Below, one piece after another: positions 1-64,000 of a stretch of DNA of 64,000 bases; position 1 is the first letter of the stretch; the number at the start of each line of letters is the position of its first letter. The notes under the pieces are model-generated. The model saw only the letters and a list, made by a program, of their open reading frames with translations. It had not been told where the DNA came from and did not search any database. Both the position numbers and the translations under genes were made by a program. Location of the stretch: contig JAPNXP010000004.1 of assembly GCA_028753945.1 (NCBI GenBank), forward strand, positions 5,456,001 through 5,520,000, read 5' to 3'. The DNA is from Hexactinellida sp. DTS-2022. Lineage: Eukaryota > Porifera > Hexactinellida.

Positions 1-348
1 ATATGTATACAGTATTGACTCACTGGTCTTGTGTTAATGGTGTATATTCGGCTGGGTTTTCTGTATATGGCTAAACAATAACACCAACAATAACAACAAC
101 AATAATAATTAGAGCTTCCGTTTATAAAATCCCATACAAAATAAGCAAAAATTTCTGTAGACCAAAAGGATGGTCTATTTATAGACAGTTTATGAAGATA
201 TTTATTTAATAGGGAAAGTAGGGACTATGTGATTGATCAATCACAAATAAAAAATCTAAAATTACAGCTGTGCCGAGGCACTATATATAATATGACACCT
301 TATATTAGATAGGAATAGGCTTTAGTTAAATGGTATAAATAGGAATTA
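1..348. other. Gene-free, transposon debris
   Basis: No coding potential seen. About 150-200 carries a fragment with the GTCTATTTATAGAC type palindrome that recurs near 36219 and 44735. About 245-290 matches one arm of hairpin family P (CTGTGCCGAGGCACTATA). Confidence 0.5.
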
Positions 349-531
349 CAGTAGAACCTCGTTAATACGAACACCAACGGACGGTAAAATGTGTTCGCTT
401 TATCCGGAGTTCGTATTAACCGGAGTAATACCCATTGAATAGCCATTGTAGGGACCTGATTTTGTGGAACTGTTTGTTCGTCTTAACCGGAAATTCGTAT
501 TAACCGTGTTCGTACTAACGAGGTTCAACTG
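349..531 (+). mobile_element. Family B MITE
   Basis: Begins CAGTAGAACCTCGTTAATAC and ends GAGGTTCAACTG, flanked by TA on both sides. Internal TCCGG and CGTATTAACC motifs are repeated near each end. No coding capacity. Full-length reference copy for the family, about 183 bp. Confidence 0.85.
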
Positions 532-820
532 TATATATATTCTTTTAAGTCATATTCAATCTAAGGTGTCAAAATTGTGTCCTAGGCGCCATATTCAATC
601 AAAGGTGTTATAATTGTGTCGCCACAAACCTGTCTGCAGGCCGGACACAATCCAGACTCGTCTGTTTTAATTCTGTGCCAGCAAAACCGACATATTTGGT
701 AACCGCAAGCGCAGGGGTAGAAGTTGGTGTCGTCAAGTTCGAACGGTTCCATGCAAAGCGGGCACTATAGGTAATAGGTATAGTAAGGGGTAAACAAATA
801 TACACAGGTAAAATATAGTA

Positions 821-992
821 CAGTGAACTCCCGTTATAACGAAGTCGGATATAATGGGATAACCGCTTATAACGAAATGGATATTTTCCCCCAGAGCACT
901 AAATAAATAAATTATTATTCGCTTATAACGAAGTCGGATATAACAAAGGGATTTACAGGTCCCAAGCACTTCGATATAACGAGAGTTGATTG
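821..992 (+). mobile_element. Family C MITE
   Basis: Begins CAGTGAACTCCCGTTATAAC and ends in ATAACGAGAGTTGATTG, with flanking TA. The motif CGTTATAACGAA or CGCTTATAACGAA recurs several times inside. Related copies lie at 2480, 10402, 20852, 28558, 31260, 38563, 60672 and 63853. Confidence 0.85.
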
Positions 993-1064
993 TAATAGGT
1001 AAACAAATCTATTAGTACATAAACAATTAACTTATAGGTAAACAAATATAGTCAAGTAAACTAA

Positions 1065-1175
1065 CAAACAAACATTCAAACATTCAAACATTCAAACAAA
1101 CATTTAAACAAACATTCAAACATTCAAACATTCAAACATTCAAACAACCAACCAACCAACCAACCAACAAACTAA
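1065..1175. repeat. CAAACATT / CCAA simple repeat
   Basis: Tandem CAAACATT units pass into CCAA units. Low complexity, non-coding. Confidence 0.9.
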
Positions 1176-1450
1176 CATCCTTGTCCATTTGTTTACTAGT
1201 TGGGGACTTGGTATTACAGTATAATTGTGTCCTTACGAATTGTGTCGCGTTTGTGACATAAAACATAAAACCACTTCGAATAGGAACTAACCTCATTGCA
1301 GTCTAACTCGTGTTGTTCTTGTTTTGTTGACATTATTCGTAATTTGTTGTCGACCTAATTTAGTATCTAAATATAGCCATAAAGTTATAGTTCCAATTGG
1401 AACCAGTAAAGTAGTCTCCAAAAGGTGTGAGAATATGATTAATCCTAGTA

Positions 1451-1592
1451 CAGTAGATGTCGGTTATAAGAACACCGGTTATAAGAAGATTATATTGGAA
1501 AACGGTTGCCATATACCCTTTATAATTTTGTCGGTTTATATAAGAACATTATATGCAGTTCCCGACGATGTTCTTATAACCGGCATCCACTG
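1451..1592 (+). mobile_element. Family E MITE
   Basis: Begins CAGTAGATGTCGGTTATAAG and ends ATAACCGGCATCCACTG with flanking TA. The centre carries CCATATACCCTTTATAATTT, which is shared with the copies at 15566, 25972 and 47850. Confidence 0.8.
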
Positions 1593-2242
1593 TATTATAT
1601 AATAACGTATGTTCTTATTCTTGAATTATATAAATGATAGGCTCTGAATAGTTACGAAATACATTTTTTCGTATAAATTCAAAGCCTACAATGAACTTCA
1701 AATCCAAAAGAGATTCTGTAAACAATTATAGTCTTTGAAGAATTTGCCGGCCGCAAAAAGGAATTTGTCCGACGCTCATTGGGATAAGGAAAAGTGTCGG
1801 TTCTGCTGAATTCCGGATTATAGAGGGTCGGATTATGCAGGTTATACTGTAGCTCTGTCAATGGAAAATTGGTCCCCAAAAATATATCCGTAGGACCAAA
1901 ATTTTCGTGGAAAAAATAATTCTATGACCATTTTCCATGGAATATTGGTAACCGGAACAATTTTTCCCCGAAAAAAAATGGTTCTAGGACCAATAATCCA
2001 TGGAATATTGGTCCTAGGACCTTTTTCAACGGAAATTTTGGCCCCCCTGGCCCCTGACCAATTTTTCCGGAGATCAATTTTCCATTGACAGTCCTATTCA
2101 GGCACACGTCTTGTATCAGAGCTACAGACTCCCAAATCTCATCTTGATTTTAATAAATTATTGAGTATCTAAATAAACATAAAACCAATTTTCCATGAAA
2201 ATTTATGGCCCTGGGCCCTGAACCAATTTTCCAAGCAATATG
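1593..2242. other. Gene-free spacer
   Basis: No gene recognised. Degenerate palindromic stretches rich in GGTCCTAGGACC, CCATGGAA and TTTTCC occupy about 1870-2230. They look like an old foldback repeat that I cannot assign to a family. Confidence 0.4.
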
Positions 2243-2479
2243 TTATGGGAGATGTTGTCAATCGGGAGATGTTGGCGATTTACCATTATGGCTTCAGTTG
2301 TTTATAATTATGGTTTCTATTATTATAATATATATTATTAGTTAGCAAACTTATAATTAAGTTATCTAATTTCTCATATACGTAGTAATTAACCTGCAAA
2401 ATACAAAGGTTTATCTTCAATATCTTGTATATTTATACTCAATAAATTTTTTGTTTTGTGTCAATGATAACAATAAATA

Positions 2480-2629
2480 CAGTGAACTCCCGTTGTAACG
2501 AAGTCGGATATACCGAAATAACTGCTTTCAACGAATTGGAGATTTTCTCCCGCCTAAATGCATTAATTATTATCCGGATATAACGAAGGGATTTACAGAT
2601 CCCAAGCACTTCGTTATAACAATAGTTTA
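2480..2629 (+). mobile_element. Family C MITE, decayed
   Basis: Starts CAGTGAACTCCCGTTGTAAC. The right end is degenerate and lacks ACTGTA. It lies in the core of the foldback element. Confidence 0.7.
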
Positions 2630-2929
2630 AGGATATACCAGATCCGACCGGATCTCAAAAAAGTGGATCCGGTGCATCTCTACTAGAGTTCACCATATTC
2701 CTATTATAAATTGTAAATGCGAAATTCGTTTTCATACTGACTGTTTAAGAACTAAGCTGGTATAATAAAGACGACTTGTTTAATATTAATCCAGTAAAAT
2801 ATCATACATACCTTGTATTAATAATCCCGAGATTAGATAGCATCTTAATCCGAAATCCCGAAACTATAAACCCTATTTCTAAGGTTAATTCAGTTGGTAC
2901 GTACACACAGATAATACGTATTTATCAAG

Positions 2930-3250
2930 GTTGCAACCGAATACTGATATATTTGGTTCAACCGAATATTATTTGCCGAATAGTTGATATTCGGTTGCCA
3001 ACCTGATATCATTATTAGTATTCGGTTGCCCGACCGAATATCATCAGTATTCATATTAGGTTATTGCAGCCGAATATTATAAGTATTCGTATATTCGGTT
3101 AGGGCACCAAAGATTATCAGTATTAGTACTAGGTTTAAAGAAGCGAACATTATCAGTATTCGTATTCAGTTGAAGGAACCGAATATTATCATTATCAGTA
3201 TTCGGTTACTCAACCGAATATCAGTATTCGTATTCGGTAGGGCAACTATT
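2930..3250. repeat. Degenerate minisatellite of GAATATTATCAGTATTCG type
   Basis: Irregular units of about 18-35 bp containing ACCGAATATTATCAGTATTC, alternately oriented and able to fold locally. The open frames across this stretch are a by-product of the repeat. Confidence 0.75.
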
Positions 3251-3817
3251 CATGAATACTGATATTGGTTCGAGCGGTTTCAAACTTGATATTTATGCTT
3301 CCCAGAGGCCGAGAGTACATGATTTTATTAATACTGAACCTAAGCAAAGTTTTTCAAATGTGATTATGATGGTACATAGTTGTATCTGGAAAATTGTAAA
3401 TTTGGGTGGTAATTACAAAAGTGTCACTTATGTGTTGCATACAGAAACCGTCTAAGTGTGATTACTGGTATAAATTAAACCGGAACGAATTTGCTATGCA
3501 ATAGACAAACCCATGCCATAGAATTGATATATACTCTAAATAGTTCTGGACTAATTTGTTAAACGAACAATTTATGACCGGAATCAATTTGCAGCCGGAA
3601 CAAATATGTCAAAACAAAACAAACAAACAAATGTACAAAGTCGTTGATACTTCTCTTAGATATTCTAAGTTGTTTATAGATGGGTATTTCCGACACCCAT
3701 GCAAAGTCTGTAGCTCTTACCAGTTCCTCAATCAATTCCGGACAAAAAATTTATTGAGTATAAATATACAAGATATTGAAGATAAACCTTTGTATTTTGC
3801 AGGTTAATTACTACGTA

Positions 3818-4001
3818 CAGTATAACCTCGTTAGTACGAACACATTTAATACGAATTTCCGGATAAGACGAACAAACAGATCCACAAATTCAGGTCCCTA
3901 CAATGGCTATTGAATGGGTATTACTCCAGTTAATACGAACTCCGGATAAAGCGAACAGATTTTTACCGTCCGTTGGTGTTCGTATTAACGAGGTTCTACT
4001 G
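3818..4001 (-). mobile_element. Family B MITE inserted in a foldback arm
   Basis: Bounded by TA at 3816-3817 and 4002-4003. The other arm of the foldback carries the same flanking sequence without the insert (CGTATATGAG on one strand), so it serves as a natural empty site and fixes both ends of this element. Confidence 0.9.
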
Positions 4002-4182
4002 TATATGAGAAATTAGATAACTAAATTATAAGTTTGCTAACTAATAATATATATTATAATAATAGAAACCATAATTATAAACAACTGAAGCCATAATGGT
4101 AAATCGCCAACATCTCCCGCGGGAGATGTTGGCGATTCGACAACATCTCCCGATTGACAACATCTCCCATAACAAATATACT

Positions 4183-4324
4183 ACTTATATGGAGCTGAGT
4201 TACTGGTAACTGAAGTGGTTTTTGTTTATGTCTAAATTTAATTTCTGAGGTTATGGTTCTTTTAGAATTCAAATACTTCCTTATATGGCAGTTCAGTTAC
4301 CAGTAACTGAGCTCCATATAAGTA
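4183..4324. mobile_element. Hairpin family Q element
   Basis: The outer arms ACTTATATGGAGCTGAG and CTCAGCTCCATATAAGT are inverted repeats, followed inward by TTACTGGTAACTGAA and its complement. Related elements with GAGCTGAGCT ends lie at 52696 and 58572. Confidence 0.75.
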
Positions 4325-4743
4325 ATCTGTTTTCCAAGTGGACCAAAATTTCTTGATAATACAATTATATCAGGTTACTATCCATAGTATCATAGAAATA
4401 ATAACAGTTCTATTAATTAATTAAGTATGTACTATATATTACTTACTAAGTTACTGTTAAGTAAGTAATACATATAGTCCATATCGTATGCATGGTAATT
4501 TCATATGCAGGCCTAATTTATAAGGCTATTCAAAGTTTTCAAGGTGGGGTGGGGGTTTTAATTAATAACTTATATAACTTATTAATTAATTAGTCAATGT
4601 GTGACTTTTATAGTGACCCAGGCTGATCTTACTGCCTTGGTATATTGTAATTTAACTGTTATTTTATAACTACATCATATAATGATTCTATGAATATACT
4701 AAACTCAACTTGCGATTGCATACCTTTCCCATAGCATCAGTTA

Positions 4744-4870
4744 CAAAAATCCAAAATTGCAGCCTGTGCCGACGCATGTTCCTTTGGTGGCACTATATTT
4801 TGTTGGTGGTTTATTGATAGTGCCTCCAAAGGAACATGCTGTCGGCACAGGCTGCAATTTTGGATTTTTT
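4744..4870. mobile_element. Hairpin family P element, copy 1
   Basis: The left arm AAAATCCAAAATTGCAGCCT continues through GTGCCGACGCATGTTCC. It pairs with the right arm ending AGGCTGCAATTTTGGATTTT, giving a stem of about 55 bp around a short AT-rich loop. A nearly identical copy lies at 60139-60265. Shorter relatives occur near 245, 5262-5345 and 47424. Confidence 0.85.
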
Positions 4871-5930
4871 CGCCATGTCATGATCGTCACATGGTGGTTA
4901 CACCCATTTATCAATTTGTGTACGGGACAAAGGAACGTTTGATAAATTTCATGCTTCTTTCTATCTTAAACCATCTTGAGTTTAAGTCCATTATAAATGC
5001 GTTTTAGACCCCCCCTTTCACTCTAATACAATTTGGGCACCAAACAAGCACACAAACGAATAGTCATAAACTAGAAATTCCATCTCAATAATCCATTGTT
5101 TATATATCAGTTATCGTTTTAAAAATTTAAATTGAAATCAGCATACTTGTTTACTTATAATGACATATGGGATTAATTGGTCGAGAGTATATTCATGCAT
5201 CCTATCAGTTATTTGTGTTCCATCAGTGATTTCAACCAGTTTTTTTACAGCATTTTCTTTTGTAGGCACTATTAATCAACCAACTATCAAAATATAGTGC
5301 CTCCAAAGGACATGCTTTCGGCACAGCTGTAATTTTAGGTTTTTCAAAATGGTAATAACGTGACATAGGGAAGGGGTGTCTATTTTTCAGGAATTTTGCC
5401 TTACGTAACGTTTGAACGGCCACACAATTAAATATAGCTAATTTATGGAGTATGTTTTAAATAGGATTTTAAGAGAAAAAGTAGAGTTAATTAATACAAG
5501 AGTAAATTATTCTATAATTAGTAATTTGAGACATCGTAATTATAATCTATTGGAAGATAATATTCCTACTTGACAACAGTGTATGTAGAAAGGAATGCCA
5601 TCAAATTCTAAGAAGTATTTGGTTATTCTAAGGAATAAATTGGATGGCACAACTAATATGAACCGAACAGTAAAATAGTTCCAATAATAACTAATATTTA
5701 TATCTATACCAGCTATTATAAATATAATAATACTTATATTTATAGATGAATAATTATAAAATTGAACTGAACTGAACACCTAGAGAAATATAGAGAATAG
5801 TCTAATAAAAAAATGATAAATAAATAGTAAATAACGATAAAAATTATTTTATAAAAAATAAAATTGTTTTTGTAAGAAATTTGATACTAACCTAAGAAAG
5901 TAATTTTTGTACTTTGCACTGGGTTGTGCC
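4871..5930. other. Gene-free spacer upstream of NHL copy A
   Basis: No gene or RNA recognised. 5262-5345 is a degraded hairpin P copy. The rest is AT-rich with no coding run. Confidence 0.5.
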
Positions 5931-6193
5931 ACATTCATTTGAGCTATCTGGTATCCTAGCAGAGCTGTCTCTGCATTAACTAATTATTCCCAAATGAAAG
6001 TATTTCCTTTCACTACATTCCTGACTGGATGGAGTCACCATGTGCATCAGAAGAGGCGGCACACAAACAGATGCCACATTCCACTCAGTTCCACCACCTA
6101 GCTCTGCTATAAGATACGAGACACATTCTCTATAGCATTCTACTAACAAACTACTTTCCTTTCAATACTAGCTAACTAGAAAATAATAACAAA
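5931..6193 (+). promoter_or_regulatory. Conserved upstream module of NHL copy A
   Basis: This block is almost identical in reverse complement to 34531-34801 (copy B). Its proximal part also matches 46968-47178 (copy C). Shared landmarks in order are GAGCTATCTGGTATCCTAGC, AATGAAAGTATTTCCTTTCA, GATGGAGTCACCATGTGCAT, GGCGGCACACAAACAGATGC, ATAAGATACGAGACACATTC and CTACTTTCCTTTC just before the ATG. Outside the block the flanks are unrelated. It most likely contains the promoter and 5' untranslated region. Confidence 0.75.
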
Positions 6194-7426
6194 ATGGCAG
6201 TTCGATTCCCTGACCCGATACACCCCGTAGACCCTGTCGAGTTGGAAATACACCAACTGTTCGACCGAATAATTATGTGTGTCCAGCAGCGACGAGTGGC
6301 ACTCATAACCACATACCGCGACACACGCGACCAAATAGCCGCTAGGCCCATAGAGCGCGCGCGAAAAGAACAAGAACTAATCGCACTGAAAACCGAAACC
6401 GAGCGTCTCCTCCAAATGAACGAATTGAGAGAGACCCAGGAGCGAATCCTAGCGGAACTAGAACAAGCGCTAGCAGAGGTGAGGGTACCCCAGCCCGAGA
6501 CACGCGTGGTGTTCCGAGGCACCTGTGGACACCTGGAGCAGGTGATCGCAGGTGTGGGAGAGGTAGTCGAGGAGGAGGTGCCCGTTGTACCCCGATACGA
6601 AGAAATGAGACCGATTGTAACTGTCGGGAAGAAAGGACAAGCTCCCGGAGAGCTCTGTAATCCTTGGGGTGTCGCTATCGATGAGAACACAAATCTAATT
6701 TATGTCGCTGAATCAGATTCCTGTAGAGTCTCAATCTTCTCGGAGACCGGCGAATTCCTAAACACTTTCACAAACCAAGCCATGAGACAGCCACACGGTA
6801 TAGCGATCCATCGAGACAACCTGTACGTGACGGACACATGGGTACACGCTGTGTTCCGATTCAAAATAGAGGCTGACATGCGTCTCGTCGCTAGCCTAGG
6901 GAGTTGGGGATCTGGTGTGGGACAGTTCGATTTCCCTCACGGACTCTCCGTCGCTACCAACGGAGATGTGTTCGTAGCGGATTGGTACAACAACAGAATC
7001 CAAGTCCTAGATGACTCCCTACACTTCCAAAGATCCATAACGCACCAAACAATGAAATCCCCGCGTGACGTTAAACTGACACCAGATGAGGTGTACGTGC
7101 TCTGTGATAACTCTCCCTGCATCCTCGTGTTCTCTCACGCAGGAGAGAAGATACGCTCCCTAATCACATTGGGTACAGGAATGCAAATAGGAAGAGCTCA
7201 CTTCTTCTGTTTGGACAGACAACAGAATTTGCTGATCAGTGATTATCAGAATAACGAAGTTAGAATATTCTCGAAAGAAGGGACACACCTCCACACTATA
7301 GGGGAACCAGGACATGAAGTAGGAATGCTTCATTACCCTCATGGAATAGTTCTAACTGAAAATCTAAAATTAATAATTGTGTCTTATAATAATAACTACG
7401 GACTACAATTATTTTCTTGTCAATAA
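6194..7426 (+). CDS. Coiled-coil/NHL six-blade propeller protein, copy A
   Basis: Intronless, 410 residues. Residues 1-100 are charged and heptad-like (RARKEQEL, QERILAELEQALAE), predicting a coiled coil. A short linker (about 101-138) follows. Six NHL blades then run from about residue 152 to the end, marked by P-x-G-[IV]-A-[IV] and V-x-D-x-x-N-x-R-[IV] motifs such as PHGIAIH, VADWYNNRIQVL and ISDYQNNEVRIF. The layout is that of the C-terminal part of TRIM2/TRIM71-type proteins, without RING or B-box. There is no signal peptide or membrane segment, so it is probably cytosolic. Copies B (33298) and C (45711) are close paralogues. Most differences are in equivalent blade loops: 155-158, 196-201, 215-216, 238-249, 264-267, 288-292, 305-306, 351-355, 379-383 and 398-403. 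The binding partner (RNA or protein) cannot be read from sequence. Confidence 0.9.
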   Translation: MAVRFPDPIHPVDPVELEIHQLFDRIIMCVQQRRVALITTYRDTRDQIAARPIERARKEQELIALKTETERLLQMNELRETQERILAELEQALAEVRVPQPETRVVFRGTCGHLEQVIAGVGEVVEEEVPVVPRYEEMRPIVTVGKKGQAPGELCNPWGVAIDENTNLIYVAESDSCRVSIFSETGEFLNTFTNQAMRQPHGIAIHRDNLYVTDTWVHAVFRFKIEADMRLVASLGSWGSGVGQFDFPHGLSVATNGDVFVADWYNNRIQVLDDSLHFQRSITHQTMKSPRDVKLTPDEVYVLCDNSPCILVFSHAGEKIRSLITLGTGMQIGRAHFFCLDRQQNLLISDYQNNEVRIFSKEGTHLHTIGEPGHEVGMLHYPHGIVLTENLKLIIVSYNNNYGLQLFSCQ

Positions 7427-7497
7427 TTTTTTTGTTATCAATACATATTTTTCATATTTTTCTCCTTAATTATACATCCACTAAATATTATTTACTA

Positions 7498-7651
7498 CAG
7501 TCAGGTTCTTATTATGAACATTCAAGGGACCAAAATTGTGTTGCAAATATAGAGACTTCATAATCAGAGAACTCAACTTAATTAATACAAACCCTATGTA
7601 AGTTGTTAAATTGGGACCATAGGGCTTGTTCATAATAAGCAGACCTGACTG
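7498..7651 (-). mobile_element. Family F MITE
   Basis: Begins CAGTCAGGTTCTTATTATGA and ends GCAGACCTGACTG with flanking TA. The internal GGTCCCAATTTAACAACTTAC block (first 20 bases diagnostic) is shared with 23483, 31962 and 57250. Confidence 0.85.
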
Positions 7652-7796
7652 TATTGGATTATTTGCAGTTTTTTGTTTCTGTTTACAGCTTATGAATAGA
7701 GTGTTTGTGTTTACAAATAATATCTGTAAGCTAATCACACAAATCAACCTATCTGGAAGATTAAACTTAACACCTCTAATCTGCCACTCGTGCCAC

Positions 7797-12106
<4,310 letters not shown>

Positions 12107-12308
12107 GAATGCAGATATATTCATATACATTCAGTAGTCATTAGTGCTGAAATTAGTATCAATTGTTAGTTCAAATCCATGGTATATTATTGCATTTCGG
12201 TTCAAATAGTCAAACACAGATCCATTAAATTATAATTCATTTATAATTGTAACTATAGTACTTTCAGTTCGTTGTTAATTAATTACTTTAGTTAGTTAGT
12301 TAGTTACT

Positions 12309-12493
12309 TTAGAACCTCGTTAGTAGGAACACGGTTAATACGAATCTCCGGATAAGACGAACAAACAGTTCCACAAAATCAGGTCCCTACAATGGCTATT
12401 CAATGGGTATTACTCCGGTTAATACGAACTCCGGATAAAGCGAACACATTTTACCGTTCGTTGGTGTTCGTATTAATTAACGAGGTTCTACTG
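12309..12493 (-). mobile_element. Family B MITE
   Basis: Full-length copy ending GAGGTTCTACTG, about 90 bp upstream of the next start codon. It may contribute to that gene's promoter region. Confidence 0.8.
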
Positions 12494-12582
12494 TACATTA
12501 GACTCTCGTTAGTAGGAACTTTATTTGCAAATGTTATTTCAACTTATTTGCATATTTTATTTATATTTATTTAGTTGTATAT

Positions 12583-14256
12583 ATGGCAGAATATCGGAAT
12601 AACGAAGTTTACAATTCATTTGAAAATGAATTACGCGAGGCATTTAGAACTGCAAGGGATCAGTTAAACCAAGAGGAGGTCCGAATAATTAATTTATACC
12701 GAAACATGCCTAAACGTGCTTACCATAGAACTTGTAGAAAAGATGCTATTATTGAACAGTTAACGGAAATATGTCAAGACATTAGTTATAAGCTAGTCAG
12801 CCCTAAATTGTGTTCTGTCAAAACAAATGCAATGGCATACTTTAATAGCGCGATTAAACAGTCCCTAGAAGACCCAGATATCCCTATCAAGGAAAGCGAA
12901 GTTAATTTAATCGTCAGTGATCAACTTATTGAATTTCGTGACGAATTACAAAAATCTCGTCAAGCAGTAGATAATACAATGTATTCGAGTTTTCTTAGTG
13001 AACAATCAAATTCGATTGTTCAGAAAATGAATGGGTTAAAGTCTAAGTTAGCAGATTCTATAAAAGGACGGTCCATAGGTGATTGCCCGGATCAATTGTT
13101 GATCACAGATCGTAATTATGCGAGCGAAATAAATCCGTTTATTACAGAAGCCAAACGAAGTAAAACAGAGTCAATTGCTACTGGTATAGGACAGACATTT
13201 CATAAACCGATTGAAGGCATTCATAGTGAATTGGAACCAAGATCTATAGTTCCAGAAACAAGATCTTTAGTTCCAGAAACAAGATCTTTACCGGAACTTA
13301 CAATGCCTGTTTTGGAATCAACACTTTCACACGAAAGTTGTTTACCTTTAGAACCTATAGAACCTCCTAAACCGAAAGTAATTCTCGAACCAATAATAGC
13401 AAAGGGGAAACCTCCCGACTACAAATCTAAAGGTAAACCAATTAAATCCGCTGGTAAGTTTGGGGTAAATGTGGGTGAATTTAAAATGCCGAAAGGAATA
13501 GCATTTGATTCTGATGATGATAGAATATTTATAGCGGAAAGTAGTACCGCAAGTAGCCGTATACAAATATACTCTATAAAAGAGAAAAGTTTTTCTGAGA
13601 TGAATCAAACTTATTTAAAAAAACCACATGGGATAGCTGTCTCTGATAATGCTAATTCTATATTTATAACTGACTTGGAATTGAATGAAGTTGTAGAGTT
13701 TACACTTGACATGTTTGAATATGTGGCACACAATGGTGGTTTGGGTGATCATGATGGCCAACTAAACACACCAAATGGTTTGTGTGTGGCTAAGAATTTA
13801 GATGTTTATGTAGCTGATAACAAAAACAGCCGTATTTCAGTTTTCAAAAAGGAACTTAAATTTAAGGAGCATATTGGTGTTGGCCCACTTTTTGAACCAA
13901 AAGATGTGAAATTAACGAAAGAAACAATTGTTGTTCTTGATACACACGATGTATGCCTACATTTTTTCAGTCGCAAAACCAATGAATTCATTCGTTCTTG
14001 TATCACAATGGGCAGAGGGAATGATGTTCAGCGACCAATGTTTTTCTTTATAGATGCATTCTTGAATATTTTGATAGGCGACCAATTTGGGCATTCTGTA
14101 CACATATTTAATCAAGAGGGACACAAAATACACACCATTGGGGGTATTGGTCATGGTGAGGGACAATTGTTTAGTCCAGCCGGATTGTTTGTTAATAAAA
14201 CCGGTGAAATTGTAGTTGTTTCGTGTAATAAGAATAATATTTTGCAATCTTTCTAG
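12583..14256 (+). CDS. Coiled-coil/NHL six-blade propeller protein, long form
   Basis: Intronless, 557 residues. Residues 1-200 are helical and charged without a recognised domain. About 217-237 is a short repeated linker (EPRSIVPETRSLVPETRSLP), and the following 240-285 is proline- and lysine-rich. Six NHL blades then run from about residue 288, with motifs MPKGIAFD, KKPHGIAV, VADNKNSRISVF and FSPAGLFV. It has the same architecture as copies A-C. It is far more diverged and AT-rich, so it is an older family member. No signal peptide or membrane segment. The start is the first ATG after stops in the upstream region. Confidence 0.88.
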   Translation: MAEYRNNEVYNSFENELREAFRTARDQLNQEEVRIINLYRNMPKRAYHRTCRKDAIIEQLTEICQDISYKLVSPKLCSVKTNAMAYFNSAIKQSLEDPDIPIKESEVNLIVSDQLIEFRDELQKSRQAVDNTMYSSFLSEQSNSIVQKMNGLKSKLADSIKGRSIGDCPDQLLITDRNYASEINPFITEAKRSKTESIATGIGQTFHKPIEGIHSELEPRSIVPETRSLVPETRSLPELTMPVLESTLSHESCLPLEPIEPPKPKVILEPIIAKGKPPDYKSKGKPIKSAGKFGVNVGEFKMPKGIAFDSDDDRIFIAESSTASSRIQIYSIKEKSFSEMNQTYLKKPHGIAVSDNANSIFITDLELNEVVEFTLDMFEYVAHNGGLGDHDGQLNTPNGLCVAKNLDVYVADNKNSRISVFKKELKFKEHIGVGPLFEPKDVKLTKETIVVLDTHDVCLHFFSRKTNEFIRSCITMGRGNDVQRPMFFFIDAFLNILIGDQFGHSVHIFNQEGHKIHTIGGIGHGEGQLFSPAGLFVNKTGEIVVVSCNKNNILQSF

Positions 14257-14953
14257 TTTGTAGTTTATTATTTGTTTGGTTTTAGACGAGACTCTATTTT
14301 GATTGGTAGTTTTTTAGCTGTGTATGTATATAAGGATTTTTTTTAGTTTACTGCGTGATTTTTTTCTTTTTATTCTTTTTATTATTGTATTATTTGTGAC
14401 CTTTCTTGATTTCAGTTTGTATCAACATTTTAACTTTTAAACCATAATACCGGTTAATAGCTATATAGTACCGGTTCTGTTTAAAGCCTTTAAAATACGT
14501 TTGACACCTTTTGAGAATATCTGTTAAGGGAATATATTAGACGGTTTAATATCTACTTAGGTTTAGGTTTAGGTATATTTAGCATTTATTTGCGTTTATT
14601 TATTTAATTTTGAACCACTTAGGGGCGATTATTCAAGTAAATACGGTGTTTTCTAAAACGGCTAATTTGTAATTATTAAATGATGGCCATTACTTATAAT
14701 AATGGGTTATTTGCATATTCTATAAATAGATTAAATTCGAATTATATTTATATTAACAATCCTACACGAAATTATTTAATAGAATTCGTATTATTAGTGA
14801 ATCCCTATAGTTACGGTATGCCACAGATGGAATTTGTAATTTGAGCCATAAAACACCTTCACACTATATATAAACTAATATGTACAAAGTAATTTAATAT
14901 GGAAACATAGTTCAAAGACATTTTATCATGGAAATTTAATATGGAACTAAAAT
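14257..14953. other. AT-rich spacer, likely 3' UTR and AC promoter
   Basis: No gene seen. TTTAGGTTTAGGTATATTTAG type motifs occur at about 14560. The stretch before 14954 has three short upstream ATGs that each meet a stop within a few codons. Confidence 0.5.
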
Positions 14954-16502
14954 ATGGAACTAACGAAACATAGTTCAAATACCATTGCGTTGCCTAGCAA
15001 CCCTATTATAAATGTCACACCTTCTACACCCAGCCCTGGAAGAATAGGAATGTCAAGTTCCAATTTATTTCGTCCTCGTCCCAATAATGGGACCAGTTCC
15101 ACTTTTCCGATGACAACTTTAAATGGGGGATTAGGTGAGAAAATATATATTATATTTCCTATATATATGAGTACGTATTTGTGCTAGTATAGTTTGTGTA
15201 ATAACAAGTGTATTAACTGTATTTTGTGTTAGTTTAGTTATTATAATAACAGTTCTGTTAATTAATTAATAAACTTACTGTATTAATTAAGTTAGTATAG
15301 TTTGTATAATAACAAGTGTATTAACTGTATTTTGTGTTAGTTTAGTTATTATAATAACAGTTCTGTTAATTAATTAATTAACTTACTGTATTAATTAAGT
15401 TAGTATAGTTCTTATAATAACAGTATATTAATGTCTGATTATAACTTTACTAGTATGTACAATTATATTTTGTGTTAGTTTAGTTCTTCTGTTAATTATC
15501 TATTATATTAAGACCTGATAGTTACTTTTTAATAAACTTTACAGTACAATAGTTTTATTCATATACAGTAGATACTGGATATAAGAACATTATACTGAAA
15601 AACGGTTGCCATATACCCTATATAATTTATGCCAGTTATAAGAACACTATATGCAGTTCCCGACTAAGTTCTTATAACCGGCAATCACTGTACTAACAGT
15701 TCTATAAACTACTGTATTAAGTTAGTCTAGTTCCTATAATAACATTTCTGTATAAGGCCTGATAGTAACTTTACTTAGTACAGTTAAACCTCGTTAGTAT
15801 GAACACATTTACCACGAATTACGGTTAATACGAACACTATTTCAATCCCCTTCAAAGCCTTTTCAATACAAATGACATTTGTTAATACGAATTCCGGATA
15901 ATACGAACATATTAAGACGGTCCCCTGGTGTTCCTACTAACGAGGCTCTACTGTAGCTAGTACAATAGGTGTCGCTAAGTGGTTAAATGTGTCCATTTAG
16001 TGACACAAGACCGAAGAACTTCCATTATGAGCACAGGCCTGGGTGAGTCATTGAGACCACATAGCGGTTTTATGAAGCAACATTCCTTACAGGTTTCCAA
16101 GGTAACATATGATTATATCCTATTGTATTTGTGAATAGATTAATTATGTTATATGCATATATGTATATATGGGCTTTTGTATTTATATTGTAATATATTA
16201 TGGTTGGTGATTTTAATGAGAAGTGGTGTATATACAACTTTGTATGTGTATATAGAGGATAGTTATTGTAACCACTTAATACCTTTTGTTGTTGTTTACT
16301 AATTACAGTAGACTCTCGTTAATAGGAACACGGATAAGGGAATATCGGTTAAGGATACAAGGTTAATTCCCCTATCCTATACAAATGCATGCAAGTGACT
16401 CCGGTTAATACGAATTCCGGATAATACGAACATATTAAGACGGTCCCCTGGTGTTCCTATTAACAGAGTCTACTGTTGTTGTTGTTATTTACGAGTTAGT
16501 TA

Positions 16503-16533
<31 letters not shown>

Positions 16534-17297
16534 CGACTATGTTGTTGTTGTTAGGAGCAGGAAGAACTAGCGGCACCAGACATGATACTTAAGCACGGCA
16601 GAATATCCGGCCTAACTTGGAAGTGTACCTTTAAAGACACAGAACTGGAAAGGTACTCGTTAATAGCAAATATCGTAACAACTAGCTAGCTAGCTAACTA
16701 TCTAACTAACTAACTAATTAACTAGCTATCTAACTAACTATCTAACTAACTAACTAATTAACTAGCTAACTAATTAACTAGCTAACTAATTAACTAACTA
16801 ACTAGCTAGGTAACTAACTATCTAACTAACTAACTAATTAACTAGCTAACTAATTAACTAGCTAACTAATTAACTAACTAACTAGCTAGGTAACTAACTA
16901 ACTAACTAACTAACTAGCTAGCTAACTAGCCAAACAGTAAACATACCGAATTCTTAACTAGAAGTACAGTAAAACCTTGTTAGTACAAACATGGGTAATT
17001 AATGCGAATTCCGGATAAGGAGTACACATTTTGACGGCCCCCTGGTGTCCGTACTAACCAGTCTCTACTGTATTACACTTTAGTTTAATATCAAATAATT
17101 TTATCATACTATGTAATACCATTTTATTGACCCGTCGCTTATTCGGGGATATACGGTATTATTGTATCTATTTTTAGATTATATCGGAAGTTCTTCTATT
17201 TGGATGCTCATTTCCATTTTCAGTTCCTGGGTATTGCAAATATTGTATGGGACGTGCTACAGATTATAACATACTTCGCATTGAATAAAGTTAGTGC

Positions 17298-17341
<44 letters not shown>

Positions 17342-20300
17342 TTTGATTATTATTTTGTTGTTATTGTATTGTTGTGTATTGTGTGTTATTGTATTATTGT
17401 TGTTGTGTTGTTGTTGTTGTTTGTTTATTATGTTATTGTGTTGTTGTTGTTATTGTTGTTGTTATTATTGTTGTTGTTGTTGTTATTGTTGTTGTCCTCT
17501 CTCCAGTACAAATACGTGTGGAACCCCATCTCGCTGGAGACCTACAACAACTTCACCTGTCGCTCTACTATTTGCTACGAGAATACAACAGAGAGCTCTA
17601 TGTGCGATATTGCATTCACACACGATGCGCACCCTCTTACCCCCAATCCGGTAAGGAATAGTTATGCCATTCAAGGAATTATCCAGGAGCGCGAGACGCT
17701 CCTTTTTGGAGTATGATTTTTTGCAAATTTGAATTTAGGAGGGCGAAAATTTGAATCTTCTCCTATACCGTAACATCAATTTGTGATTAGGCGTATGAAA
17801 TTGGATCAGACCAGGTTTAGGAGCGTATTTACAAATGGCTGTATAATACACTGAATTATTGCCATTCTATAGAAGTTGTATTGTTAAGTACAGTAGAGCC
17901 TCGTTAGTAGGAACACCAGGGGACCGTCAATATGTGTGCGCCTTATCCGGAATTCGTATTAACCGTGTTCGTACTAACTAGGTTATACTGTAATAGCATT
18001 ATGTATGTATGTATGTTCTACTAGGTTAACTACCCGCTCTACACATTCGGAGCTCTGCCGAGACTGCTAATACACGTGGCCTCTCTGGTTATATTCGTGA
18101 GCCTGGGGGTGGTCTGGCAGATCGACAGACGCAACACTCCCACCAGGAGGAGGGTGTATGCACTCTTGCTATGGCTCATACTGTGCTCTATCAACTATAC
18201 GTTCTTTGGGGTGAGTTATATAGTACAGTGTGTTTGTATTAGTAATTCGTATGTAAGTAAGTGTTTGTATTAGTAATTCGTATGTAAGTAAGTGTTTGTA
18301 TTAGTAATTCGTATGTAAGTAAGTGTTTGTATTAGTAATTCGTATGTAAGTACAGTGTGTTTGTATTAGTAATTCGTATGTAAGTAAGTGTTTGTATTAG
18401 TAATTCGTATGTAAGTAAGTGTTTGTATTAGTAATTCGTATGTAAGTAAGTGTTTGTATTAGTAATTCGTATGTAAGTACAGTGTGTTTGTATTAGTAAT
18501 TCGTATGTAAGTAAGTGTTTGTATTAGTAATTCGTATAGTACATGTATTAGTAATTCATATAGTATAGTGGTGTTCGTAATATCAAGTCGCATTTTGCAT
18601 GAGATTATTGCTTTCTATTAGAGGAACAGAATTAACATTAAATGCTCGCTTGGGGACTGAAATATATTGCTAATTATGACTATTATTTAAACAAAGAGTA
18701 TAAAACAAAAAGGGAATTTCTTACACATTTAGAATAAATAGTTAGTTAGAAAAAACCGGTTTCAACTGTATTTATTTATCTCTACTTAATTATTTTTAAT
18801 GTGAGCTTGATTAATCACATTATAACACCTCTCTTATATCTTGATTAATCACATTCTAACACCTCTCTTATATCTTGATTAATCACATATAACACCTCTC
18901 TTTAGATAAACCCCTATAGAGTGCCAGATGATGAGCTTGGGTTTACTCAGTTTATAATATTTATGACTTACACTCTTATTCCAGTGCCATTATTCTGGTC
19001 CCTCGTTCTTGCTACCATTCTGTCAGTTTTCCATATGGTACTCATTATCACGATATACAAATTCTACACACATATTGAGATATTCGTGAGTTATATACAG
19101 TAGAGCCTCGTTAGTAGGAACACGGTTATATGAAGTCCGGTTAATACGTACACTATTTCAGTCCCCTTCAAAGCTTTTCAATACAAATGTTACCGTAAGG
19201 CGAACGCATTTTGACGGTCCCCTGGTGTTCGTACTAACGAGGTTATACTGATAGTGTAATCTTGTTAGTAGGAACACCAGGGGACCGTCAAAATGCGTTC
19301 GCCTTATCGGGAATCCTTATTAACCAAAATCATTTGTATTGAAAAGGCTTTGAAGGGGACTGAAATAGTGTACGTATTAACCGTGTTCCTACTAACGAGG
19401 TTCTACTAATAAACTTAACTTTGCTTATAATATTTCCCAATTACTGTTCTATTCTATTTATAGCTATACCACGAGTTGTTCGCTACGTTTATAATTCTGC
19501 TAGCGGCTAATCTTAACGGTTTCTATCATAACATGCTTTATGAGCTGTCGGCTAGACGAACCTTTCTAACCATCAGAGATTCTGCCAAGGCGTCCATTCT
19601 TATTAACAACCAGTACGAGAAAATAGTGAGCACCTCTGTTATAGGAACAGACACAGATAACCGCACAAACAAACACACACACAAACAGACACACAGACAA
19701 ACCAATGAACAAACAAATGAACAAACAAATACACACACTCACACACACACACACACACAAATAAACAGACAAATAAATAGACAAATAAACAGACAAACAA
19801 ATAGACAAATAAACAAATAAACAGACAAACAAATAGACAAATAAACAAATAAACAGACAAACAAATAAACAAACAAACAAACAAACAAACAATCAACAAA
19901 CAAAAAAAACAGACAAACAAACAAATAAACAAACAAACAAACAAACAAACAAATAAACAAACAAACAAACAAACAAACAAACAAACAATAAAATAAATAA
20001 ATAAACAAACAAACAAACAAACAAACAAACAAACAAACAAACAAACAAACAAACAAACAAACAAACAATAAAATAAATAAATAAACAGACAAACATACAA
20101 ACCAACCAACCAATAAACAAACAAACACACACAAACAAACAAACAAATAAACAAACAAATAAATAAATAAACAAACAAACAAACACCAAACATATATCCG
20201 GCATCTACTGTAGTACATAGTTAAGTAATACAGATAGGCGTTCTATTTATATCTCTTGTTCTATTTATAGAAGTACCTTCTCCTGTCCATAATGCCTAAG

Positions 20301-23300
20301 TATTTCTACGACAAATACAATATGAGTGATAGGAACTTTGGTATAACGGATGCCACTGAAGAGAACTCTAATTTTAAAGTTCTTCACGTCGATCATATGG
20401 AAGCAGTTAGGTTAGCATAAGAATTCTTATATTATTTCCCAATTGTTTCCAAGTTATAGATAAAGTACAGTAGAACCTCGTTAGTAGGAACGTGACATAT
20501 TTAGCTAATAATATTATATGTATAGTAGAACAGTAGTACATTAGTACGTAGAGTAGAACCTCGTTAGTAGGAACACCAGGGGACCATCAAAATGAGTTCG
20601 CCTTATCCGGAATTCGTATTAACCGACATCATTTGTATTGAAAAGGCTTTGAAGGGGGCTGAAATAGTGTTCCTATTAATCGTGTTCCTACTAACTAGGT
20701 TCTACTGTATTTATCGTTTACGTTAAATATTATTTGTTTACGTTAACATAATGAATAATATTTTATCTATTCAATTTCCTCAAAAGATCATCTTTAATAC
20801 AGTAGCTATTATAACTGTTATAATAGAACTGAACTAATTACTCTATTTATACAGTCAACTCTCGTTATAACGAAGTGCTTGGGACCTGTAATTCCCTTCG
20901 TTATATTCGGATATTCGTTATAAGCGATAATAATTAATGCATTTAGAGTGCCCTGGGGGAAATCTCCATTTCGTTATAAGCGGTTATTTCGTTATATCCG
21001 ACTTAGTTATAACAGGAGTTCACTATAATAGGGCAAAATAACTGTCAGGCCTTAATACAGTGGCTAATACAGTGGCTAATATAACTGTTATAATAGAACT
21101 AATTACTCTATTTATACAGTCAACTCTCGTTATAACGAATTGCTTTAACTGTCAGGCCTTAATACAGTAGCTAATAGCACTGTTATAATAGGAACTGAAT
21201 AATTACCCTATTTATTTATTTAGTATTCTGTTCGCTGACGTGGTTGGATTCACAAAGCTGTCCTCTTCAATGGAACCGAGGGATTTAGTGCAACTCCTAA
21301 ATAGACTGTTTGGACAGTTTGATGAGTTAGCTAAGGTTAGTTATTAGGCAGCTTAATAGGTACGTTAGTATAGGGTAGTTTTAAGGCACTGGGGTTCAGG
21401 GTATAAATAGAAAAAAAAACACTTTCATTTTCAATTGAAATTCAATTAAATTTCACTTTCAATTGACAACTAAGAGATAACTTATAACTTATATAACTTT
21501 TCAAACTGTCAGTTTATTGTTTGTTTGTTTGTTTGTTTGTTTGTTTGTTTGTTTGTTTGTTTGTTTATTTGTTTATTTGTTTGTTTGTTGTTTGTTGTTC
21601 TTACTTCTCTATTGCATTATTATAAACGAGACAAATTTAATGTTTTGTTTTTATTCATCAAAATAATAAATGATTACAATAAATGCATCAAACAAACTGA
21701 CTGGTAAATACAAACAAACTAATAAATATAAACGAACTAGTAAATATAAACAACACTATCATCACAAACACAAAAAATATTATTATTATTATCAACAGCT
21801 ATTCCTTTTGGATTTCTCTCACAAACTATTTTGTGTATTAACTCTCCATAATTTGTAAATATTTGTATTGACTTACTGAGATAATCGCTAACAATAATTT
21901 TATTATTCAAATCAAAACTCAAATAAATAGGACCAGTTCCATTATCTAATTTTATAAAACTTCTAATTATGTCACCTGTTTTTGTGAATATATGTATGTT
22001 ATTAATCTCATTATTGTCTGCCACAAAAATGTTGTTATTGTTTATTTTCACATCACGGGGGGATTTGAGTTTACCATTTCCTATTTGTCTAACTAATTTC
22101 AATTCTGAATTTAAGACTGCTATTCTATTATTATGACAATCTGCCACTAACACCTCTCCATTTGTATCTACTGTTATGCCAAGAGGGAAAGCCAGATCTC
22201 TTATAGCAGTCTGACAAACAAATTTGTTGTTTGTTATTTCGAATTTGAATACATATCCCAGAAAAAATTCACTAACAAACACCCATTTGTCATAGAATGC
22301 TATGGAGTATGGTCGTAATAGTTGTCCCTTACCAAATTCCGCTATGAACTTACCAGCTGTTGAGAATATCTGAATTCTGCTATTATTTGTGTCAGCAATG
22401 TAGATACTCTCATTTCTGTAAAGAGCTAAACCACAAGGCAGGTCAAACTCTCTTTTCTTATTTCCTTTCTTCCCGAATTTTCTGACAGGATTAATCTTCT
22501 CTCTGTAAGGTTCTGTTACATCCTCAACAGTTCCAAATCCCCTCAGCTGTTCCAGGAGAGATTCCAAACCCTCAGTACTGAATCCAGGGACAGGGACTGG
22601 AGTTGGCTTTTCGAATTTCTTTTTCTCATTTTCCAAATTCTTGATTTGATCCTCTTTCAGTATGACAATAGGATTTTGCTGGATACTCGCCTCCATGAGT
22701 TGTGAAATTAACTTTTTGATATCTGACACTTGTTTGCTTCTAGTCTCTTCCTTGTTGAGATAGTCCAGCCTCATGTCATTCAGCTGGACTAGCAACTGGT
22801 CTCTCCTCTCAGTCGCTGTTCCAATTATTCTACCAAAGGTAGAACGGATCAGCTGTTCCACTTCAATGAATGTGTTAATTGGGAGCTCGCTTTGTGGGAA
22901 TCTTTCAGCCATTCGATTTATTGTTTGTTGTTTTGTTTTATGATTAATCTCAGTTCCTGTCTGTATTTATACCAGTTAATATGTGACATTATCAGAGGTG
23001 TCAAGTGGTGAAATAGAAACTACACTATTCACATTTCCCTATACTCTACCACAGATAATAATCATAAGGGAAGTGAGGTATTATCTGAATTTATCTCACA
23101 TGAATACTCACGTGTTAGCTCAGATGGCTTTCAACATACAACTCAGTTCCTATTATAACTAGCCACATTCCTTATAAGGATCTAATTGCTATCCTAATTC
23201 AGTATCAGTTTCATTCAGGGTTATACAGCCATTTGTAATTACGCTCCTAATCCTGGTCTGATCCAATTTCCTTACGCCTAAATCACAAATTAATGTTACG

Positions 23301-26300
23301 GTATAGGAGAGGATTCCAAATTTTCGCGCTCCTAAATTCAAATTTTCCAAAAATCATGCTCCAAAAGGAGCGTCTCGCGCTCCTGGATAATTCCTTGGTT
23401 TCATTGAACTCTATTTTTACAATAACTTTATTTGGTTTGTAAAATTAGAGTGATTTTTCCAAATGTTGTTTGTTACATAATACAGTCAGGTCTGCTTATT
23501 GTAAACAACTTTGTATTGTGAACAAGCCCTATGGTCCCAATTTAACAACTTACATAGAGTTTGTATTAAGTTGAGTTCGCTTATTATGAAGTCTCTCTAT
23601 TATGAACACAATTTTGGTCCCTTTAATGTTCTTATTAAGAACCTAACTGAATTGATATTTACATGTGTATATAATTTGTTTACGTGTGTATATAGTTTGT
23701 TTACATGTGAATATAGTTTGTTTACATGTGAATATAGTTTGTTTACATGTGAATATAGTTTGTTTACGTGTGTACAGTTTGTTTACATGTGTATATAGTT
23801 TGTTTACATGTGAATATAGTTTGTTTACATGTGAATATAGTTTGTTTACATGTGAATATAGTTTGTTTACGTGTGTACAGTTTGTTTACATGTGTATATA
23901 GTTTGTTTACATGTGTGTATTATAGAACAACAACTGCTTGAGAATTAAGATTCTGGGAGATTGCTATTACTGTGTGTCTGGTGTGAATGAGAAAGTGTCT
24001 AATCATGCTGACAACTGTGTTAATATGGGAATAGATATGTGCATTGCAATAAAGTAAGTGTTATGTTGTTTGTTTGTTTGTTTGTTTGTTTGTTTACTTT
24101 GTTTAGTTGTTTATTTAATTACTAGTTTGTTTGTTACTGTTTATTTACTGTTTATTTTCTTGTTTATTTACTTGTTTGTATACTGTTTATATACTGTGGT
24201 GTGTTGTTTAAGTGTTGTTTGTTTGTTTGTTTTTTGTTTGCTACCTGTTTGTTTATTTAATTACTAGTTTGTTTATATTGTGTTTATTACTGGTTTGTTT
24301 ACTGTTTATTTACTAGTATGTTTATATGCTAGTTCGTTTGTTTACTTGTTTATATACTGTTTATATACTGTTGTTTACTTTTACGTGTTTACTGTTTATA
24401 AACTGGTTTGTTTACCTGTTTACGTGTTTACCTGTTTACGTGTTTACCTGTTTACCTGTGTTTACTGTTTACTAGGAACTTTCAGGAGAACAGATCTCTA
24501 GACCTCAACATGAGAGTCGGGGTACACTCCGGACACGTATTCTCAGGAATTCTGGGTTCTAAGAAATTCCAGTTCGATATTTGGTCAAATGACGTCACCA
24601 CTGCTAATCACATGGAATCTGGAGGCGTAGCGGGGTTCGTATTGTAAACAACAACAACAACAACACAACACAACAGCAATAATAATAACAACAACAACAA
24701 CAACAACAACAACTACTACTACTACAATTTTATATATTAAATCACAATGTTTTTTTTTTGTGTGCATTATAGAATGCCTAAATGAGACAAAAAAAAAGCG
24801 TTTTCAATACAAATGCTATTGGTTAATACGAATTCCGGTTAAGGCGAACGCATTTTGACGGTCCCCTGGTGTTCCTACTAATTAATACAGTGTATTGTTA
24901 TAGGAACTAACACCTCTTATATGAACTAACACCTGCTATAGGAACTAACTCCTCTTATAGGAACTAACACCTGTTATATGAACTAACACCTCTTATATGA
25001 ACTAACACCTCTTATAGGAACTAACACCTGTTATAGGAATTAACACCTGCTATAGGAACTAACACCTCTTATAGGAACTAACACCTGTTATAGGAATTAA
25101 CACTTGTTATAGGAACTAACACCTCTTATAGGAACTAACACCTGTTATAGGAACTAACACCTGTGTATGTAGAATGGTTCACATTTCAGAGGCTACTCGA
25201 CAACACCTGCAAACTCGGTTCGAATTAAATGACGGAAACGGAGTTGAGAGAGACAGCTTTCTAAAACAACAAAATGTTAAAACATACCTTATTACACCAG
25301 TAGAGAGAAAGGTATGTGTTTGTTTGTTTGTTTGTTTGTTTGTTTGTTGATTTGGTTTATACTTTGTTTGATTGTTTGGATTATGTTTATACTTTGTTTG
25401 ATTGTTTTTTTTTTATTGTTTTTTTATTTGGTTTATACTTTGTTTGATTGTTTGTTTGTTTGTAATTTGTTTGTTTGTTTGTTCAGTTGTTTGTTGATTA
25501 TGTTTATACTTTATTTATTTGTTTGTTTGTTTGTTAGACAAATCCCAAGTTGTCCCATAGCAAGTTCAAAGCAAACGCTATTCCATTTGGGAAACAGTCG
25601 ATTGATTCTGTTAGGAACAGAAATTGCGTGAGTTAAGCGGAAATATATTTATACCTACTTTTATAATGTGTCGACCAGGACACATTTCTAACACCTTAGA
25701 TACAATGTAGCTGTAAAATAATATTTACAGTATACCTCGGTTATAATCGGGAATGGAATAAGTACGTATTATCCGAGTTTAGCCTAAATTTGGGACCATA
25801 GGGCTTGTTAATAATATAAGATGTTCATATTAAGCAGACTTGATTGTATTTCAATTGTAAAATCTACTTCCTATTTCAAAGCCTTTTCAATGCAAATGAT
25901 ATTGGTTAATACGAATTCCGGATAATGCGAACACATTTTGACGGTCCCCTGGTGTTCGTACTAATCTAATACAGTGGATGCCGGTTATAAGAACATCGTC
26001 GGGAACTGTATATAGTGTTCTTATAACCGACATAAATTATATAGGGTATATGGCAACCTTTTTCCAGTATAATGTTCTCATAACCGATACGTTCATATAA
26101 CCAGCATATATTGATCCAAAGAATCAAATTCAGTCGACTCCGCTTAATAGAGTCACCTCGGGACCAGGTTGCTTTGACCCGATTAAGCGGAGAAATCTAT
26201 TAAGCGGAGTATACTATACTGTATTTTGAAAAGCCATGAAATTAATATGATAGGAATCTACTGTATATTGTATATCAACATAACTGTATATCAAATACTA

Positions 26301-29300
26301 ATTTCTCCAAACATTAATTAATACTAATACTCATAAGTTGCTACTCATAAACCCGAAAAAAGATATATTTGTTTGTTAGTTAGGAATAAATTTCGTATCA
26401 ATGACTTTTTTAGCATGAATTAATGTATTAATTTACCGAGGATCATGAGCATATATTATTATGATTTAGTCTAAAAGTCTTTCTTTCTGAAATAACAAAT
26501 TTGTCTATTCTAATTAAGGAATCAAAATTGTTGTAAATTCACGCGAGGGCTGAAGGCTTGAGCGGCCACTACATACTGTAAAGTAGAATCTGCTAAAGGT
26601 TACTCTATACAACGGTCATTTGTACATAGGCTAGCAGACAGCTATTATATTATTTCCTAAATGATTCCCGTAATATAATTAACCTGCGTATGAGGCCTTC
26701 AAACGTTACGTAACGCTTTCGAGGGGGGAGAAGGATTACGAATGTCACAGACCGTACTTTTTATTCCAAAATGGCAAAAAACGTGACGTAAGGAAAGGGA
26801 TGTATAATTTTCGTTAAATTTCCGTTACACTCCACAGTATCTAAATACAACAGGCATAACATTTGAAAAGGTATTTGCCATGAATACAAGCGAGGGCCAC
26901 AGGCCCGAGTGCAAGTTGTAAGAACGCGCGTAGCGCGGACGAGCAGCTTGTACTCATAATCCCCCTACAGACTTCACTTCCGGACCTAGGCCTCGAAGAG
27001 AGGAGAGACACCATGGATTCAGCCCCTCCTGATAACGAGGATTCTATAGACCGACAGATCAAAGATAAAATAGAGGAGTCTCTTATTAGCAGCAAGAATA
27101 AAGTCAGATACTCTCCCTCGGATAAGTTAGTTATACGTACTTATGATATGTTATAGCTCTATAGGGATAACTTATAATGCTAATGTTATAGCTCTATAGC
27201 AGTGGTTCTTAACCAGGGGGAAATTCCGGGAATATAAGGGGTAAATCAATTTAGACAAAATTAATAAAAATAATAAAACCAAAATAAAATAATACCTCCT
27301 AACATTTATCCACAGGTGGCCAAGAAGCAGTTATCGCCAGACAGCTAATAATTTGTAATTTCAAGGCTACTTTATTCCTTATACTACAAATGAAGGGGGA
27401 AATCGGGTAGAGTGAACAGGCCAAAAGGGGAAATTACATAAAAAAGGTTAAGAACCACTGCTCTATAGGGATAATATATAATGCTAATGTTATAGCTCTA
27501 TAGGGTTATATAATGCTAATGTTATAGCTCTATAGGGATAGTACATACTTACTAATATGCCCTGGATATAATGCAAATATCCATGGATTTCCTAGGTATA
27601 TCCTAGGAATTGGACTATGGAAACCTATTTTATGTATTTTATTTTAGGAAAGTTCAATTTAGTATAGCAGATACACATTCTGAATTAAACCCATATTTGC
27701 TTGTATTTACAGACAGGACTCTGGAACTAAAGGTACGTTGTTGTTGTTGTTGTTGTTGTTGTTTACTACTTCTATCTATAGTTCCAGAATGTTCCGGATA
27801 AATCATTCAAATATTATATTATTTCTTCCTGGATCGTACATGTTGCAATATTTATCGTACAAATGATTGTACACACGTAAGTTGTTTGTTTGTTTGTTTG
27901 TTTGTTTGTTTTTTTTTGTTTTTTTTTGTTAATTAGTTAGTTCATTCGTTCGTTCGTTCGTTCATTTGTTAGTAAGTTTGTTTCATTTGTTTATTTGTTT
28001 GTTTGTTTATTTGTTTGTTTATTTATTTGTTAGTTAGTCAGTCAGTTAATTACTTATTTTGTTTATTTGTTTGTTTATTTGTTTGTTTATTTGTTCGTTT
28101 ATTTGTTCGTTTATTTGTTTGTATTTACATATCTGTTTAGGAGCACACATGCAATATATTTCTTTATCGGAGGGACTATAATAATGGCTATTCTCGACAG
28201 TTTATATTGGGTATATCTACTACAGGTAAACAACAACAACAACAACAACATTTGTATCATTATTTATTTTGTTTGTTTAGTATGTAGACGTCTATCCATT
28301 CAACTTAAAGAATATAAAAGGATATGTTTGTTTTTTCTCTGATAAGTTAGTTGGAAATATATTTGTCAGATATGCAGTATCTCTTGTTGTTATTATTATT
28401 GTTATGGTTTCCGCTACCATCAATCTGGTAAGTAAACAAACAGGTAAACAATTCACTTTTTTTTTTGCTTATTTACTTTTTTGTTTGTTTGTTTAGAAAA
28501 GTTGTTGTGATGTTGAAAACTTAAATTTCAAAGATAATCTAGTGAGTTATTACTATACAGTTAACTCCCGTTTTAACGAAATGGATATTTTCCCCCAGAG
28601 CACTAATGCATTAATTATTATCCGCTTATAACTAATATCCGGATATAACGAAGGGATTTACAGGTCCCAAGCACTTCGTTATAACGAGAGTTATTAACTG
28701 TATTTAGAAATGGATTTACAGTCGACTCCGCTTAATAAAGCCACCGGTTAATATATTTCTCCGCTTAATCTGGTCAAAGTAACCTGGTCCCGAGGTGACT
28801 CTATTAAGCGGAGTCGACTCTATATTTGGGACTTATTATTATTATTATTGTTTATTAGTGCAACTTCTCGTTACCACTTAATTCTGTGTTAACTGAGTGC
28901 CCAGCTTTCAATGTATATTTCAATCAAACAAGAAATGAATTCGGAAAAGATTGCGTCAAGGTGAGACTTTTGAAGGTGTTAAAATATAATAAATATTTGG
29001 GACAGTACGAACACGGTTAATACGAACACTATTCTGTTCCCTTCAAAGCCTTTTCAATACAAATGACATCGGGTAATACGATTTCCGGATAAGGCGAACA
29101 CATTTTGATGGTCCCCTGGTGTTCCTACTAACGAGGTTCTACTGTATGTAGTGTAACTTTGGATTATTTCATACAGTAGAACCTCGTTAATTGGAACACC
29201 AGGGGACCGTCAAAATATGTACGCCTTATCCGGATTTCGGATTTTGTATTGAAAAGCTTTGAAGGGGACTAAATAGTGTTCGTACTAACGAGGTTTTACT

Positions 29301-30271
29301 GTATTGAACTTCCTTCAATATTTTGTATCAATTTGACTTATATTTTATTCATAAATTTGAATTTGATTTTGGACCCCATTCTAATTAACAATGTGTCTAT
29401 TTACAAATGTCTATTTTACAATTTCCTATTTATATAGTGTCAAAACCCGCAGTACTTCATTTATAACGCAATCCTGGCTATGCTTGTACCCTCGATGTTC
29501 ATTGGTCTAAACTGGATCTATAAAGCTGCCATTAACACATTTGGTTTCATATTATACGTAACTCTCCATCTGGTTTTCAGTATGAGCTATTTCGACCAAT
29601 GGGATTACAGACATAGTGGAATATGTACCGCGTGAGTTATGAGTTCCTTGGATACGGAGGGTGTAGATTGGAATGTTATATATTGTGTTTAGGAAGGATT
29701 CTTATGTTCCCTTGATTGAGAGAGGAATATATTGGATACTTATCGAATTCTTAGCTCTAGTGCTATTTGAGAGAGTGGTAAGTAGTTTGTTTGTTTGTTT
29801 GTTTGTTTGTTTGTTTGTTTGTTTGTTGTTTGTTTGTTCGTTTGTTTGTTTGTTTGTCTGTTTGTTTGTTCGGTTATTGGGCTTACTTATATCGGTCAAC
29901 ACATTTTCAATACAAAAACCCGGTTTTGCAATTGTGAATTTTTGATGGTAAAATGGCTTTGGAATTACATTATAAAAGGAGTTGGTCGGTTTATAGCTAA
30001 TTCCTTGTTTACTTGTTTATAGACTGAAAGAACTAATCGGATTGGGTTTATATGGAGACACCATGTAAGTAATATTGTAAACAAATTGTTTGTTTGTTGT
30101 TGTTGTTGTTTGTTTATTGTGTCTATTGTTGTTGTTTACTGTTGTTGTGTTATTAGAGTATTTGTAAGAATGACGAGCATCAACAAGCCAGAGATGACCA
30201 CACGCACCTATTACACAATATTCTCCCAACACATGTAGCAGAGCACTATCTAAGCTGTGGGGATGGACAGG

Positions 30272-30302
<31 letters not shown>

Positions 30303-33058
30303 ATGTTAACATACAGACTAACCTTCATACATACTAACGAATAAACAAATATACAAACAAACAAACTATCATACTAACTAAATAATAAATAATAAACAAA
30401 TAAACAAACAGACTAATTATCATACTAACTAAATAATAAATAATAAACAAATAAACAAACAGACTAATTATCATACTAACTAACTAATGAATACACAAAC
30501 TAATAAACAAACAGACTAATTATCATACTAACTAACTAATGAACAAACAACAAATAAACAAACAAACAACTATTATACTAATTATCATACTAACTAAATA
30601 ATAAATAATAAACAAATAAACAAACAGACTAATTATCATACTAACTAACTAATGAATACACAAACTAATAAACAAACAGACTAATTATCATACTAACTAA
30701 CTAATGAACAAACAACAAATAAACAAACAAACAACTATTATACTAATTATCATACTAACTAACTAATGAATAAATATACAAACAGACAAACAAATAAACA
30801 AAAGTATCATACTAATTAACTAATGAATAAACAAACAAACAAACATACATACCTTATAACTACTACACTTACTACACTTACTATACCTACATGCCTATAT
30901 CCCATATGTGTATCTAGGGTACTATATACCTACATGCCTATATCCCATATGTGTATCTAGGGTACTATATATCTACATGCCTATATCCCATATGTGTATC
31001 TAGGGTACTATATACTCCCATAAACACGACAACACTTGTGTCATGTTTGCTTCAATTCCCGGTTTCGACACAATATACAGCGAGGATGTCATTAATCACC
31101 AGGGCAGAGAGTGGATACGGCTACTTAATGAGATGTTCCATGAGTTCGATATGGTACTGTAACAATAGTAGAGCCTCGTTAGTAGGAACACCAGGGGACC
31201 GTATTAATGCGTTCGATTTTTATACCCTTTTAACACCTATTTTGTTAAAAACATTATTACAGTGAACTCCCGTTATAACGAAGTCGGATATAACGAAATA
31301 ACTGCTTATAACGAAATGTAGATTTTCCCCCAGAGCACTAAATGCATTAATTATTATCCGCTTATAACGAATATCCGGATATAACGAAGGGATTTACAGG
31401 TCCCAAGCACTTCGTTATAACGAGAGTTTATTGTACTTAATTTGGAAATATCTGAAAACACCATTAACCTATTCCACTATAAATTTGTATTGAAAAGGCT
31501 TTGAAGGGGACTGAAATAATGTTCGAATTAACCGTACTCCTAGGAACTAACGAGGTTCTACTGTATTATGAAAACAGTTATAAATGTAGTTACAATTCTG
31601 ATAAAGGTGTAAGGTCTCACTTAATATTCGCAAAGATCAATTTTGCTGTTAAAATGACCTTAGATTCTAAAAATGAAAAATGACCTTGCCAGTGCCTGAA
31701 ATTACATAAGAAAAGGTGTTTGCCGATTATAAATAATTCCTTGATTTAATGCAAATAAATGTGTTCCAAATTCCTATATAGCCTCCTAGAAATTCCCTAG
31801 TAACGAGTCTACCTAATGGAATGTTCTGTTCTAAATTTGTTTGTTTGTTTGTAGTTATTGGAAGAACCAGAATTTTCTGGTGTCGAGAAAATAAAAACAA
31901 TTGGGAGTACATACATGGCTGTTACTGGATTAAAAGAGGTAAACAAATGTTTGTTTATTTACAGTCAGGTCTGCTTATTGTGAACAATTTCCGTCGCTTA
32001 ATATTAAACTTTTTATTATGAACAAGCCCTATGGTCCCAATTTAACAACTTACATAGGGTTTGTATTAAGTTGAGTTCCCTTATTATATTATGAAGTCTC
32101 TCTATTATGAACACAATTTTTGGTAGACCCCTTGAATGTTCATAATAAGAACCTGACTTTATTTTGTTGTTGTTATTGTTTGTGTTTAGACTGATACAGA
32201 TGATGATGAGCATATTTATACTATGGCAAAATTTTCATTTGCTTTGAAAGAAAAATTAGAAGAATTATCCTACAACGCACTTAATGATTTTCAGTTCAAA
32301 ATAGGCAGGTTTTTATTTAATACTAATACTATAGATAATTTGTTCTATAAATGTAAACAATTGTTGTTTACAAACGGTAGAATTATATCGGGGAGTGCGA
32401 AATGTTAGGTACAATCAACAACAACAACAACAACAATAACTAAAGAATTATCAAAGTTTAAGACCATTTATTTGGGTGTTAGATAACTAGATTGACAATA
32501 TAGTTTCTATAATTTCAATTTATTAACAAAATTATTGAACACTCTTTTCTTACACCAAAAGTCTATGGGAGTTAATTCAGAATTAATTTTAGAATTTATT
32601 TAAGAACCACTGCTTTTGTGATAACTTATAAACAATTGTTGTTGTTGTTTATAATTATCAAAATACTGGTGAAAAATATGTAGTTTTCCCTAATTCACCT
32701 TTTGTTGAAGAAAACCAAGTTTACACAAAAAGTTTTACACAATTACACAGAGTTTTACACAATTTTTTTGCAAAAATTTAAAACAATTTTATTTATTTTA
32801 GGTATCAATTGTGGCCCATTAGTCGCAGGTGTTATTTGTGCTGAAAAGCCACTGTTTGATATTTGGGGCGACACAGTTAATGTGGCCAGTAGAATGGAAT
32901 CTACAGGAAATACGGGAGAAACGCAGGTAACGAAAAAAATAGAAATTGCGTTGACAAGAAAAGGTTTGAATTTGAAGCATAAAGGAAATGTTTTTTGTAA
33001 AGGAAAAGGTGAACTAGATGTATATCTTTTAATCACACCTAATTCTTATGATGCCTAG
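14954..33058 (+). CDS. Transmembrane adenylyl cyclase
   Basis: Makes cAMP at the plasma membrane. The 29 inferred coding exons join in frame to 1214 residues: 14954-15134, 16037-16101, 16555-16652, 17178-17289, 17507-17650, 18025-18210, 18906-19085, 19464-19625, 20271-20410, 21224-21335, 23926-24053, 24476-24634, 25173-25311, 25538-25627, 26971-27125, 27648-27732, 27788-27876, 28141-28225, 28281-28427, 28497-28541, 28859-28960, 29438-29631, 29693-29777, 30023-30064, 30157-30270, 31004-31153, 31855-31938, 32190-32304, 32802-33058. Order: short N-terminus, first membrane cassette (exons 4-8), C1 ([20 protein letters not shown], both metal aspartates present), second cassette (exons 17-23), C2 ([41 protein letters not shown]). 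The C2 lysine, aspartate, asparagine and arginine of active cyclases are present. Exon 28 appears to use a GC donor. Intron 10 contains a gene on the other strand. The isoform cannot be assigned. Confidence 0.92.
15566..15690 (-). mobile_element. Family E MITE
   Basis: CAGTAGATACTGGATATAAG start and TATAACCGGCAATCACTG end, with flanking TA. Confidence 0.8.
15781..15953 (-). mobile_element. Family A MITE
   Basis: CAGTTAAACCTCGTTAGTAT start, GGTCCCCTGGTGTTCCTACT near the end, and CTACTG terminus with flanking TA. Confidence 0.8.
16306..16474 (+). mobile_element. Family J MITE
   Basis: Starts CAGTAGACTCTCGTTAATAG and ends CAGAGTCTACTG. Internal ATACAAATGCATGCAAGTGA is diagnostic. Confidence 0.85.
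16675..16928. repeat. CTAACTAG/CTAATTAA tetranucleotide tract
   Basis: Tandem CTAA/CTAG variants with a longer repeated block (ACTAGCTAGGTAACTAACTA), right after cyclase exon 3. Confidence 0.9.
16967..17070 (-). mobile_element. Family A MITE, shortened
   Basis: CAGTAAAACCTTGTTAGTAC start and CAGTCTCTACTG end. The centre is deleted. Confidence 0.7.
17297..17496. repeat. GTT/GTTATT trinucleotide tract
   Basis: Runs of GTT up to the polypyrimidine tract of cyclase exon 5. The leucine- and cysteine-rich frames across it are not genes. Confidence 0.95.
17672..17853 (+). mobile_element. hAT-1 MITE
   Basis: CAAGGAATTATCCAGGAGCG start and GTATAATACACTG end. The duplicated flank is not obvious at this copy. 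Confidence 0.75.
17891..17990 (+). mobile_element. Family A MITE, shortened
   Basis: CAGTAGAGCCTCGTTAGTAG start and GGTTATACTG end with TA flanks. About 100 bp. Confidence 0.75.
18211..18545. repeat. 31-bp tandem repeat
   Basis: About ten units of GTGTTTGTATTAGTAATTCG plus TATGTAAGTAA, with some units ending in CAGT instead. It begins at the donor of cyclase exon 6; each unit contains a GTAAGT, so donor-like sites are repeated. Confidence 0.9.
18560..18775 (+). mobile_element. Family G and H fragments
   Basis: GTGGTGTTCGTAATATCAAG with GAACAGAATTAACATTAAAT (family G), then TTAGAAAAAACCGGTTTCAA (family H end). Both are truncated. Confidence 0.65.
18788..18905. repeat. About 33-bp tandem repeat at a splice acceptor
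   Basis: Three units of CTTGATTAATCACAT plus AACACCTCTCTTATAT. The last unit supplies the pyrimidine tract and AG of cyclase exon 7. Confidence 0.85.
19098..19250 (-). mobile_element. Family A MITE
   Basis: CAGTAGAGCCTCGTTAGTAG start and GAGGTTATACTG end, just after cyclase exon 7. Confidence 0.8.
19253..19409 (+). mobile_element. Family A MITE, inverted neighbour
   Basis: A second family A copy in the opposite internal orientation abuts the previous one (TAGTAGGAACACCAGGGGAC ... CGAGGTTCTACT). Confidence 0.75.
19660..20195. repeat. AAAC/AAAT/ACAC microsatellite, about 530 bp
   Basis: ACAC runs pass into AAAC and AAAT tetranucleotides. It lies just inside cyclase intron 8, so it is transcribed. 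The VCLF-rich frames on the other strand are artefacts. Confidence 0.95.
20551..20707 (+). mobile_element. Family A MITE
   Basis: AGTAGAACCTCGTTAGTAGG start and GGTTCTACTG end. A broken second start of the same family lies at 20468-20495. Confidence 0.75.
20852..21025 (-). mobile_element. Family C MITE
   Basis: CAGTCAACTCTCGTTATAAC start and AACAGGAGTTCACTA end. The start is duplicated at about 21117. Confidence 0.8.
21515..21595. repeat. TTTG microsatellite
   Basis: About 20 tandem TTTG units in cyclase intron 10. Confidence 0.95.
21737..22912 (-). CDS. Coiled-coil/NHL six-blade propeller protein nested in the cyclase intron
   Basis: Intronless, 391 residues. The N-terminus [20 protein letters not shown] resembles the MAVRFPDPIHP start of copies A-C. 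Residues 1-105 form a charged coiled coil, 105-145 a proline-containing linker, and six NHL blades follow from about 150 ([53 protein letters not shown]). No signal peptide or membrane segment. The whole gene lies inside the 2.6 kb intron 10 of the adenylyl cyclase on the opposite strand. The surrounding exons join to a standard cyclase C1 sequence, so the intron is real. AT-rich and strongly diverged from copies A-C. Confidence 0.9.
   Translation of the reverse strand: MAERFPQSELPINTFIEVEQLIRSTFGRIIGTATERRDQLLVQLNDMRLDYLNKEETRSKQVSDIKKLISQLMEASIQQNPIVILKEDQIKNLENEKKKFEKPTPVPVPGFSTEGLESLLEQLRGFGTVEDVTEPYREKINPVRKFGKKGNKKREFDLPCGLALYRNESIYIADTNNSRIQIFSTAGKFIAEFGKGQLLRPYSIAFYDKWVFVSEFFLGYVFKFEITNNKFVCQTAIRDLAFPLGITVDTNGEVLVADCHNNRIAVLNSELKLVRQIGNGKLKSPRDVKINNNNIFVADNNEINNIHIFTKTGDIIRSFIKLDNGTGPIYLSFDLNNKIIVSDYLSKSIQIFTNYGELIHKIVCERNPKGIAVDNNNNIFCVCDDSVVYIY
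23216..23397 (-). mobile_element. hAT-1 MITE with exact target duplication
   Basis: CAGGGTTATACAGCC at the left and GGATAATTCCTTG at the right. GTTTCATT at 23208-23215 and 23398-23405 is an exact 8-bp duplication, placing this family in the hAT superfamily. Confidence 0.9.
23483..23649 (+). mobile_element. Family F MITE
   Basis: CAGTCAGGTCTGCTTATTGT start and AGAACCTAACTG end. Full length. Confidence 0.8.
23650..23925. repeat. 21-bp minisatellite ending at a splice acceptor
   Basis: About a dozen units of AGTTTGTTTACATGTGAATAT with GTGTATA variants. The last unit runs into TATTATAG, the acceptor of cyclase exon 11. Confidence 0.9.
24060..24475. repeat. TTTG/TTTA-rich tract in cyclase intron 11
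   Basis: Imperfect TGTTTATTTACTGT and TGTTTACCTGTTTACG units up to the acceptor of exon 12. Frames across it are not coding. Confidence 0.85.
24895..25165. repeat. 18-bp tandem repeat before cyclase exon 13
   Basis: About 14 units of GGAACTAACACCTCTTATA with CTGTTATA variants, ending about 10 bp before the acceptor. Confidence 0.9.
25972..26110 (+). mobile_element. Family E MITE
   Basis: CAGTGGATGCCGGTTATAAG start. Half of a family A element (25871-25968) abuts it. Confidence 0.8.
26131..26221 (+). mobile_element. Family D MITE, shortened
   Basis: CAGTCGACTCCGCTTAATAG start and TTAAGCGGAGTATACTA end. Confidence 0.75.
26850..26970. other. GC-rich patch before cyclase exon 15
   Basis: AAGCGAGGGCCACAGGCCCG and GAACGCGCGTAGCGCGGACG are unusually GC-rich for this window. 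They sit between short inverted segments (GAGTGCAAG and CTTGTACTC). Function unknown. Confidence 0.4.
27200..27460 (+). mobile_element. hAT-type non-autonomous element
   Basis: Terminal inverted repeats CAGTGGTTCTTAACC and GGTTAAGAACCACTG. Exact 8-bp target duplication CTCTATAG on both sides. No reading frame. Confidence 0.92.
28558..28700 (+). mobile_element. Family C MITE
   Basis: CAGTTAACTCCCGTTTTAAC start and GAGAGTTATTAACTG end, in cyclase intron 20. Confidence 0.8.
28719..28820 (+). mobile_element. Family D MITE, shortened
   Basis: CAGTCGACTCCGCTTAATAA start and AAGCGGAGTCGACT end. Confidence 0.75.
29002..29144 (-). mobile_element. Family A MITE
   Basis: GGTCCCCTGGTGTTCCTACT before a GAGGTTCTACTG end. 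The left end is diverged. Confidence 0.75.
29174..29301 (+). mobile_element. Family A MITE
   Basis: CAGTAGAACCTCGTTAATTG start and GAGGTTTTACTG end. It lies back to back with the previous copy in cyclase intron 21. Confidence 0.8.
30355..30845. repeat. Higher-order AAACA/CTAA repeat in cyclase intron 25
   Basis: Tetranucleotide units are organised into a block of about 170 bp (AGACTAATTATCATACTAAC landmarks) that is itself repeated about twice. Confidence 0.85.
30880..31012. repeat. About 50-bp tandem repeat carrying a splice acceptor
   Basis: Three units of CTACATGCCTATATCCCATA plus TGTGTATCTAGGGTACTATATA. The TCTAG of the third unit is the acceptor of cyclase exon 26, and GGTACTATATA is its first coding bases. 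Confidence 0.88.
31260..31432 (+). mobile_element. Family C MITE
   Basis: CAGTGAACTCCCGTTATAAC start and ACGAGAGTTTATTG end. Family A fragments flank it at 31167-31225 and 31487-31564. Confidence 0.82.
31962..32158 (+). mobile_element. Family F MITE
   Basis: CAGTCAGGTCTGCTTATTGT start and AATAAGAACCTGACT end, in cyclase intron 27. Confidence 0.82.
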
Positions 33059-33297
33059 ACTGTTTGTTTGTTTATTTTGATGATTGTTTGTGTATATATC
33101 TTTAGTAAGGTGTTACTATCTATAATGATCTATCAACTGGCCTTATTATTATTGTTGTTTACAGCTAGGTTCATTTCTTACATTATACTAATGCACTGTT
33201 ATGTTTTAGAGGGTAAAATGGGTTGTTAAGAAGTGACTGTCCGACATTATTTACCAAATTTTTAAAAGATTTTTAATAAAAGAACACATAATTATAA

Positions 33298-34530
33298 TTA
33301 TTGACAAGAAAATATTTGTAGTCCGTAGTTATCATTCCAAGACATAATTATTAATTTCATATTTTCAGTTAGAACTATTCCCTGAGGGCTAAGAAACATT
33401 CCTACTTCTTGTCCTGGTTCCCCTATAGTGTGGAGGTGTGTCCCTTCTTTAGAGAATATTCTAACTTTATGATTCCGATAATCACTGATCAGCAGATTCT
33501 GTTTTCTGTCCAAACAGAAGAAGTGAGCTATTCCTATCTGCATTCCTGTACCCAGTGTGATTAGGGAGCGTATCTTCTCTCCTGCGTGAGAGAACACGAG
33601 TATGCAGGGAGAGTCCCAACAGAGCACGTACACCTCATCTGGTGTCAGTTTAACGTCATGCGGTTGTTCCATTGTTTGGTGCGTTATGGATCTTTGGAAG
33701 TGTAGGGAGTCATCTAGGACTTGGATTCTGTTGTTGTCATAATCCGCTACGAACACATCTCCGTTGGTAGAGACGGTGAGTCCGAAAGGGAAATCGAACT
33801 GTCCCACATCAGATCCCTCACTCCCTAGGCTAGCGACGAGACGCATGTCAGCCTCTATTTTGAATCGGAACACAGCGTGTACTCCTGTGTCCGTCACGTA
33901 CAGGTTGTCTCGATGGATCGCTATACCGAATGGCGCTCCCATGTCTTGGTTTGTGAAAGTATTTAGGAATTCGCCTGTCTCCGAGAAGATTGAGACTCTA
34001 CAGGAATCCCCTTCTGCGACATAAATTAGATCTGTATTCCCATCGATAGCGACACCAGTAGGATTCCAGAGCTCTCCAGGAGCTAGTCCTCTCTTCCCGA
34101 CAGCTACAATCGGTCTCATTTGTTCATATCGGGGTACAACGGGCACCTCCTCCTCGACTACCTCTCCCACACCTGCGATCACCTGCTCCAGGTGTCCACA
34201 AGTGCCTCGGAACACCACGCGTGTCTCGGGCTGGGGTACCCTCACCTCTGCTAGCGCTTGTTCTAGTTCCGCTAGGATTCGCTCCTGGGTCTCTCTCAGT
34301 TCGTTCATTTGGAGACTTTGTTCGGTTTGCGCTTTACATACCATTAATTCTTGTTCTTTTCGCGCGCGCTCTAAGGGCCTAGCGGCTATTTGGTCGCGTG
34401 TGTCGCGGTATGTGGTTATGAGTGCCACTCGTCGCTGCTGGACACACATAATTATGCGGTCGAACAGTTGGTGTATTTCCAACTCGACAGGGTCTACGGG
34501 GTGTATCGGGTCAGGGAATCGAACTGCCAT
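33298..34530 (-). CDS. Coiled-coil/NHL six-blade propeller protein, copy B
   Basis: Intronless, 410 residues, ending SCQ like copies A and C. The N-terminal coiled coil is identical to copy A except near residues 53-71. The six blades keep the framework of copy A (IVAVGKRG, VADYDNNRIQVL, ISDYRNHKVRIF), but the loop residues differ. Examples are 155-158 WNPT against CNPW in A and WSHH in C, and 379-383 FLSPQ against LHYPH and LYQPE. No signal peptide or membrane segment. It is convergent with the adenylyl cyclase; the 240-bp gap between them shows no other feature. Copies B and C share more residues with each other than with A. Confidence 0.9.
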   Translation of the reverse strand: MAVRFPDPIHPVDPVELEIHQLFDRIIMCVQQRRVALITTYRDTRDQIAARPLERARKEQELMVCKAQTEQSLQMNELRETQERILAELEQALAEVRVPQPETRVVFRGTCGHLEQVIAGVGEVVEEEVPVVPRYEQMRPIVAVGKRGLAPGELWNPTGVAIDGNTDLIYVAEGDSCRVSIFSETGEFLNTFTNQDMGAPFGIAIHRDNLYVTDTGVHAVFRFKIEADMRLVASLGSEGSDVGQFDFPFGLTVSTNGDVFVADYDNNRIQVLDDSLHFQRSITHQTMEQPHDVKLTPDEVYVLCWDSPCILVFSHAGEKIRSLITLGTGMQIGIAHFFCLDRKQNLLISDYRNHKVRIFSKEGTHLHTIGEPGQEVGMFLSPQGIVLTENMKLIIMSWNDNYGLQIFSCQ

Positions 34531-34801
34531 TTTATTATTATTTGCTAGTTAGCTAGTTAGTGCTATGGAAAGGAAAGTAGTTTGTTAGTATAATGCTATA
34601 GAGAATGTGTCTCGTATCTTATAGCAGAGCTAGGTGGTGGAACTGAGTGGAATGTGGCATCTGTTTGTGTGCCGCCTCTTCTGATGCACATGGTGACTCC
34701 ATCCAGTCAGGAATGTAGTGAAAGGAAATACTTTCATTTGTGATTAATTAGTTATTGCAGAGACAGCTCTGCTAGGATACCAGATAGCTCAAATGGAATG
34801 T
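34531..34801 (-). promoter_or_regulatory. Conserved upstream module of NHL copy B
   Basis: Nearly identical to 5931-6193 over its whole length. Similarity stops about 12 bp before a family I transposon that separates it from the divergent UAP1 gene. Confidence 0.75.
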
Positions 34802-34813
34802 TTATTTCGTTAT

Positions 34814-35082
34814 ACAGTCAACTCCGTCATAACCAAGTCGGATATAACGAAGTACCTGCTTATAACGAGTCGTTCAATGGTTATTACATTATTCAAACTT
34901 CGTTTAAAACGAAATGGATATAAGGAAGTGATTTATTTCCCATATAGCTTATAAGCTATTTATTTTACTCCGTTTATAACAAACTCCGCTTATAACAAAA
35001 TCTTTAAGATCGAACTACGCTTATAACAAACTCCGCTTATAACGAAATGAAACTACGGTCCCTTATACACTTCGTTTGTATA
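34814..35082 (+). mobile_element. Family I MITE abutting the UAP1 start
   Basis: Starts CAGTCAACTCCGTCATAACC. It has repeated internal CGCTTATAACAAACTCCG and ends in AACGAAATGAAACTACGGTC followed by a diverged terminus. The UAP1 start codon is only a few bases further on. Confidence 0.75.
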
Positions 35083-35088
35083 ATTAGT

Positions 35089-38000
35089 ATGGACTCGGCT
35101 CGAGATAAAGTCAGGTCTCACAATCAAGAACAGCTACTCAGATTCTCAGAGGAATTAACGAAGAAAGAATTGGGCCTATTGGCCTGCGACATTGGAAATA
35201 TAGATTTTGAGGAAGTCGAGGAATTCTGGCGGCAACAAGAGAGAAACACAGCTGGAGGAGAGCTGTCCCCTCAGCCAATCAAAATGGAGCCTTTGCCACC
35301 TGAGGCCTGTGGATCGGTTCTCAGAGACAAAGCGAAAATCAAACTCTGGGAAAATATAGGTACATACAGTGTATTATGTATAGGTCTAAATATAGGTACA
35401 GTGCCCTCTAATATAGGTACAGTGCCCTCTTAATATAGGCACATACAGTGTTTTTTTAAGCCAAATTAGAGGCCCAAAATGGCCTCTAATTTTTAGCTCT
35501 AATCTCTAATTTTCTCTCGAAGTTATTCGAGACATTCCTTTTGTAAACATTTGTAAATCATATAGTGTATTAGGTATAGGTCTAGATATAGGTACATAGA
35601 CCTCTAAATTTCTGGTTTTATTGCATATTTCGGAAGCACTATATGTTGTTAATCATTCCATAGTGAATACGCTATTATAACGTGGTTTATAAGTTATAAG
35701 TTCAACTGTAAATATATTTATTGTACAACTCATAATAAATTAGTTAATTAAGCCTGCGAATTGTAAATTATACGTGCTTAATTTAATTCAAATTAGTTTG
35801 TAGCTATTTGGGAGTCAAGGTAATTCAACTAATTTATTAAAATACCAATATTTCCCTCCTGTTATAAGGCATGGAGCGTATCTCTCAGGGCAAAGTGTGT
35901 GCGGTCCTGTTGGCAGGGGGGCAGGGGACCAGATTGGGGGTCACGTACCCCAAGGGTATGTACAACATAGGACTGTTGAGTGGGAAGAGCCTATACCAAA
36001 TCCAAGCAGAGAGATTGGTTAGATTGCAGAGCCTCGTGACAGAGAAATACAGCTGTCAAGCTATCATACCTTGGTAGGATATATACGTACGTACATGTAC
36101 ACAGACAGATAAACAGATAAACAAACAAACAAACAGACAGATAAACAAATAAATATACAGACAAACAAACAAACAAACATACTTTTCTTACACGTACATT
36201 AGCATTATCCATATACGGCAGGGCTTTTGGTCTACAGAATTTATAGACGGTCTACAAATTTTTGGCTTATTTGTATGGGGTTTTATAGACCGTCTAGAAA
36301 TAGATTGTCTACATATAAGGACGCTCTTTTCTAAACAACAACAACAACAACAACAACAACACTTAACTTGTCCATATTCCCGTAGGTACATAATGACTAG
36401 CGAAGATACAAAATCTCAGTCTGAATCATTCTTCAAAGACCACAATTACTTCGGAATAGATCCTAACCAGATAATGTTCTTTGAACAGCGACAGGCCCCA
36501 TGTCTCGACTTCCAAGGGAGAATTCTCCTCCGAGACAAACACCGGGTCGCGAAGGCTCCAGGGGGAAATGGCGGGCTTTACGAGGCCTTGGTGTTAAGTG
36601 GGGCCTTAGGGGATATGACGTCACGGGGTATAGAGGATATACACGTGTACTGTGTGGATAATGTGTTGGTTAAAATAGCAGATCCCGTGTTCACAGGGTT
36701 CTGTGTTGATAAGAACGCAGATTGTGGGAATAAGGTAATAGTTGTTAATGGAACTAACACCTATGTAGGGGGTGTTCCTTATAAGGTGTCAATATACAGT
36801 ATTCGGTTAATAGAGCCACCGGTTAATAGATTTCTCCGCTTAATCGGGTCAAAATTTCACAGGATTTATAGGACGGAATTACAGTTTGGCTTAAAATATT
36901 TTCGGTTAATAGATTTCTCCGCTTAATCGGGTCAAAGCAACCTGGTAGGCAGTGGTAGCTCTATTAAGCGGAGTCGACTGTATTAATATGCTTAATATAC
37001 TCTCGTTAATAGGAACACGGAAATAGTACAAGATTATCATATCTTATTAATTAATCCCCTAGCCTATACAAATACACTCCGGATAATACGAATATATTTT
37101 GACTGTTCCTACTAACGAGGTTCTACTGTACTTAGACATTGTACTGTATTGCAATACAAATTCGTATTAACAGAGTCTACTGTATATCAATACGAATTCC
37201 TATTAACAGAGTCTACTGTATATCAATACGAATTCCTATTAACAGAGTATACTGTATTGCAATACGAATTCCAATTGCCCTGTAGGTAGTCAAGAAGCAA
37301 ATGCCCTCAGAACCGGTTGGTGTGTTCGCCCGGGTTAACGGACAAATCCAGATAGTTGAATACAGCGAGCTATCCTTTGACGATGCAGAGCTCAGAGATA
37401 CAAATGGAGAGTTGACATTTAGATGGGGAAATATAGCTATACACTATTTCAGGATAGATTTTCTAACTGAAATTGCGAACAAGTTTGCTGCCAAACTCCC
37501 GTACCATTCTGCTAAGAAGAAAATATCTTATGTGGACATGAAGGGGAAAGTGTTAGTTACATTATTAGTTAGTAGCATTAGGTATAACCAGGGTATTATA
37601 CAGGAGTAGAATTGAACACTCTTAACTGTCCTAAGGTCACTAGTATATTATGAATTTTGTACGCCTAAAAGGTTAGTTTGTATTACTCTATGGGGACTTT
37701 CGGCAGTTTTCGCGATCCTAAACGCAAACATATCCAAATTATAGCCTCTAGGCGTATGGCGCGCTCCTGGATAAAACCCTGGGACTGGATATAATCTAAG
37801 TTGACTACTTCATTGAATAATAGCCAATAAATGAATAATTCATAAAGATTCCTAATTTGTTACCAGTGAATCTTCAAGTAAAGTTACTCGTATAATACGT
37901 ACGGTACTTATATTCAAATTATGTTATAATATATCTGCCATTATCTATCATGAATCACAATTGGAAAATAATTTATAAGATACAAGTTTATCAATAATTC

Positions 38001-39630
38001 ACATCATTCAATGAATTAGTCAACTAATATTTAAACTTTTTCCTAGATTTTTTTTATTTTTTTTATTTACAAAATTTCCTGGATTAAAATTTGCGTCCAA
38101 GTTTTGCCTTAAGTACCACTGTACAAAGTTTGTAACGCTGGTATAGTTATAAAGGTGTTTGTAAACAACAACAAATATATGTAGAATAACACCAGCACTC
38201 AACAATGGGATTAAAATGGAGAAATTCGTGTTTGACGTATTTCAGTTTTCGAAGAGTTTAGCTGTACTAGAGATTGTAAGAGAGGACGAATTTGCTCCGT
38301 TAAAGAATCCACCGGGCGTAGCCAAGGAATCTCCCTATACCAGTAGGGCTGCTGTATACGATCTGCACTATAGGTGAGAACAACAACAACAACAACAACA
38401 ACAACAATCATACCTAAATAACAACAACAACAAACAACAATACTATAATAATAACAAAACAAAGAAAAATATAACTTTAACAATATTTTTTTTTTAACCA
38501 AATAATAGTTTTATATTCAGTTGAACAAATTATGATCATCTAAACACTTATTTGTTTAACTACAGTGAACTCTCGTTATAACGAAATGGATATTTTCCCC
38601 CAGAGCACTAAATGCATTAATTATTATCCGCTTATAACGAATATCCGGATATAACGAAGGGATTTACAGGTCCCAAGCACTTCGTTATAACGAGAGTTGA
38701 TTGTAATAGGTAAACACATATTATTATTCTGTTCACCACATATATTATAACGGTTAAAGCGGTTTATCCACAATTAATATTCTAGGTTTATCCTTGCTGC
38801 GGGGGGAAATGTTGTTGACAAGAACGGAGGCCCTCTGCCTTTCATTCCCAGAAGGTTTGATGCTATAAATAGAACAAATATATCTATACAGGAACTAACT
38901 ACAGTAGAACCTCGTTAGTAGGAACACGGTTAATACGAACACTATTCAGTCCCCTCAAAGCCTTTTCAATACAAATGATATTGGTTAATACTTAATACGA
39001 ATTCCGGATAATACGAACACTATTCAGTCCCCTTCAAAGCCTTTTCAATACAAATGATATTGGTTAATACGAATTCCGGATAAGGAGTACACATTAAGAC
39101 GGTCCCCTGGTGTTCCTACTAACGAGGTTATACTGTATATTAATGTGTGACTAATTATGTGTGCTATTATAGGAGAGCTTCCGATACAGAGACAAGTAGT
39201 GGTGTACAGGTAGAAATATGTCCGTCTATTACATACTTTGGAGAGGTTAGTTGTTGTTGTTGTTTGTTGTTTGTCTATATGTTTGTTTATCTAGTTGTTT
39301 GTTTGTTGTTTGTTGTCTATTTGTTGTTTCTTATTTATTTGTTGTTTGTTATTATTATTGACTAGTTGATTATTTATTTATACTATGTTACTGTTTATTG
39401 AATATTTCTTTGGGTTATGTTTATGATTGTTGTTGTTTACTTGTTGTTAGGGGCTCGAGTTTCTGAAGGAAAAGAAGTTGGAGAATAATTTCTATCTTCA
39501 CAAGAAGGGCGATAACTTCCTTGTTACACAACCACTTAACAAAGTTATGCAAACTATAAAAAGAACAAATGCAACCGATAACGAACCATCTCCTGCTAAG
39601 CGAGATAAATTAGAAAACAACCATAATTAG
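35089..39630 (+). CDS. UAP1: UDP-N-acetylglucosamine pyrophosphorylase
   Basis: Cytosolic enzyme that makes UDP-GlcNAc from UTP and GlcNAc-1-phosphate, feeding N-glycans, GPI anchors and chitin-like polymers. Eight exons join in frame: 35089-35359, 35869-36073, 36386-36734, 37286-37581, 38185-38373, 38786-38854, 39173-39245 and 39451-39630. The product is about 543 residues (human about 522). The signature [18 protein letters not shown] is in exon 2. Then follow [57 protein letters not shown] and [13 protein letters not shown], as in animal UAP1. The exon 4/5 junction is the least certain: the chosen AG/GTATAA donor gives about ten extra residues compared with human. The start is the first ATG after the family I element. 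The C-terminus ([11 protein letters not shown]) is charged and not conserved. Confidence 0.93.
36219..36330. mobile_element. Short palindromic element with GGTCTACA arms
   Basis: TTTATAGACGGTCTACA, TTATAGACCGTCTAGA and related blocks form overlapping inverted repeats. Fragments recur near 150 and 44735. Confidence 0.5.
36798..36980 (-). mobile_element. Family D MITE
   Basis: CAGTATTCGGTTAATAGAGC start and AAGCGGAGTCGACTG end, in UAP1 intron 3. Confidence 0.8.
37000..37131 (+). mobile_element. Family J MITE, shortened
   Basis: ACTCTCGTTAATAGGAACAC start and GAGGTTCTACTG end. Confidence 0.7.
37155..37275. repeat. 37-bp tandem repeat before UAP1 exon 4
   Basis: Three units of TATTAACAGAGTCTACTGTA plus TATCAATACGAATTCC. 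It appears to be an amplified family J end. Confidence 0.85.
37640..37790 (+). mobile_element. hAT-1 relative, degraded
   Basis: Contains TAGGCGTATGGCGCGCTCCTGG and CGCGATCCTAAACGC-like remnants. Ends are uncertain. Confidence 0.4.
38563..38703 (+). mobile_element. Family C MITE
   Basis: CAGTGAACTCTCGTTATAAC start and GAGAGTTGATTG end, with TA flanks. Confidence 0.82.
38902..39134 (-). mobile_element. Family A MITE with internal duplication
   Basis: CAGTAGAACCTCGTTAGTAG start and GAGGTTATACTG end. The CACTATTCAGTCCCC to TTCCGGATAA block is present twice. Confidence 0.8.
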
Positions 39631-41038
39631 GAATATTAGAAATTATACTTGTTTGTTTGTTTGTTTGTTTGTGGTGTGTGTGTGTGTGTTTACTTATTTA
39701 TTTAGCTAATTGTTGTATATTGTGTTTGAATTCATACTTCATTTAAGTGCATTAAACATTGGTTAACATGTAAAAATTGTGTAAACACAAACAAGGAAAT
39801 GCTTCGAAATGTCAAGATGAATAAAAAGTTAAATAAATACTAATTATCTCAGTTTAAAAATCGATTACAACAAACAGATCCTAATATATAGGTTGTTATA
39901 ACTTAATTAATTATTCAACTAAAATATGGAGCTGAAACGATTATTAGAAATGTTCGAACGAATATTCGTTATTTTGGATTAAAATACAGTGGAAAATACT
40001 TTTAGTTAACGTTACAGTAGTTTAATAAAACTAGTTACAAAGTGTATTAGAAACAAAAGTAGCTACGTGTATTCAACTAGTTTAGGTAAGAATTAATATT
40101 TACGATTTTTCCAATCTACACAAAAGTCATGTTGTTGTCCAAAAGTAGTAAACAAATATACGGTATATTCGTTTCAGCCCTAATAAAAGCCAAAATACGA
40201 AAATTTGATGAAAAATATTTAATTTTTGTAACCCTTAATTATTTCTCTATAACAGTATAATATAAATTCCTTTAGGTTTAATTTCTTAGAAAGTTAGTGA
40301 TTAATTAATTCAAATAACTGCTTACCTTACACAATTTGATAAAATCAATTAATTGAGTCACTAAAGGGTGGAGACATGGGTGTGTTTCAAAAACAAATAT
40401 TTGAGATTACTCCTCCTATACACACAATGGTATTTATGTAAATACGCCCTTGTAACTTAAACTAATGTGTTATTTAATTATAACTGAATTTAAACTAAAG
40501 ATCTATCAATTAAAATATTCTTATATCTCTTTGAATCCTAATTAGACTCTGTTAATAGGAACACCAGGGGACCGTCTTAATATGTTCGTATTATCCGGAA
40601 TTCGTATTAACCGGAGTCACTTGCATGCATTTGTATAGGCTAGGGGAATTAACCTTGTACTCCTTAACCGATATTTCCCTTATCCGTGTTCCAGTAAAAC
40701 CTCCAAAAGTTAATACTTTCAAGATATGAACACTTTTTCTCGGTCCCAAATTTCCCCATTGCTTTAGACACACGTTATGATGAATCATGAAAAGTTAACA
40801 CCTCTCAATAGTGAACATTTCGGCTGGTCCCCAGGGTGTTCACTTTTACTGTACTAAAAAAAAAAAAAATAATAAACAATTTAGTTTAATGCATCGTACA
40901 TGTGTGCAATTCGCAGTGTAAGAATTGAATCGGAACTGATTAACTAAATTGAAACTAAATAAGAGTACAGAGTAGATTAGTGCATAATAGGTGTAAATCA
41001 AATTCCAAAGTGACAATCTGGTTGCTATGCTACGCAAC
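39631..41038. other. Spacer between UAP1 and the HMG gene
   Basis: No gene seen. A TTTG and GT microsatellite lies at 39648-39690. AT-rich sequence fills 39700-40540. A family J element follows (about 40549-40694) and a family K element (about 40692-40855, AAAACCTCCAAAAGTTAATA start, TTCACTTTTACTG end). Confidence 0.6.
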
Positions 41039-41623
41039 TCAATCTTCAGAACTGGAACTATCTGGTTCTAGTTCCAATTCATTCGATTTGGCGCCTTTTT
41101 TCTTTGAACTGGAACTGGAACTGGAACTAATATTTCTGAATAGTTCCATTTCCTTCTCGTATCTTTCTTTATCTTTTTGCGCGTCTAAAATAAATGGCGC
41201 CTTTTCCTCATCAGTTAGCAGCCGCCAATGCGCGCCTAATTTCTTGGAAAGTTCGGCAAGCGAAGTGCCGGGTTTTTCCGACCGGTATCGAGGTCTCTCT
41301 TCGTTACAAAAGTAGAAGAAACCGGGCAACGGTCTTTTCGGTTGGTTCGGGTCTTTGGTTGTTTTACGTTTTTTCGCTTTTGAACTTACAACGGGTTCAT
41401 ATGTCGCCATTTCAGCTCGAAATCTAGCCTTGTCATCGTCCGCATTCTTTGAATATTTCTCTTTCTCTTCGTTGGTAAGAGATTTCCATATACCGGAACA
41501 TTCCTTCGAAAAGCTTATAAAGCTTATACTCATGTTGTTCGCTTTGTAGTGAGACCGGCGGTCTTTTATGAAGAAATTATAGGGACCCAAAGCTCGCTTA
41601 GGTCGATCAGTTTCCTTCGGCAT
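41039..41623 (-). CDS. Two-HMG-box chromatin protein, HMGB-like
   Basis: Intronless, 194 residues. Box A spans about residues 6-74 (PKRALGPYNFFIKDRRSHYK, IWKSLTNEEKEKYSKNADDD). Box B spans about 92-162 (PKRPLPGFFYFCNEERPRYR, LGAHWRLLTDEEKAPF). The linker AKKRKTTKDPNQ is the basic joiner typical of HMGB proteins. The C-terminal tail is serine- and acid-rich (SSSSSSSSKKKGAKSN, then ELELEPDSSSSED) instead of the long pure acidic tail of vertebrate HMGB1. It should bind and bend DNA in the nucleus. Confidence 0.93.
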   Translation of the reverse strand: MPKETDRPKRALGPYNFFIKDRRSHYKANNMSISFISFSKECSGIWKSLTNEEKEKYSKNADDDKARFRAEMATYEPVVSSKAKKRKTTKDPNQPKRPLPGFFYFCNEERPRYRSEKPGTSLAELSKKLGAHWRLLTDEEKAPFILDAQKDKERYEKEMELFRNISSSSSSSSKKKGAKSNELELEPDSSSSED

Positions 41624-41696
41624 TTTATAAGATTGATACTATTTATAGACAAGCTATTTATAGTACAGTAGATTAGTTTGATAACTAAAGTGTAAT

Positions 41697-41965
41697 AAGT
41701 AGAACCTCGTTAGTAGGAACAGTTAAAATGTGTTCGCCTTATCCGGGATTCGTATTAACTGGTATTTGTATCAAGGATTTATCAAGGAGCGCGAGACGCT
41801 CCTTTTGGAGTATGATTTTTGTAAAATTTGAATTTAGAAGCGCGAAAATTTGGAATCCTCTTACAAATGGCTGTATAATACACTGATTTGCATTGAAAAG
41901 CTTTGAAGGGGACTGAAATAGTGATAATTATTATTAACCGTGTTCCTACTAACGAGGTTCTATTG
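41697..41965 (+). mobile_element. Family A MITE split by a hAT-1 insertion
   Basis: Left part 41697-41771 and right part 41886-41965 are the two halves of one family A element (AGAACCTCGTTAGTAGGAAC ... GAGGTTCTATTG). Confidence 0.82.
41772..41885 (+). mobile_element. hAT-1 MITE nested in family A
   Basis: CAAGGATTTATCAAGGAGCG start and TATAATACACTG end. Duplicated flank ATTTGTAT/ATTTGCAT (7 of 8). Internally deleted compared with 23216-23397. Confidence 0.85.
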
Positions 41966-42094
41966 TATTAGGAATATACATATATTTGTTATTATAGCAA
42001 ATTAATCATAGAAATGTCAGTATTTATTCTAATCAACAACTGCATTCAACTAATCTCAATTCTAACACCTAACTTGTAAACAACAACAAATATA

Positions 42095-44367
42095 TTAGGA
42101 GTCAACTTCTAACTCTCCATCCTTTATAGCATCAATTAAGTCCTTAGGAGCTCTCTTCTCCACACTGCAGCCTAACAACAACAACAACAATAACAACAAC
42201 AATAACAACAATAATAATAACAACAATAACAACAACAACAATAACAACAACAACAATAATAACAATAATAACAATAACAATAACAACAACAATGATAACA
42301 TATCCCTCAATAGTACAGTAGAACCTCGTTATTACGAACACCAACGGACGGTAAAAATGTGTTCGCTTTATCCGGAGTTCGTATTAACCGGAGTAATACC
42401 CATTGAATAGCCATTGTAGGGACCTGATTTTGTGGAACTGTTTATTCGTCTTATCCGGAAATCGTATTAACCGTGTTCCTACTAACGAGGTTAATTAACT
42501 TATAGTCAATCTATGAGATAATGTATATATTACTAAATTTAAATTATACCAAAATTATATTAAATCTATGCTATTTCAAGACTTACCAATAACAATACAA
42601 CAACAATAGACTGACTTACCAATAACAACAACAACAACAATAACAATAACAACAACAACAACAACAGCAACAACAACTGACTTACCAATGGACTGACAAG
42701 TCCCAAGCACTTGTAGAACTGTTCCTGAGAAATTCTTAGAAAATGATTTATATTCCAGTTTGTGAGCAATCTCCTTTACCTGGTCCAGGGTAAGATTCCC
42801 ATTGTGTCGAACTAGCAATGATACTATTTATAGAACAGTATACTATGTATAGGAACTAATTAAATACCCATAATATCCGGTATAAATGAATCACTTCAAG
42901 AAAAATAATAACTTTTAATAAATTTCAATAAATCGCCCCTTTAATGGTTACAGTCAACTCCCGTTATAACGAAGTGCTCGGGACCGTAGTTTCAGTTCGT
43001 TATAAGCGGAGTTTGTTATAAGCGGAGTAAAATCAATAGCTTTTAGGCTATATGGGATTATAAATGACTTCATTATAAGCAGAATTTTGTTATATCCATT
43101 TCGTTGTAAACGAAGTTTTAATATTGGTTATAACGGGAGTTGACTGTAGATTACTGTATTATTGCTATAAGATTATAATTATAATATCTATTATTGCTAT
43201 AACTATATATATAACCACTAACTATTCTTGACTTTCTTCCTGTCCCTTGGGGGTTCCTTTAGCGCCTGGATGAGCAGAGTGCTGGCACTCGGTTCCACCT
43301 CTGCCACGGCGGCTCTGTTCTGAATCGTGAGTTTAACCGTCACGCGGAGTCCCTTGTAGGCCTGCGTTATCTTAGATATGTCCTCTCCCACCTTCTTAGG
43401 GGCCTATGGGTATACATAGATATAGCTAGTCATTCTAGAACATTCTAGAACATTCTACTAGTCAGTTTAACCGTCAGAAATGTCCTCGTGCCTAATGGGT
43501 ATACATAGGTCTAACTATTCATCTGTTGGATACACTACAGTATATGCCGGATATAAGAACATTCTACTAGTAATTTGTTTTGATCCTGATGTACGTATAC
43601 AGTAAAACCTCCAAAATATGACACTTTTTCTCGGTCCCAAAATTTCCCCATTACTTGTATACCAGTGTATTATACAGGCATTTGTAAATGCGCTCCTAAT
43701 CAGTGTATTATACAGGCATTTGTAAATGCGCTCCTAATCAGTGTATTATACAGGCATTTGTAAATACGCTCCTAATCCTGGTCTGATCCAATTTCCATAC
43801 GCCTAAATCACAAATTAATGTTACGGTATAAGAGAGGATTCCAAATATTCGCGCACCTAAATTCAATTTTTCCTAAAATCATACTCCATATAATTCCCTT
43901 ATTGTGTGCCTACTAACGAAAATATACTAATTAACTAACCAATCCAAGAGGACCTATTTTAGGCGCCAAAGTTGCTGTATTTCCCGCTTCTCCACCAGTT
44001 GTCCTGACGTATACTAAAAATAGAACAAAGTTAGTTCCAAATAGAACAAAGTTAGTTCCAAATAGAACAGTTGTTAGTTCCAAATATAATTATCCTAAAA
44101 TACAGTCGACTCCGCTTAATAGAGTCACCTCGGGACCAGGTTACTTTGACCCGATTAAGCGGAGAAATCTATTAACCGAAAAATATTTGAGTCAAACTGT
44201 AATTCCGTCCTATAAATCCTGTGATATTTTTATCCGATTAATTAAGCGGATAAATCTATTAACCGGTGGCTCTATTAAGCGGAGTATACAGTAGTTCCAA
44301 ATATAATTATCTAAATATGTCTAAACTCACTAATCTTGACTTCATTTGGATCAATCTTAGGCGGCAT
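42095..44367 (-). CDS. RPL12: 60S ribosomal protein L12 (uL11)
   Basis: Component of the ribosomal stalk base that contacts the GTPase-associated rRNA. Five coding exons on the minus strand: 44331-44367, 43940-44013, 43223-43403, 42686-42811 and 42095-42171. They join in frame to 164 residues; human has 165. The N-terminus is [12 protein letters not shown]. Then follow [93 protein letters not shown] and [20 protein letters not shown]. All conserved L12 blocks are present in order. The introns hold transposons and CAA tracts. Confidence 0.95.
42174..42300. repeat. AAC/AATAAC trinucleotide tract
   Basis: Fills the last RPL12 intron up to the exon 5 acceptor. Poly-leucine frames here are artefacts. 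A second tract lies at 42625-42675. Confidence 0.95.
42315..42493 (+). mobile_element. Family B MITE
   Basis: CAGTAGAACCTCGTTATTAC start, CCGTGTTCCTACTAACGAGG near the end. Confidence 0.82.
42951..43145 (+). mobile_element. Family I MITE
   Basis: CAGTCAACTCCCGTTATAAC start and AACGGGAGTTGACTG end with TA flanks. Reference copy for the family. Confidence 0.85.
43663..43900 (-). mobile_element. hAT-1 element with triplicated end
   Basis: The terminal 38 bp (CAGTGTATTATACAGGCATT plus TGTAAATGCGCTCCTAAT) is present three times in tandem, followed by the usual interior. The other end is degraded. A family K fragment precedes it (about 43601-43660). Confidence 0.8.
44103..44291 (+). mobile_element. 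Family D MITE
   Basis: CAGTCGACTCCGCTTAATAG start and AAGCGGAGTATACAGTA end, in RPL12 intron 1. Confidence 0.82.
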
Positions 44368-44428
44368 CGAATTCCTATGTTTCTAATTAGTAACTAAGGA
44401 GAATAACTATTCATATAAATTTAATAAT

Positions 44429-44583
44429 CAGTGGTGTGCATAATAGCAAGTCACATTTTGAAAGAAATTTGCTTGTTAATAGGCGAACTTGCTATTAGAG
44501 GAACAGAATTAACATTAAATGCTCGCTTGGGGACTGAAAATAACTTGCTAATAAAGCAAATTGCTATTAGGCAAACACCACTG
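44429..44583 (+). mobile_element. Family G MITE
   Basis: CAGTGGTGTGCATAATAGCA start and GGCAAACACCACTG end. Close to full length, just upstream of RPL12. Confidence 0.85.
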
Positions 44584-44998
44584 TGGCCCAAATAATAGGT
44601 AAATCAAAATATTCAGATATAGAACAAAAAGTATTTATAGATTCGTTGTTCTATAAATTACCAATATAATATGCTTGTTCTATAATTAACTACTTATTAA
44701 TTAAGTATCTAATATAATATACCTGGTCTAGAAATAGACGGTCTACATATAAGATATTTCTATAATTAATTATATTGGATAATTAATTAAGCAATTATAA
44801 CAAGTATATTATTAATACACTTGTTCTATAAATAACTCAATAACTGATCTCATTAAACTCATTTATAATCCCCGCTCAAAATAAAATAATCTCTAATTCC
44901 CCGCCTAAATATATGACGCTGCTTTAATCCCCGCCTGAATTAATATAATACATTCAATCAAAGTATAATTGTAAATGGAACTATAACTGGAACTATAA
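44584..44998. other. AT-rich spacer
   Basis: No gene seen. A GGTCTACATATAAG palindrome fragment lies at about 44735-44755, and there are short ATTAATTA runs. Confidence 0.5.
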
Positions 44999-45484
44999 TC
45001 AAAACTCTTCATGAAACACATCGAATAATTCCTGTTGATTCGAACATAGTGTCAATACAGTATTCATAGCAATTAATAACTCATCAGCTGTTCCGAAATA
45101 ATATTTATGTTCACTATCAGGACCATTTACCCCTTGGAGTAAAACCCCCGTTGTACTTATAAAATAGACCCTAGGGTAGTATACACCATTCTTCCTATAA
45201 CGTGATAATCCTGGGTCTTCTTTCCTCTCGATTTTAACCATTGTGAATTCCTCACTTAGTTGTATAATCTGCTCAGAGTTTGAAATTTGTTTTTTGAACC
45301 TGCTACTTGCGAAACAACTGTTCCCATAGAACACAAGCATAATAGGCTTATGGTGTCTGTTTGGGACCTCAAATGAGGGGGAATAAGGTTGCCAGGTAAA
45401 TATAGTGTTAAATTTGTCTTCTGGGGGTGAGGTGTTAATTTGAGTAATTATGAGTGTTATCAGAAGTATAATGTAACGTGACAT
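44999..45484 (-). CDS. AGR/TXNDC12-like thioredoxin-fold secretory protein
   Basis: Intronless, 161 residues. Residues 1-18 form a signal peptide (MSRYIILLITLIITQINTSP). The thioredoxin fold follows: PIMLVFYGNSCFASSRFKKQ, EFTMVKIERKEDP, YYPRVYFISTTGVLL and YYFGTADELLIAM, matching the order of human TXNDC12 and AGR2. The active site reads C-F-A-S, that is CxxS as in AGR2/AGR3 rather than the CxxC of TXNDC12. It should favour mixed disulfides or a chaperone role over full oxidoreductase turnover. The C-terminal HEEF resembles a KDEL-type retrieval signal, suggesting residence in the ER. Confidence 0.8.
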   Translation of the reverse strand: MSRYIILLITLIITQINTSPPEDKFNTIFTWQPYSPSFEVPNRHHKPIMLVFYGNSCFASSRFKKQISNSEQIIQLSEEFTMVKIERKEDPGLSRYRKNGVYYPRVYFISTTGVLLQGVNGPDSEHKYYFGTADELLIAMNTVLTLCSNQQELFDVFHEEF

Positions 45485-45507
45485 TAATTAGCTAATAATA
45501 GATATAC

Positions 45508-45620
45508 AGTTGAAACGCGTTAGTAGGAACACCAGGGGACCGTCGAGATGTGTTCGCCTTATCCGGAATTCTATTAACCTATATTATTTGTATTGAAAAG
45601 GCTTTGGAGGAGACCATTCA
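45508..45620 (+). mobile_element. Family A MITE fragment
   Basis: CAGTTGAAACGCGTTAGTAG start with CACCAGGGGACCGTC. The right half is missing. Confidence 0.7.
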
Positions 45621-45710
45621 AAAGGAAGCATATATTTATTTAATAGTTGTCATTGTTTATTAAAAATATGTAAATAAACAGCTAATATTTAATATAACGA
45701 ATATAAACAA

Positions 45711-46967
45711 TTATTGACAAGAAAATATTTGTAGTTTGTAGTTATTATTCTCAGACATAATTATTAATTTCATATTTTCAGTTAGAATTATTCCTTCAGG
45801 CTGATAAAGCATTCCTACTTCATGTCCTGGTTCCCCTATAGTGTGGAGGTGTGTCCCTTCTTTAGAGAATATTCTAATTTGATGATTCTCCCAATCACTG
45901 ATGAGCAAATTCTGTTTTTTGTCCAAACAGAAGAAGTCAGCTATTCCTATCTGCATTCCTGTACCCCGTGTGATTAGGGAGCGTATCTTCTCTCCTGCGT
46001 GAGAGAACACGAGTATGCAGGGAGAGTCCCAACAGAGCACGTACACCTCATCTGGTGTCAGTTTAACGTTACGCGGGTATTCCATTGTTTGGTGCGTTAT
46101 GGATCTTTGGAAGTGTAGGGAGTCATCTAGGACTTGGATTCTGTGGTTATAATAATCCGCTACGAACACATCTCCGTTGGTAGAGACGGAGAGTCCATGA
46201 GGGCTATTGAACTGTCCCACACCAGATCCCTGACTCCCTAGGCTAGCGACGAGACGCATGTCAGCCTCTATTTTGAATCGGAACACAGCGTGTACTCCTC
46301 TGTCCGTCACGTACAGGTTGTCTCGATGGATCGCTATACCCCATGGGTGTCTCATGTCTTGGTTTGTGAAAGTATTTAGGAATTCGCCTGTCTCCGAGAA
46401 GATTGAGACTCTACATGAACCTGACCCTTCTGCGACATAAATTAGATTTGTGTTCTCATCGATAGCGACACCATGATGACTCCAGAGCTCTCCAAGAGCT
46501 TGTCCATCCTTCCCGACAGCTACAATCGGTCTCATTTCTTGATATCGGGGTACAACGGGCATTTCGATGGGTACAACGGGCACCTCCTCCTCGACTACCT
46601 CTCCCACACCTGCGATCACCTGCTCCAGGTGTCCACAGGTGCCTCGGAACACCACGCGTGTCTCGGGCTGGGGTACCCTCACCTCTGCTAGCGCTTGTTC
46701 TAGTTCCGCTAGGATTCGCTCCTGGGTCTCTCTCAGTTCGTTCATTTGGAGACTTTGTTCGGTTTGCGCTTTAAGTGTCATTAATTCTTGTTCTTTTCGC
46801 GCGCGGGCTATGGGCCTAGCGGCTATTTGGTCGCGTGTGTCGCGGTATGTGGTTATGAGTGCCACTCGTCGCTGCTGGACACACATAATTATGCGGTCGA
46901 ACAGTTGGTGTATTTCCAACTCGACAGGGTCTACGGGGTGTATCGGGTCAGGGAATCGAACTGCCAT
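45711..46967 (-). CDS. Coiled-coil/NHL six-blade propeller protein, copy C
   Basis: Intronless, 418 residues. Same layout as copies A and B. The N-terminal coiled coil is almost identical, and the linker is lengthened by an in-frame repeat (PVVPIEMPVVP where A and B have PVVP). The six blades share the framework but not the loops: SHHG at the first blade, HPWGIAIH, FNSPHG, VADYYNHRIQVL, EYPRNVKL, ISDWENHQIRIF and LYQPEG. One extra residue is present in the second variable loop (GSGSCR). No signal peptide or membrane segment. Confidence 0.9.
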   Translation of the reverse strand: MAVRFPDPIHPVDPVELEIHQLFDRIIMCVQQRRVALITTYRDTRDQIAARPIARARKEQELMTLKAQTEQSLQMNELRETQERILAELEQALAEVRVPQPETRVVFRGTCGHLEQVIAGVGEVVEEEVPVVPIEMPVVPRYQEMRPIVAVGKDGQALGELWSHHGVAIDENTNLIYVAEGSGSCRVSIFSETGEFLNTFTNQDMRHPWGIAIHRDNLYVTDRGVHAVFRFKIEADMRLVASLGSQGSGVGQFNSPHGLSVSTNGDVFVADYYNHRIQVLDDSLHFQRSITHQTMEYPRNVKLTPDEVYVLCWDSPCILVFSHAGEKIRSLITRGTGMQIGIADFFCLDKKQNLLISDWENHQIRIFSKEGTHLHTIGEPGHEVGMLYQPEGIILTENMKLIIMSENNNYKLQIFSCQ

Positions 46968-47178
46968 TTTGTTGTTATTTGCTAGTTAGCTAGTTAGTGC
47001 TATTGAAAGGAAAGTAGTTTGTTAGTAGAATGCTATAGAGAATGTGTCTCGTATCTTATAGCAGAGCTAGGTGGTGGAACTGAGTGGAATGTGGCATCTG
47101 TTTGTGTGCCGCCTCTTCTGATGCACATGGTGACTCCATCCAGTCAGGAATGTAGTGAAAGGAAATACTTTCATTTGT
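46968..47178 (-). promoter_or_regulatory. Conserved upstream module of NHL copy C
   Basis: Matches the gene-proximal 210 bp of the modules at 5931-6193 and 34531-34801. Similarity ends near 47178, inside AATACTTTCATTTG, earlier than in copies A and B. Confidence 0.72.
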
Positions 47179-47849
47179 CCTACTACACTATTACTACTAC
47201 TAATAATAATTCCCGACGATGTTCTTATAACCGGCATCCACTGTAATAATAATAATAATTTTAGATTTTTGCAAGCGCTCACGTTGAAACAACCTCAGGC
47301 CATTTATAGTAAAAATAAATACAAACAGTTCAAATAATGCAAATGGTACAAAATAATTTGAAAGAATATTTAATATATTTAGGGTAGTTACTGTTGACAG
47401 AAGATTAATTATAATGTTGTGTCGGCACAGCTGTAATTTTAGATTTTTTAATTAAGTGGTGTCCTATAAATGGAGTAAACTGTATTATTTGAATTTATAA
47501 ATAAATATTGTACAGATTAATGATATTATAGAAAAAGTTGTTTTTATGATTTCAAAAGTACATTTGTGATCTCTAATTTTATATTATAGTTGATTTTTGA
47601 TGTTAGAAATGTTTGTAAAACTATTTTGTCCAATCTAACATTACGTAACGCAAAATTACCGAAAATTATATGCTATGCTTTTTTTCCATTTGTGACACAA
47701 AAAGGATGGTCTGTCTGTCACACATTGGTTGACCCCCTCCCCTTGGAAGTGTTATGAAACGTTTTAACGAACCCTTATGAGTTTTAACGAACCCTTATAC
47801 TATTTAACAGAGTTACTAACCAGTGCCTAATCTAGGGGTTTATCTTATA
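47179..47849. other. Gene-free spacer
   Basis: Contains a family E end fragment (47205-47243) and a hairpin P arm fragment (about 47424-47455). The rest is AT-rich without a coding run. Confidence 0.5.
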
Positions 47850-48007
47850 CAGTGGATGCCGGTTATAAGAACATCGTCGGGAACTGCACTTAATGTGCTT
47901 ATAACCGACATAAATTATATAGGGTATATGGCAACCGTTTTCCAACATAGTGTGCTTATATCCGATATGTGCTTATAACCGGTGTGCTTATATCCGACAT
48001 ATATTGT
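47850..48007 (+). mobile_element. Family E MITE abutting a start codon
   Basis: CAGTGGATGCCGGTTATAAG start, with repeated GTGCTTATATCCGACATA near the right end. The next ATG is 12 bp downstream. Confidence 0.8.
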
Positions 48008-48018
48008 AATATATTAGA

Positions 48019-49381
48019 ATGCGGATTCTATTTTGTGTCGCGTTAACCTTGTCTGTACTAATTTCCCAATTAAATGCCATCAATAAGGACACATTAAAGA
48101 AATTCTTCAACGACGAAGATAAATACAGTTTAAGGGAAATGCATAAAATTCTAACCGACATAAATAGCTATACGTTCAGTGAATATAGCGAGAGTATATT
48201 TACCGTTATGGGACAGGGAATTGATGTTGATAAATGGGACCTGATGATTGATGGGTTTGTGGCATTAAATTCACTCAATAAGGAAACTGGCACACATCTA
48301 AAGACACTCAAATACAACGAATTTCAGGTTAATTTATAAATACAGTAGAAACCGGGTTTTTTAACTAATCGGTTTTTTCTAACTGATTATTAATTCGAAA
48401 TGTGTAAGAAATTCCAATTTTGTTGTATTTTCAATCGGTTTATTCTAACTATCGGATTTTTCTTACTTTATTTTCTTGCAAAGATTGATTAGAAAAAAAC
48501 TGTTTAAACTGTACGTTTATAGAAACTCTCGTTAAATAAATTTTTGCATATTGTGACGATCAAGGTGCCATAATTCCTAAATACTTGGAATATTATGGAT
48601 TAAATTGAAAGCAAATACATCAATAGAATATTAATTTTAATTGCTATGTATTCTCTGATGAATAGCAAGAAGAACTTTCATAGATCATAGTTTTTACAAT
48701 CAACTCCCGTTATAACGAAGTGCTTGGGACCTTTAAATCCCTTCGTTATATCCGATATTCGTTATAAGCGGATAATAATAATGCATTTAGTGCTCTGGGG
48801 GAAATATTAATATTTGTGTTAACAGATAAAAGATGTAAATAAGTTCGAAATATCAACAGAAGGACATTCTCTATTTCTTAGAATTATAACTGAGAAATCT
48901 ACTGACACCAAACTGAATTATATATTCTCAGGTATTGTTGTTGTTGTTGTTGTTGTTAGTTAATATTATTATTGTTTACATAACACACACTATATACAGT
49001 AGATCATACAAACACCAATGGTAAAAATGTGTTCGCTTTATCCGGAGTTCGTATTAACCGGAGTAATACCCATTGAATAGCCATTGTAGGCACCTGATTT
49101 TGTGGAACTGTTTGTTCGTCTTATCCGGAAATTCGTATTAACCGCGTTCCTAATAACGAGGTTCTACTGTATATATATTCTATAAATATATATGGTCTTG
49201 TTGTTATTGTTGTTGTTGTTATTATTGTTACTATATAGGTACAAATGTTGCATTCAAGCTACATTCCAATACGGCAGATTCCGTCGCTATGAGCACGTAT
49301 CAGAGAGTGTCTCTGCAACATTATTTCAATAGGAGAGCTCTCGAGAATCTGAAAAGAAAGGAATCCACATTTACAGATTAA
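48019..49381 (+). CDS. Small secreted protein, unrecognised family, member 1
   Basis: Three exons, 48019-48327, 48826-48931 and 49239-49381, join in frame to 185 residues. Residues 1-20 are a signal peptide (MRILFCVALTLSVLISQLNA). The mature protein shares a pattern with members 2 and 3: E-x-[IVR]-[FY]-x(3)-G-x-G-I-x(3)-D-W, then a hydrophobic ISFLN/LNYIFSG/LNFLIAG strand with the GT or GN that follows, and a late Y-F-x(3)-A-L segment. No cysteine pattern or known domain was recognised. Function unknown; likely secreted or luminal. Introns carry transposons of families H, C and B. Confidence 0.75.
48343..48511 (+). mobile_element. Family H MITE
   Basis: CAGTAGAAACCGGGTTTTTT start and AACTGTTTAAACTG end. 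Reference copy, in intron 1 of the secreted gene. Confidence 0.8.
48699..48811 (-). mobile_element. Family C MITE fragment
   Basis: CAACTCCCGTTATAACGAAG start. Cut off after GCTCTGGGGGAAATA. Confidence 0.7.
48997..49169 (+). mobile_element. Family B MITE
   Basis: Diverged left end, intact GGAGTAATACCCATTGAATA centre, GAGGTTCTACTG right end. Confidence 0.8.
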
Positions 49382-49440
49382 ATATTGTTTGTATTTATAA
49401 TATAAATATTGTTGTATTTGTAATATAAATACTGTTTGTA

Positions 49441-49590
49441 CAGTCGAAACCGGTTTTCAAACTAACTATTTATTCTAAATGTGTAAGAAATTCCAATTTT
49501 GCTGTATTTTTAATCGGTTTATTCTAACTATAGGATTTTTGTACTTTATTTCTATGCAAAGAATTGATTAGAAAAAACCTGTTTAGACTG
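49441..49590 (+). mobile_element. Family H MITE
   Basis: CAGTCGAAACCGGTTTTCAA start and AACCTGTTTAGACTG end with TA flanks. Confidence 0.8.
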
Positions 49591-49855
49591 TATTTATGAT
49601 ATAAATATTATTTGTATTTATAATGTAAATATTGTACAAATTTATACACAAATAATGCATATTATGAATTCCAATGTAACATTCTAGTTGCAAAGAACAA
49701 CAGTTCGTTAAAATAAAAACAAAAAAATTTAAAAAAATCATCGCATAAATAATGAATTCAAAAGATACATTAATGTTGTTAAACCACTTGTTAAACCACT
49801 TGTTACCATATATGGGCATGTTGGTTACTTAATGTATTAATTAAGAACAAAATTG

Positions 49856-50479
49856 TTAGAGTTCATCATTCTCAAAAGTAATATCAAATTTTTTTGCGCT
49901 GTTAAGTGCGTTAGTCATAAAATATTCTTGCAGATCGTTTTTTGCTTCAGAGTTTAAAACCAATTCTTTATTTCCATCAACCCCTGTCATATAAGATACA
50001 ATAGAACTCAAAGTTGATTTTTCAGGGTCAATAAAACCTAATTCAAAATGTATTTGTGTGCCTGCTATTAAGAAATTCAGTTTACCGTAATAATCCTTTT
50101 CAACACCAATACGTAAAAACCCAAAATTCCCTAATCCAGCTTTCTTAAGATCAAATGTTTGAATGTGAGTTGCCCTTTTTTTCAAGCTCTTAAACCCTTT
50201 AAGGTATTCTTGTCCTGTTTCTGGAATAGAATGGACAGCACTAAGAGAATTAATAAATTCGTCCCAATCTTCTATAGCTATCCCCTCTCCAAAGTCGGAG
50301 AAAACACTCTCTCTAAAATCTAAAAACTGTATTTTATGTATTGTTTCCACCGCTTTCATGTCTTGGTCTCGAATATTAATTTCATAAAACTTAGTTTTAA
50401 GTTCTTTACTAATCCCGTTACAAATGTGAACAATTCCCAATACAATCAGTAGCGTAGTAATTAGCATATCTAATTTCAC
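49856..50479 (-). CDS. Small secretory protein, unrecognised family, member 2
   Basis: Intronless, 207 residues. Signal peptide at 1-23 (LITTLLIVLGIVHICNG core). It shares the family pattern: ESVFSDFGEGIAIEDWDEFI, then LNFLIAGTQIHF and LQEYFMTNALN. The C-terminus is NDEL, a plausible KDEL-type retrieval signal, so this member may be retained in the ER. Members 1 and 3 lack such an ending. No known domain recognised. Confidence 0.75.
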   Translation of the reverse strand: MKLDMLITTLLIVLGIVHICNGISKELKTKFYEINIRDQDMKAVETIHKIQFLDFRESVFSDFGEGIAIEDWDEFINSLSAVHSIPETGQEYLKGFKSLKKRATHIQTFDLKKAGLGNFGFLRIGVEKDYYGKLNFLIAGTQIHFELGFIDPEKSTLSSIVSYMTGVDGNKELVLNSEAKNDLQEYFMTNALNSAKKFDITFENDEL

Positions 50480-50521
50480 AAACAGACTTAAATAATAATT
50501 GTCGAACCGGTCTATTGGGGT

Positions 50522-51714
50522 CAGGGTTGTAAATCAAATCAAATATTTCAAATATTTGATTTGATTTGATTTGATTTAAAAGAATTTTGAGTCGCTAATT
50601 ATTTGATTTGATTTGATTTGAAATTATTTTAATTCTCAAATGATTTGATTTGATTTGATTTGAAAATATTTGAATTCTCAAATGATTTGATTTGATTTGA
50701 TTTGAAATAATTTCAAATCATTTTCAAATCATTTTTCAAATCATTTGCAGATCATTTCAAATATATAAGATCATTTTCAAAATTTGAATGCGATTTAATG
50801 GTGATTCGGAATTGATTTAAAAGTGATTTGAAAATGATTTGAAATTCAAATCATTTCAAATCATTTTCAAATCATTTTTCAAATCATTTTCAAATCATTT
50901 TCAAATCACTTTTCAAATCATTTTCAAATCACTTTTCAAATCATTTTCAAATCATTTGCAGATCATTTCAAATCATTTTCTATTCTTATTCAAATCATTT
51001 CCGGATCCATTTCAAATATATAAGATCATTTTCAAAATTTGAATGCGATTTAATAGTGATTCAGAATTGATTTAAAAGTGATTTGAAAATGATTTAATTT
51101 CAAATCATTTCAAATCATTTTCAAATCATTTTTCAAATCATTTTCAAATCATTTGCAGATCATTTCAAATCATTTTCTATTCTTATTCAAATCATTTTCG
51201 GATCCATTTCAAATATATAAGATCATTTTCAAAATTTGAATGCGATTTAATAGTGATTCGGAATTGATTAAAAAATGATTTGAATTTCAAATCATTTCAA
51301 ATCATTTTTCAAATCATTTTCAAATCATTTTCAAATCATTTTTCAAATCATTTTCAAATCATTTGCAGATCATTTAAAATAATATTCTTTAAATCATTTT
51401 CAAATCGTTTCCAAATCGCTTTTAATATAATTTCACTTCATTTTCAATTCAATTTCAAATATACAAGATTATTTTCAAAATTTCTATACGTTTTGACAGT
51501 GATTCGTAAATGATTTGAAAGTTTCAAATATTTCAAATATTTGATTTGATTTGATTTGAAATTATTTGAAATTTCAAATATTTGATTTGATTTGATTTGA
51601 AATGATTTGAAATCTCAAATGATTTGAAATGATTTGATTTGAAATAATTTTAAATCTAAAATGATTTGATTTGATTTGATTTGAGAAAAAAAAAATGATT
51701 TATTTACAACCCTG
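50522..51714. mobile_element. hAT-type element filled with AAATC-type satellite
   Basis: Ends CAGGGTTGTAAAT and ATTTACAACCCTG are inverted repeats. ATTGGGGT at 50514-50521 and 51715-51722 is an exact 8-bp target duplication. The interior is repeats of TTTCAAATCATTTTCAAATC and TGATTTGATTTG, in a longer period of about 200 bp (landmark AAATATATAAGATCATTTTC). No transposase frame. Confidence 0.9.
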
Positions 51715-52081
51715 ATTGGGGTATATCTGTCCAAATATAATGTATAATAAATGTATTATTAGGGTGCTGGTTTATTTGTAAATACAGTACAACACGGTTA
51801 ATACGAACACTATTTCAGTCCCCCCTTCAAAGCCTTTTCAATACATATTATACAGTTTGAATAATAGAAGGCATAGTTTGTAAATAGAACTTGTATTAAA
51901 GGAAATATTTTATAAACTATTTCTATGCTTATATTTATAATGTAAATATTGTAAACATATACGTACACAAAAAATCAAACAAATTTAGTATTTACAATTT
52001 TCAAAATTACAAATCTAAGAAAGAGTCAATCATGAAAAATCAAATTTTATAAAAACAATAAAAAGTTTATAATAAAAGTAA

Positions 52082-52636
52082 CTACATTAATTTGTGTATT
52101 TCAGCAGAATTGTACTCTTTTTCGTATCCGAGTGCCTTCATACCATTTTGGGACACAAACCCCTCGACTGCTCTTGCTATGAAATAGTTGTCCAGGTTTT
52201 CTTTCTCTGCCATGGTTAAATACCGAGGTTCGAAATTAACCCGTTCCTTAGTTTGTGAAAATACCCATAGGAAAGTAGTGGTTTGAGTAGACACCCTTTT
52301 TATCGCCGCGATATTGAAATTGACTTTGTTACCCGCGAGAACGAAATTTATTTTCCCATTTTTTTTCTCCACAATGAGTTTCAAATAATCGCCCTCACCA
52401 TTTGAATCGACTAGGTTGAAAAAGGTTTTGGGATCGAACTGTCCGTATTCTTGATATTTAGCTAGCCTTAGCACACCAACTACTTCAGGGGACAGTTTAT
52501 AAATCAGGTGTAATTGGTCTACATATGTGTTCCAATCTTTAAGCTCAATACCATACCCCATGGCAGAATATCTATTTTCCTGAATGCTACTCAGTTCAAG
52601 GTCTCGATTGTTAACAGATGGTCCTAGATACAGCAA
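52082..52636 (-). CDS. Unrecognised family, member 3 (5' end unresolved)
   Basis: An open frame of 184 codons to the stop. It shares the pattern ENRYSAMGYGIELKDWNTYV, INFVLAGNKVNF and LDNYFIARAVEGF with members 1 and 2. No in-frame ATG or signal peptide was found immediately upstream; the frame stays open to about 52670 without a methionine. A 5' exon is therefore probably missing from this annotation, or the copy is broken at its start. The coordinates mark the supported coding part. Confidence 0.6.
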   Translation of the reverse strand: MLYLGPSVNNRDLELSSIQENRYSAMGYGIELKDWNTYVDQLHLIYKLSPEVVGVLRLAKYQEYGQFDPKTFFNLVDSNGEGDYLKLIVEKKNGKINFVLAGNKVNFNIAAIKRVSTQTTTFLWVFSQTKERVNFEPRYLTMAEKENLDNYFIARAVEGFVSQNGMKALGYEKEYNSAEIHKLM

Positions 52637-52695
52637 GGGTACATTGGAATGTGCATGCTTTAATATTGACTTAGAGGTATTTAAATAAAGAAATT

Positions 52696-52862
52696 ACTTA
52701 TATAGAGCTGAGCTTTGTAGAGTTCAGTTTTTCACTATGTGTATTCATGACTGAGAAAGGTCAGTTTTTTTCCAGAGTTTGAAATTGACCTTTAGAAAGT
52801 AAGCCTGGGCTTTTAGTATGGGAAAAAATCTGAACTCTACAAAGCTCAGCTCTATATAAGGA
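52696..52862. mobile_element. Hairpin family Q element
   Basis: Outer arms ACTTATATAGAGCTGAGCTT and GCTCAGCTCTATATAAG pair. Inner GAGAAAGGTCAGTTTTT and AATTGACCTTTAGAAAG partly pair. Confidence 0.82.
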
Positions 52863-53060
52863 TTCCCTTAAATAAATATGCAATACGAGTACAAATAATG
52901 TTATTATTTAAGAAGATAACCGAAAAAGTGTAATATACACTATACTAGTACATATATTTTCAGGTATTTAGCAATAGAAATTCATGGAAATCCCATAAAT
53001 AAATACCTAAATATACAAAATCCAGGAAATGGTTAGTAAGTATTTAATGTTTAATAGGTA

Positions 53061-53239
53061 CAGTGGTGTTCGTCTAATAAAATTGCCTAATAGCAATATA
53101 TAAATATTGCTCTATTATCAAATTATTTCAGTCCACAAGCGAGCATTTAATGTTAATTCTGTTCCTATAATATCAAGTTCGACTATTAGCAAGGAAATTT
53201 CATGCAAAATGTGACTTACTATTATGCGAACACCACTGT
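53061..53239 (-). mobile_element. Family G MITE
   Basis: CAGTGGTGTTCGTCTAATAA start and GCGAACACCACTG end with TA flanks. Full length. Confidence 0.85.
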
Positions 53240-53269
53240 ATCTATTAACTATAATTATAGGCCTACATA

Positions 53270-53488
53270 CTAACCTCTATACTCTGCTAAATCTGTAGAA
53301 TCAGAAGAGCCTACCTGACCAATAAACTCCCCAACTAAATTAGTCTTTTCAAGCGGTATAGTAGGATTTAGCCAGACAAACAAATGCACTAAATATGACA
53401 AGATTAGAATAATGACAGTGCATTCGAATAAGAATTGCAAAAGACGGAATAGAGAAGCGAAGGATTTCTTTATCCACGATAATAACAT
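53270..53488 (-). CDS. Possible 72-residue single-pass membrane protein
   Basis: Starts MLLSWIKKSFASLFRLLQFL. A hydrophobic segment at about residues 21-40 (CTVIILILSYLVHLFVWL) is followed by a polar tail. No homologue recognised. It ends in a TAG that could instead be read as a GTTAGT splice donor, making it the first exon of a larger gene. Support is only the open frame and membrane character. Confidence 0.35.
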   Translation of the reverse strand: MLLSWIKKSFASLFRLLQFLFECTVIILILSYLVHLFVWLNPTIPLEKTNLVGEFIGQVGSSDSTDLAEYRG

Positions 53489-53527
53489 TCCGTGTGTGTA
53501 TTTGGTAGCTAGGTTTATTTGTAAATA

Positions 53528-53627
53528 CAGTAGACCGGTTAATAGAGTCACCTCGGGACCAGGTTACTTTTACCCGATTAAGCGGAGAAATCTAATAACT
53601 GGTGGCTCTATTAAGCGGAGTCGACTG
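53528..53627 (+). mobile_element. Family D MITE, shortened
   Basis: CAGTAGACCGGTTAATAGAG start and AAGCGGAGTCGACTG end with TA flanks. Confidence 0.78.
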
Positions 53628-53771
53628 TATAAATATTATAGCGGATAAGGAACAGTTATCAGGTAACATATGGTATCTGTAAAACTTATATAATATAAGG
53701 CATAGCATACACTATTAATCACTATTAATACAATATATGTTAAAGGATTTATAAATGCGATTAGTTAGTTA

Positions 53772-54192
53772 GGAGTGGGTTGTGGTAATCTCTTTGAAAC
53801 CATTTCAGCCTCAAAATCGTAATAAGAGAATTTTGTATACTGGAAATAGTCTTGCACTTTATAGAGCGAGGTGTTATCTAAACAACAACAACAACAACAA
53901 CACCAAAAGTAACACTAAAAGGATATAAACAGTAAATAATTATTGCTAAAGGGGATTAATTAAATTTGAAACTATGAACTAATTAGTTGTATTTGGAACT
54001 ATGACTGTTATTTATTCAATTAATTATATTCTAATATTGGGAAGGGTTTTCTATAAATTGTGTCACAATTTTTGATGGAAAATATATATAAAATTTGTTT
54101 GTACCTTGTGGAATCGGTTCTTTTACATTTTTGTTTATTTTGGAATCTTTATCCGTATATTTCGTTGTATTTCCCTTCCATGCAATCTGAAT
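53772..54192 (-). other. Possible last two exons of an unidentified gene
   Basis: Minus-strand blocks 54105-54192 and 53772-53877 have good acceptor and donor sites and join in frame. The predicted tail ends YFQYTKFSYYDFEAEMVSKR plus a short proline-rich end. No start exon fits in the 275 bp left before the divergent RPF2 gene, so this is weak. Confidence 0.25.
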
Positions 54193-54466
54193 CTAAACAA
54201 CAAACAATATTATTATCAACCCATATAATCCGTAACTTTCCAACTCACTATACAACCTAGCAACAAACTAACTAAATATTTGATCGGACAAATACTATTT
54301 TTGGGCAACCGAATAATTTGATTCACAACCAGATAAAGAAACTGATTTTCATCAACAAACTAAATATCAACTATTTAGCAAATAGTATTTGGTGCAACAA
54401 ATATTGAACTTTTCCTGATAAGAAGTTTATAATAAACTTTCCTACTTCACTAAGGTAGCTCACAAT

Positions 54467-55360
54467 ATGCCTTCTCACATTAAATCCCCTCTTTCTAAGA
54501 TTCTCCACAAACCAAAGACGCACAAAGGTCGCCGTATACAATCCGCAAAAGAACCACAGTTCCACGAAACCCATAAACAAACCCTAATCCTACGGGGGCA
54601 AAACACCTCTCCAATAATTGCGCAATGTCTTTCAGACTTGTATCATTTGAAGAAAAATAATTCTGTCAAATTACAGCGAAACAACAAGATTTATCCGTTT
54701 CAAGATAGTTCATATTTGCAACGGTTATGTGTGCGTTCGCAATGTGGGTTATTCCTACTAGCTAACCATTCTAAAAAGCGAGCTAATAATCTTATACTCG
54801 GTCGTATATTCGATGATAAGATATTAGATATGTTGGAAATAGGAGTTGAGTCATACCGTCCTATTTCTGATTTTAAAACCGACCTTATTTCAGTCACTTC
54901 ACACCCTATAGTCCTATTCTTGGGTCCACAATTTGAAGCGGAATTAAGCCAAATTAAGAATCTATTATTAGACATGTTTCGAGGCCCAGTTTCAACCAAA
55001 CTCCCATTGAGTTCTATAGAGCATACGATCCTGTTTACAGCTAATGACGTCACGAATATACATATGAGAGTATATCGGGTTATTAGGGAAGGAAGGGATT
55101 TGACTGGGATTGAAGAAATGGGACCACGGATTAATATGAATATTAGGCGCCATATCCCCCCAGATGAAAAGGTGTTTAGGAAGTCTCTCAGGGTAGCAAC
55201 CGTAGGGCAGATTAGGCATGCGAGGAATGTTAGTTATAACATACACGGATCTAAATTGGGTAGGGTCCATATGGACAGACAAGATTATTCAAAACTACAA
55301 ACAAGAAAACGAAAAGCACTGAAAATAGCTGGTAAGAGTAATAAGATGGATACGGATTAG
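54467..55360 (+). CDS. RPF2: Ribosome production factor 2, Brix domain
   Basis: Nucleolar assembly factor that with RRS1 brings the 5S RNP into the pre-60S particle. Intronless, 297 residues (human 306). The Brix domain spans about residues 35-240. Matching blocks include LILRGQNTSPIIAQCLSDLY, SHKKRANNL-like HSKKRANNLILGRIFDDKIL, LDMFRGP, IEEMGPRINMNIRRH and GRVHMDRQDYSKLQTRKRKA, which are in the order seen in human RPF2. The start is the first ATG. The basic C-terminus is typical. Confidence 0.93.
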   Translation: MPSHIKSPLSKILHKPKTHKGRRIQSAKEPQFHETHKQTLILRGQNTSPIIAQCLSDLYHLKKNNSVKLQRNNKIYPFQDSSYLQRLCVRSQCGLFLLANHSKKRANNLILGRIFDDKILDMLEIGVESYRPISDFKTDLISVTSHPIVLFLGPQFEAELSQIKNLLLDMFRGPVSTKLPLSSIEHTILFTANDVTNIHMRVYRVIREGRDLTGIEEMGPRINMNIRRHIPPDEKVFRKSLRVATVGQIRHARNVSYNIHGSKLGRVHMDRQDYSKLQTRKRKALKIAGKSNKMDTD

Positions 55361-55552
55361 GTAGATTGGAATGTAGTGTATTACCTTAGGTGTATTGTTG
55401 TTACATCTCAAGAGAGGAATTCTAGCTAATAATTTCAGTCCGGACATGGAACTAATAAGGTGTTAGTTCGTATTATAACAAATGCTATTTAGTAATCATA
55501 TTATAACACCTTTAGTATAATTCCTATAAATTATAATAACAAAAATGTAATT

Positions 55553-55710
55553 ATGGTGTTCGCCTAATAGCAATATTGCTCTATTAGCAAGTTATTTTCA
55601 GTCCCAAAGCGAGCATTAATTAATGTTAATTCTGTTCTTTAATTAATAGCAACGCTATTAACAAGCAAATTTCATGCAAAATTCGACTTGCAATTACGCG
55701 AACACCACTG
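55553..55710 (+). mobile_element. Family G MITE
   Basis: ATGGTGTTCGCCTAATAGCA start and CGCGAACACCACTG end. Confidence 0.82.
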
Positions 55711-55795
55711 TATACTATAATATGAATATACCCTTTGTCCCAGTGTATAATTATACAAATAACTTAATATAAAATCCTGTCACATATGAATACAA

Positions 55796-57163
55796 CTATT
55801 TGTATCCCTTTACTATCCCAGCCAATAGAGTTTGTCTCCTCTTGCTATCAATACAGTTAGATTCCCATGCCACTTTAAGGTGTCGCATAACCACTTCCTT
55901 ATCCCCTGTTCCATGCCAATAGTAGTGTGCCAAAGGTGTCAAATAGTCCTCTCCACATATAATCTCCATGTCCCATAAGTCAATACGTACCCATAGTTTG
56001 TTTACTATGTCAGGAGCTTGTTTACAAGTTGGGTTTAAATATAGGAGGTTAGCTATAATTAGGAAATGAGGGGAAATAGTTGCCCTATTTCCCATACGGC
56101 CTTTGGCCCAGTAATAAGTGTTGTCTGTCGGTTTGGCATTTATAATAGCAAATGCAGTTTCTGGGTTATGGAAGTGGTTTAGTATTAATTCCATTAAGAC
56201 GGGTGGTGACGATTTGTGAGATATAATTTGTAAATGTGGGTGTTTAATATCTGTAGTATCTTGTGTAGTATGGGATAGAAATATAAGTTTAGAAAGATTG
56301 GGACAGTATTTGTTGACATACTGTATAAGATCAGAAACAGATCCATTTGAGTCACAGAAAGTTATCTCTAGTTCTGTTAAGAATGGGAATATTTGTGATT
56401 TGAATAAAGTGTCCGTGTCAAGTGGGAGGTGTGATAATCTCAATGTTTCGAGTGTCCCTTTAAACATGGTAAAATCCGGAATGTGAACTAAACCGAAATG
56501 TTTACAAATACTAGCAATATTGGCAATAGTGACATGTTTAAGTGGAGGATGTTTAATTAGATTTCCCGATTGGGAAATAACACATTTGCTAAGCGAAAGT
56601 GTAGTAAGGAATTGGAATAATTCAAAGTTTTTGAAGTCTAATATGAAATTTCTGAGCTCTAAGGTGGTTAGATTGTGGCATAATAAAGTGTTAATTAGTT
56701 CTTGTGATAATATATTAACACTCTTTTCACACCCAAGCGATAGAGACACCAATTTTGTTAGGAATCTTAGTTTACATAACTGAGATAAATCCACTTGAAA
56801 ACCGTATAAATCGAGATGAGACAGGTTTCTACAATTCGATAGTTCCTTAAAGAAGTCTACAGGGAGATTCCTTCCGACACCATAATTAGTTAGTTCCAGT
56901 TTGCTGACACTACTATTCGCGAGACACCTCAATAAGTGTGAAATATCGATATTATATCTCATCGCCTTATTAGCTAGCAAGTTAAGTATACTAGTAGGAA
57001 CATGTGACGTCACAATGTGTATCCCATTTTCTATGTTTTCAACGCATCTATTCAGAGAGGAGAGAAATAGAGTATTTGTACTCAGATTATTTCTGACACG
57101 AACTGACTGTATGCTCTCCTGGAGAGAGCTGGCCCAATGACCCATAGAAGTAGGCGAGTACAT
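55796..57163 (-). CDS. Leucine-rich-repeat protein
   Basis: Intronless, 455 residues. Residues about 85-300 carry irregular leucine-rich repeats (VSKLELTNYG, LSHLDLYGFQVDLSQL, LVSLSLGCE, LTTLELRNF, LETLRLSHLPLDTD, LTELEITFCD, LSKLIFL). The C-terminal 130 residues are helical and tryptophan-containing (RIDLWDMEIICGEDY). No signal peptide or membrane segment. The layout distantly recalls ZYG-11-type substrate receptors (N-terminal box, LRRs, helical repeats). I do not see a clear VHL box, so this is only a suggestion. Confidence 0.75.
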   Translation of the reverse strand: MYSPTSMGHWASSLQESIQSVRVRNNLSTNTLFLSSLNRCVENIENGIHIVTSHVPTSILNLLANKAMRYNIDISHLLRCLANSSVSKLELTNYGVGRNLPVDFFKELSNCRNLSHLDLYGFQVDLSQLCKLRFLTKLVSLSLGCEKSVNILSQELINTLLCHNLTTLELRNFILDFKNFELFQFLTTLSLSKCVISQSGNLIKHPPLKHVTIANIASICKHFGLVHIPDFTMFKGTLETLRLSHLPLDTDTLFKSQIFPFLTELEITFCDSNGSVSDLIQYVNKYCPNLSKLIFLSHTTQDTTDIKHPHLQIISHKSSPPVLMELILNHFHNPETAFAIINAKPTDNTYYWAKGRMGNRATISPHFLIIANLLYLNPTCKQAPDIVNKLWVRIDLWDMEIICGEDYLTPLAHYYWHGTGDKEVVMRHLKVAWESNCIDSKRRQTLLAGIVKGYK

Positions 57164-57249
57164 CTAATGTATATAGTGGCTCTGTTAATAGGAACTATAG
57201 TATATTCTATTAAGGAGTACAAGGTTAATTCCCCTAGCCATAGCCTATT

Positions 57250-57443
57250 AAGTCAGGTCTGCTTATTGTGAACAAGAAATCGTCTGCTTAATGTAAAGAT
57301 TTTTTATTATGAACAAGCCCTATGGTCCCAATTTAAGAACTTACATAGGGTTTGTATTAAGTTGAGTTCGCTTATTATGAAGTCTCTCTATTATGGACAC
57401 AATTTTTGGTCCTTTGAATGTTCATAATAAAAGAACCTGACTG
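57250..57443 (+). mobile_element. Family F MITE
   Basis: AGTCAGGTCTGCTTATTGTG start and AGAACCTGACTG end. A family J fragment (57185-57245) abuts it. Confidence 0.82.
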
Positions 57444-57654
57444 TATTACTATGTAGCAATTCTGAACATTTATAAACGCGATTAATAAGTATGTTAAAAG
57501 CAGGCTATAAAAATACGATAATTCAAAATTTGCAATATTTATTTATATAAACATATCTAAAATATGCATGTGTGAATAAAATTATATACACAAAAGGAAG
57601 ACAATACGTACTAAGTCAAAATATATACAGAAAGTAAACACAATTGTAAACAAA

Positions 57655-60600
57655 TTATTTGTTGTCAAGTTTGGTTAAAACTTCTTTCAACAGAGTTTCC
57701 AAATGATCCATTTTAGTATTCAACTGGATCATATTCATGTTCATATCGGAAATTTGGGATTTAACACTTTCTATTTTGAGTTCCTGTTTCTTCATAAAAT
57801 CAGAGGTAAGTGGACTAGTGGCATGCATTGAAGAATCCAATGACGTCATTTCACCAATGGATGTCACTGGAAAGAATATAGATTAGTTCATATGTGCTAT
57901 GTTAGTAAGAAGTACAAGGTTAATCCCCCTAGCCTATACAAATGCATGCAAGTGACTCCAGTTAATACGAATTCCGGATAATACGAACATATTAATACGG
58001 TCCCCTGGTGTCCTATTAACGAGAGTTCACTCTTTGTTTGTTTGTTTGTCTGTCTGTCTGTTTGTTTGTCTGTTTGTTTGTTTGTTTGTTGTTTGTTTGT
58101 TTGTTTGTTTGTTTGCTTGTTTGTTTGCTTGTTTGTCTGTTTGTTTGTTTGTTTGTTTGTTTGTTTGTTTGTTTGTTTGTTTGTTTGTTTGTTTGTTTGT
58201 TTGTTTGTTTGTCTGTCTATTTGTATGTTTGTTTGTTTGTTGTTACTTCCAAATTCCTTACGTGTGGTTAGGGATCGTTTCTTTTGCTCCACCTGTTGCA
58301 CTAGGATATTAACATTCCTTTTGCTCTCATTCCTCGTTAGGATAGCTTTCTGCTTACCCATGTTCCTAACCTTTGACACCTCCGATACGTCCACGTGTCC
58401 CAGCTCGGGGGCCGCGGTGTCGGGGGCGGGGTTGGCCACCTGGAGGTCTGCCTTCAGAGAGGCCAACTCTCCCACCGGGGAGAACTATAGGACAGGGTTA
58501 CGGAACTGGTACATAGGAATGTAGGTATAGTCGACTCCGCATTATAGAGTTATTATAATAAATAATTATGAGAATGCTTAAATAGAGCTGAGCTCTAGTA
58601 GAGTTCAGATTTTTTCCTATACTAAAACCCCAGGCTTACTTCTTAAAGGTCAATTTCAAAGCTTGGGAAAAACTGACCTTTCTCAGTGCCTGAATACACA
58701 TACTGAAAAACTGAACTCTACTAGAGCTCAGCTCTATATAAGTAATTTCTAATAATAATAATGCATTTCTAAAGCGAAATTCCATAATAATATGTTCAAA
58801 TGCGCTGTATAGGAATATATTAAAATGCGCTCCTGTATGAATGTAGTGTTATTGTGTTAGCATTTATTGTATGCTTTTCCTTAAAAAGATGAGTTTTAAA
58901 TTGTTTTTTTAAGACATCTAGGGTTACGTAACTGGTACATAGGTATGTGGGTATGGTAGGTAACTCACGCTTAACCGTGAAGGGGAGTGGACGGTGTCTT
59001 CTCCCAAAATCTCAAGAGAGGCTAAACAACAATAAACAGATTATAACTAACTAACTAGCCAACTAGCTAACTAACCAACTAGCTAGCTAGTTAACTACTA
59101 ACTAACTAACTAGCTAACTAACTAACTAGCTAACTAGCTAGCTAACTAGCTAGCTAGCTAACTAACTAGCTAGCTAACTAACTAACTAGCTAACTAACTA
59201 GCTAACTAACGAGCTAACTAACTAGCTAACTAACGAGCTAACTAACTAACCAACCAACAAACAAACAAACAAACAAACAAACTAACTAACTAACAAACTA
59301 ACTAACTAACTAACAAACTAACTAACTAACTAACTGACCAATGGAAGAGTCCCTAATGGATTTGCTGAGGTTTATGAAGTTCTCTGAAGAGACGGAGTTT
59401 ACTTTTGAAATGCCGGTCACTCGGGGGGGCGGGGCCCGGACTGTGGTCCTCTTGTTAGCCCGGACACTCCCGCCGAAGTCCTTAACCTACACACTTGTTA
59501 TAGGGCTGTTGTTGTTGTTGTTGTTGTTGTTGTTTGGGTATTAACTGTTCGTTTGTAATATGTTTTAAATATTTCGTAATTTATTTGTTTGTTATTGTAT
59601 TTTATTTCGTTCGATATTTAGTTGTCTGTTTGTTTATTTATTTGTTTGTTCCTTCGTTCGTTTATTTATTTGTTTGTTCCTTCGTTCGTTTATTTATTTG
59701 TTTGTTCCTTCGTTCGTTAGTATATATATTTGTTCCTTCGTTCGTTAGTATATTTATTTGTCTATTTGTTTGTTCGTTCGTTTAGTTATTTTGTTAATTC
59801 CTTCGTTCGTTTGTTAGTTCGTTTATTTCTTAGTTAGTTAGTTAGCTATTACTATAACAGCTATAACTACTGTTACTATAACAGCTGTTATGTTACCTTG
59901 TTGAACACGGTTGTGCTGGCCGCTACGTTCCGCCCCTTGGAGTACCTGCCCCCAGCTGTTCCGTTGGACGCAGAGCTCTCCGTTAGCGGCGCGGCCTCCT
60001 GGACAGACCGGATGTTGAAGGCAGGGAAGAACCCGGACTTTCCTTCGAACCGGCAGAACCACCAGCCGTCCTGGTTACGACGCAACACCTATGCACAGGA
60101 CACAATATGACACCTATGCGACACCTTAGGTTTCTAAGAAAAAATCCAAAATTGCAGCCTGTGCCGACGCATGTTCCTTTGGTGGCACTATATTCTGTTG
60201 GTGGTTTATTGATAGTGCCTCCAAAGGAACATGCTGTCGGCACAGGCTGCAATTTTGGATTTTTTCCAACCGTAGCCCTTCGTTATAAGCGGAATAAAAC
60301 TCTATGTGTCTACGGAATATTTATAACTTATTTATAAGCTGGTATACTTATAAAGTACTGACAATACACTGGTTATAACCTCAATAGTGACCCCCTCCTC
60401 CAGAGTGAGCTCGTCCGCCCCCTGCGCCGAGTACCGCTCCGTAACAGAGAACTTCTCAGGGTCGGTACCCCCCCCGGACCCCTCGTCCTCCAACTCGTCG
60501 TCAAGAGCCTCCAGGTACGCAGCCGGGATCCAGCCCTCTACCAGCTCTCCTATAGGGTAGTGCTGTTATAGTGGTGTTGTTGTTGTTGTTGTTGTGTTGT

Positions 60601-63430
60601 TGTAGTTGTTGTTTTGTTGTTGTTTTGTTGTTGTTGTTGTAGTAGTAGTTTTGCTGTTGTTGTTGTTAGTACAGTAAACTCTCGTTATGGGACCTGTAAA
60701 TCCCTTTGTTACATCCGGATATTCGTTATAAGCGATAATAATTAATGCATTTAGTGCTCTGGGGGAAATATCCATTTCGTTATATCCGGTTATTTCGTTA
60801 TATCCGACTTCATTATAACGGGAGTTTACTGTACTGTTATTATTGTTATTATGTTGTTTTTGATATTATCATTGTTGTTGTTGTTGTTGTTGTTGTCGTC
60901 ACTAACCCTCGCTCTCGACGCCTAGCTTCAGGGCTAGCCACCATCCGTCCGGATCTCTCTCCAAAACAAGGAACAAATCTCCCGGCACACAGTTGTGCTG
61001 TCCCTCCGAACCAACGAATGCAGCTATCGCTCTGTACCTGTAAACAACAACAACAACAACAACAATAACAATAATATACGTAGTAGCTCTCGTTAATAGG
61101 AACACGGATAAGGAAATATCGGTTAAGGAGTACAAGGTTAATTCCCCTAGCCTATACAAATGCATGCAAGTGACTCCGGTTAATCCGAATTCCGGATAAT
61201 ACGAACATATTAAGACGGTCCCCTGCCCCTGGTGTTCCTATTAACAGAGTCTACTGTATATAGCTATTGCTTATTAGAATTTATAAGACAGTTACTTACG
61301 AGGTTCTATTGTGTATATGAAATATGGTAAATTTGATACTTTTAAGTTGTTAAAATATAATTATACCTTACTCAAAATCAAAAGTTACAGTTAGTTTGTA
61401 TCACAGTTTGTTCTACAGTACTATTCCTACTAACGAGGTTCTACAGCACTCACTTCCCCTCATTCCTCTCGCCTATAGGCAGCACATCCTGATCTGCTAC
61501 GCTCCCTGCATCCAAGTCGCTGAGCTGCTCCAGATAAGTGGAGGGGGCCCATCCGTTCTTGCCGTGACTCTCGCAGAACCACCAGCCCCCCTCCCTAACC
61601 AGCACGTTAAGGATGTCCCCCTTCTTAAACCCCAGCTGATTGGACTTGTCCTTTGCCGTAAAGTCAGACACAGCAACGAACTCCTCGATAGCCACACCCC
61701 CAGCTATAAGCCAATAGGAATACAGATTATAAGCAGCCAATAGGCATACAGCTTATAAGCCAATAAATAGGCATATGTACTCAGGTATAAATACAGGCAA
61801 CATGCGTTATTTCGAACACTCAAGGGAAAATAAAATTGGTCGAATTTTTTAGCGAATTTTCGAACGGATATTGTATTGGAGGGGCTTCCAAGGGAAAAAT
61901 AAATTTTTCGAATTAACGGTTGTCGACTGTATTCAGTGTTTGTTATGGAATACCTAATAGGGTAAATTAATTAAGTTAAAATGATCTATAGGGGTACATT
62001 AAAATGATCTATAGGGGTACCATTAAGTCTCCCCTATGGGTACAATAAAAGTGTCCCAAAGGGGTACAATAAAAGTGTTCTATAGGGGTACAATAAAAGT
62101 GTTCTATAGGGGTACATAAGTCCCCCTATAGGTACATAAGTCCCCCTATAGGTACATAAGGTGCCCCCTATAGGTACATAAGGTGCCCCCTATAGGTACA
62201 TAAGGTGCCCCTATGGGTACATTAAGGTGATCTATAGGGGTACATCAAAGCGACCCCTATAGGTACACAGGTGCCCCTATGGGTACATATACACAGGGCC
62301 CTACCTGCCATGGTGAGGGGGTGCAGGGAGGGGTTCTGCCCCCTGCCCCTGAGTTTGTGATCGTACTCATCTTTAAGTTTGAAGAAAGAGGCCACTACCG
62401 ATGACTTCATGATGAATTCCTCTAGCCCCAACAGGTTGCTAAGGTATGTCTGCATCTTGTCCTGCATCTCTTTGTGAGTTGTGGATTTGAATATGCTCCC
62501 CTTTTTGGGCGGGAGATGAGGGAGAGTGCGTTCCTAAGTACCATACGCGTAACCAGGGGAGAAGTGAGATTTGTATTTATAGGTGCTAAGTTTAGATTTA
62601 TACATGGGTTACTTAAATATCGGCTAACACCTTACAATATAAAACCTGGCTTCGCAAAGGGGAATTCTGATTCTAAAAATGTCCTTTAAGTGCCTGAAAA
62701 TTCTATTAGAAAAGGTGTTGGCAATATAACTCGGTTATAACGTACCTGGGTTAGTACGTACTATTTAACTAAGTTTATAAAGCAGTATGTATTTCTATGT
62801 AAGGTAAACTCGGTTAGTACGTACACTCGGATATTCTCGAAAATTCATAAATTTTTGGTCCCAAAATGGCGAAAAAAATAATAATCGCCTAGGTTACTAT
62901 TAGAGTATATACGTACTTATTCCCTTCCCAAGGGGTGCGTTATAACCTAGGTAGGTATACAGTATTAACCATGGCTCTATAGCAGGGGTGCCCAACTCGA
63001 TTTTAATTGCGGGCCACATTGGTTTCCTCAAATATTTAGGTGGTCTATAAAAGCCAATTGCTAAATTTCATATATATTAGAGAGAGATAGGTTGGGGTAT
63101 CCAAGCGGAAATGGAACAGAAAACGTTAAGAAACACCTCTAAATCATGATAGACTAATATAATGATCAAAAATATTAACTGGATTAAATTTTACGCGGGC
63201 CGGATCCGGCCCGCGGGCCGTATGTTGGGCACCCCTGCTCTATAGGAAGGTACCTGTTGCGATATTTGCCCTGCCTGCACGGGAAACATGGCCTCTAGCT
63301 CCGACTGGAACTCATAGAAGTCCGAGTAGAGTCTGTAGAGGGTGAATCGGGTCTCGTCTGACCACTCCACAAACAGCTCGTAACGGAACTTCTTGTTATT
63401 GCTACGGTCGTCACGGACATATGACGTCAC
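57655..63430 (-). CDS. PX plus three-SH3 adaptor, p47phox/TKS-like
   Basis: Minus-strand exons: 63254-63430, 62305-62533, 61454-61703, 60907-61037, 60380-60549, 59897-60088, 59339-59486, 58969-59021, 58262-58484 and 57655-57866. They give about 594 residues from the PX domain to the stop. PX: KFRYELFVEWSDETRFTLYR, LYSDFYEFQSELEAMFPVQA, RTLPHLPPKKGS. SH3-1: AVSDFTAKDKSNQLGFKKGD with WWFCESHGKNGWAPSTYLE. SH3-2: YRAIAAFVGSEGQ with DGWWLAL and GWIPAAYLEAL. SH3-3: DELTLEEGVTIE with DGWWFCRFEGKSGFFPAFNI. A proline motif (VRAPPPRV) and a C-terminal coiled coil (MDHLETLLKEVLTKL) follow. The family (p47phox, NOXO1, SH3PXD2/TKS) binds phosphoinositides and organises NADPH oxidase or invadopodia. A start could be the ATG at 63760-63762 (Met-Glu, then GTATAA donor), otherwise it lies beyond the window. 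Confidence 0.88.
57895..58030 (-). mobile_element. Family J MITE, partial
   Basis: Contains CAAATGCATGCAAGTGACTC and GGTCCCCTGGTGTCCTATTA. It ends at the adjoining TTTG tract. Confidence 0.72.
58034..58242. repeat. TTTG microsatellite, about 200 bp
   Basis: TTTG units with TCTG variants in the last intron of the PX/SH3 gene. It produces long VCLF or NKQT frames in all phases, none of them genes. Confidence 0.97.
58572..58742. mobile_element. Hairpin family Q element
   Basis: ATAGAGCTGAGCTCTAGTAG at the left pairs with CTACTAGAGCTCAGCTCTAT at the right. Interior related to the 52696 copy but in the opposite internal orientation. Confidence 0.83.
59040..59338. repeat. CTAACTAG tetranucleotide tract
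   Basis: CTAA/CTAG/CAAA units fill the intron between two PX/SH3 exons. Confidence 0.95.
59575..59850. repeat. TTTGTTCCTTCGTTCG-type repeat
   Basis: Units of TATTTGTTTGTTCCTTCGTT repeat about six times with variants. Confidence 0.9.
60139..60265. mobile_element. Hairpin family P element, copy 2
   Basis: Differs from the copy at 4744-4870 by about one base over roughly 125 bp, and has the same stem of about 55 bp. It lies in an intron of the PX/SH3 gene. Confidence 0.88.
60672..60831 (-). mobile_element. Family C MITE
   Basis: CAGTAAACTCTCGTTATGGG start and AACGGGAGTTTACTG end with TA flanks. GTT tracts lie on both sides. Confidence 0.82.
61083..61255 (+). mobile_element. Family J MITE
   Basis: AGCTCTCGTTAATAGGAACA start and CAGAGTCTACTG end. 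Full length. Confidence 0.82.
61965..62295. repeat. ATAGGGGTACATTAAA-type minisatellite
   Basis: About fifteen units of 17-25 bp built on CTATAGGGGTACAT with GTGCCCC and AAAGTGT variants. It ends next to the donor of the second PX-region exon. Confidence 0.9.
62983..63237 (+). mobile_element. hAT-type non-autonomous element
   Basis: Ends CAGGGGTGCCCAAC and GTTGGGCACCCCTG. CTCTATAG is duplicated exactly at 62975-62982 and 63238-63245. The GGGCCGGATCCGGCCCGCGG palindrome near the right end is unusually GC-rich. Confidence 0.92.
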
Positions 63431-63451
63431 CTGGAAAGGGATGGTCATGAT

Positions 63452-63583
63452 TATAACGAAGTAATACAATGGTCCGGAAATCCTTCTATCTCATTACATT
63501 ATTAAAACTTCGGTTATAACAAACTCCGCTTATAACGTAATGAAACTACGGTCCCGAGCACTTCGTTATAACGGAGTTGACTG
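63452..63583 (-). mobile_element. Family I MITE, partial
   Basis: AACAAACTCCGCTTATAACG and a CGGAGTTGACTG end. The left terminus is missing. Confidence 0.7.
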
Positions 63584-63589
63584 TACATA

Positions 63590-63714
63590 TATGTTCGTAT
63601 TATCTGGAATTCGTATTAACGGAGTCACTTGAATGCATTTGTATAGGCTAGGGGAATTAACCTTGTACTCCTTAACCGATATTTTCCTTATCCGTGTTCC
63701 TAATAACAGAGCTA
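63590..63714 (-). mobile_element. Family J MITE, partial
   Basis: TGAATGCATTTGTATAGGCT centre and AACAGAGCTACTG end. Confidence 0.72.
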
Positions 63715-63852
63715 CTGTAGTAGCTAAATACCTTTAGGGTGCCGGTAAATTTATACCTCCATAATAAAGTGCCAGCCACGAAAATCCTAGATAAACCCCT
63801 GGTACACATATAGGGGACTGTACTTATATGTACTCATGATTATACTTATACA

Positions 63853-64000
63853 ATCAACTCCCGTTATAACAAGTCGGATATAACGAAATAGATATTTTCC
63901 CCCAGAGCACTAAATGCATTAATTATTATCCGCTTATAACGAATATCCGGATATAACGAAGGGATTTACAGGTCCCAAGCACTTCGTTATAACGACAGTT
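63853..64000 (+). mobile_element. Family C MITE, cut by the window edge
   Basis: CAACTCCCGTTATAACAAGT start. The right terminus lies at or beyond the last base. Confidence 0.75.

Follow-up and report, generated by a model that had tools for sequence, protein, structure and literature searches.

Candidate germline repertoire of NHL propellers with a single hypervariable face in a glass sponge

The TRIM-NHL proteins TRIM2/3/71, Lin41, Brat, Thin and Mei-P26 are known as individual regulators. In the fungus Podospora anserina, the NWD/HNWD genes (het-d, het-e) encode NLRs with WD40 propeller sensors and form a multigene family whose scaffold is under concerted evolution. Diversifying selection in these proteins is reported to target two residue pairs on the interaction face, one in the D-A loop and the other in the B-C turn, each flanking a conserved residue (PMC1805685, PMC12222747). 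The finTRIM genes of teleosts, which encode TRIM proteins with a B30.2 domain, are reported to form a large clustered family in which the N-terminus hardly varies and positive selection acts on the C-terminal recognition domain (PMC2657112).

We analysed a window of 64,000 nucleotides from the 112-Mb genome of the glass sponge Hexactinellida sp. DTS-2022 and identified three intact single-exon genes encoding a coiled coil and an NHL propeller. Among named records, the RPF2 of this genome is closest to that of the glass sponge Oopsacas minuta. Copy A (positions 6194-7426, plus strand) encodes 410 amino acids with a coiled coil and a six-bladed propeller, as indicated by its open reading frame, a Pfam NHL match (E = 7.2e-29) and an AlphaFold2 model. 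Copies B (33298-34530, 410 amino acids) and C (45711-46967, 418 amino acids) belong to the same family and are encoded on the minus strand, based on open reading frames, Pfam NHL matches and, for C, alignment; C carries seven extra linker residues and one in the B-C loop of blade 1. At an E value of 0.001, the three proteins match only NHL and other propeller families in Pfam, with no match to RING or B-box. The window also encodes a 391-amino-acid NHL protein that is 31% identical to A (21737-22912, minus strand) and the product of a third NHL gene, of 557 amino acids, recognized by open reading frame and Pfam (12583-14256, plus strand).

In the model of A, DSSP assigns a long N-terminal helix from residue 14 to 96 (6233-6481, plus strand), which we interpret as a probable TRIM-like coiled coil. 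Residues 71-72 occur as QS, RL or AR, with class counts of 12, 10 and 9 among 31 copies. The propeller spans residues 139-410 (6608-7423, plus strand) and its closest PDB matches are Thin, Lin41/TRIM71, TRIM2/3 and Brat; identity between its blades averages 0.24, with a maximum of 0.32. Upstream of A is a block common to many copies (5871-6193, plus strand), whose 5' limit is approximate and varies by copy, and in which a TATA-like GCTATAAGATAC can be read by eye. Flank comparison (L006) reveals the same block upstream of B (34531-34802, minus strand; 5' limit approximate).

An initial annotation, made from the sequence alone, had reported these three open reading frames and a concentration of their differences in recurring propeller loops. 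Both points hold. The propellers differ at 41 (A-B), 45 (A-C) and 42 (B-C) residues, within the hand count of about 40-45, and 30, 33 and 32 of these, respectively, fall in D-A or B-C loops or in the first two residues of strand A (73-76%, as against an estimate of three quarters). Of the codons that differ, 14, 18 and 15 carry changes at two or three bases, consistent with the many multiple changes first noted in loop codons, and 10, 10 and 4 propeller codons are synonymous (about a dozen had been counted for A-B). In copy A, on the plus strand, copy alignment and the model place hypervariable residues at 155-158 (CNPW; 6656-6667), around a proline in the D-A loop and the start of strand A; at pairs flanking a proline in blade 2 (199-201, QPH; 6788-6796) and blade 4 (289-291, SPR; 7058-7066); at 246-249 in blade 3 (DFPH; 6929-6940); at a pair in blade 5 (334-336, RAH; 7193-7201); and at 380-383 in blade 6 (HYPH; 7331-7342). 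Hypervariable residues of B-C loops lie at 264-265 in blade 3 (WY; 6983-6988), 305-306 in blade 4 (DN; 7106-7111), 351-354 in blade 5 (YQNN; 7244-7255, at 351, 352 and 354) and 398-403 (7385-7402, at 398, 400 and 403).

The family is far larger than three genes. We found at least 107 genome matches to A, with 102 of 1,215 first-look candidates scored; the B-box has just 20 (all 43 candidates scored). Our set of 31 copies omits L012, whose open reading frame begins at an internal methionine, as well as L033 (81%) and L034 (78%), and retains L029 despite one TGA in the match; codon counts omit columns with fewer than 28 of the 31 copies. A sister subfamily, g2, comprises 21 copies (L035-L054 and L060). 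Most copy pairs have 100-300 upstream bases in common, with similarity fading at points that differ by copy, and their 3' flanks are mostly unrelated, similarity being lost within about 20 bases of the stop codon in most pairs. A mobile element with fixed ends was considered and rejected, as no common 5' end was seen. Of the A-like copies, 29 of 33 are less than 500 kb from a contig end, as are 16 of the 27 g2-like ones, compared with 16% of the genome. We do not label them subtelomeric: four tandem TTAGGG units have no exact genome match, a weak absence given that the search skips simple repeats in DNA.

Across the 31 copies, 34 propeller codons are hypervariable, with up to 14 residues per site, and all 34 lie on one face of the confident model of A. 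They occupy 28 of 85 D-A and B-C loop positions but none of 50 A-B and C-D positions (Fisher p = 3.7e-7), and the remaining six are the second residue of strand A, one per blade. Mean entropy is 0.90 in D-A and 1.35 in B-C loops, compared with 0.25 in A-B and 0.09 in C-D loops. The variable face is enriched in R, Y, N, H, W and Q, and the 34 sites together carry a net charge of +1.0 on average (sd 2.3, range -4 to 5). Codon positions 1 and 2 are scrambled and position 3 is almost fixed; residue 398 alone takes 14 residues in 16 codons. The fixed scaffold and hypervariable loops first seen in A, B and C are confirmed in this larger set, including their assignment to a single face.

To measure selection we used 33 sites picked independently from 36 database proteins, the closest of which reaches 0.43 to any of the 31 copies at variable sites. 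At these sites dN among the copies is 0.72 and gene-wide propeller dS is 0.10, a ratio of 7.1 (bootstrap 6.5-7.9). When the propeller is taken as a whole, just 288 of 465 pairs have pN above pS. Recombination biases tree-based tests of selection, and the estimates used here are tree-free. In NNY-type codons, third-base silent transitions number 16 of 558 (2.9%) in hypervariable and 85 of 3,156 (2.7%) in scaffold codons, and this lack of increase disfavours frame-blind or adenine-targeted hypermutation. Third-base transversions, which are mostly replacements, number 81 of 558 versus 25 of 3,156; common transversions with silent transitions at background indicate that the pattern tracks the reading frame and not the base. 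In g2, third-base transitions reach 3.2% in variable versus 1.3% in scaffold codons, and plain Nei-Gojobori pS is higher in hypervariable (0.190) than in scaffold codons (0.069), so mutation rate or age could be modestly raised at the face codons.

Among the 31 copies, r2 is 0.24 for sites less than 10 bases apart and drops to 0.03-0.05 at distances above 100 bases; in the scaffold, linkage decays within about 30 bases. The genome has no excess of gene-conversion blocks spanning variable sites (three pairs share runs of at least six variable sites, versus 2.5 in shuffles); thus, conversion is inferred from linkage decay and not seen as blocks. Two database relatives, P0011 and P0022, share 23 consecutive variable sites of 35, and face similarity is 0.279 for copies on contig C13 versus 0.239 for copies on different contigs.

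The same positions vary outside these copies. Database proteins were restricted to 400-425 amino acids (111 from the best 120 of 890 relatives) and presumably come from other glass sponges. Among the matches listed, 32 variable sites are common to two groups, one of 29 copies and 8 database proteins (with 35 such sites) and the other of 36 database proteins (with 33), where 4.2 are expected. Subfamilies g1 and g2 (31 and 38 sites) share 27, with 4.7 expected, and among 11 sites that vary in g2 alone, 2 are in a strand and not a loop. For the 31%-identical gene, all 24 variable propeller sites of its relatives (118 of the best 120 of 304) map to the same face. Scaffold identity is 0.98 within the genome and 0.94 to four copies on a relative's probably syntenic contig, and face-site identity is 0.24 and 0.23, respectively; P0093 (336 amino acids, on the 421,663-base contig) falls below the length range and outside this comparison. 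The face sites look saturated. Even where upstream flanks remain 90-92% identical over 350-400 bases, as in two copy pairs, 21 and 24 of the 34 sites already differ, and the 13 pairs with alignable flanks among those listed have 21-29 face-site differences.

Given the face, selection, recombination and recurrence observed here in database relatives and a second family, we propose, with a probability of roughly 0.7, that these genes are a germline repertoire of intracellular recognition propellers whose face is diversified by selection. Each protein would combine a six-bladed NHL propeller with a long coiled coil at the N-terminus, which would probably form a dimer of TRIM type. Purifying selection and frequent short-tract gene conversion would hold the fold and promoter nearly constant across copies, and strong, sustained diversifying selection on ordinary mutation would drive apart about 34 residues of the D-A/B-C face, so that each copy presents a different binding face. 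The targets would probably be changing non-self ligands, with pathogen products first and allogeneic products second. Dimerization, cytosolic location, ligand and downstream signaling are features that we infer. The initial annotation had suggested such a repertoire for self/non-self or pathogen sensing, and the one-face sites, dN above dS, low synonymous divergence (scaffold pS 0.069) and recurrence agree with diversifying selection; the sensing role itself may apply. Among the mechanisms it offered, gene conversion is supported for the scaffold by linkage decay and targeted mutation is not supported.

A targeted mutator of retroelement or deaminase type that randomizes loop codons appears very improbable. 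The scrambling of positions 1 and 2 over a nearly fixed third base has a superficial likeness to adenine-directed AAY diversification, and variable sites 1-3 codons apart are unassociated in 20 of 21 pairs. However, position 1 varies whichever of the four bases the consensus has, and position 2 varies whether that base is A, C or G (T is never the consensus at position 2 of a variable codon). Transversions, mostly replacements, are common at third bases whose silent transitions remain at background. This within-codon control is a simple means to tell selection from hypermutation in such families. It is also quite unlikely that gene conversion merely reshuffles old variation on which selection no longer acts. 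Short-range recombination of scaffold sites, the long P0011/P0022 block and the slightly greater face similarity on C13 fit such reshuffling, but adjacent variable codons are unlinked at distances where the scaffold retains r2 0.24, and in g1 the third-base clocks of the variable codons give an age no greater than that of the scaffold. Loops vary more than strands in most proteins, but simple drift of unconstrained loops is scarcely credible, since the A-B and C-D loops are conserved and face dN is several times dS.

RNA is bound by the NHL face in Brat, Lin41 and Mei-P26, and the copies could likewise have an RNA-binding, regulatory role, with a face diversified against transposon or viral RNA or for regulation of many mRNAs. 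The closest folds favour such a role, and RNA is reported to lie on the upper or top propeller surface (PMC5908797, PMC9070667). We consider it unlikely, given that a mean charge of +1.0, counted over 34 positions and not the whole surface, is unlike the strongly positive patch reported for RNA-binding NHL domains. Alternatively, the repertoire might serve allorecognition, with cytoplasm tested after tissue fusion as Podospora NWD/HNWD does after hyphal fusion. This is a special case of the proposed recognition repertoire, with odds that overlap its own, and is possible but rather doubtful. The loop topology is that of the Podospora WD40 sensors and hexactinellid tissue is syncytial (PMC10280926), but about 100 or more genes suit many ligands better than one allotype, and the Oopsacas genome paper does not use the word allorecognition in its main text. 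More tentatively, with the odds leaning against it, several coiled-coil/NHL families with hundreds of propellers might constitute the main intracellular immune repertoire of glass sponges, an animal receptor class on the NHL fold convergent with fungal sensors of fused cytoplasm. Among the papers listed from the open-licence full-text literature, none describes a variable NHL family, judged by titles and abstract openings, which does not imply absence from print. In the genome papers of Oopsacas and Aphrocallistes, the main text never mentions NHL. If correct, the recognition repertoire would give animals an additional large family of variable receptors, in a lineage with fused tissues and little-known intracellular immunity. 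The NHL propeller, familiar from RNA-binding regulators, could then act as a diversified recognition scaffold, and animals and fungi would have chosen the same two propeller loops independently.

Compared with described systems, the copies resemble NWD/HNWD in confining hypervariable residues to the D-A/B-C face (g2 has two extra strand sites), in positive selection at face sites, and in concerted evolution of the scaffold, as suggested by low synonymous divergence, linkage decay and mostly unrelated 3' flanks. They differ in host (animal versus fungus), in propeller (NHL versus WD40) and in architecture, as the fungal proteins are NACHT NLRs whereas A, B and C have a coiled coil only, without NACHT at E 0.001. 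In addition, the repeats of the fungal proteins are almost the same both inside a gene and from gene to gene, and are swapped as units, whereas the blades of A average 24% identity. Unlike the targets of diversity-generating retroelements, the variable codons lack adenine specificity. With finTRIM, the copies share the plan of a large, clustered, TRIM-related family with a near-constant N-terminus and a selected C-terminal recognition domain, but the domain is NHL instead of B30.2, and the RING and B-box kept in finTRIM have no Pfam match in A, B and C. The TRIM-NHL proteins likewise share the propeller with A, B and C and differ from them in RING and B-box (Pfam, E 0.001), and the named members act individually where the copies form a hypervariable multigene family.

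The three intronless coiled-coil/NHL genes, A (6194-7426, plus strand), B (33298-34530, minus strand) and C (45711-46967, minus strand), lie where the initial annotation had placed them, as an ORF scan confirmed, and each is a single unbroken ORF with a Pfam NHL match. Judging by one gene, RPF2, the host is probably a hexactinellid other than Oopsacas minuta: O. minuta gives the best match among named records, eight further relatives stand at 68-89% (one also as a transcriptome record), and every other match among the 120 listed, of 192 found, is no higher than 43%. In the genome containing the window (18 contigs, 112.4 Mb), we found at least 107 matches to A (102 of 1215 candidates scored), at least 150 to the NHL repeat profile (150 of 2268 scored) and at least 106 to a second-family NHL gene of 391 aa in the window (21737-22912, minus strand; 31% identical to A; 106 of 1044 scored); these counts are lower bounds and overlap one another. 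The 391-aa gene has at least 11 close full-length copies, itself included (≥81% identity), 10 of 11 on contig C13. We studied coding sequences at the DNA level for 31 A-like copies (g1) and for 21 copies from a sister group (g2). Contig C1 carries a dense array of NHL ORFs of another subfamily, about 419 aa each, at about 13.65-13.80 Mb. Of 33 A-like copies, 29 are no more than 500 kb from a contig end; four tandem units of TTAGGG had no exact match in the assembly, a weak absence as the search skips simple repeats. The window also encodes an NHL protein of 557 aa whose N-terminal part is long and unassigned (12583-14256, plus strand), a 203-aa ORF with a hydrophobic start, by eye a possible signal peptide (49856-50467, minus strand), and a 455-aa protein that appears leucine-rich-repeat-like by eye (55796-57163, minus strand), the last two with no Pfam match.

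Among the 31 A-like copies, 34 propeller codons reach an amino-acid entropy of at least 1.5 bits, and residue 398 (numbering of A) is specified by 16 codons for 14 amino acids. R, Y, N, H, W and Q are among the residues commoner at these sites than in the scaffold, with W at 6.8% versus 0.0%. Mean pairwise identity between copies is 0.24 at the variable sites and 0.98 in the scaffold; the former value is close to that expected from random draws on the column frequencies (0.267, self-matches included).

The D-A and B-C loops of beta-propellers lie on one face. For WD40 propellers, this arrangement is described in PMC1805685. An AlphaFold2 model of A, built on a 78-row alignment (mean pLDDT 84.9; propeller mostly >90; residues 96-130 <50), contains a single helix at residues 14-96, and its nearest solved folds are Thin, Lin41/TRIM71, TRIM2/3 and Brat. 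The model predicts all 34 variable sites on the side of the D-A and B-C loops (D-A 16, B-C 12, strand A 6), which bears out the one-face clustering proposed in the initial annotation. The six strand-A sites would each be the second residue of the strand, one per blade (158, 201, 249, 291, 336 and 383), and the model places none in the A-B loops (0/26), the C-D loops (0/24) or the remaining strand positions.

To avoid circular site choice, we picked 33 test sites from a separate group of 36 database proteins, none of which is among the 31 copies (variable-site identity ≤0.43); one of them, P0013, has a best match of 84% in this genome. At these independently chosen sites dN is 0.72 against a gene-wide propeller dS of 0.10, a ratio of 7.1 (bootstrap over copies 6.5-7.9), so that the dN/dS above 1 sought by the initial annotation is recovered; scaffold dN is 0.038. 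For the propeller as a whole, just 288 of 465 pairs have pN above pS, because most propeller codons are constrained. As an internal clock we used codons ending in C or T, where a C/T change is always silent. Such changes affect 16/558 variable and 85/3156 scaffold codons, while third-base transversions in the same codons, mostly replacements, number 81/558 versus 25/3156. Codons ending in A or G behave similarly, the mostly silent transitions numbering 10/464 versus 47/3002 and transversions 70/464 versus 42/3002. A mutator blind to reading frame is thus disfavoured, since silent change is spared in the variable codons. Pulling against a reading of selection only, plain pS is 0.190 at variable codons versus 0.069 in the scaffold, and silent transitions in g2 affect 20/620 variable versus 23/1805 scaffold codons. 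Mutation may therefore be locally raised two- to three-fold, far below the replacement excess.

Linkage among 114 biallelic sites is short-ranged (r2 of 0.24 within 10 bases, 0.07 at 30-100 and 0.03-0.05 farther), and four-gamete conflict is common, though less so between neighbours than in shuffles (10 of 500 as low). Third-position GC is 0.485 in g1, against 0.26-0.36 for five other window ORFs; biased gene conversion would be expected to leave such a difference but is not proven by it. Of 21 pairs of variable sites spaced 1-3 codons apart, 20 show no association (305/306 being the exception), so these sites seem to change too fast for conversion to join them; face identity is in slight excess within contig C13 (0.279 versus 0.239 between contigs). 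Most copy pairs have in common 100-300 upstream bases with a TATA-like motif, differing on average by 8% over 150 bases, and in the 31 copies similarity stops within about 20 bases 3' of the stop codon (in A, 7424 onward). This is the reverse of what is expected of retrocopies, and old duplicates would look like this, with gene and promoter kept alike and flanks decaying.

Copy pairs with alignable flanks were used to date change at the face. L008 and L011, two copies with upstream flanks 90.2% identical over 399 bases, differ at 21/34 sites and at 12 synonymous codons; the pair L016 and L024 (92.4% over 357 bases) differs at 24/34 sites and 8 synonymous codons. In the 13 listed pairs, 21 to 29 of 34 sites differ. 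A relative's contig bearing RPF2 (89%), also taken to carry NHL relatives, probably represents the syntenic segment in a related species. Four copies on it have a scaffold identity of 0.94 to this genome and a face identity of 0.23 on average (maximum 0.38); judged from these alignments, no detectable trace of orthology is left at the variable face.

The pattern recurs in g2, where 27 of the variable sites are also variable in g1, against 4.7 expected. Eleven further sites vary in g2; the DSSP ranges for the model of A put nine of them in D-A/B-C loops, and the other two, 348 and 350, are predicted in strand B of blade 5. The 391-aa gene was aligned with 118 of 120 listed database relatives (304 found). 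With the cut-off for variability set at 2.0 bits, 24 propeller sites vary: 10 in D-A loops, 10 in B-C loops and 4 at the first or second residue of strand A. The rest of the propeller has none, and two further sites lie in the N-terminal part. The pattern is therefore not limited to the family of A; these organisms show it in two NHL families or more, the second as seen in protein sequences.

The coiled coil of A-type proteins presumably resembles that of TRIM proteins, and the long helix N-terminal to the propeller is suggestive of an antiparallel dimer of the TRIM type, which would space two identical faces and could give avidity. Coiled-coil residues 63-73 (6380-6412 in A) fall into three interchangeable classes, QS, RL and AR (12, 10 and 9 of 31 copies). 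The same classes occur in g2 and among database relatives, which suggests that the segment is an old module that has been shuffled; these variants may set dimer partners. Net charge over the 34 sites is near neutral (+1.0, sd 2.3), more in keeping with protein or mixed ligands than with binding of RNA in general, RNA being possible too. The proteins have no Pfam match to RING or B-box, and no evident signal peptide was seen by eye. Because glass-sponge tissue is described as syncytial (PMC10280926), a role for A-type proteins as a class of cytoplasmic sensors in fused tissue would be attractive.

The closest animal parallel in genome organisation is the finTRIMs, as they are presented in PMC2657112. 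The nearest working parallel is the NWD/HNWD family of Podospora, for which PMC1805685 and PMC12222747 describe concerted evolution among the repeats of the propeller, together with positive selection on two residue pairs, one D-A and one B-C, each flanking a conserved residue. Unlike NWD/HNWD, these A-type genes use another propeller (NHL), without NACHT and without near-identical blades in a gene; the likeness is convergent.
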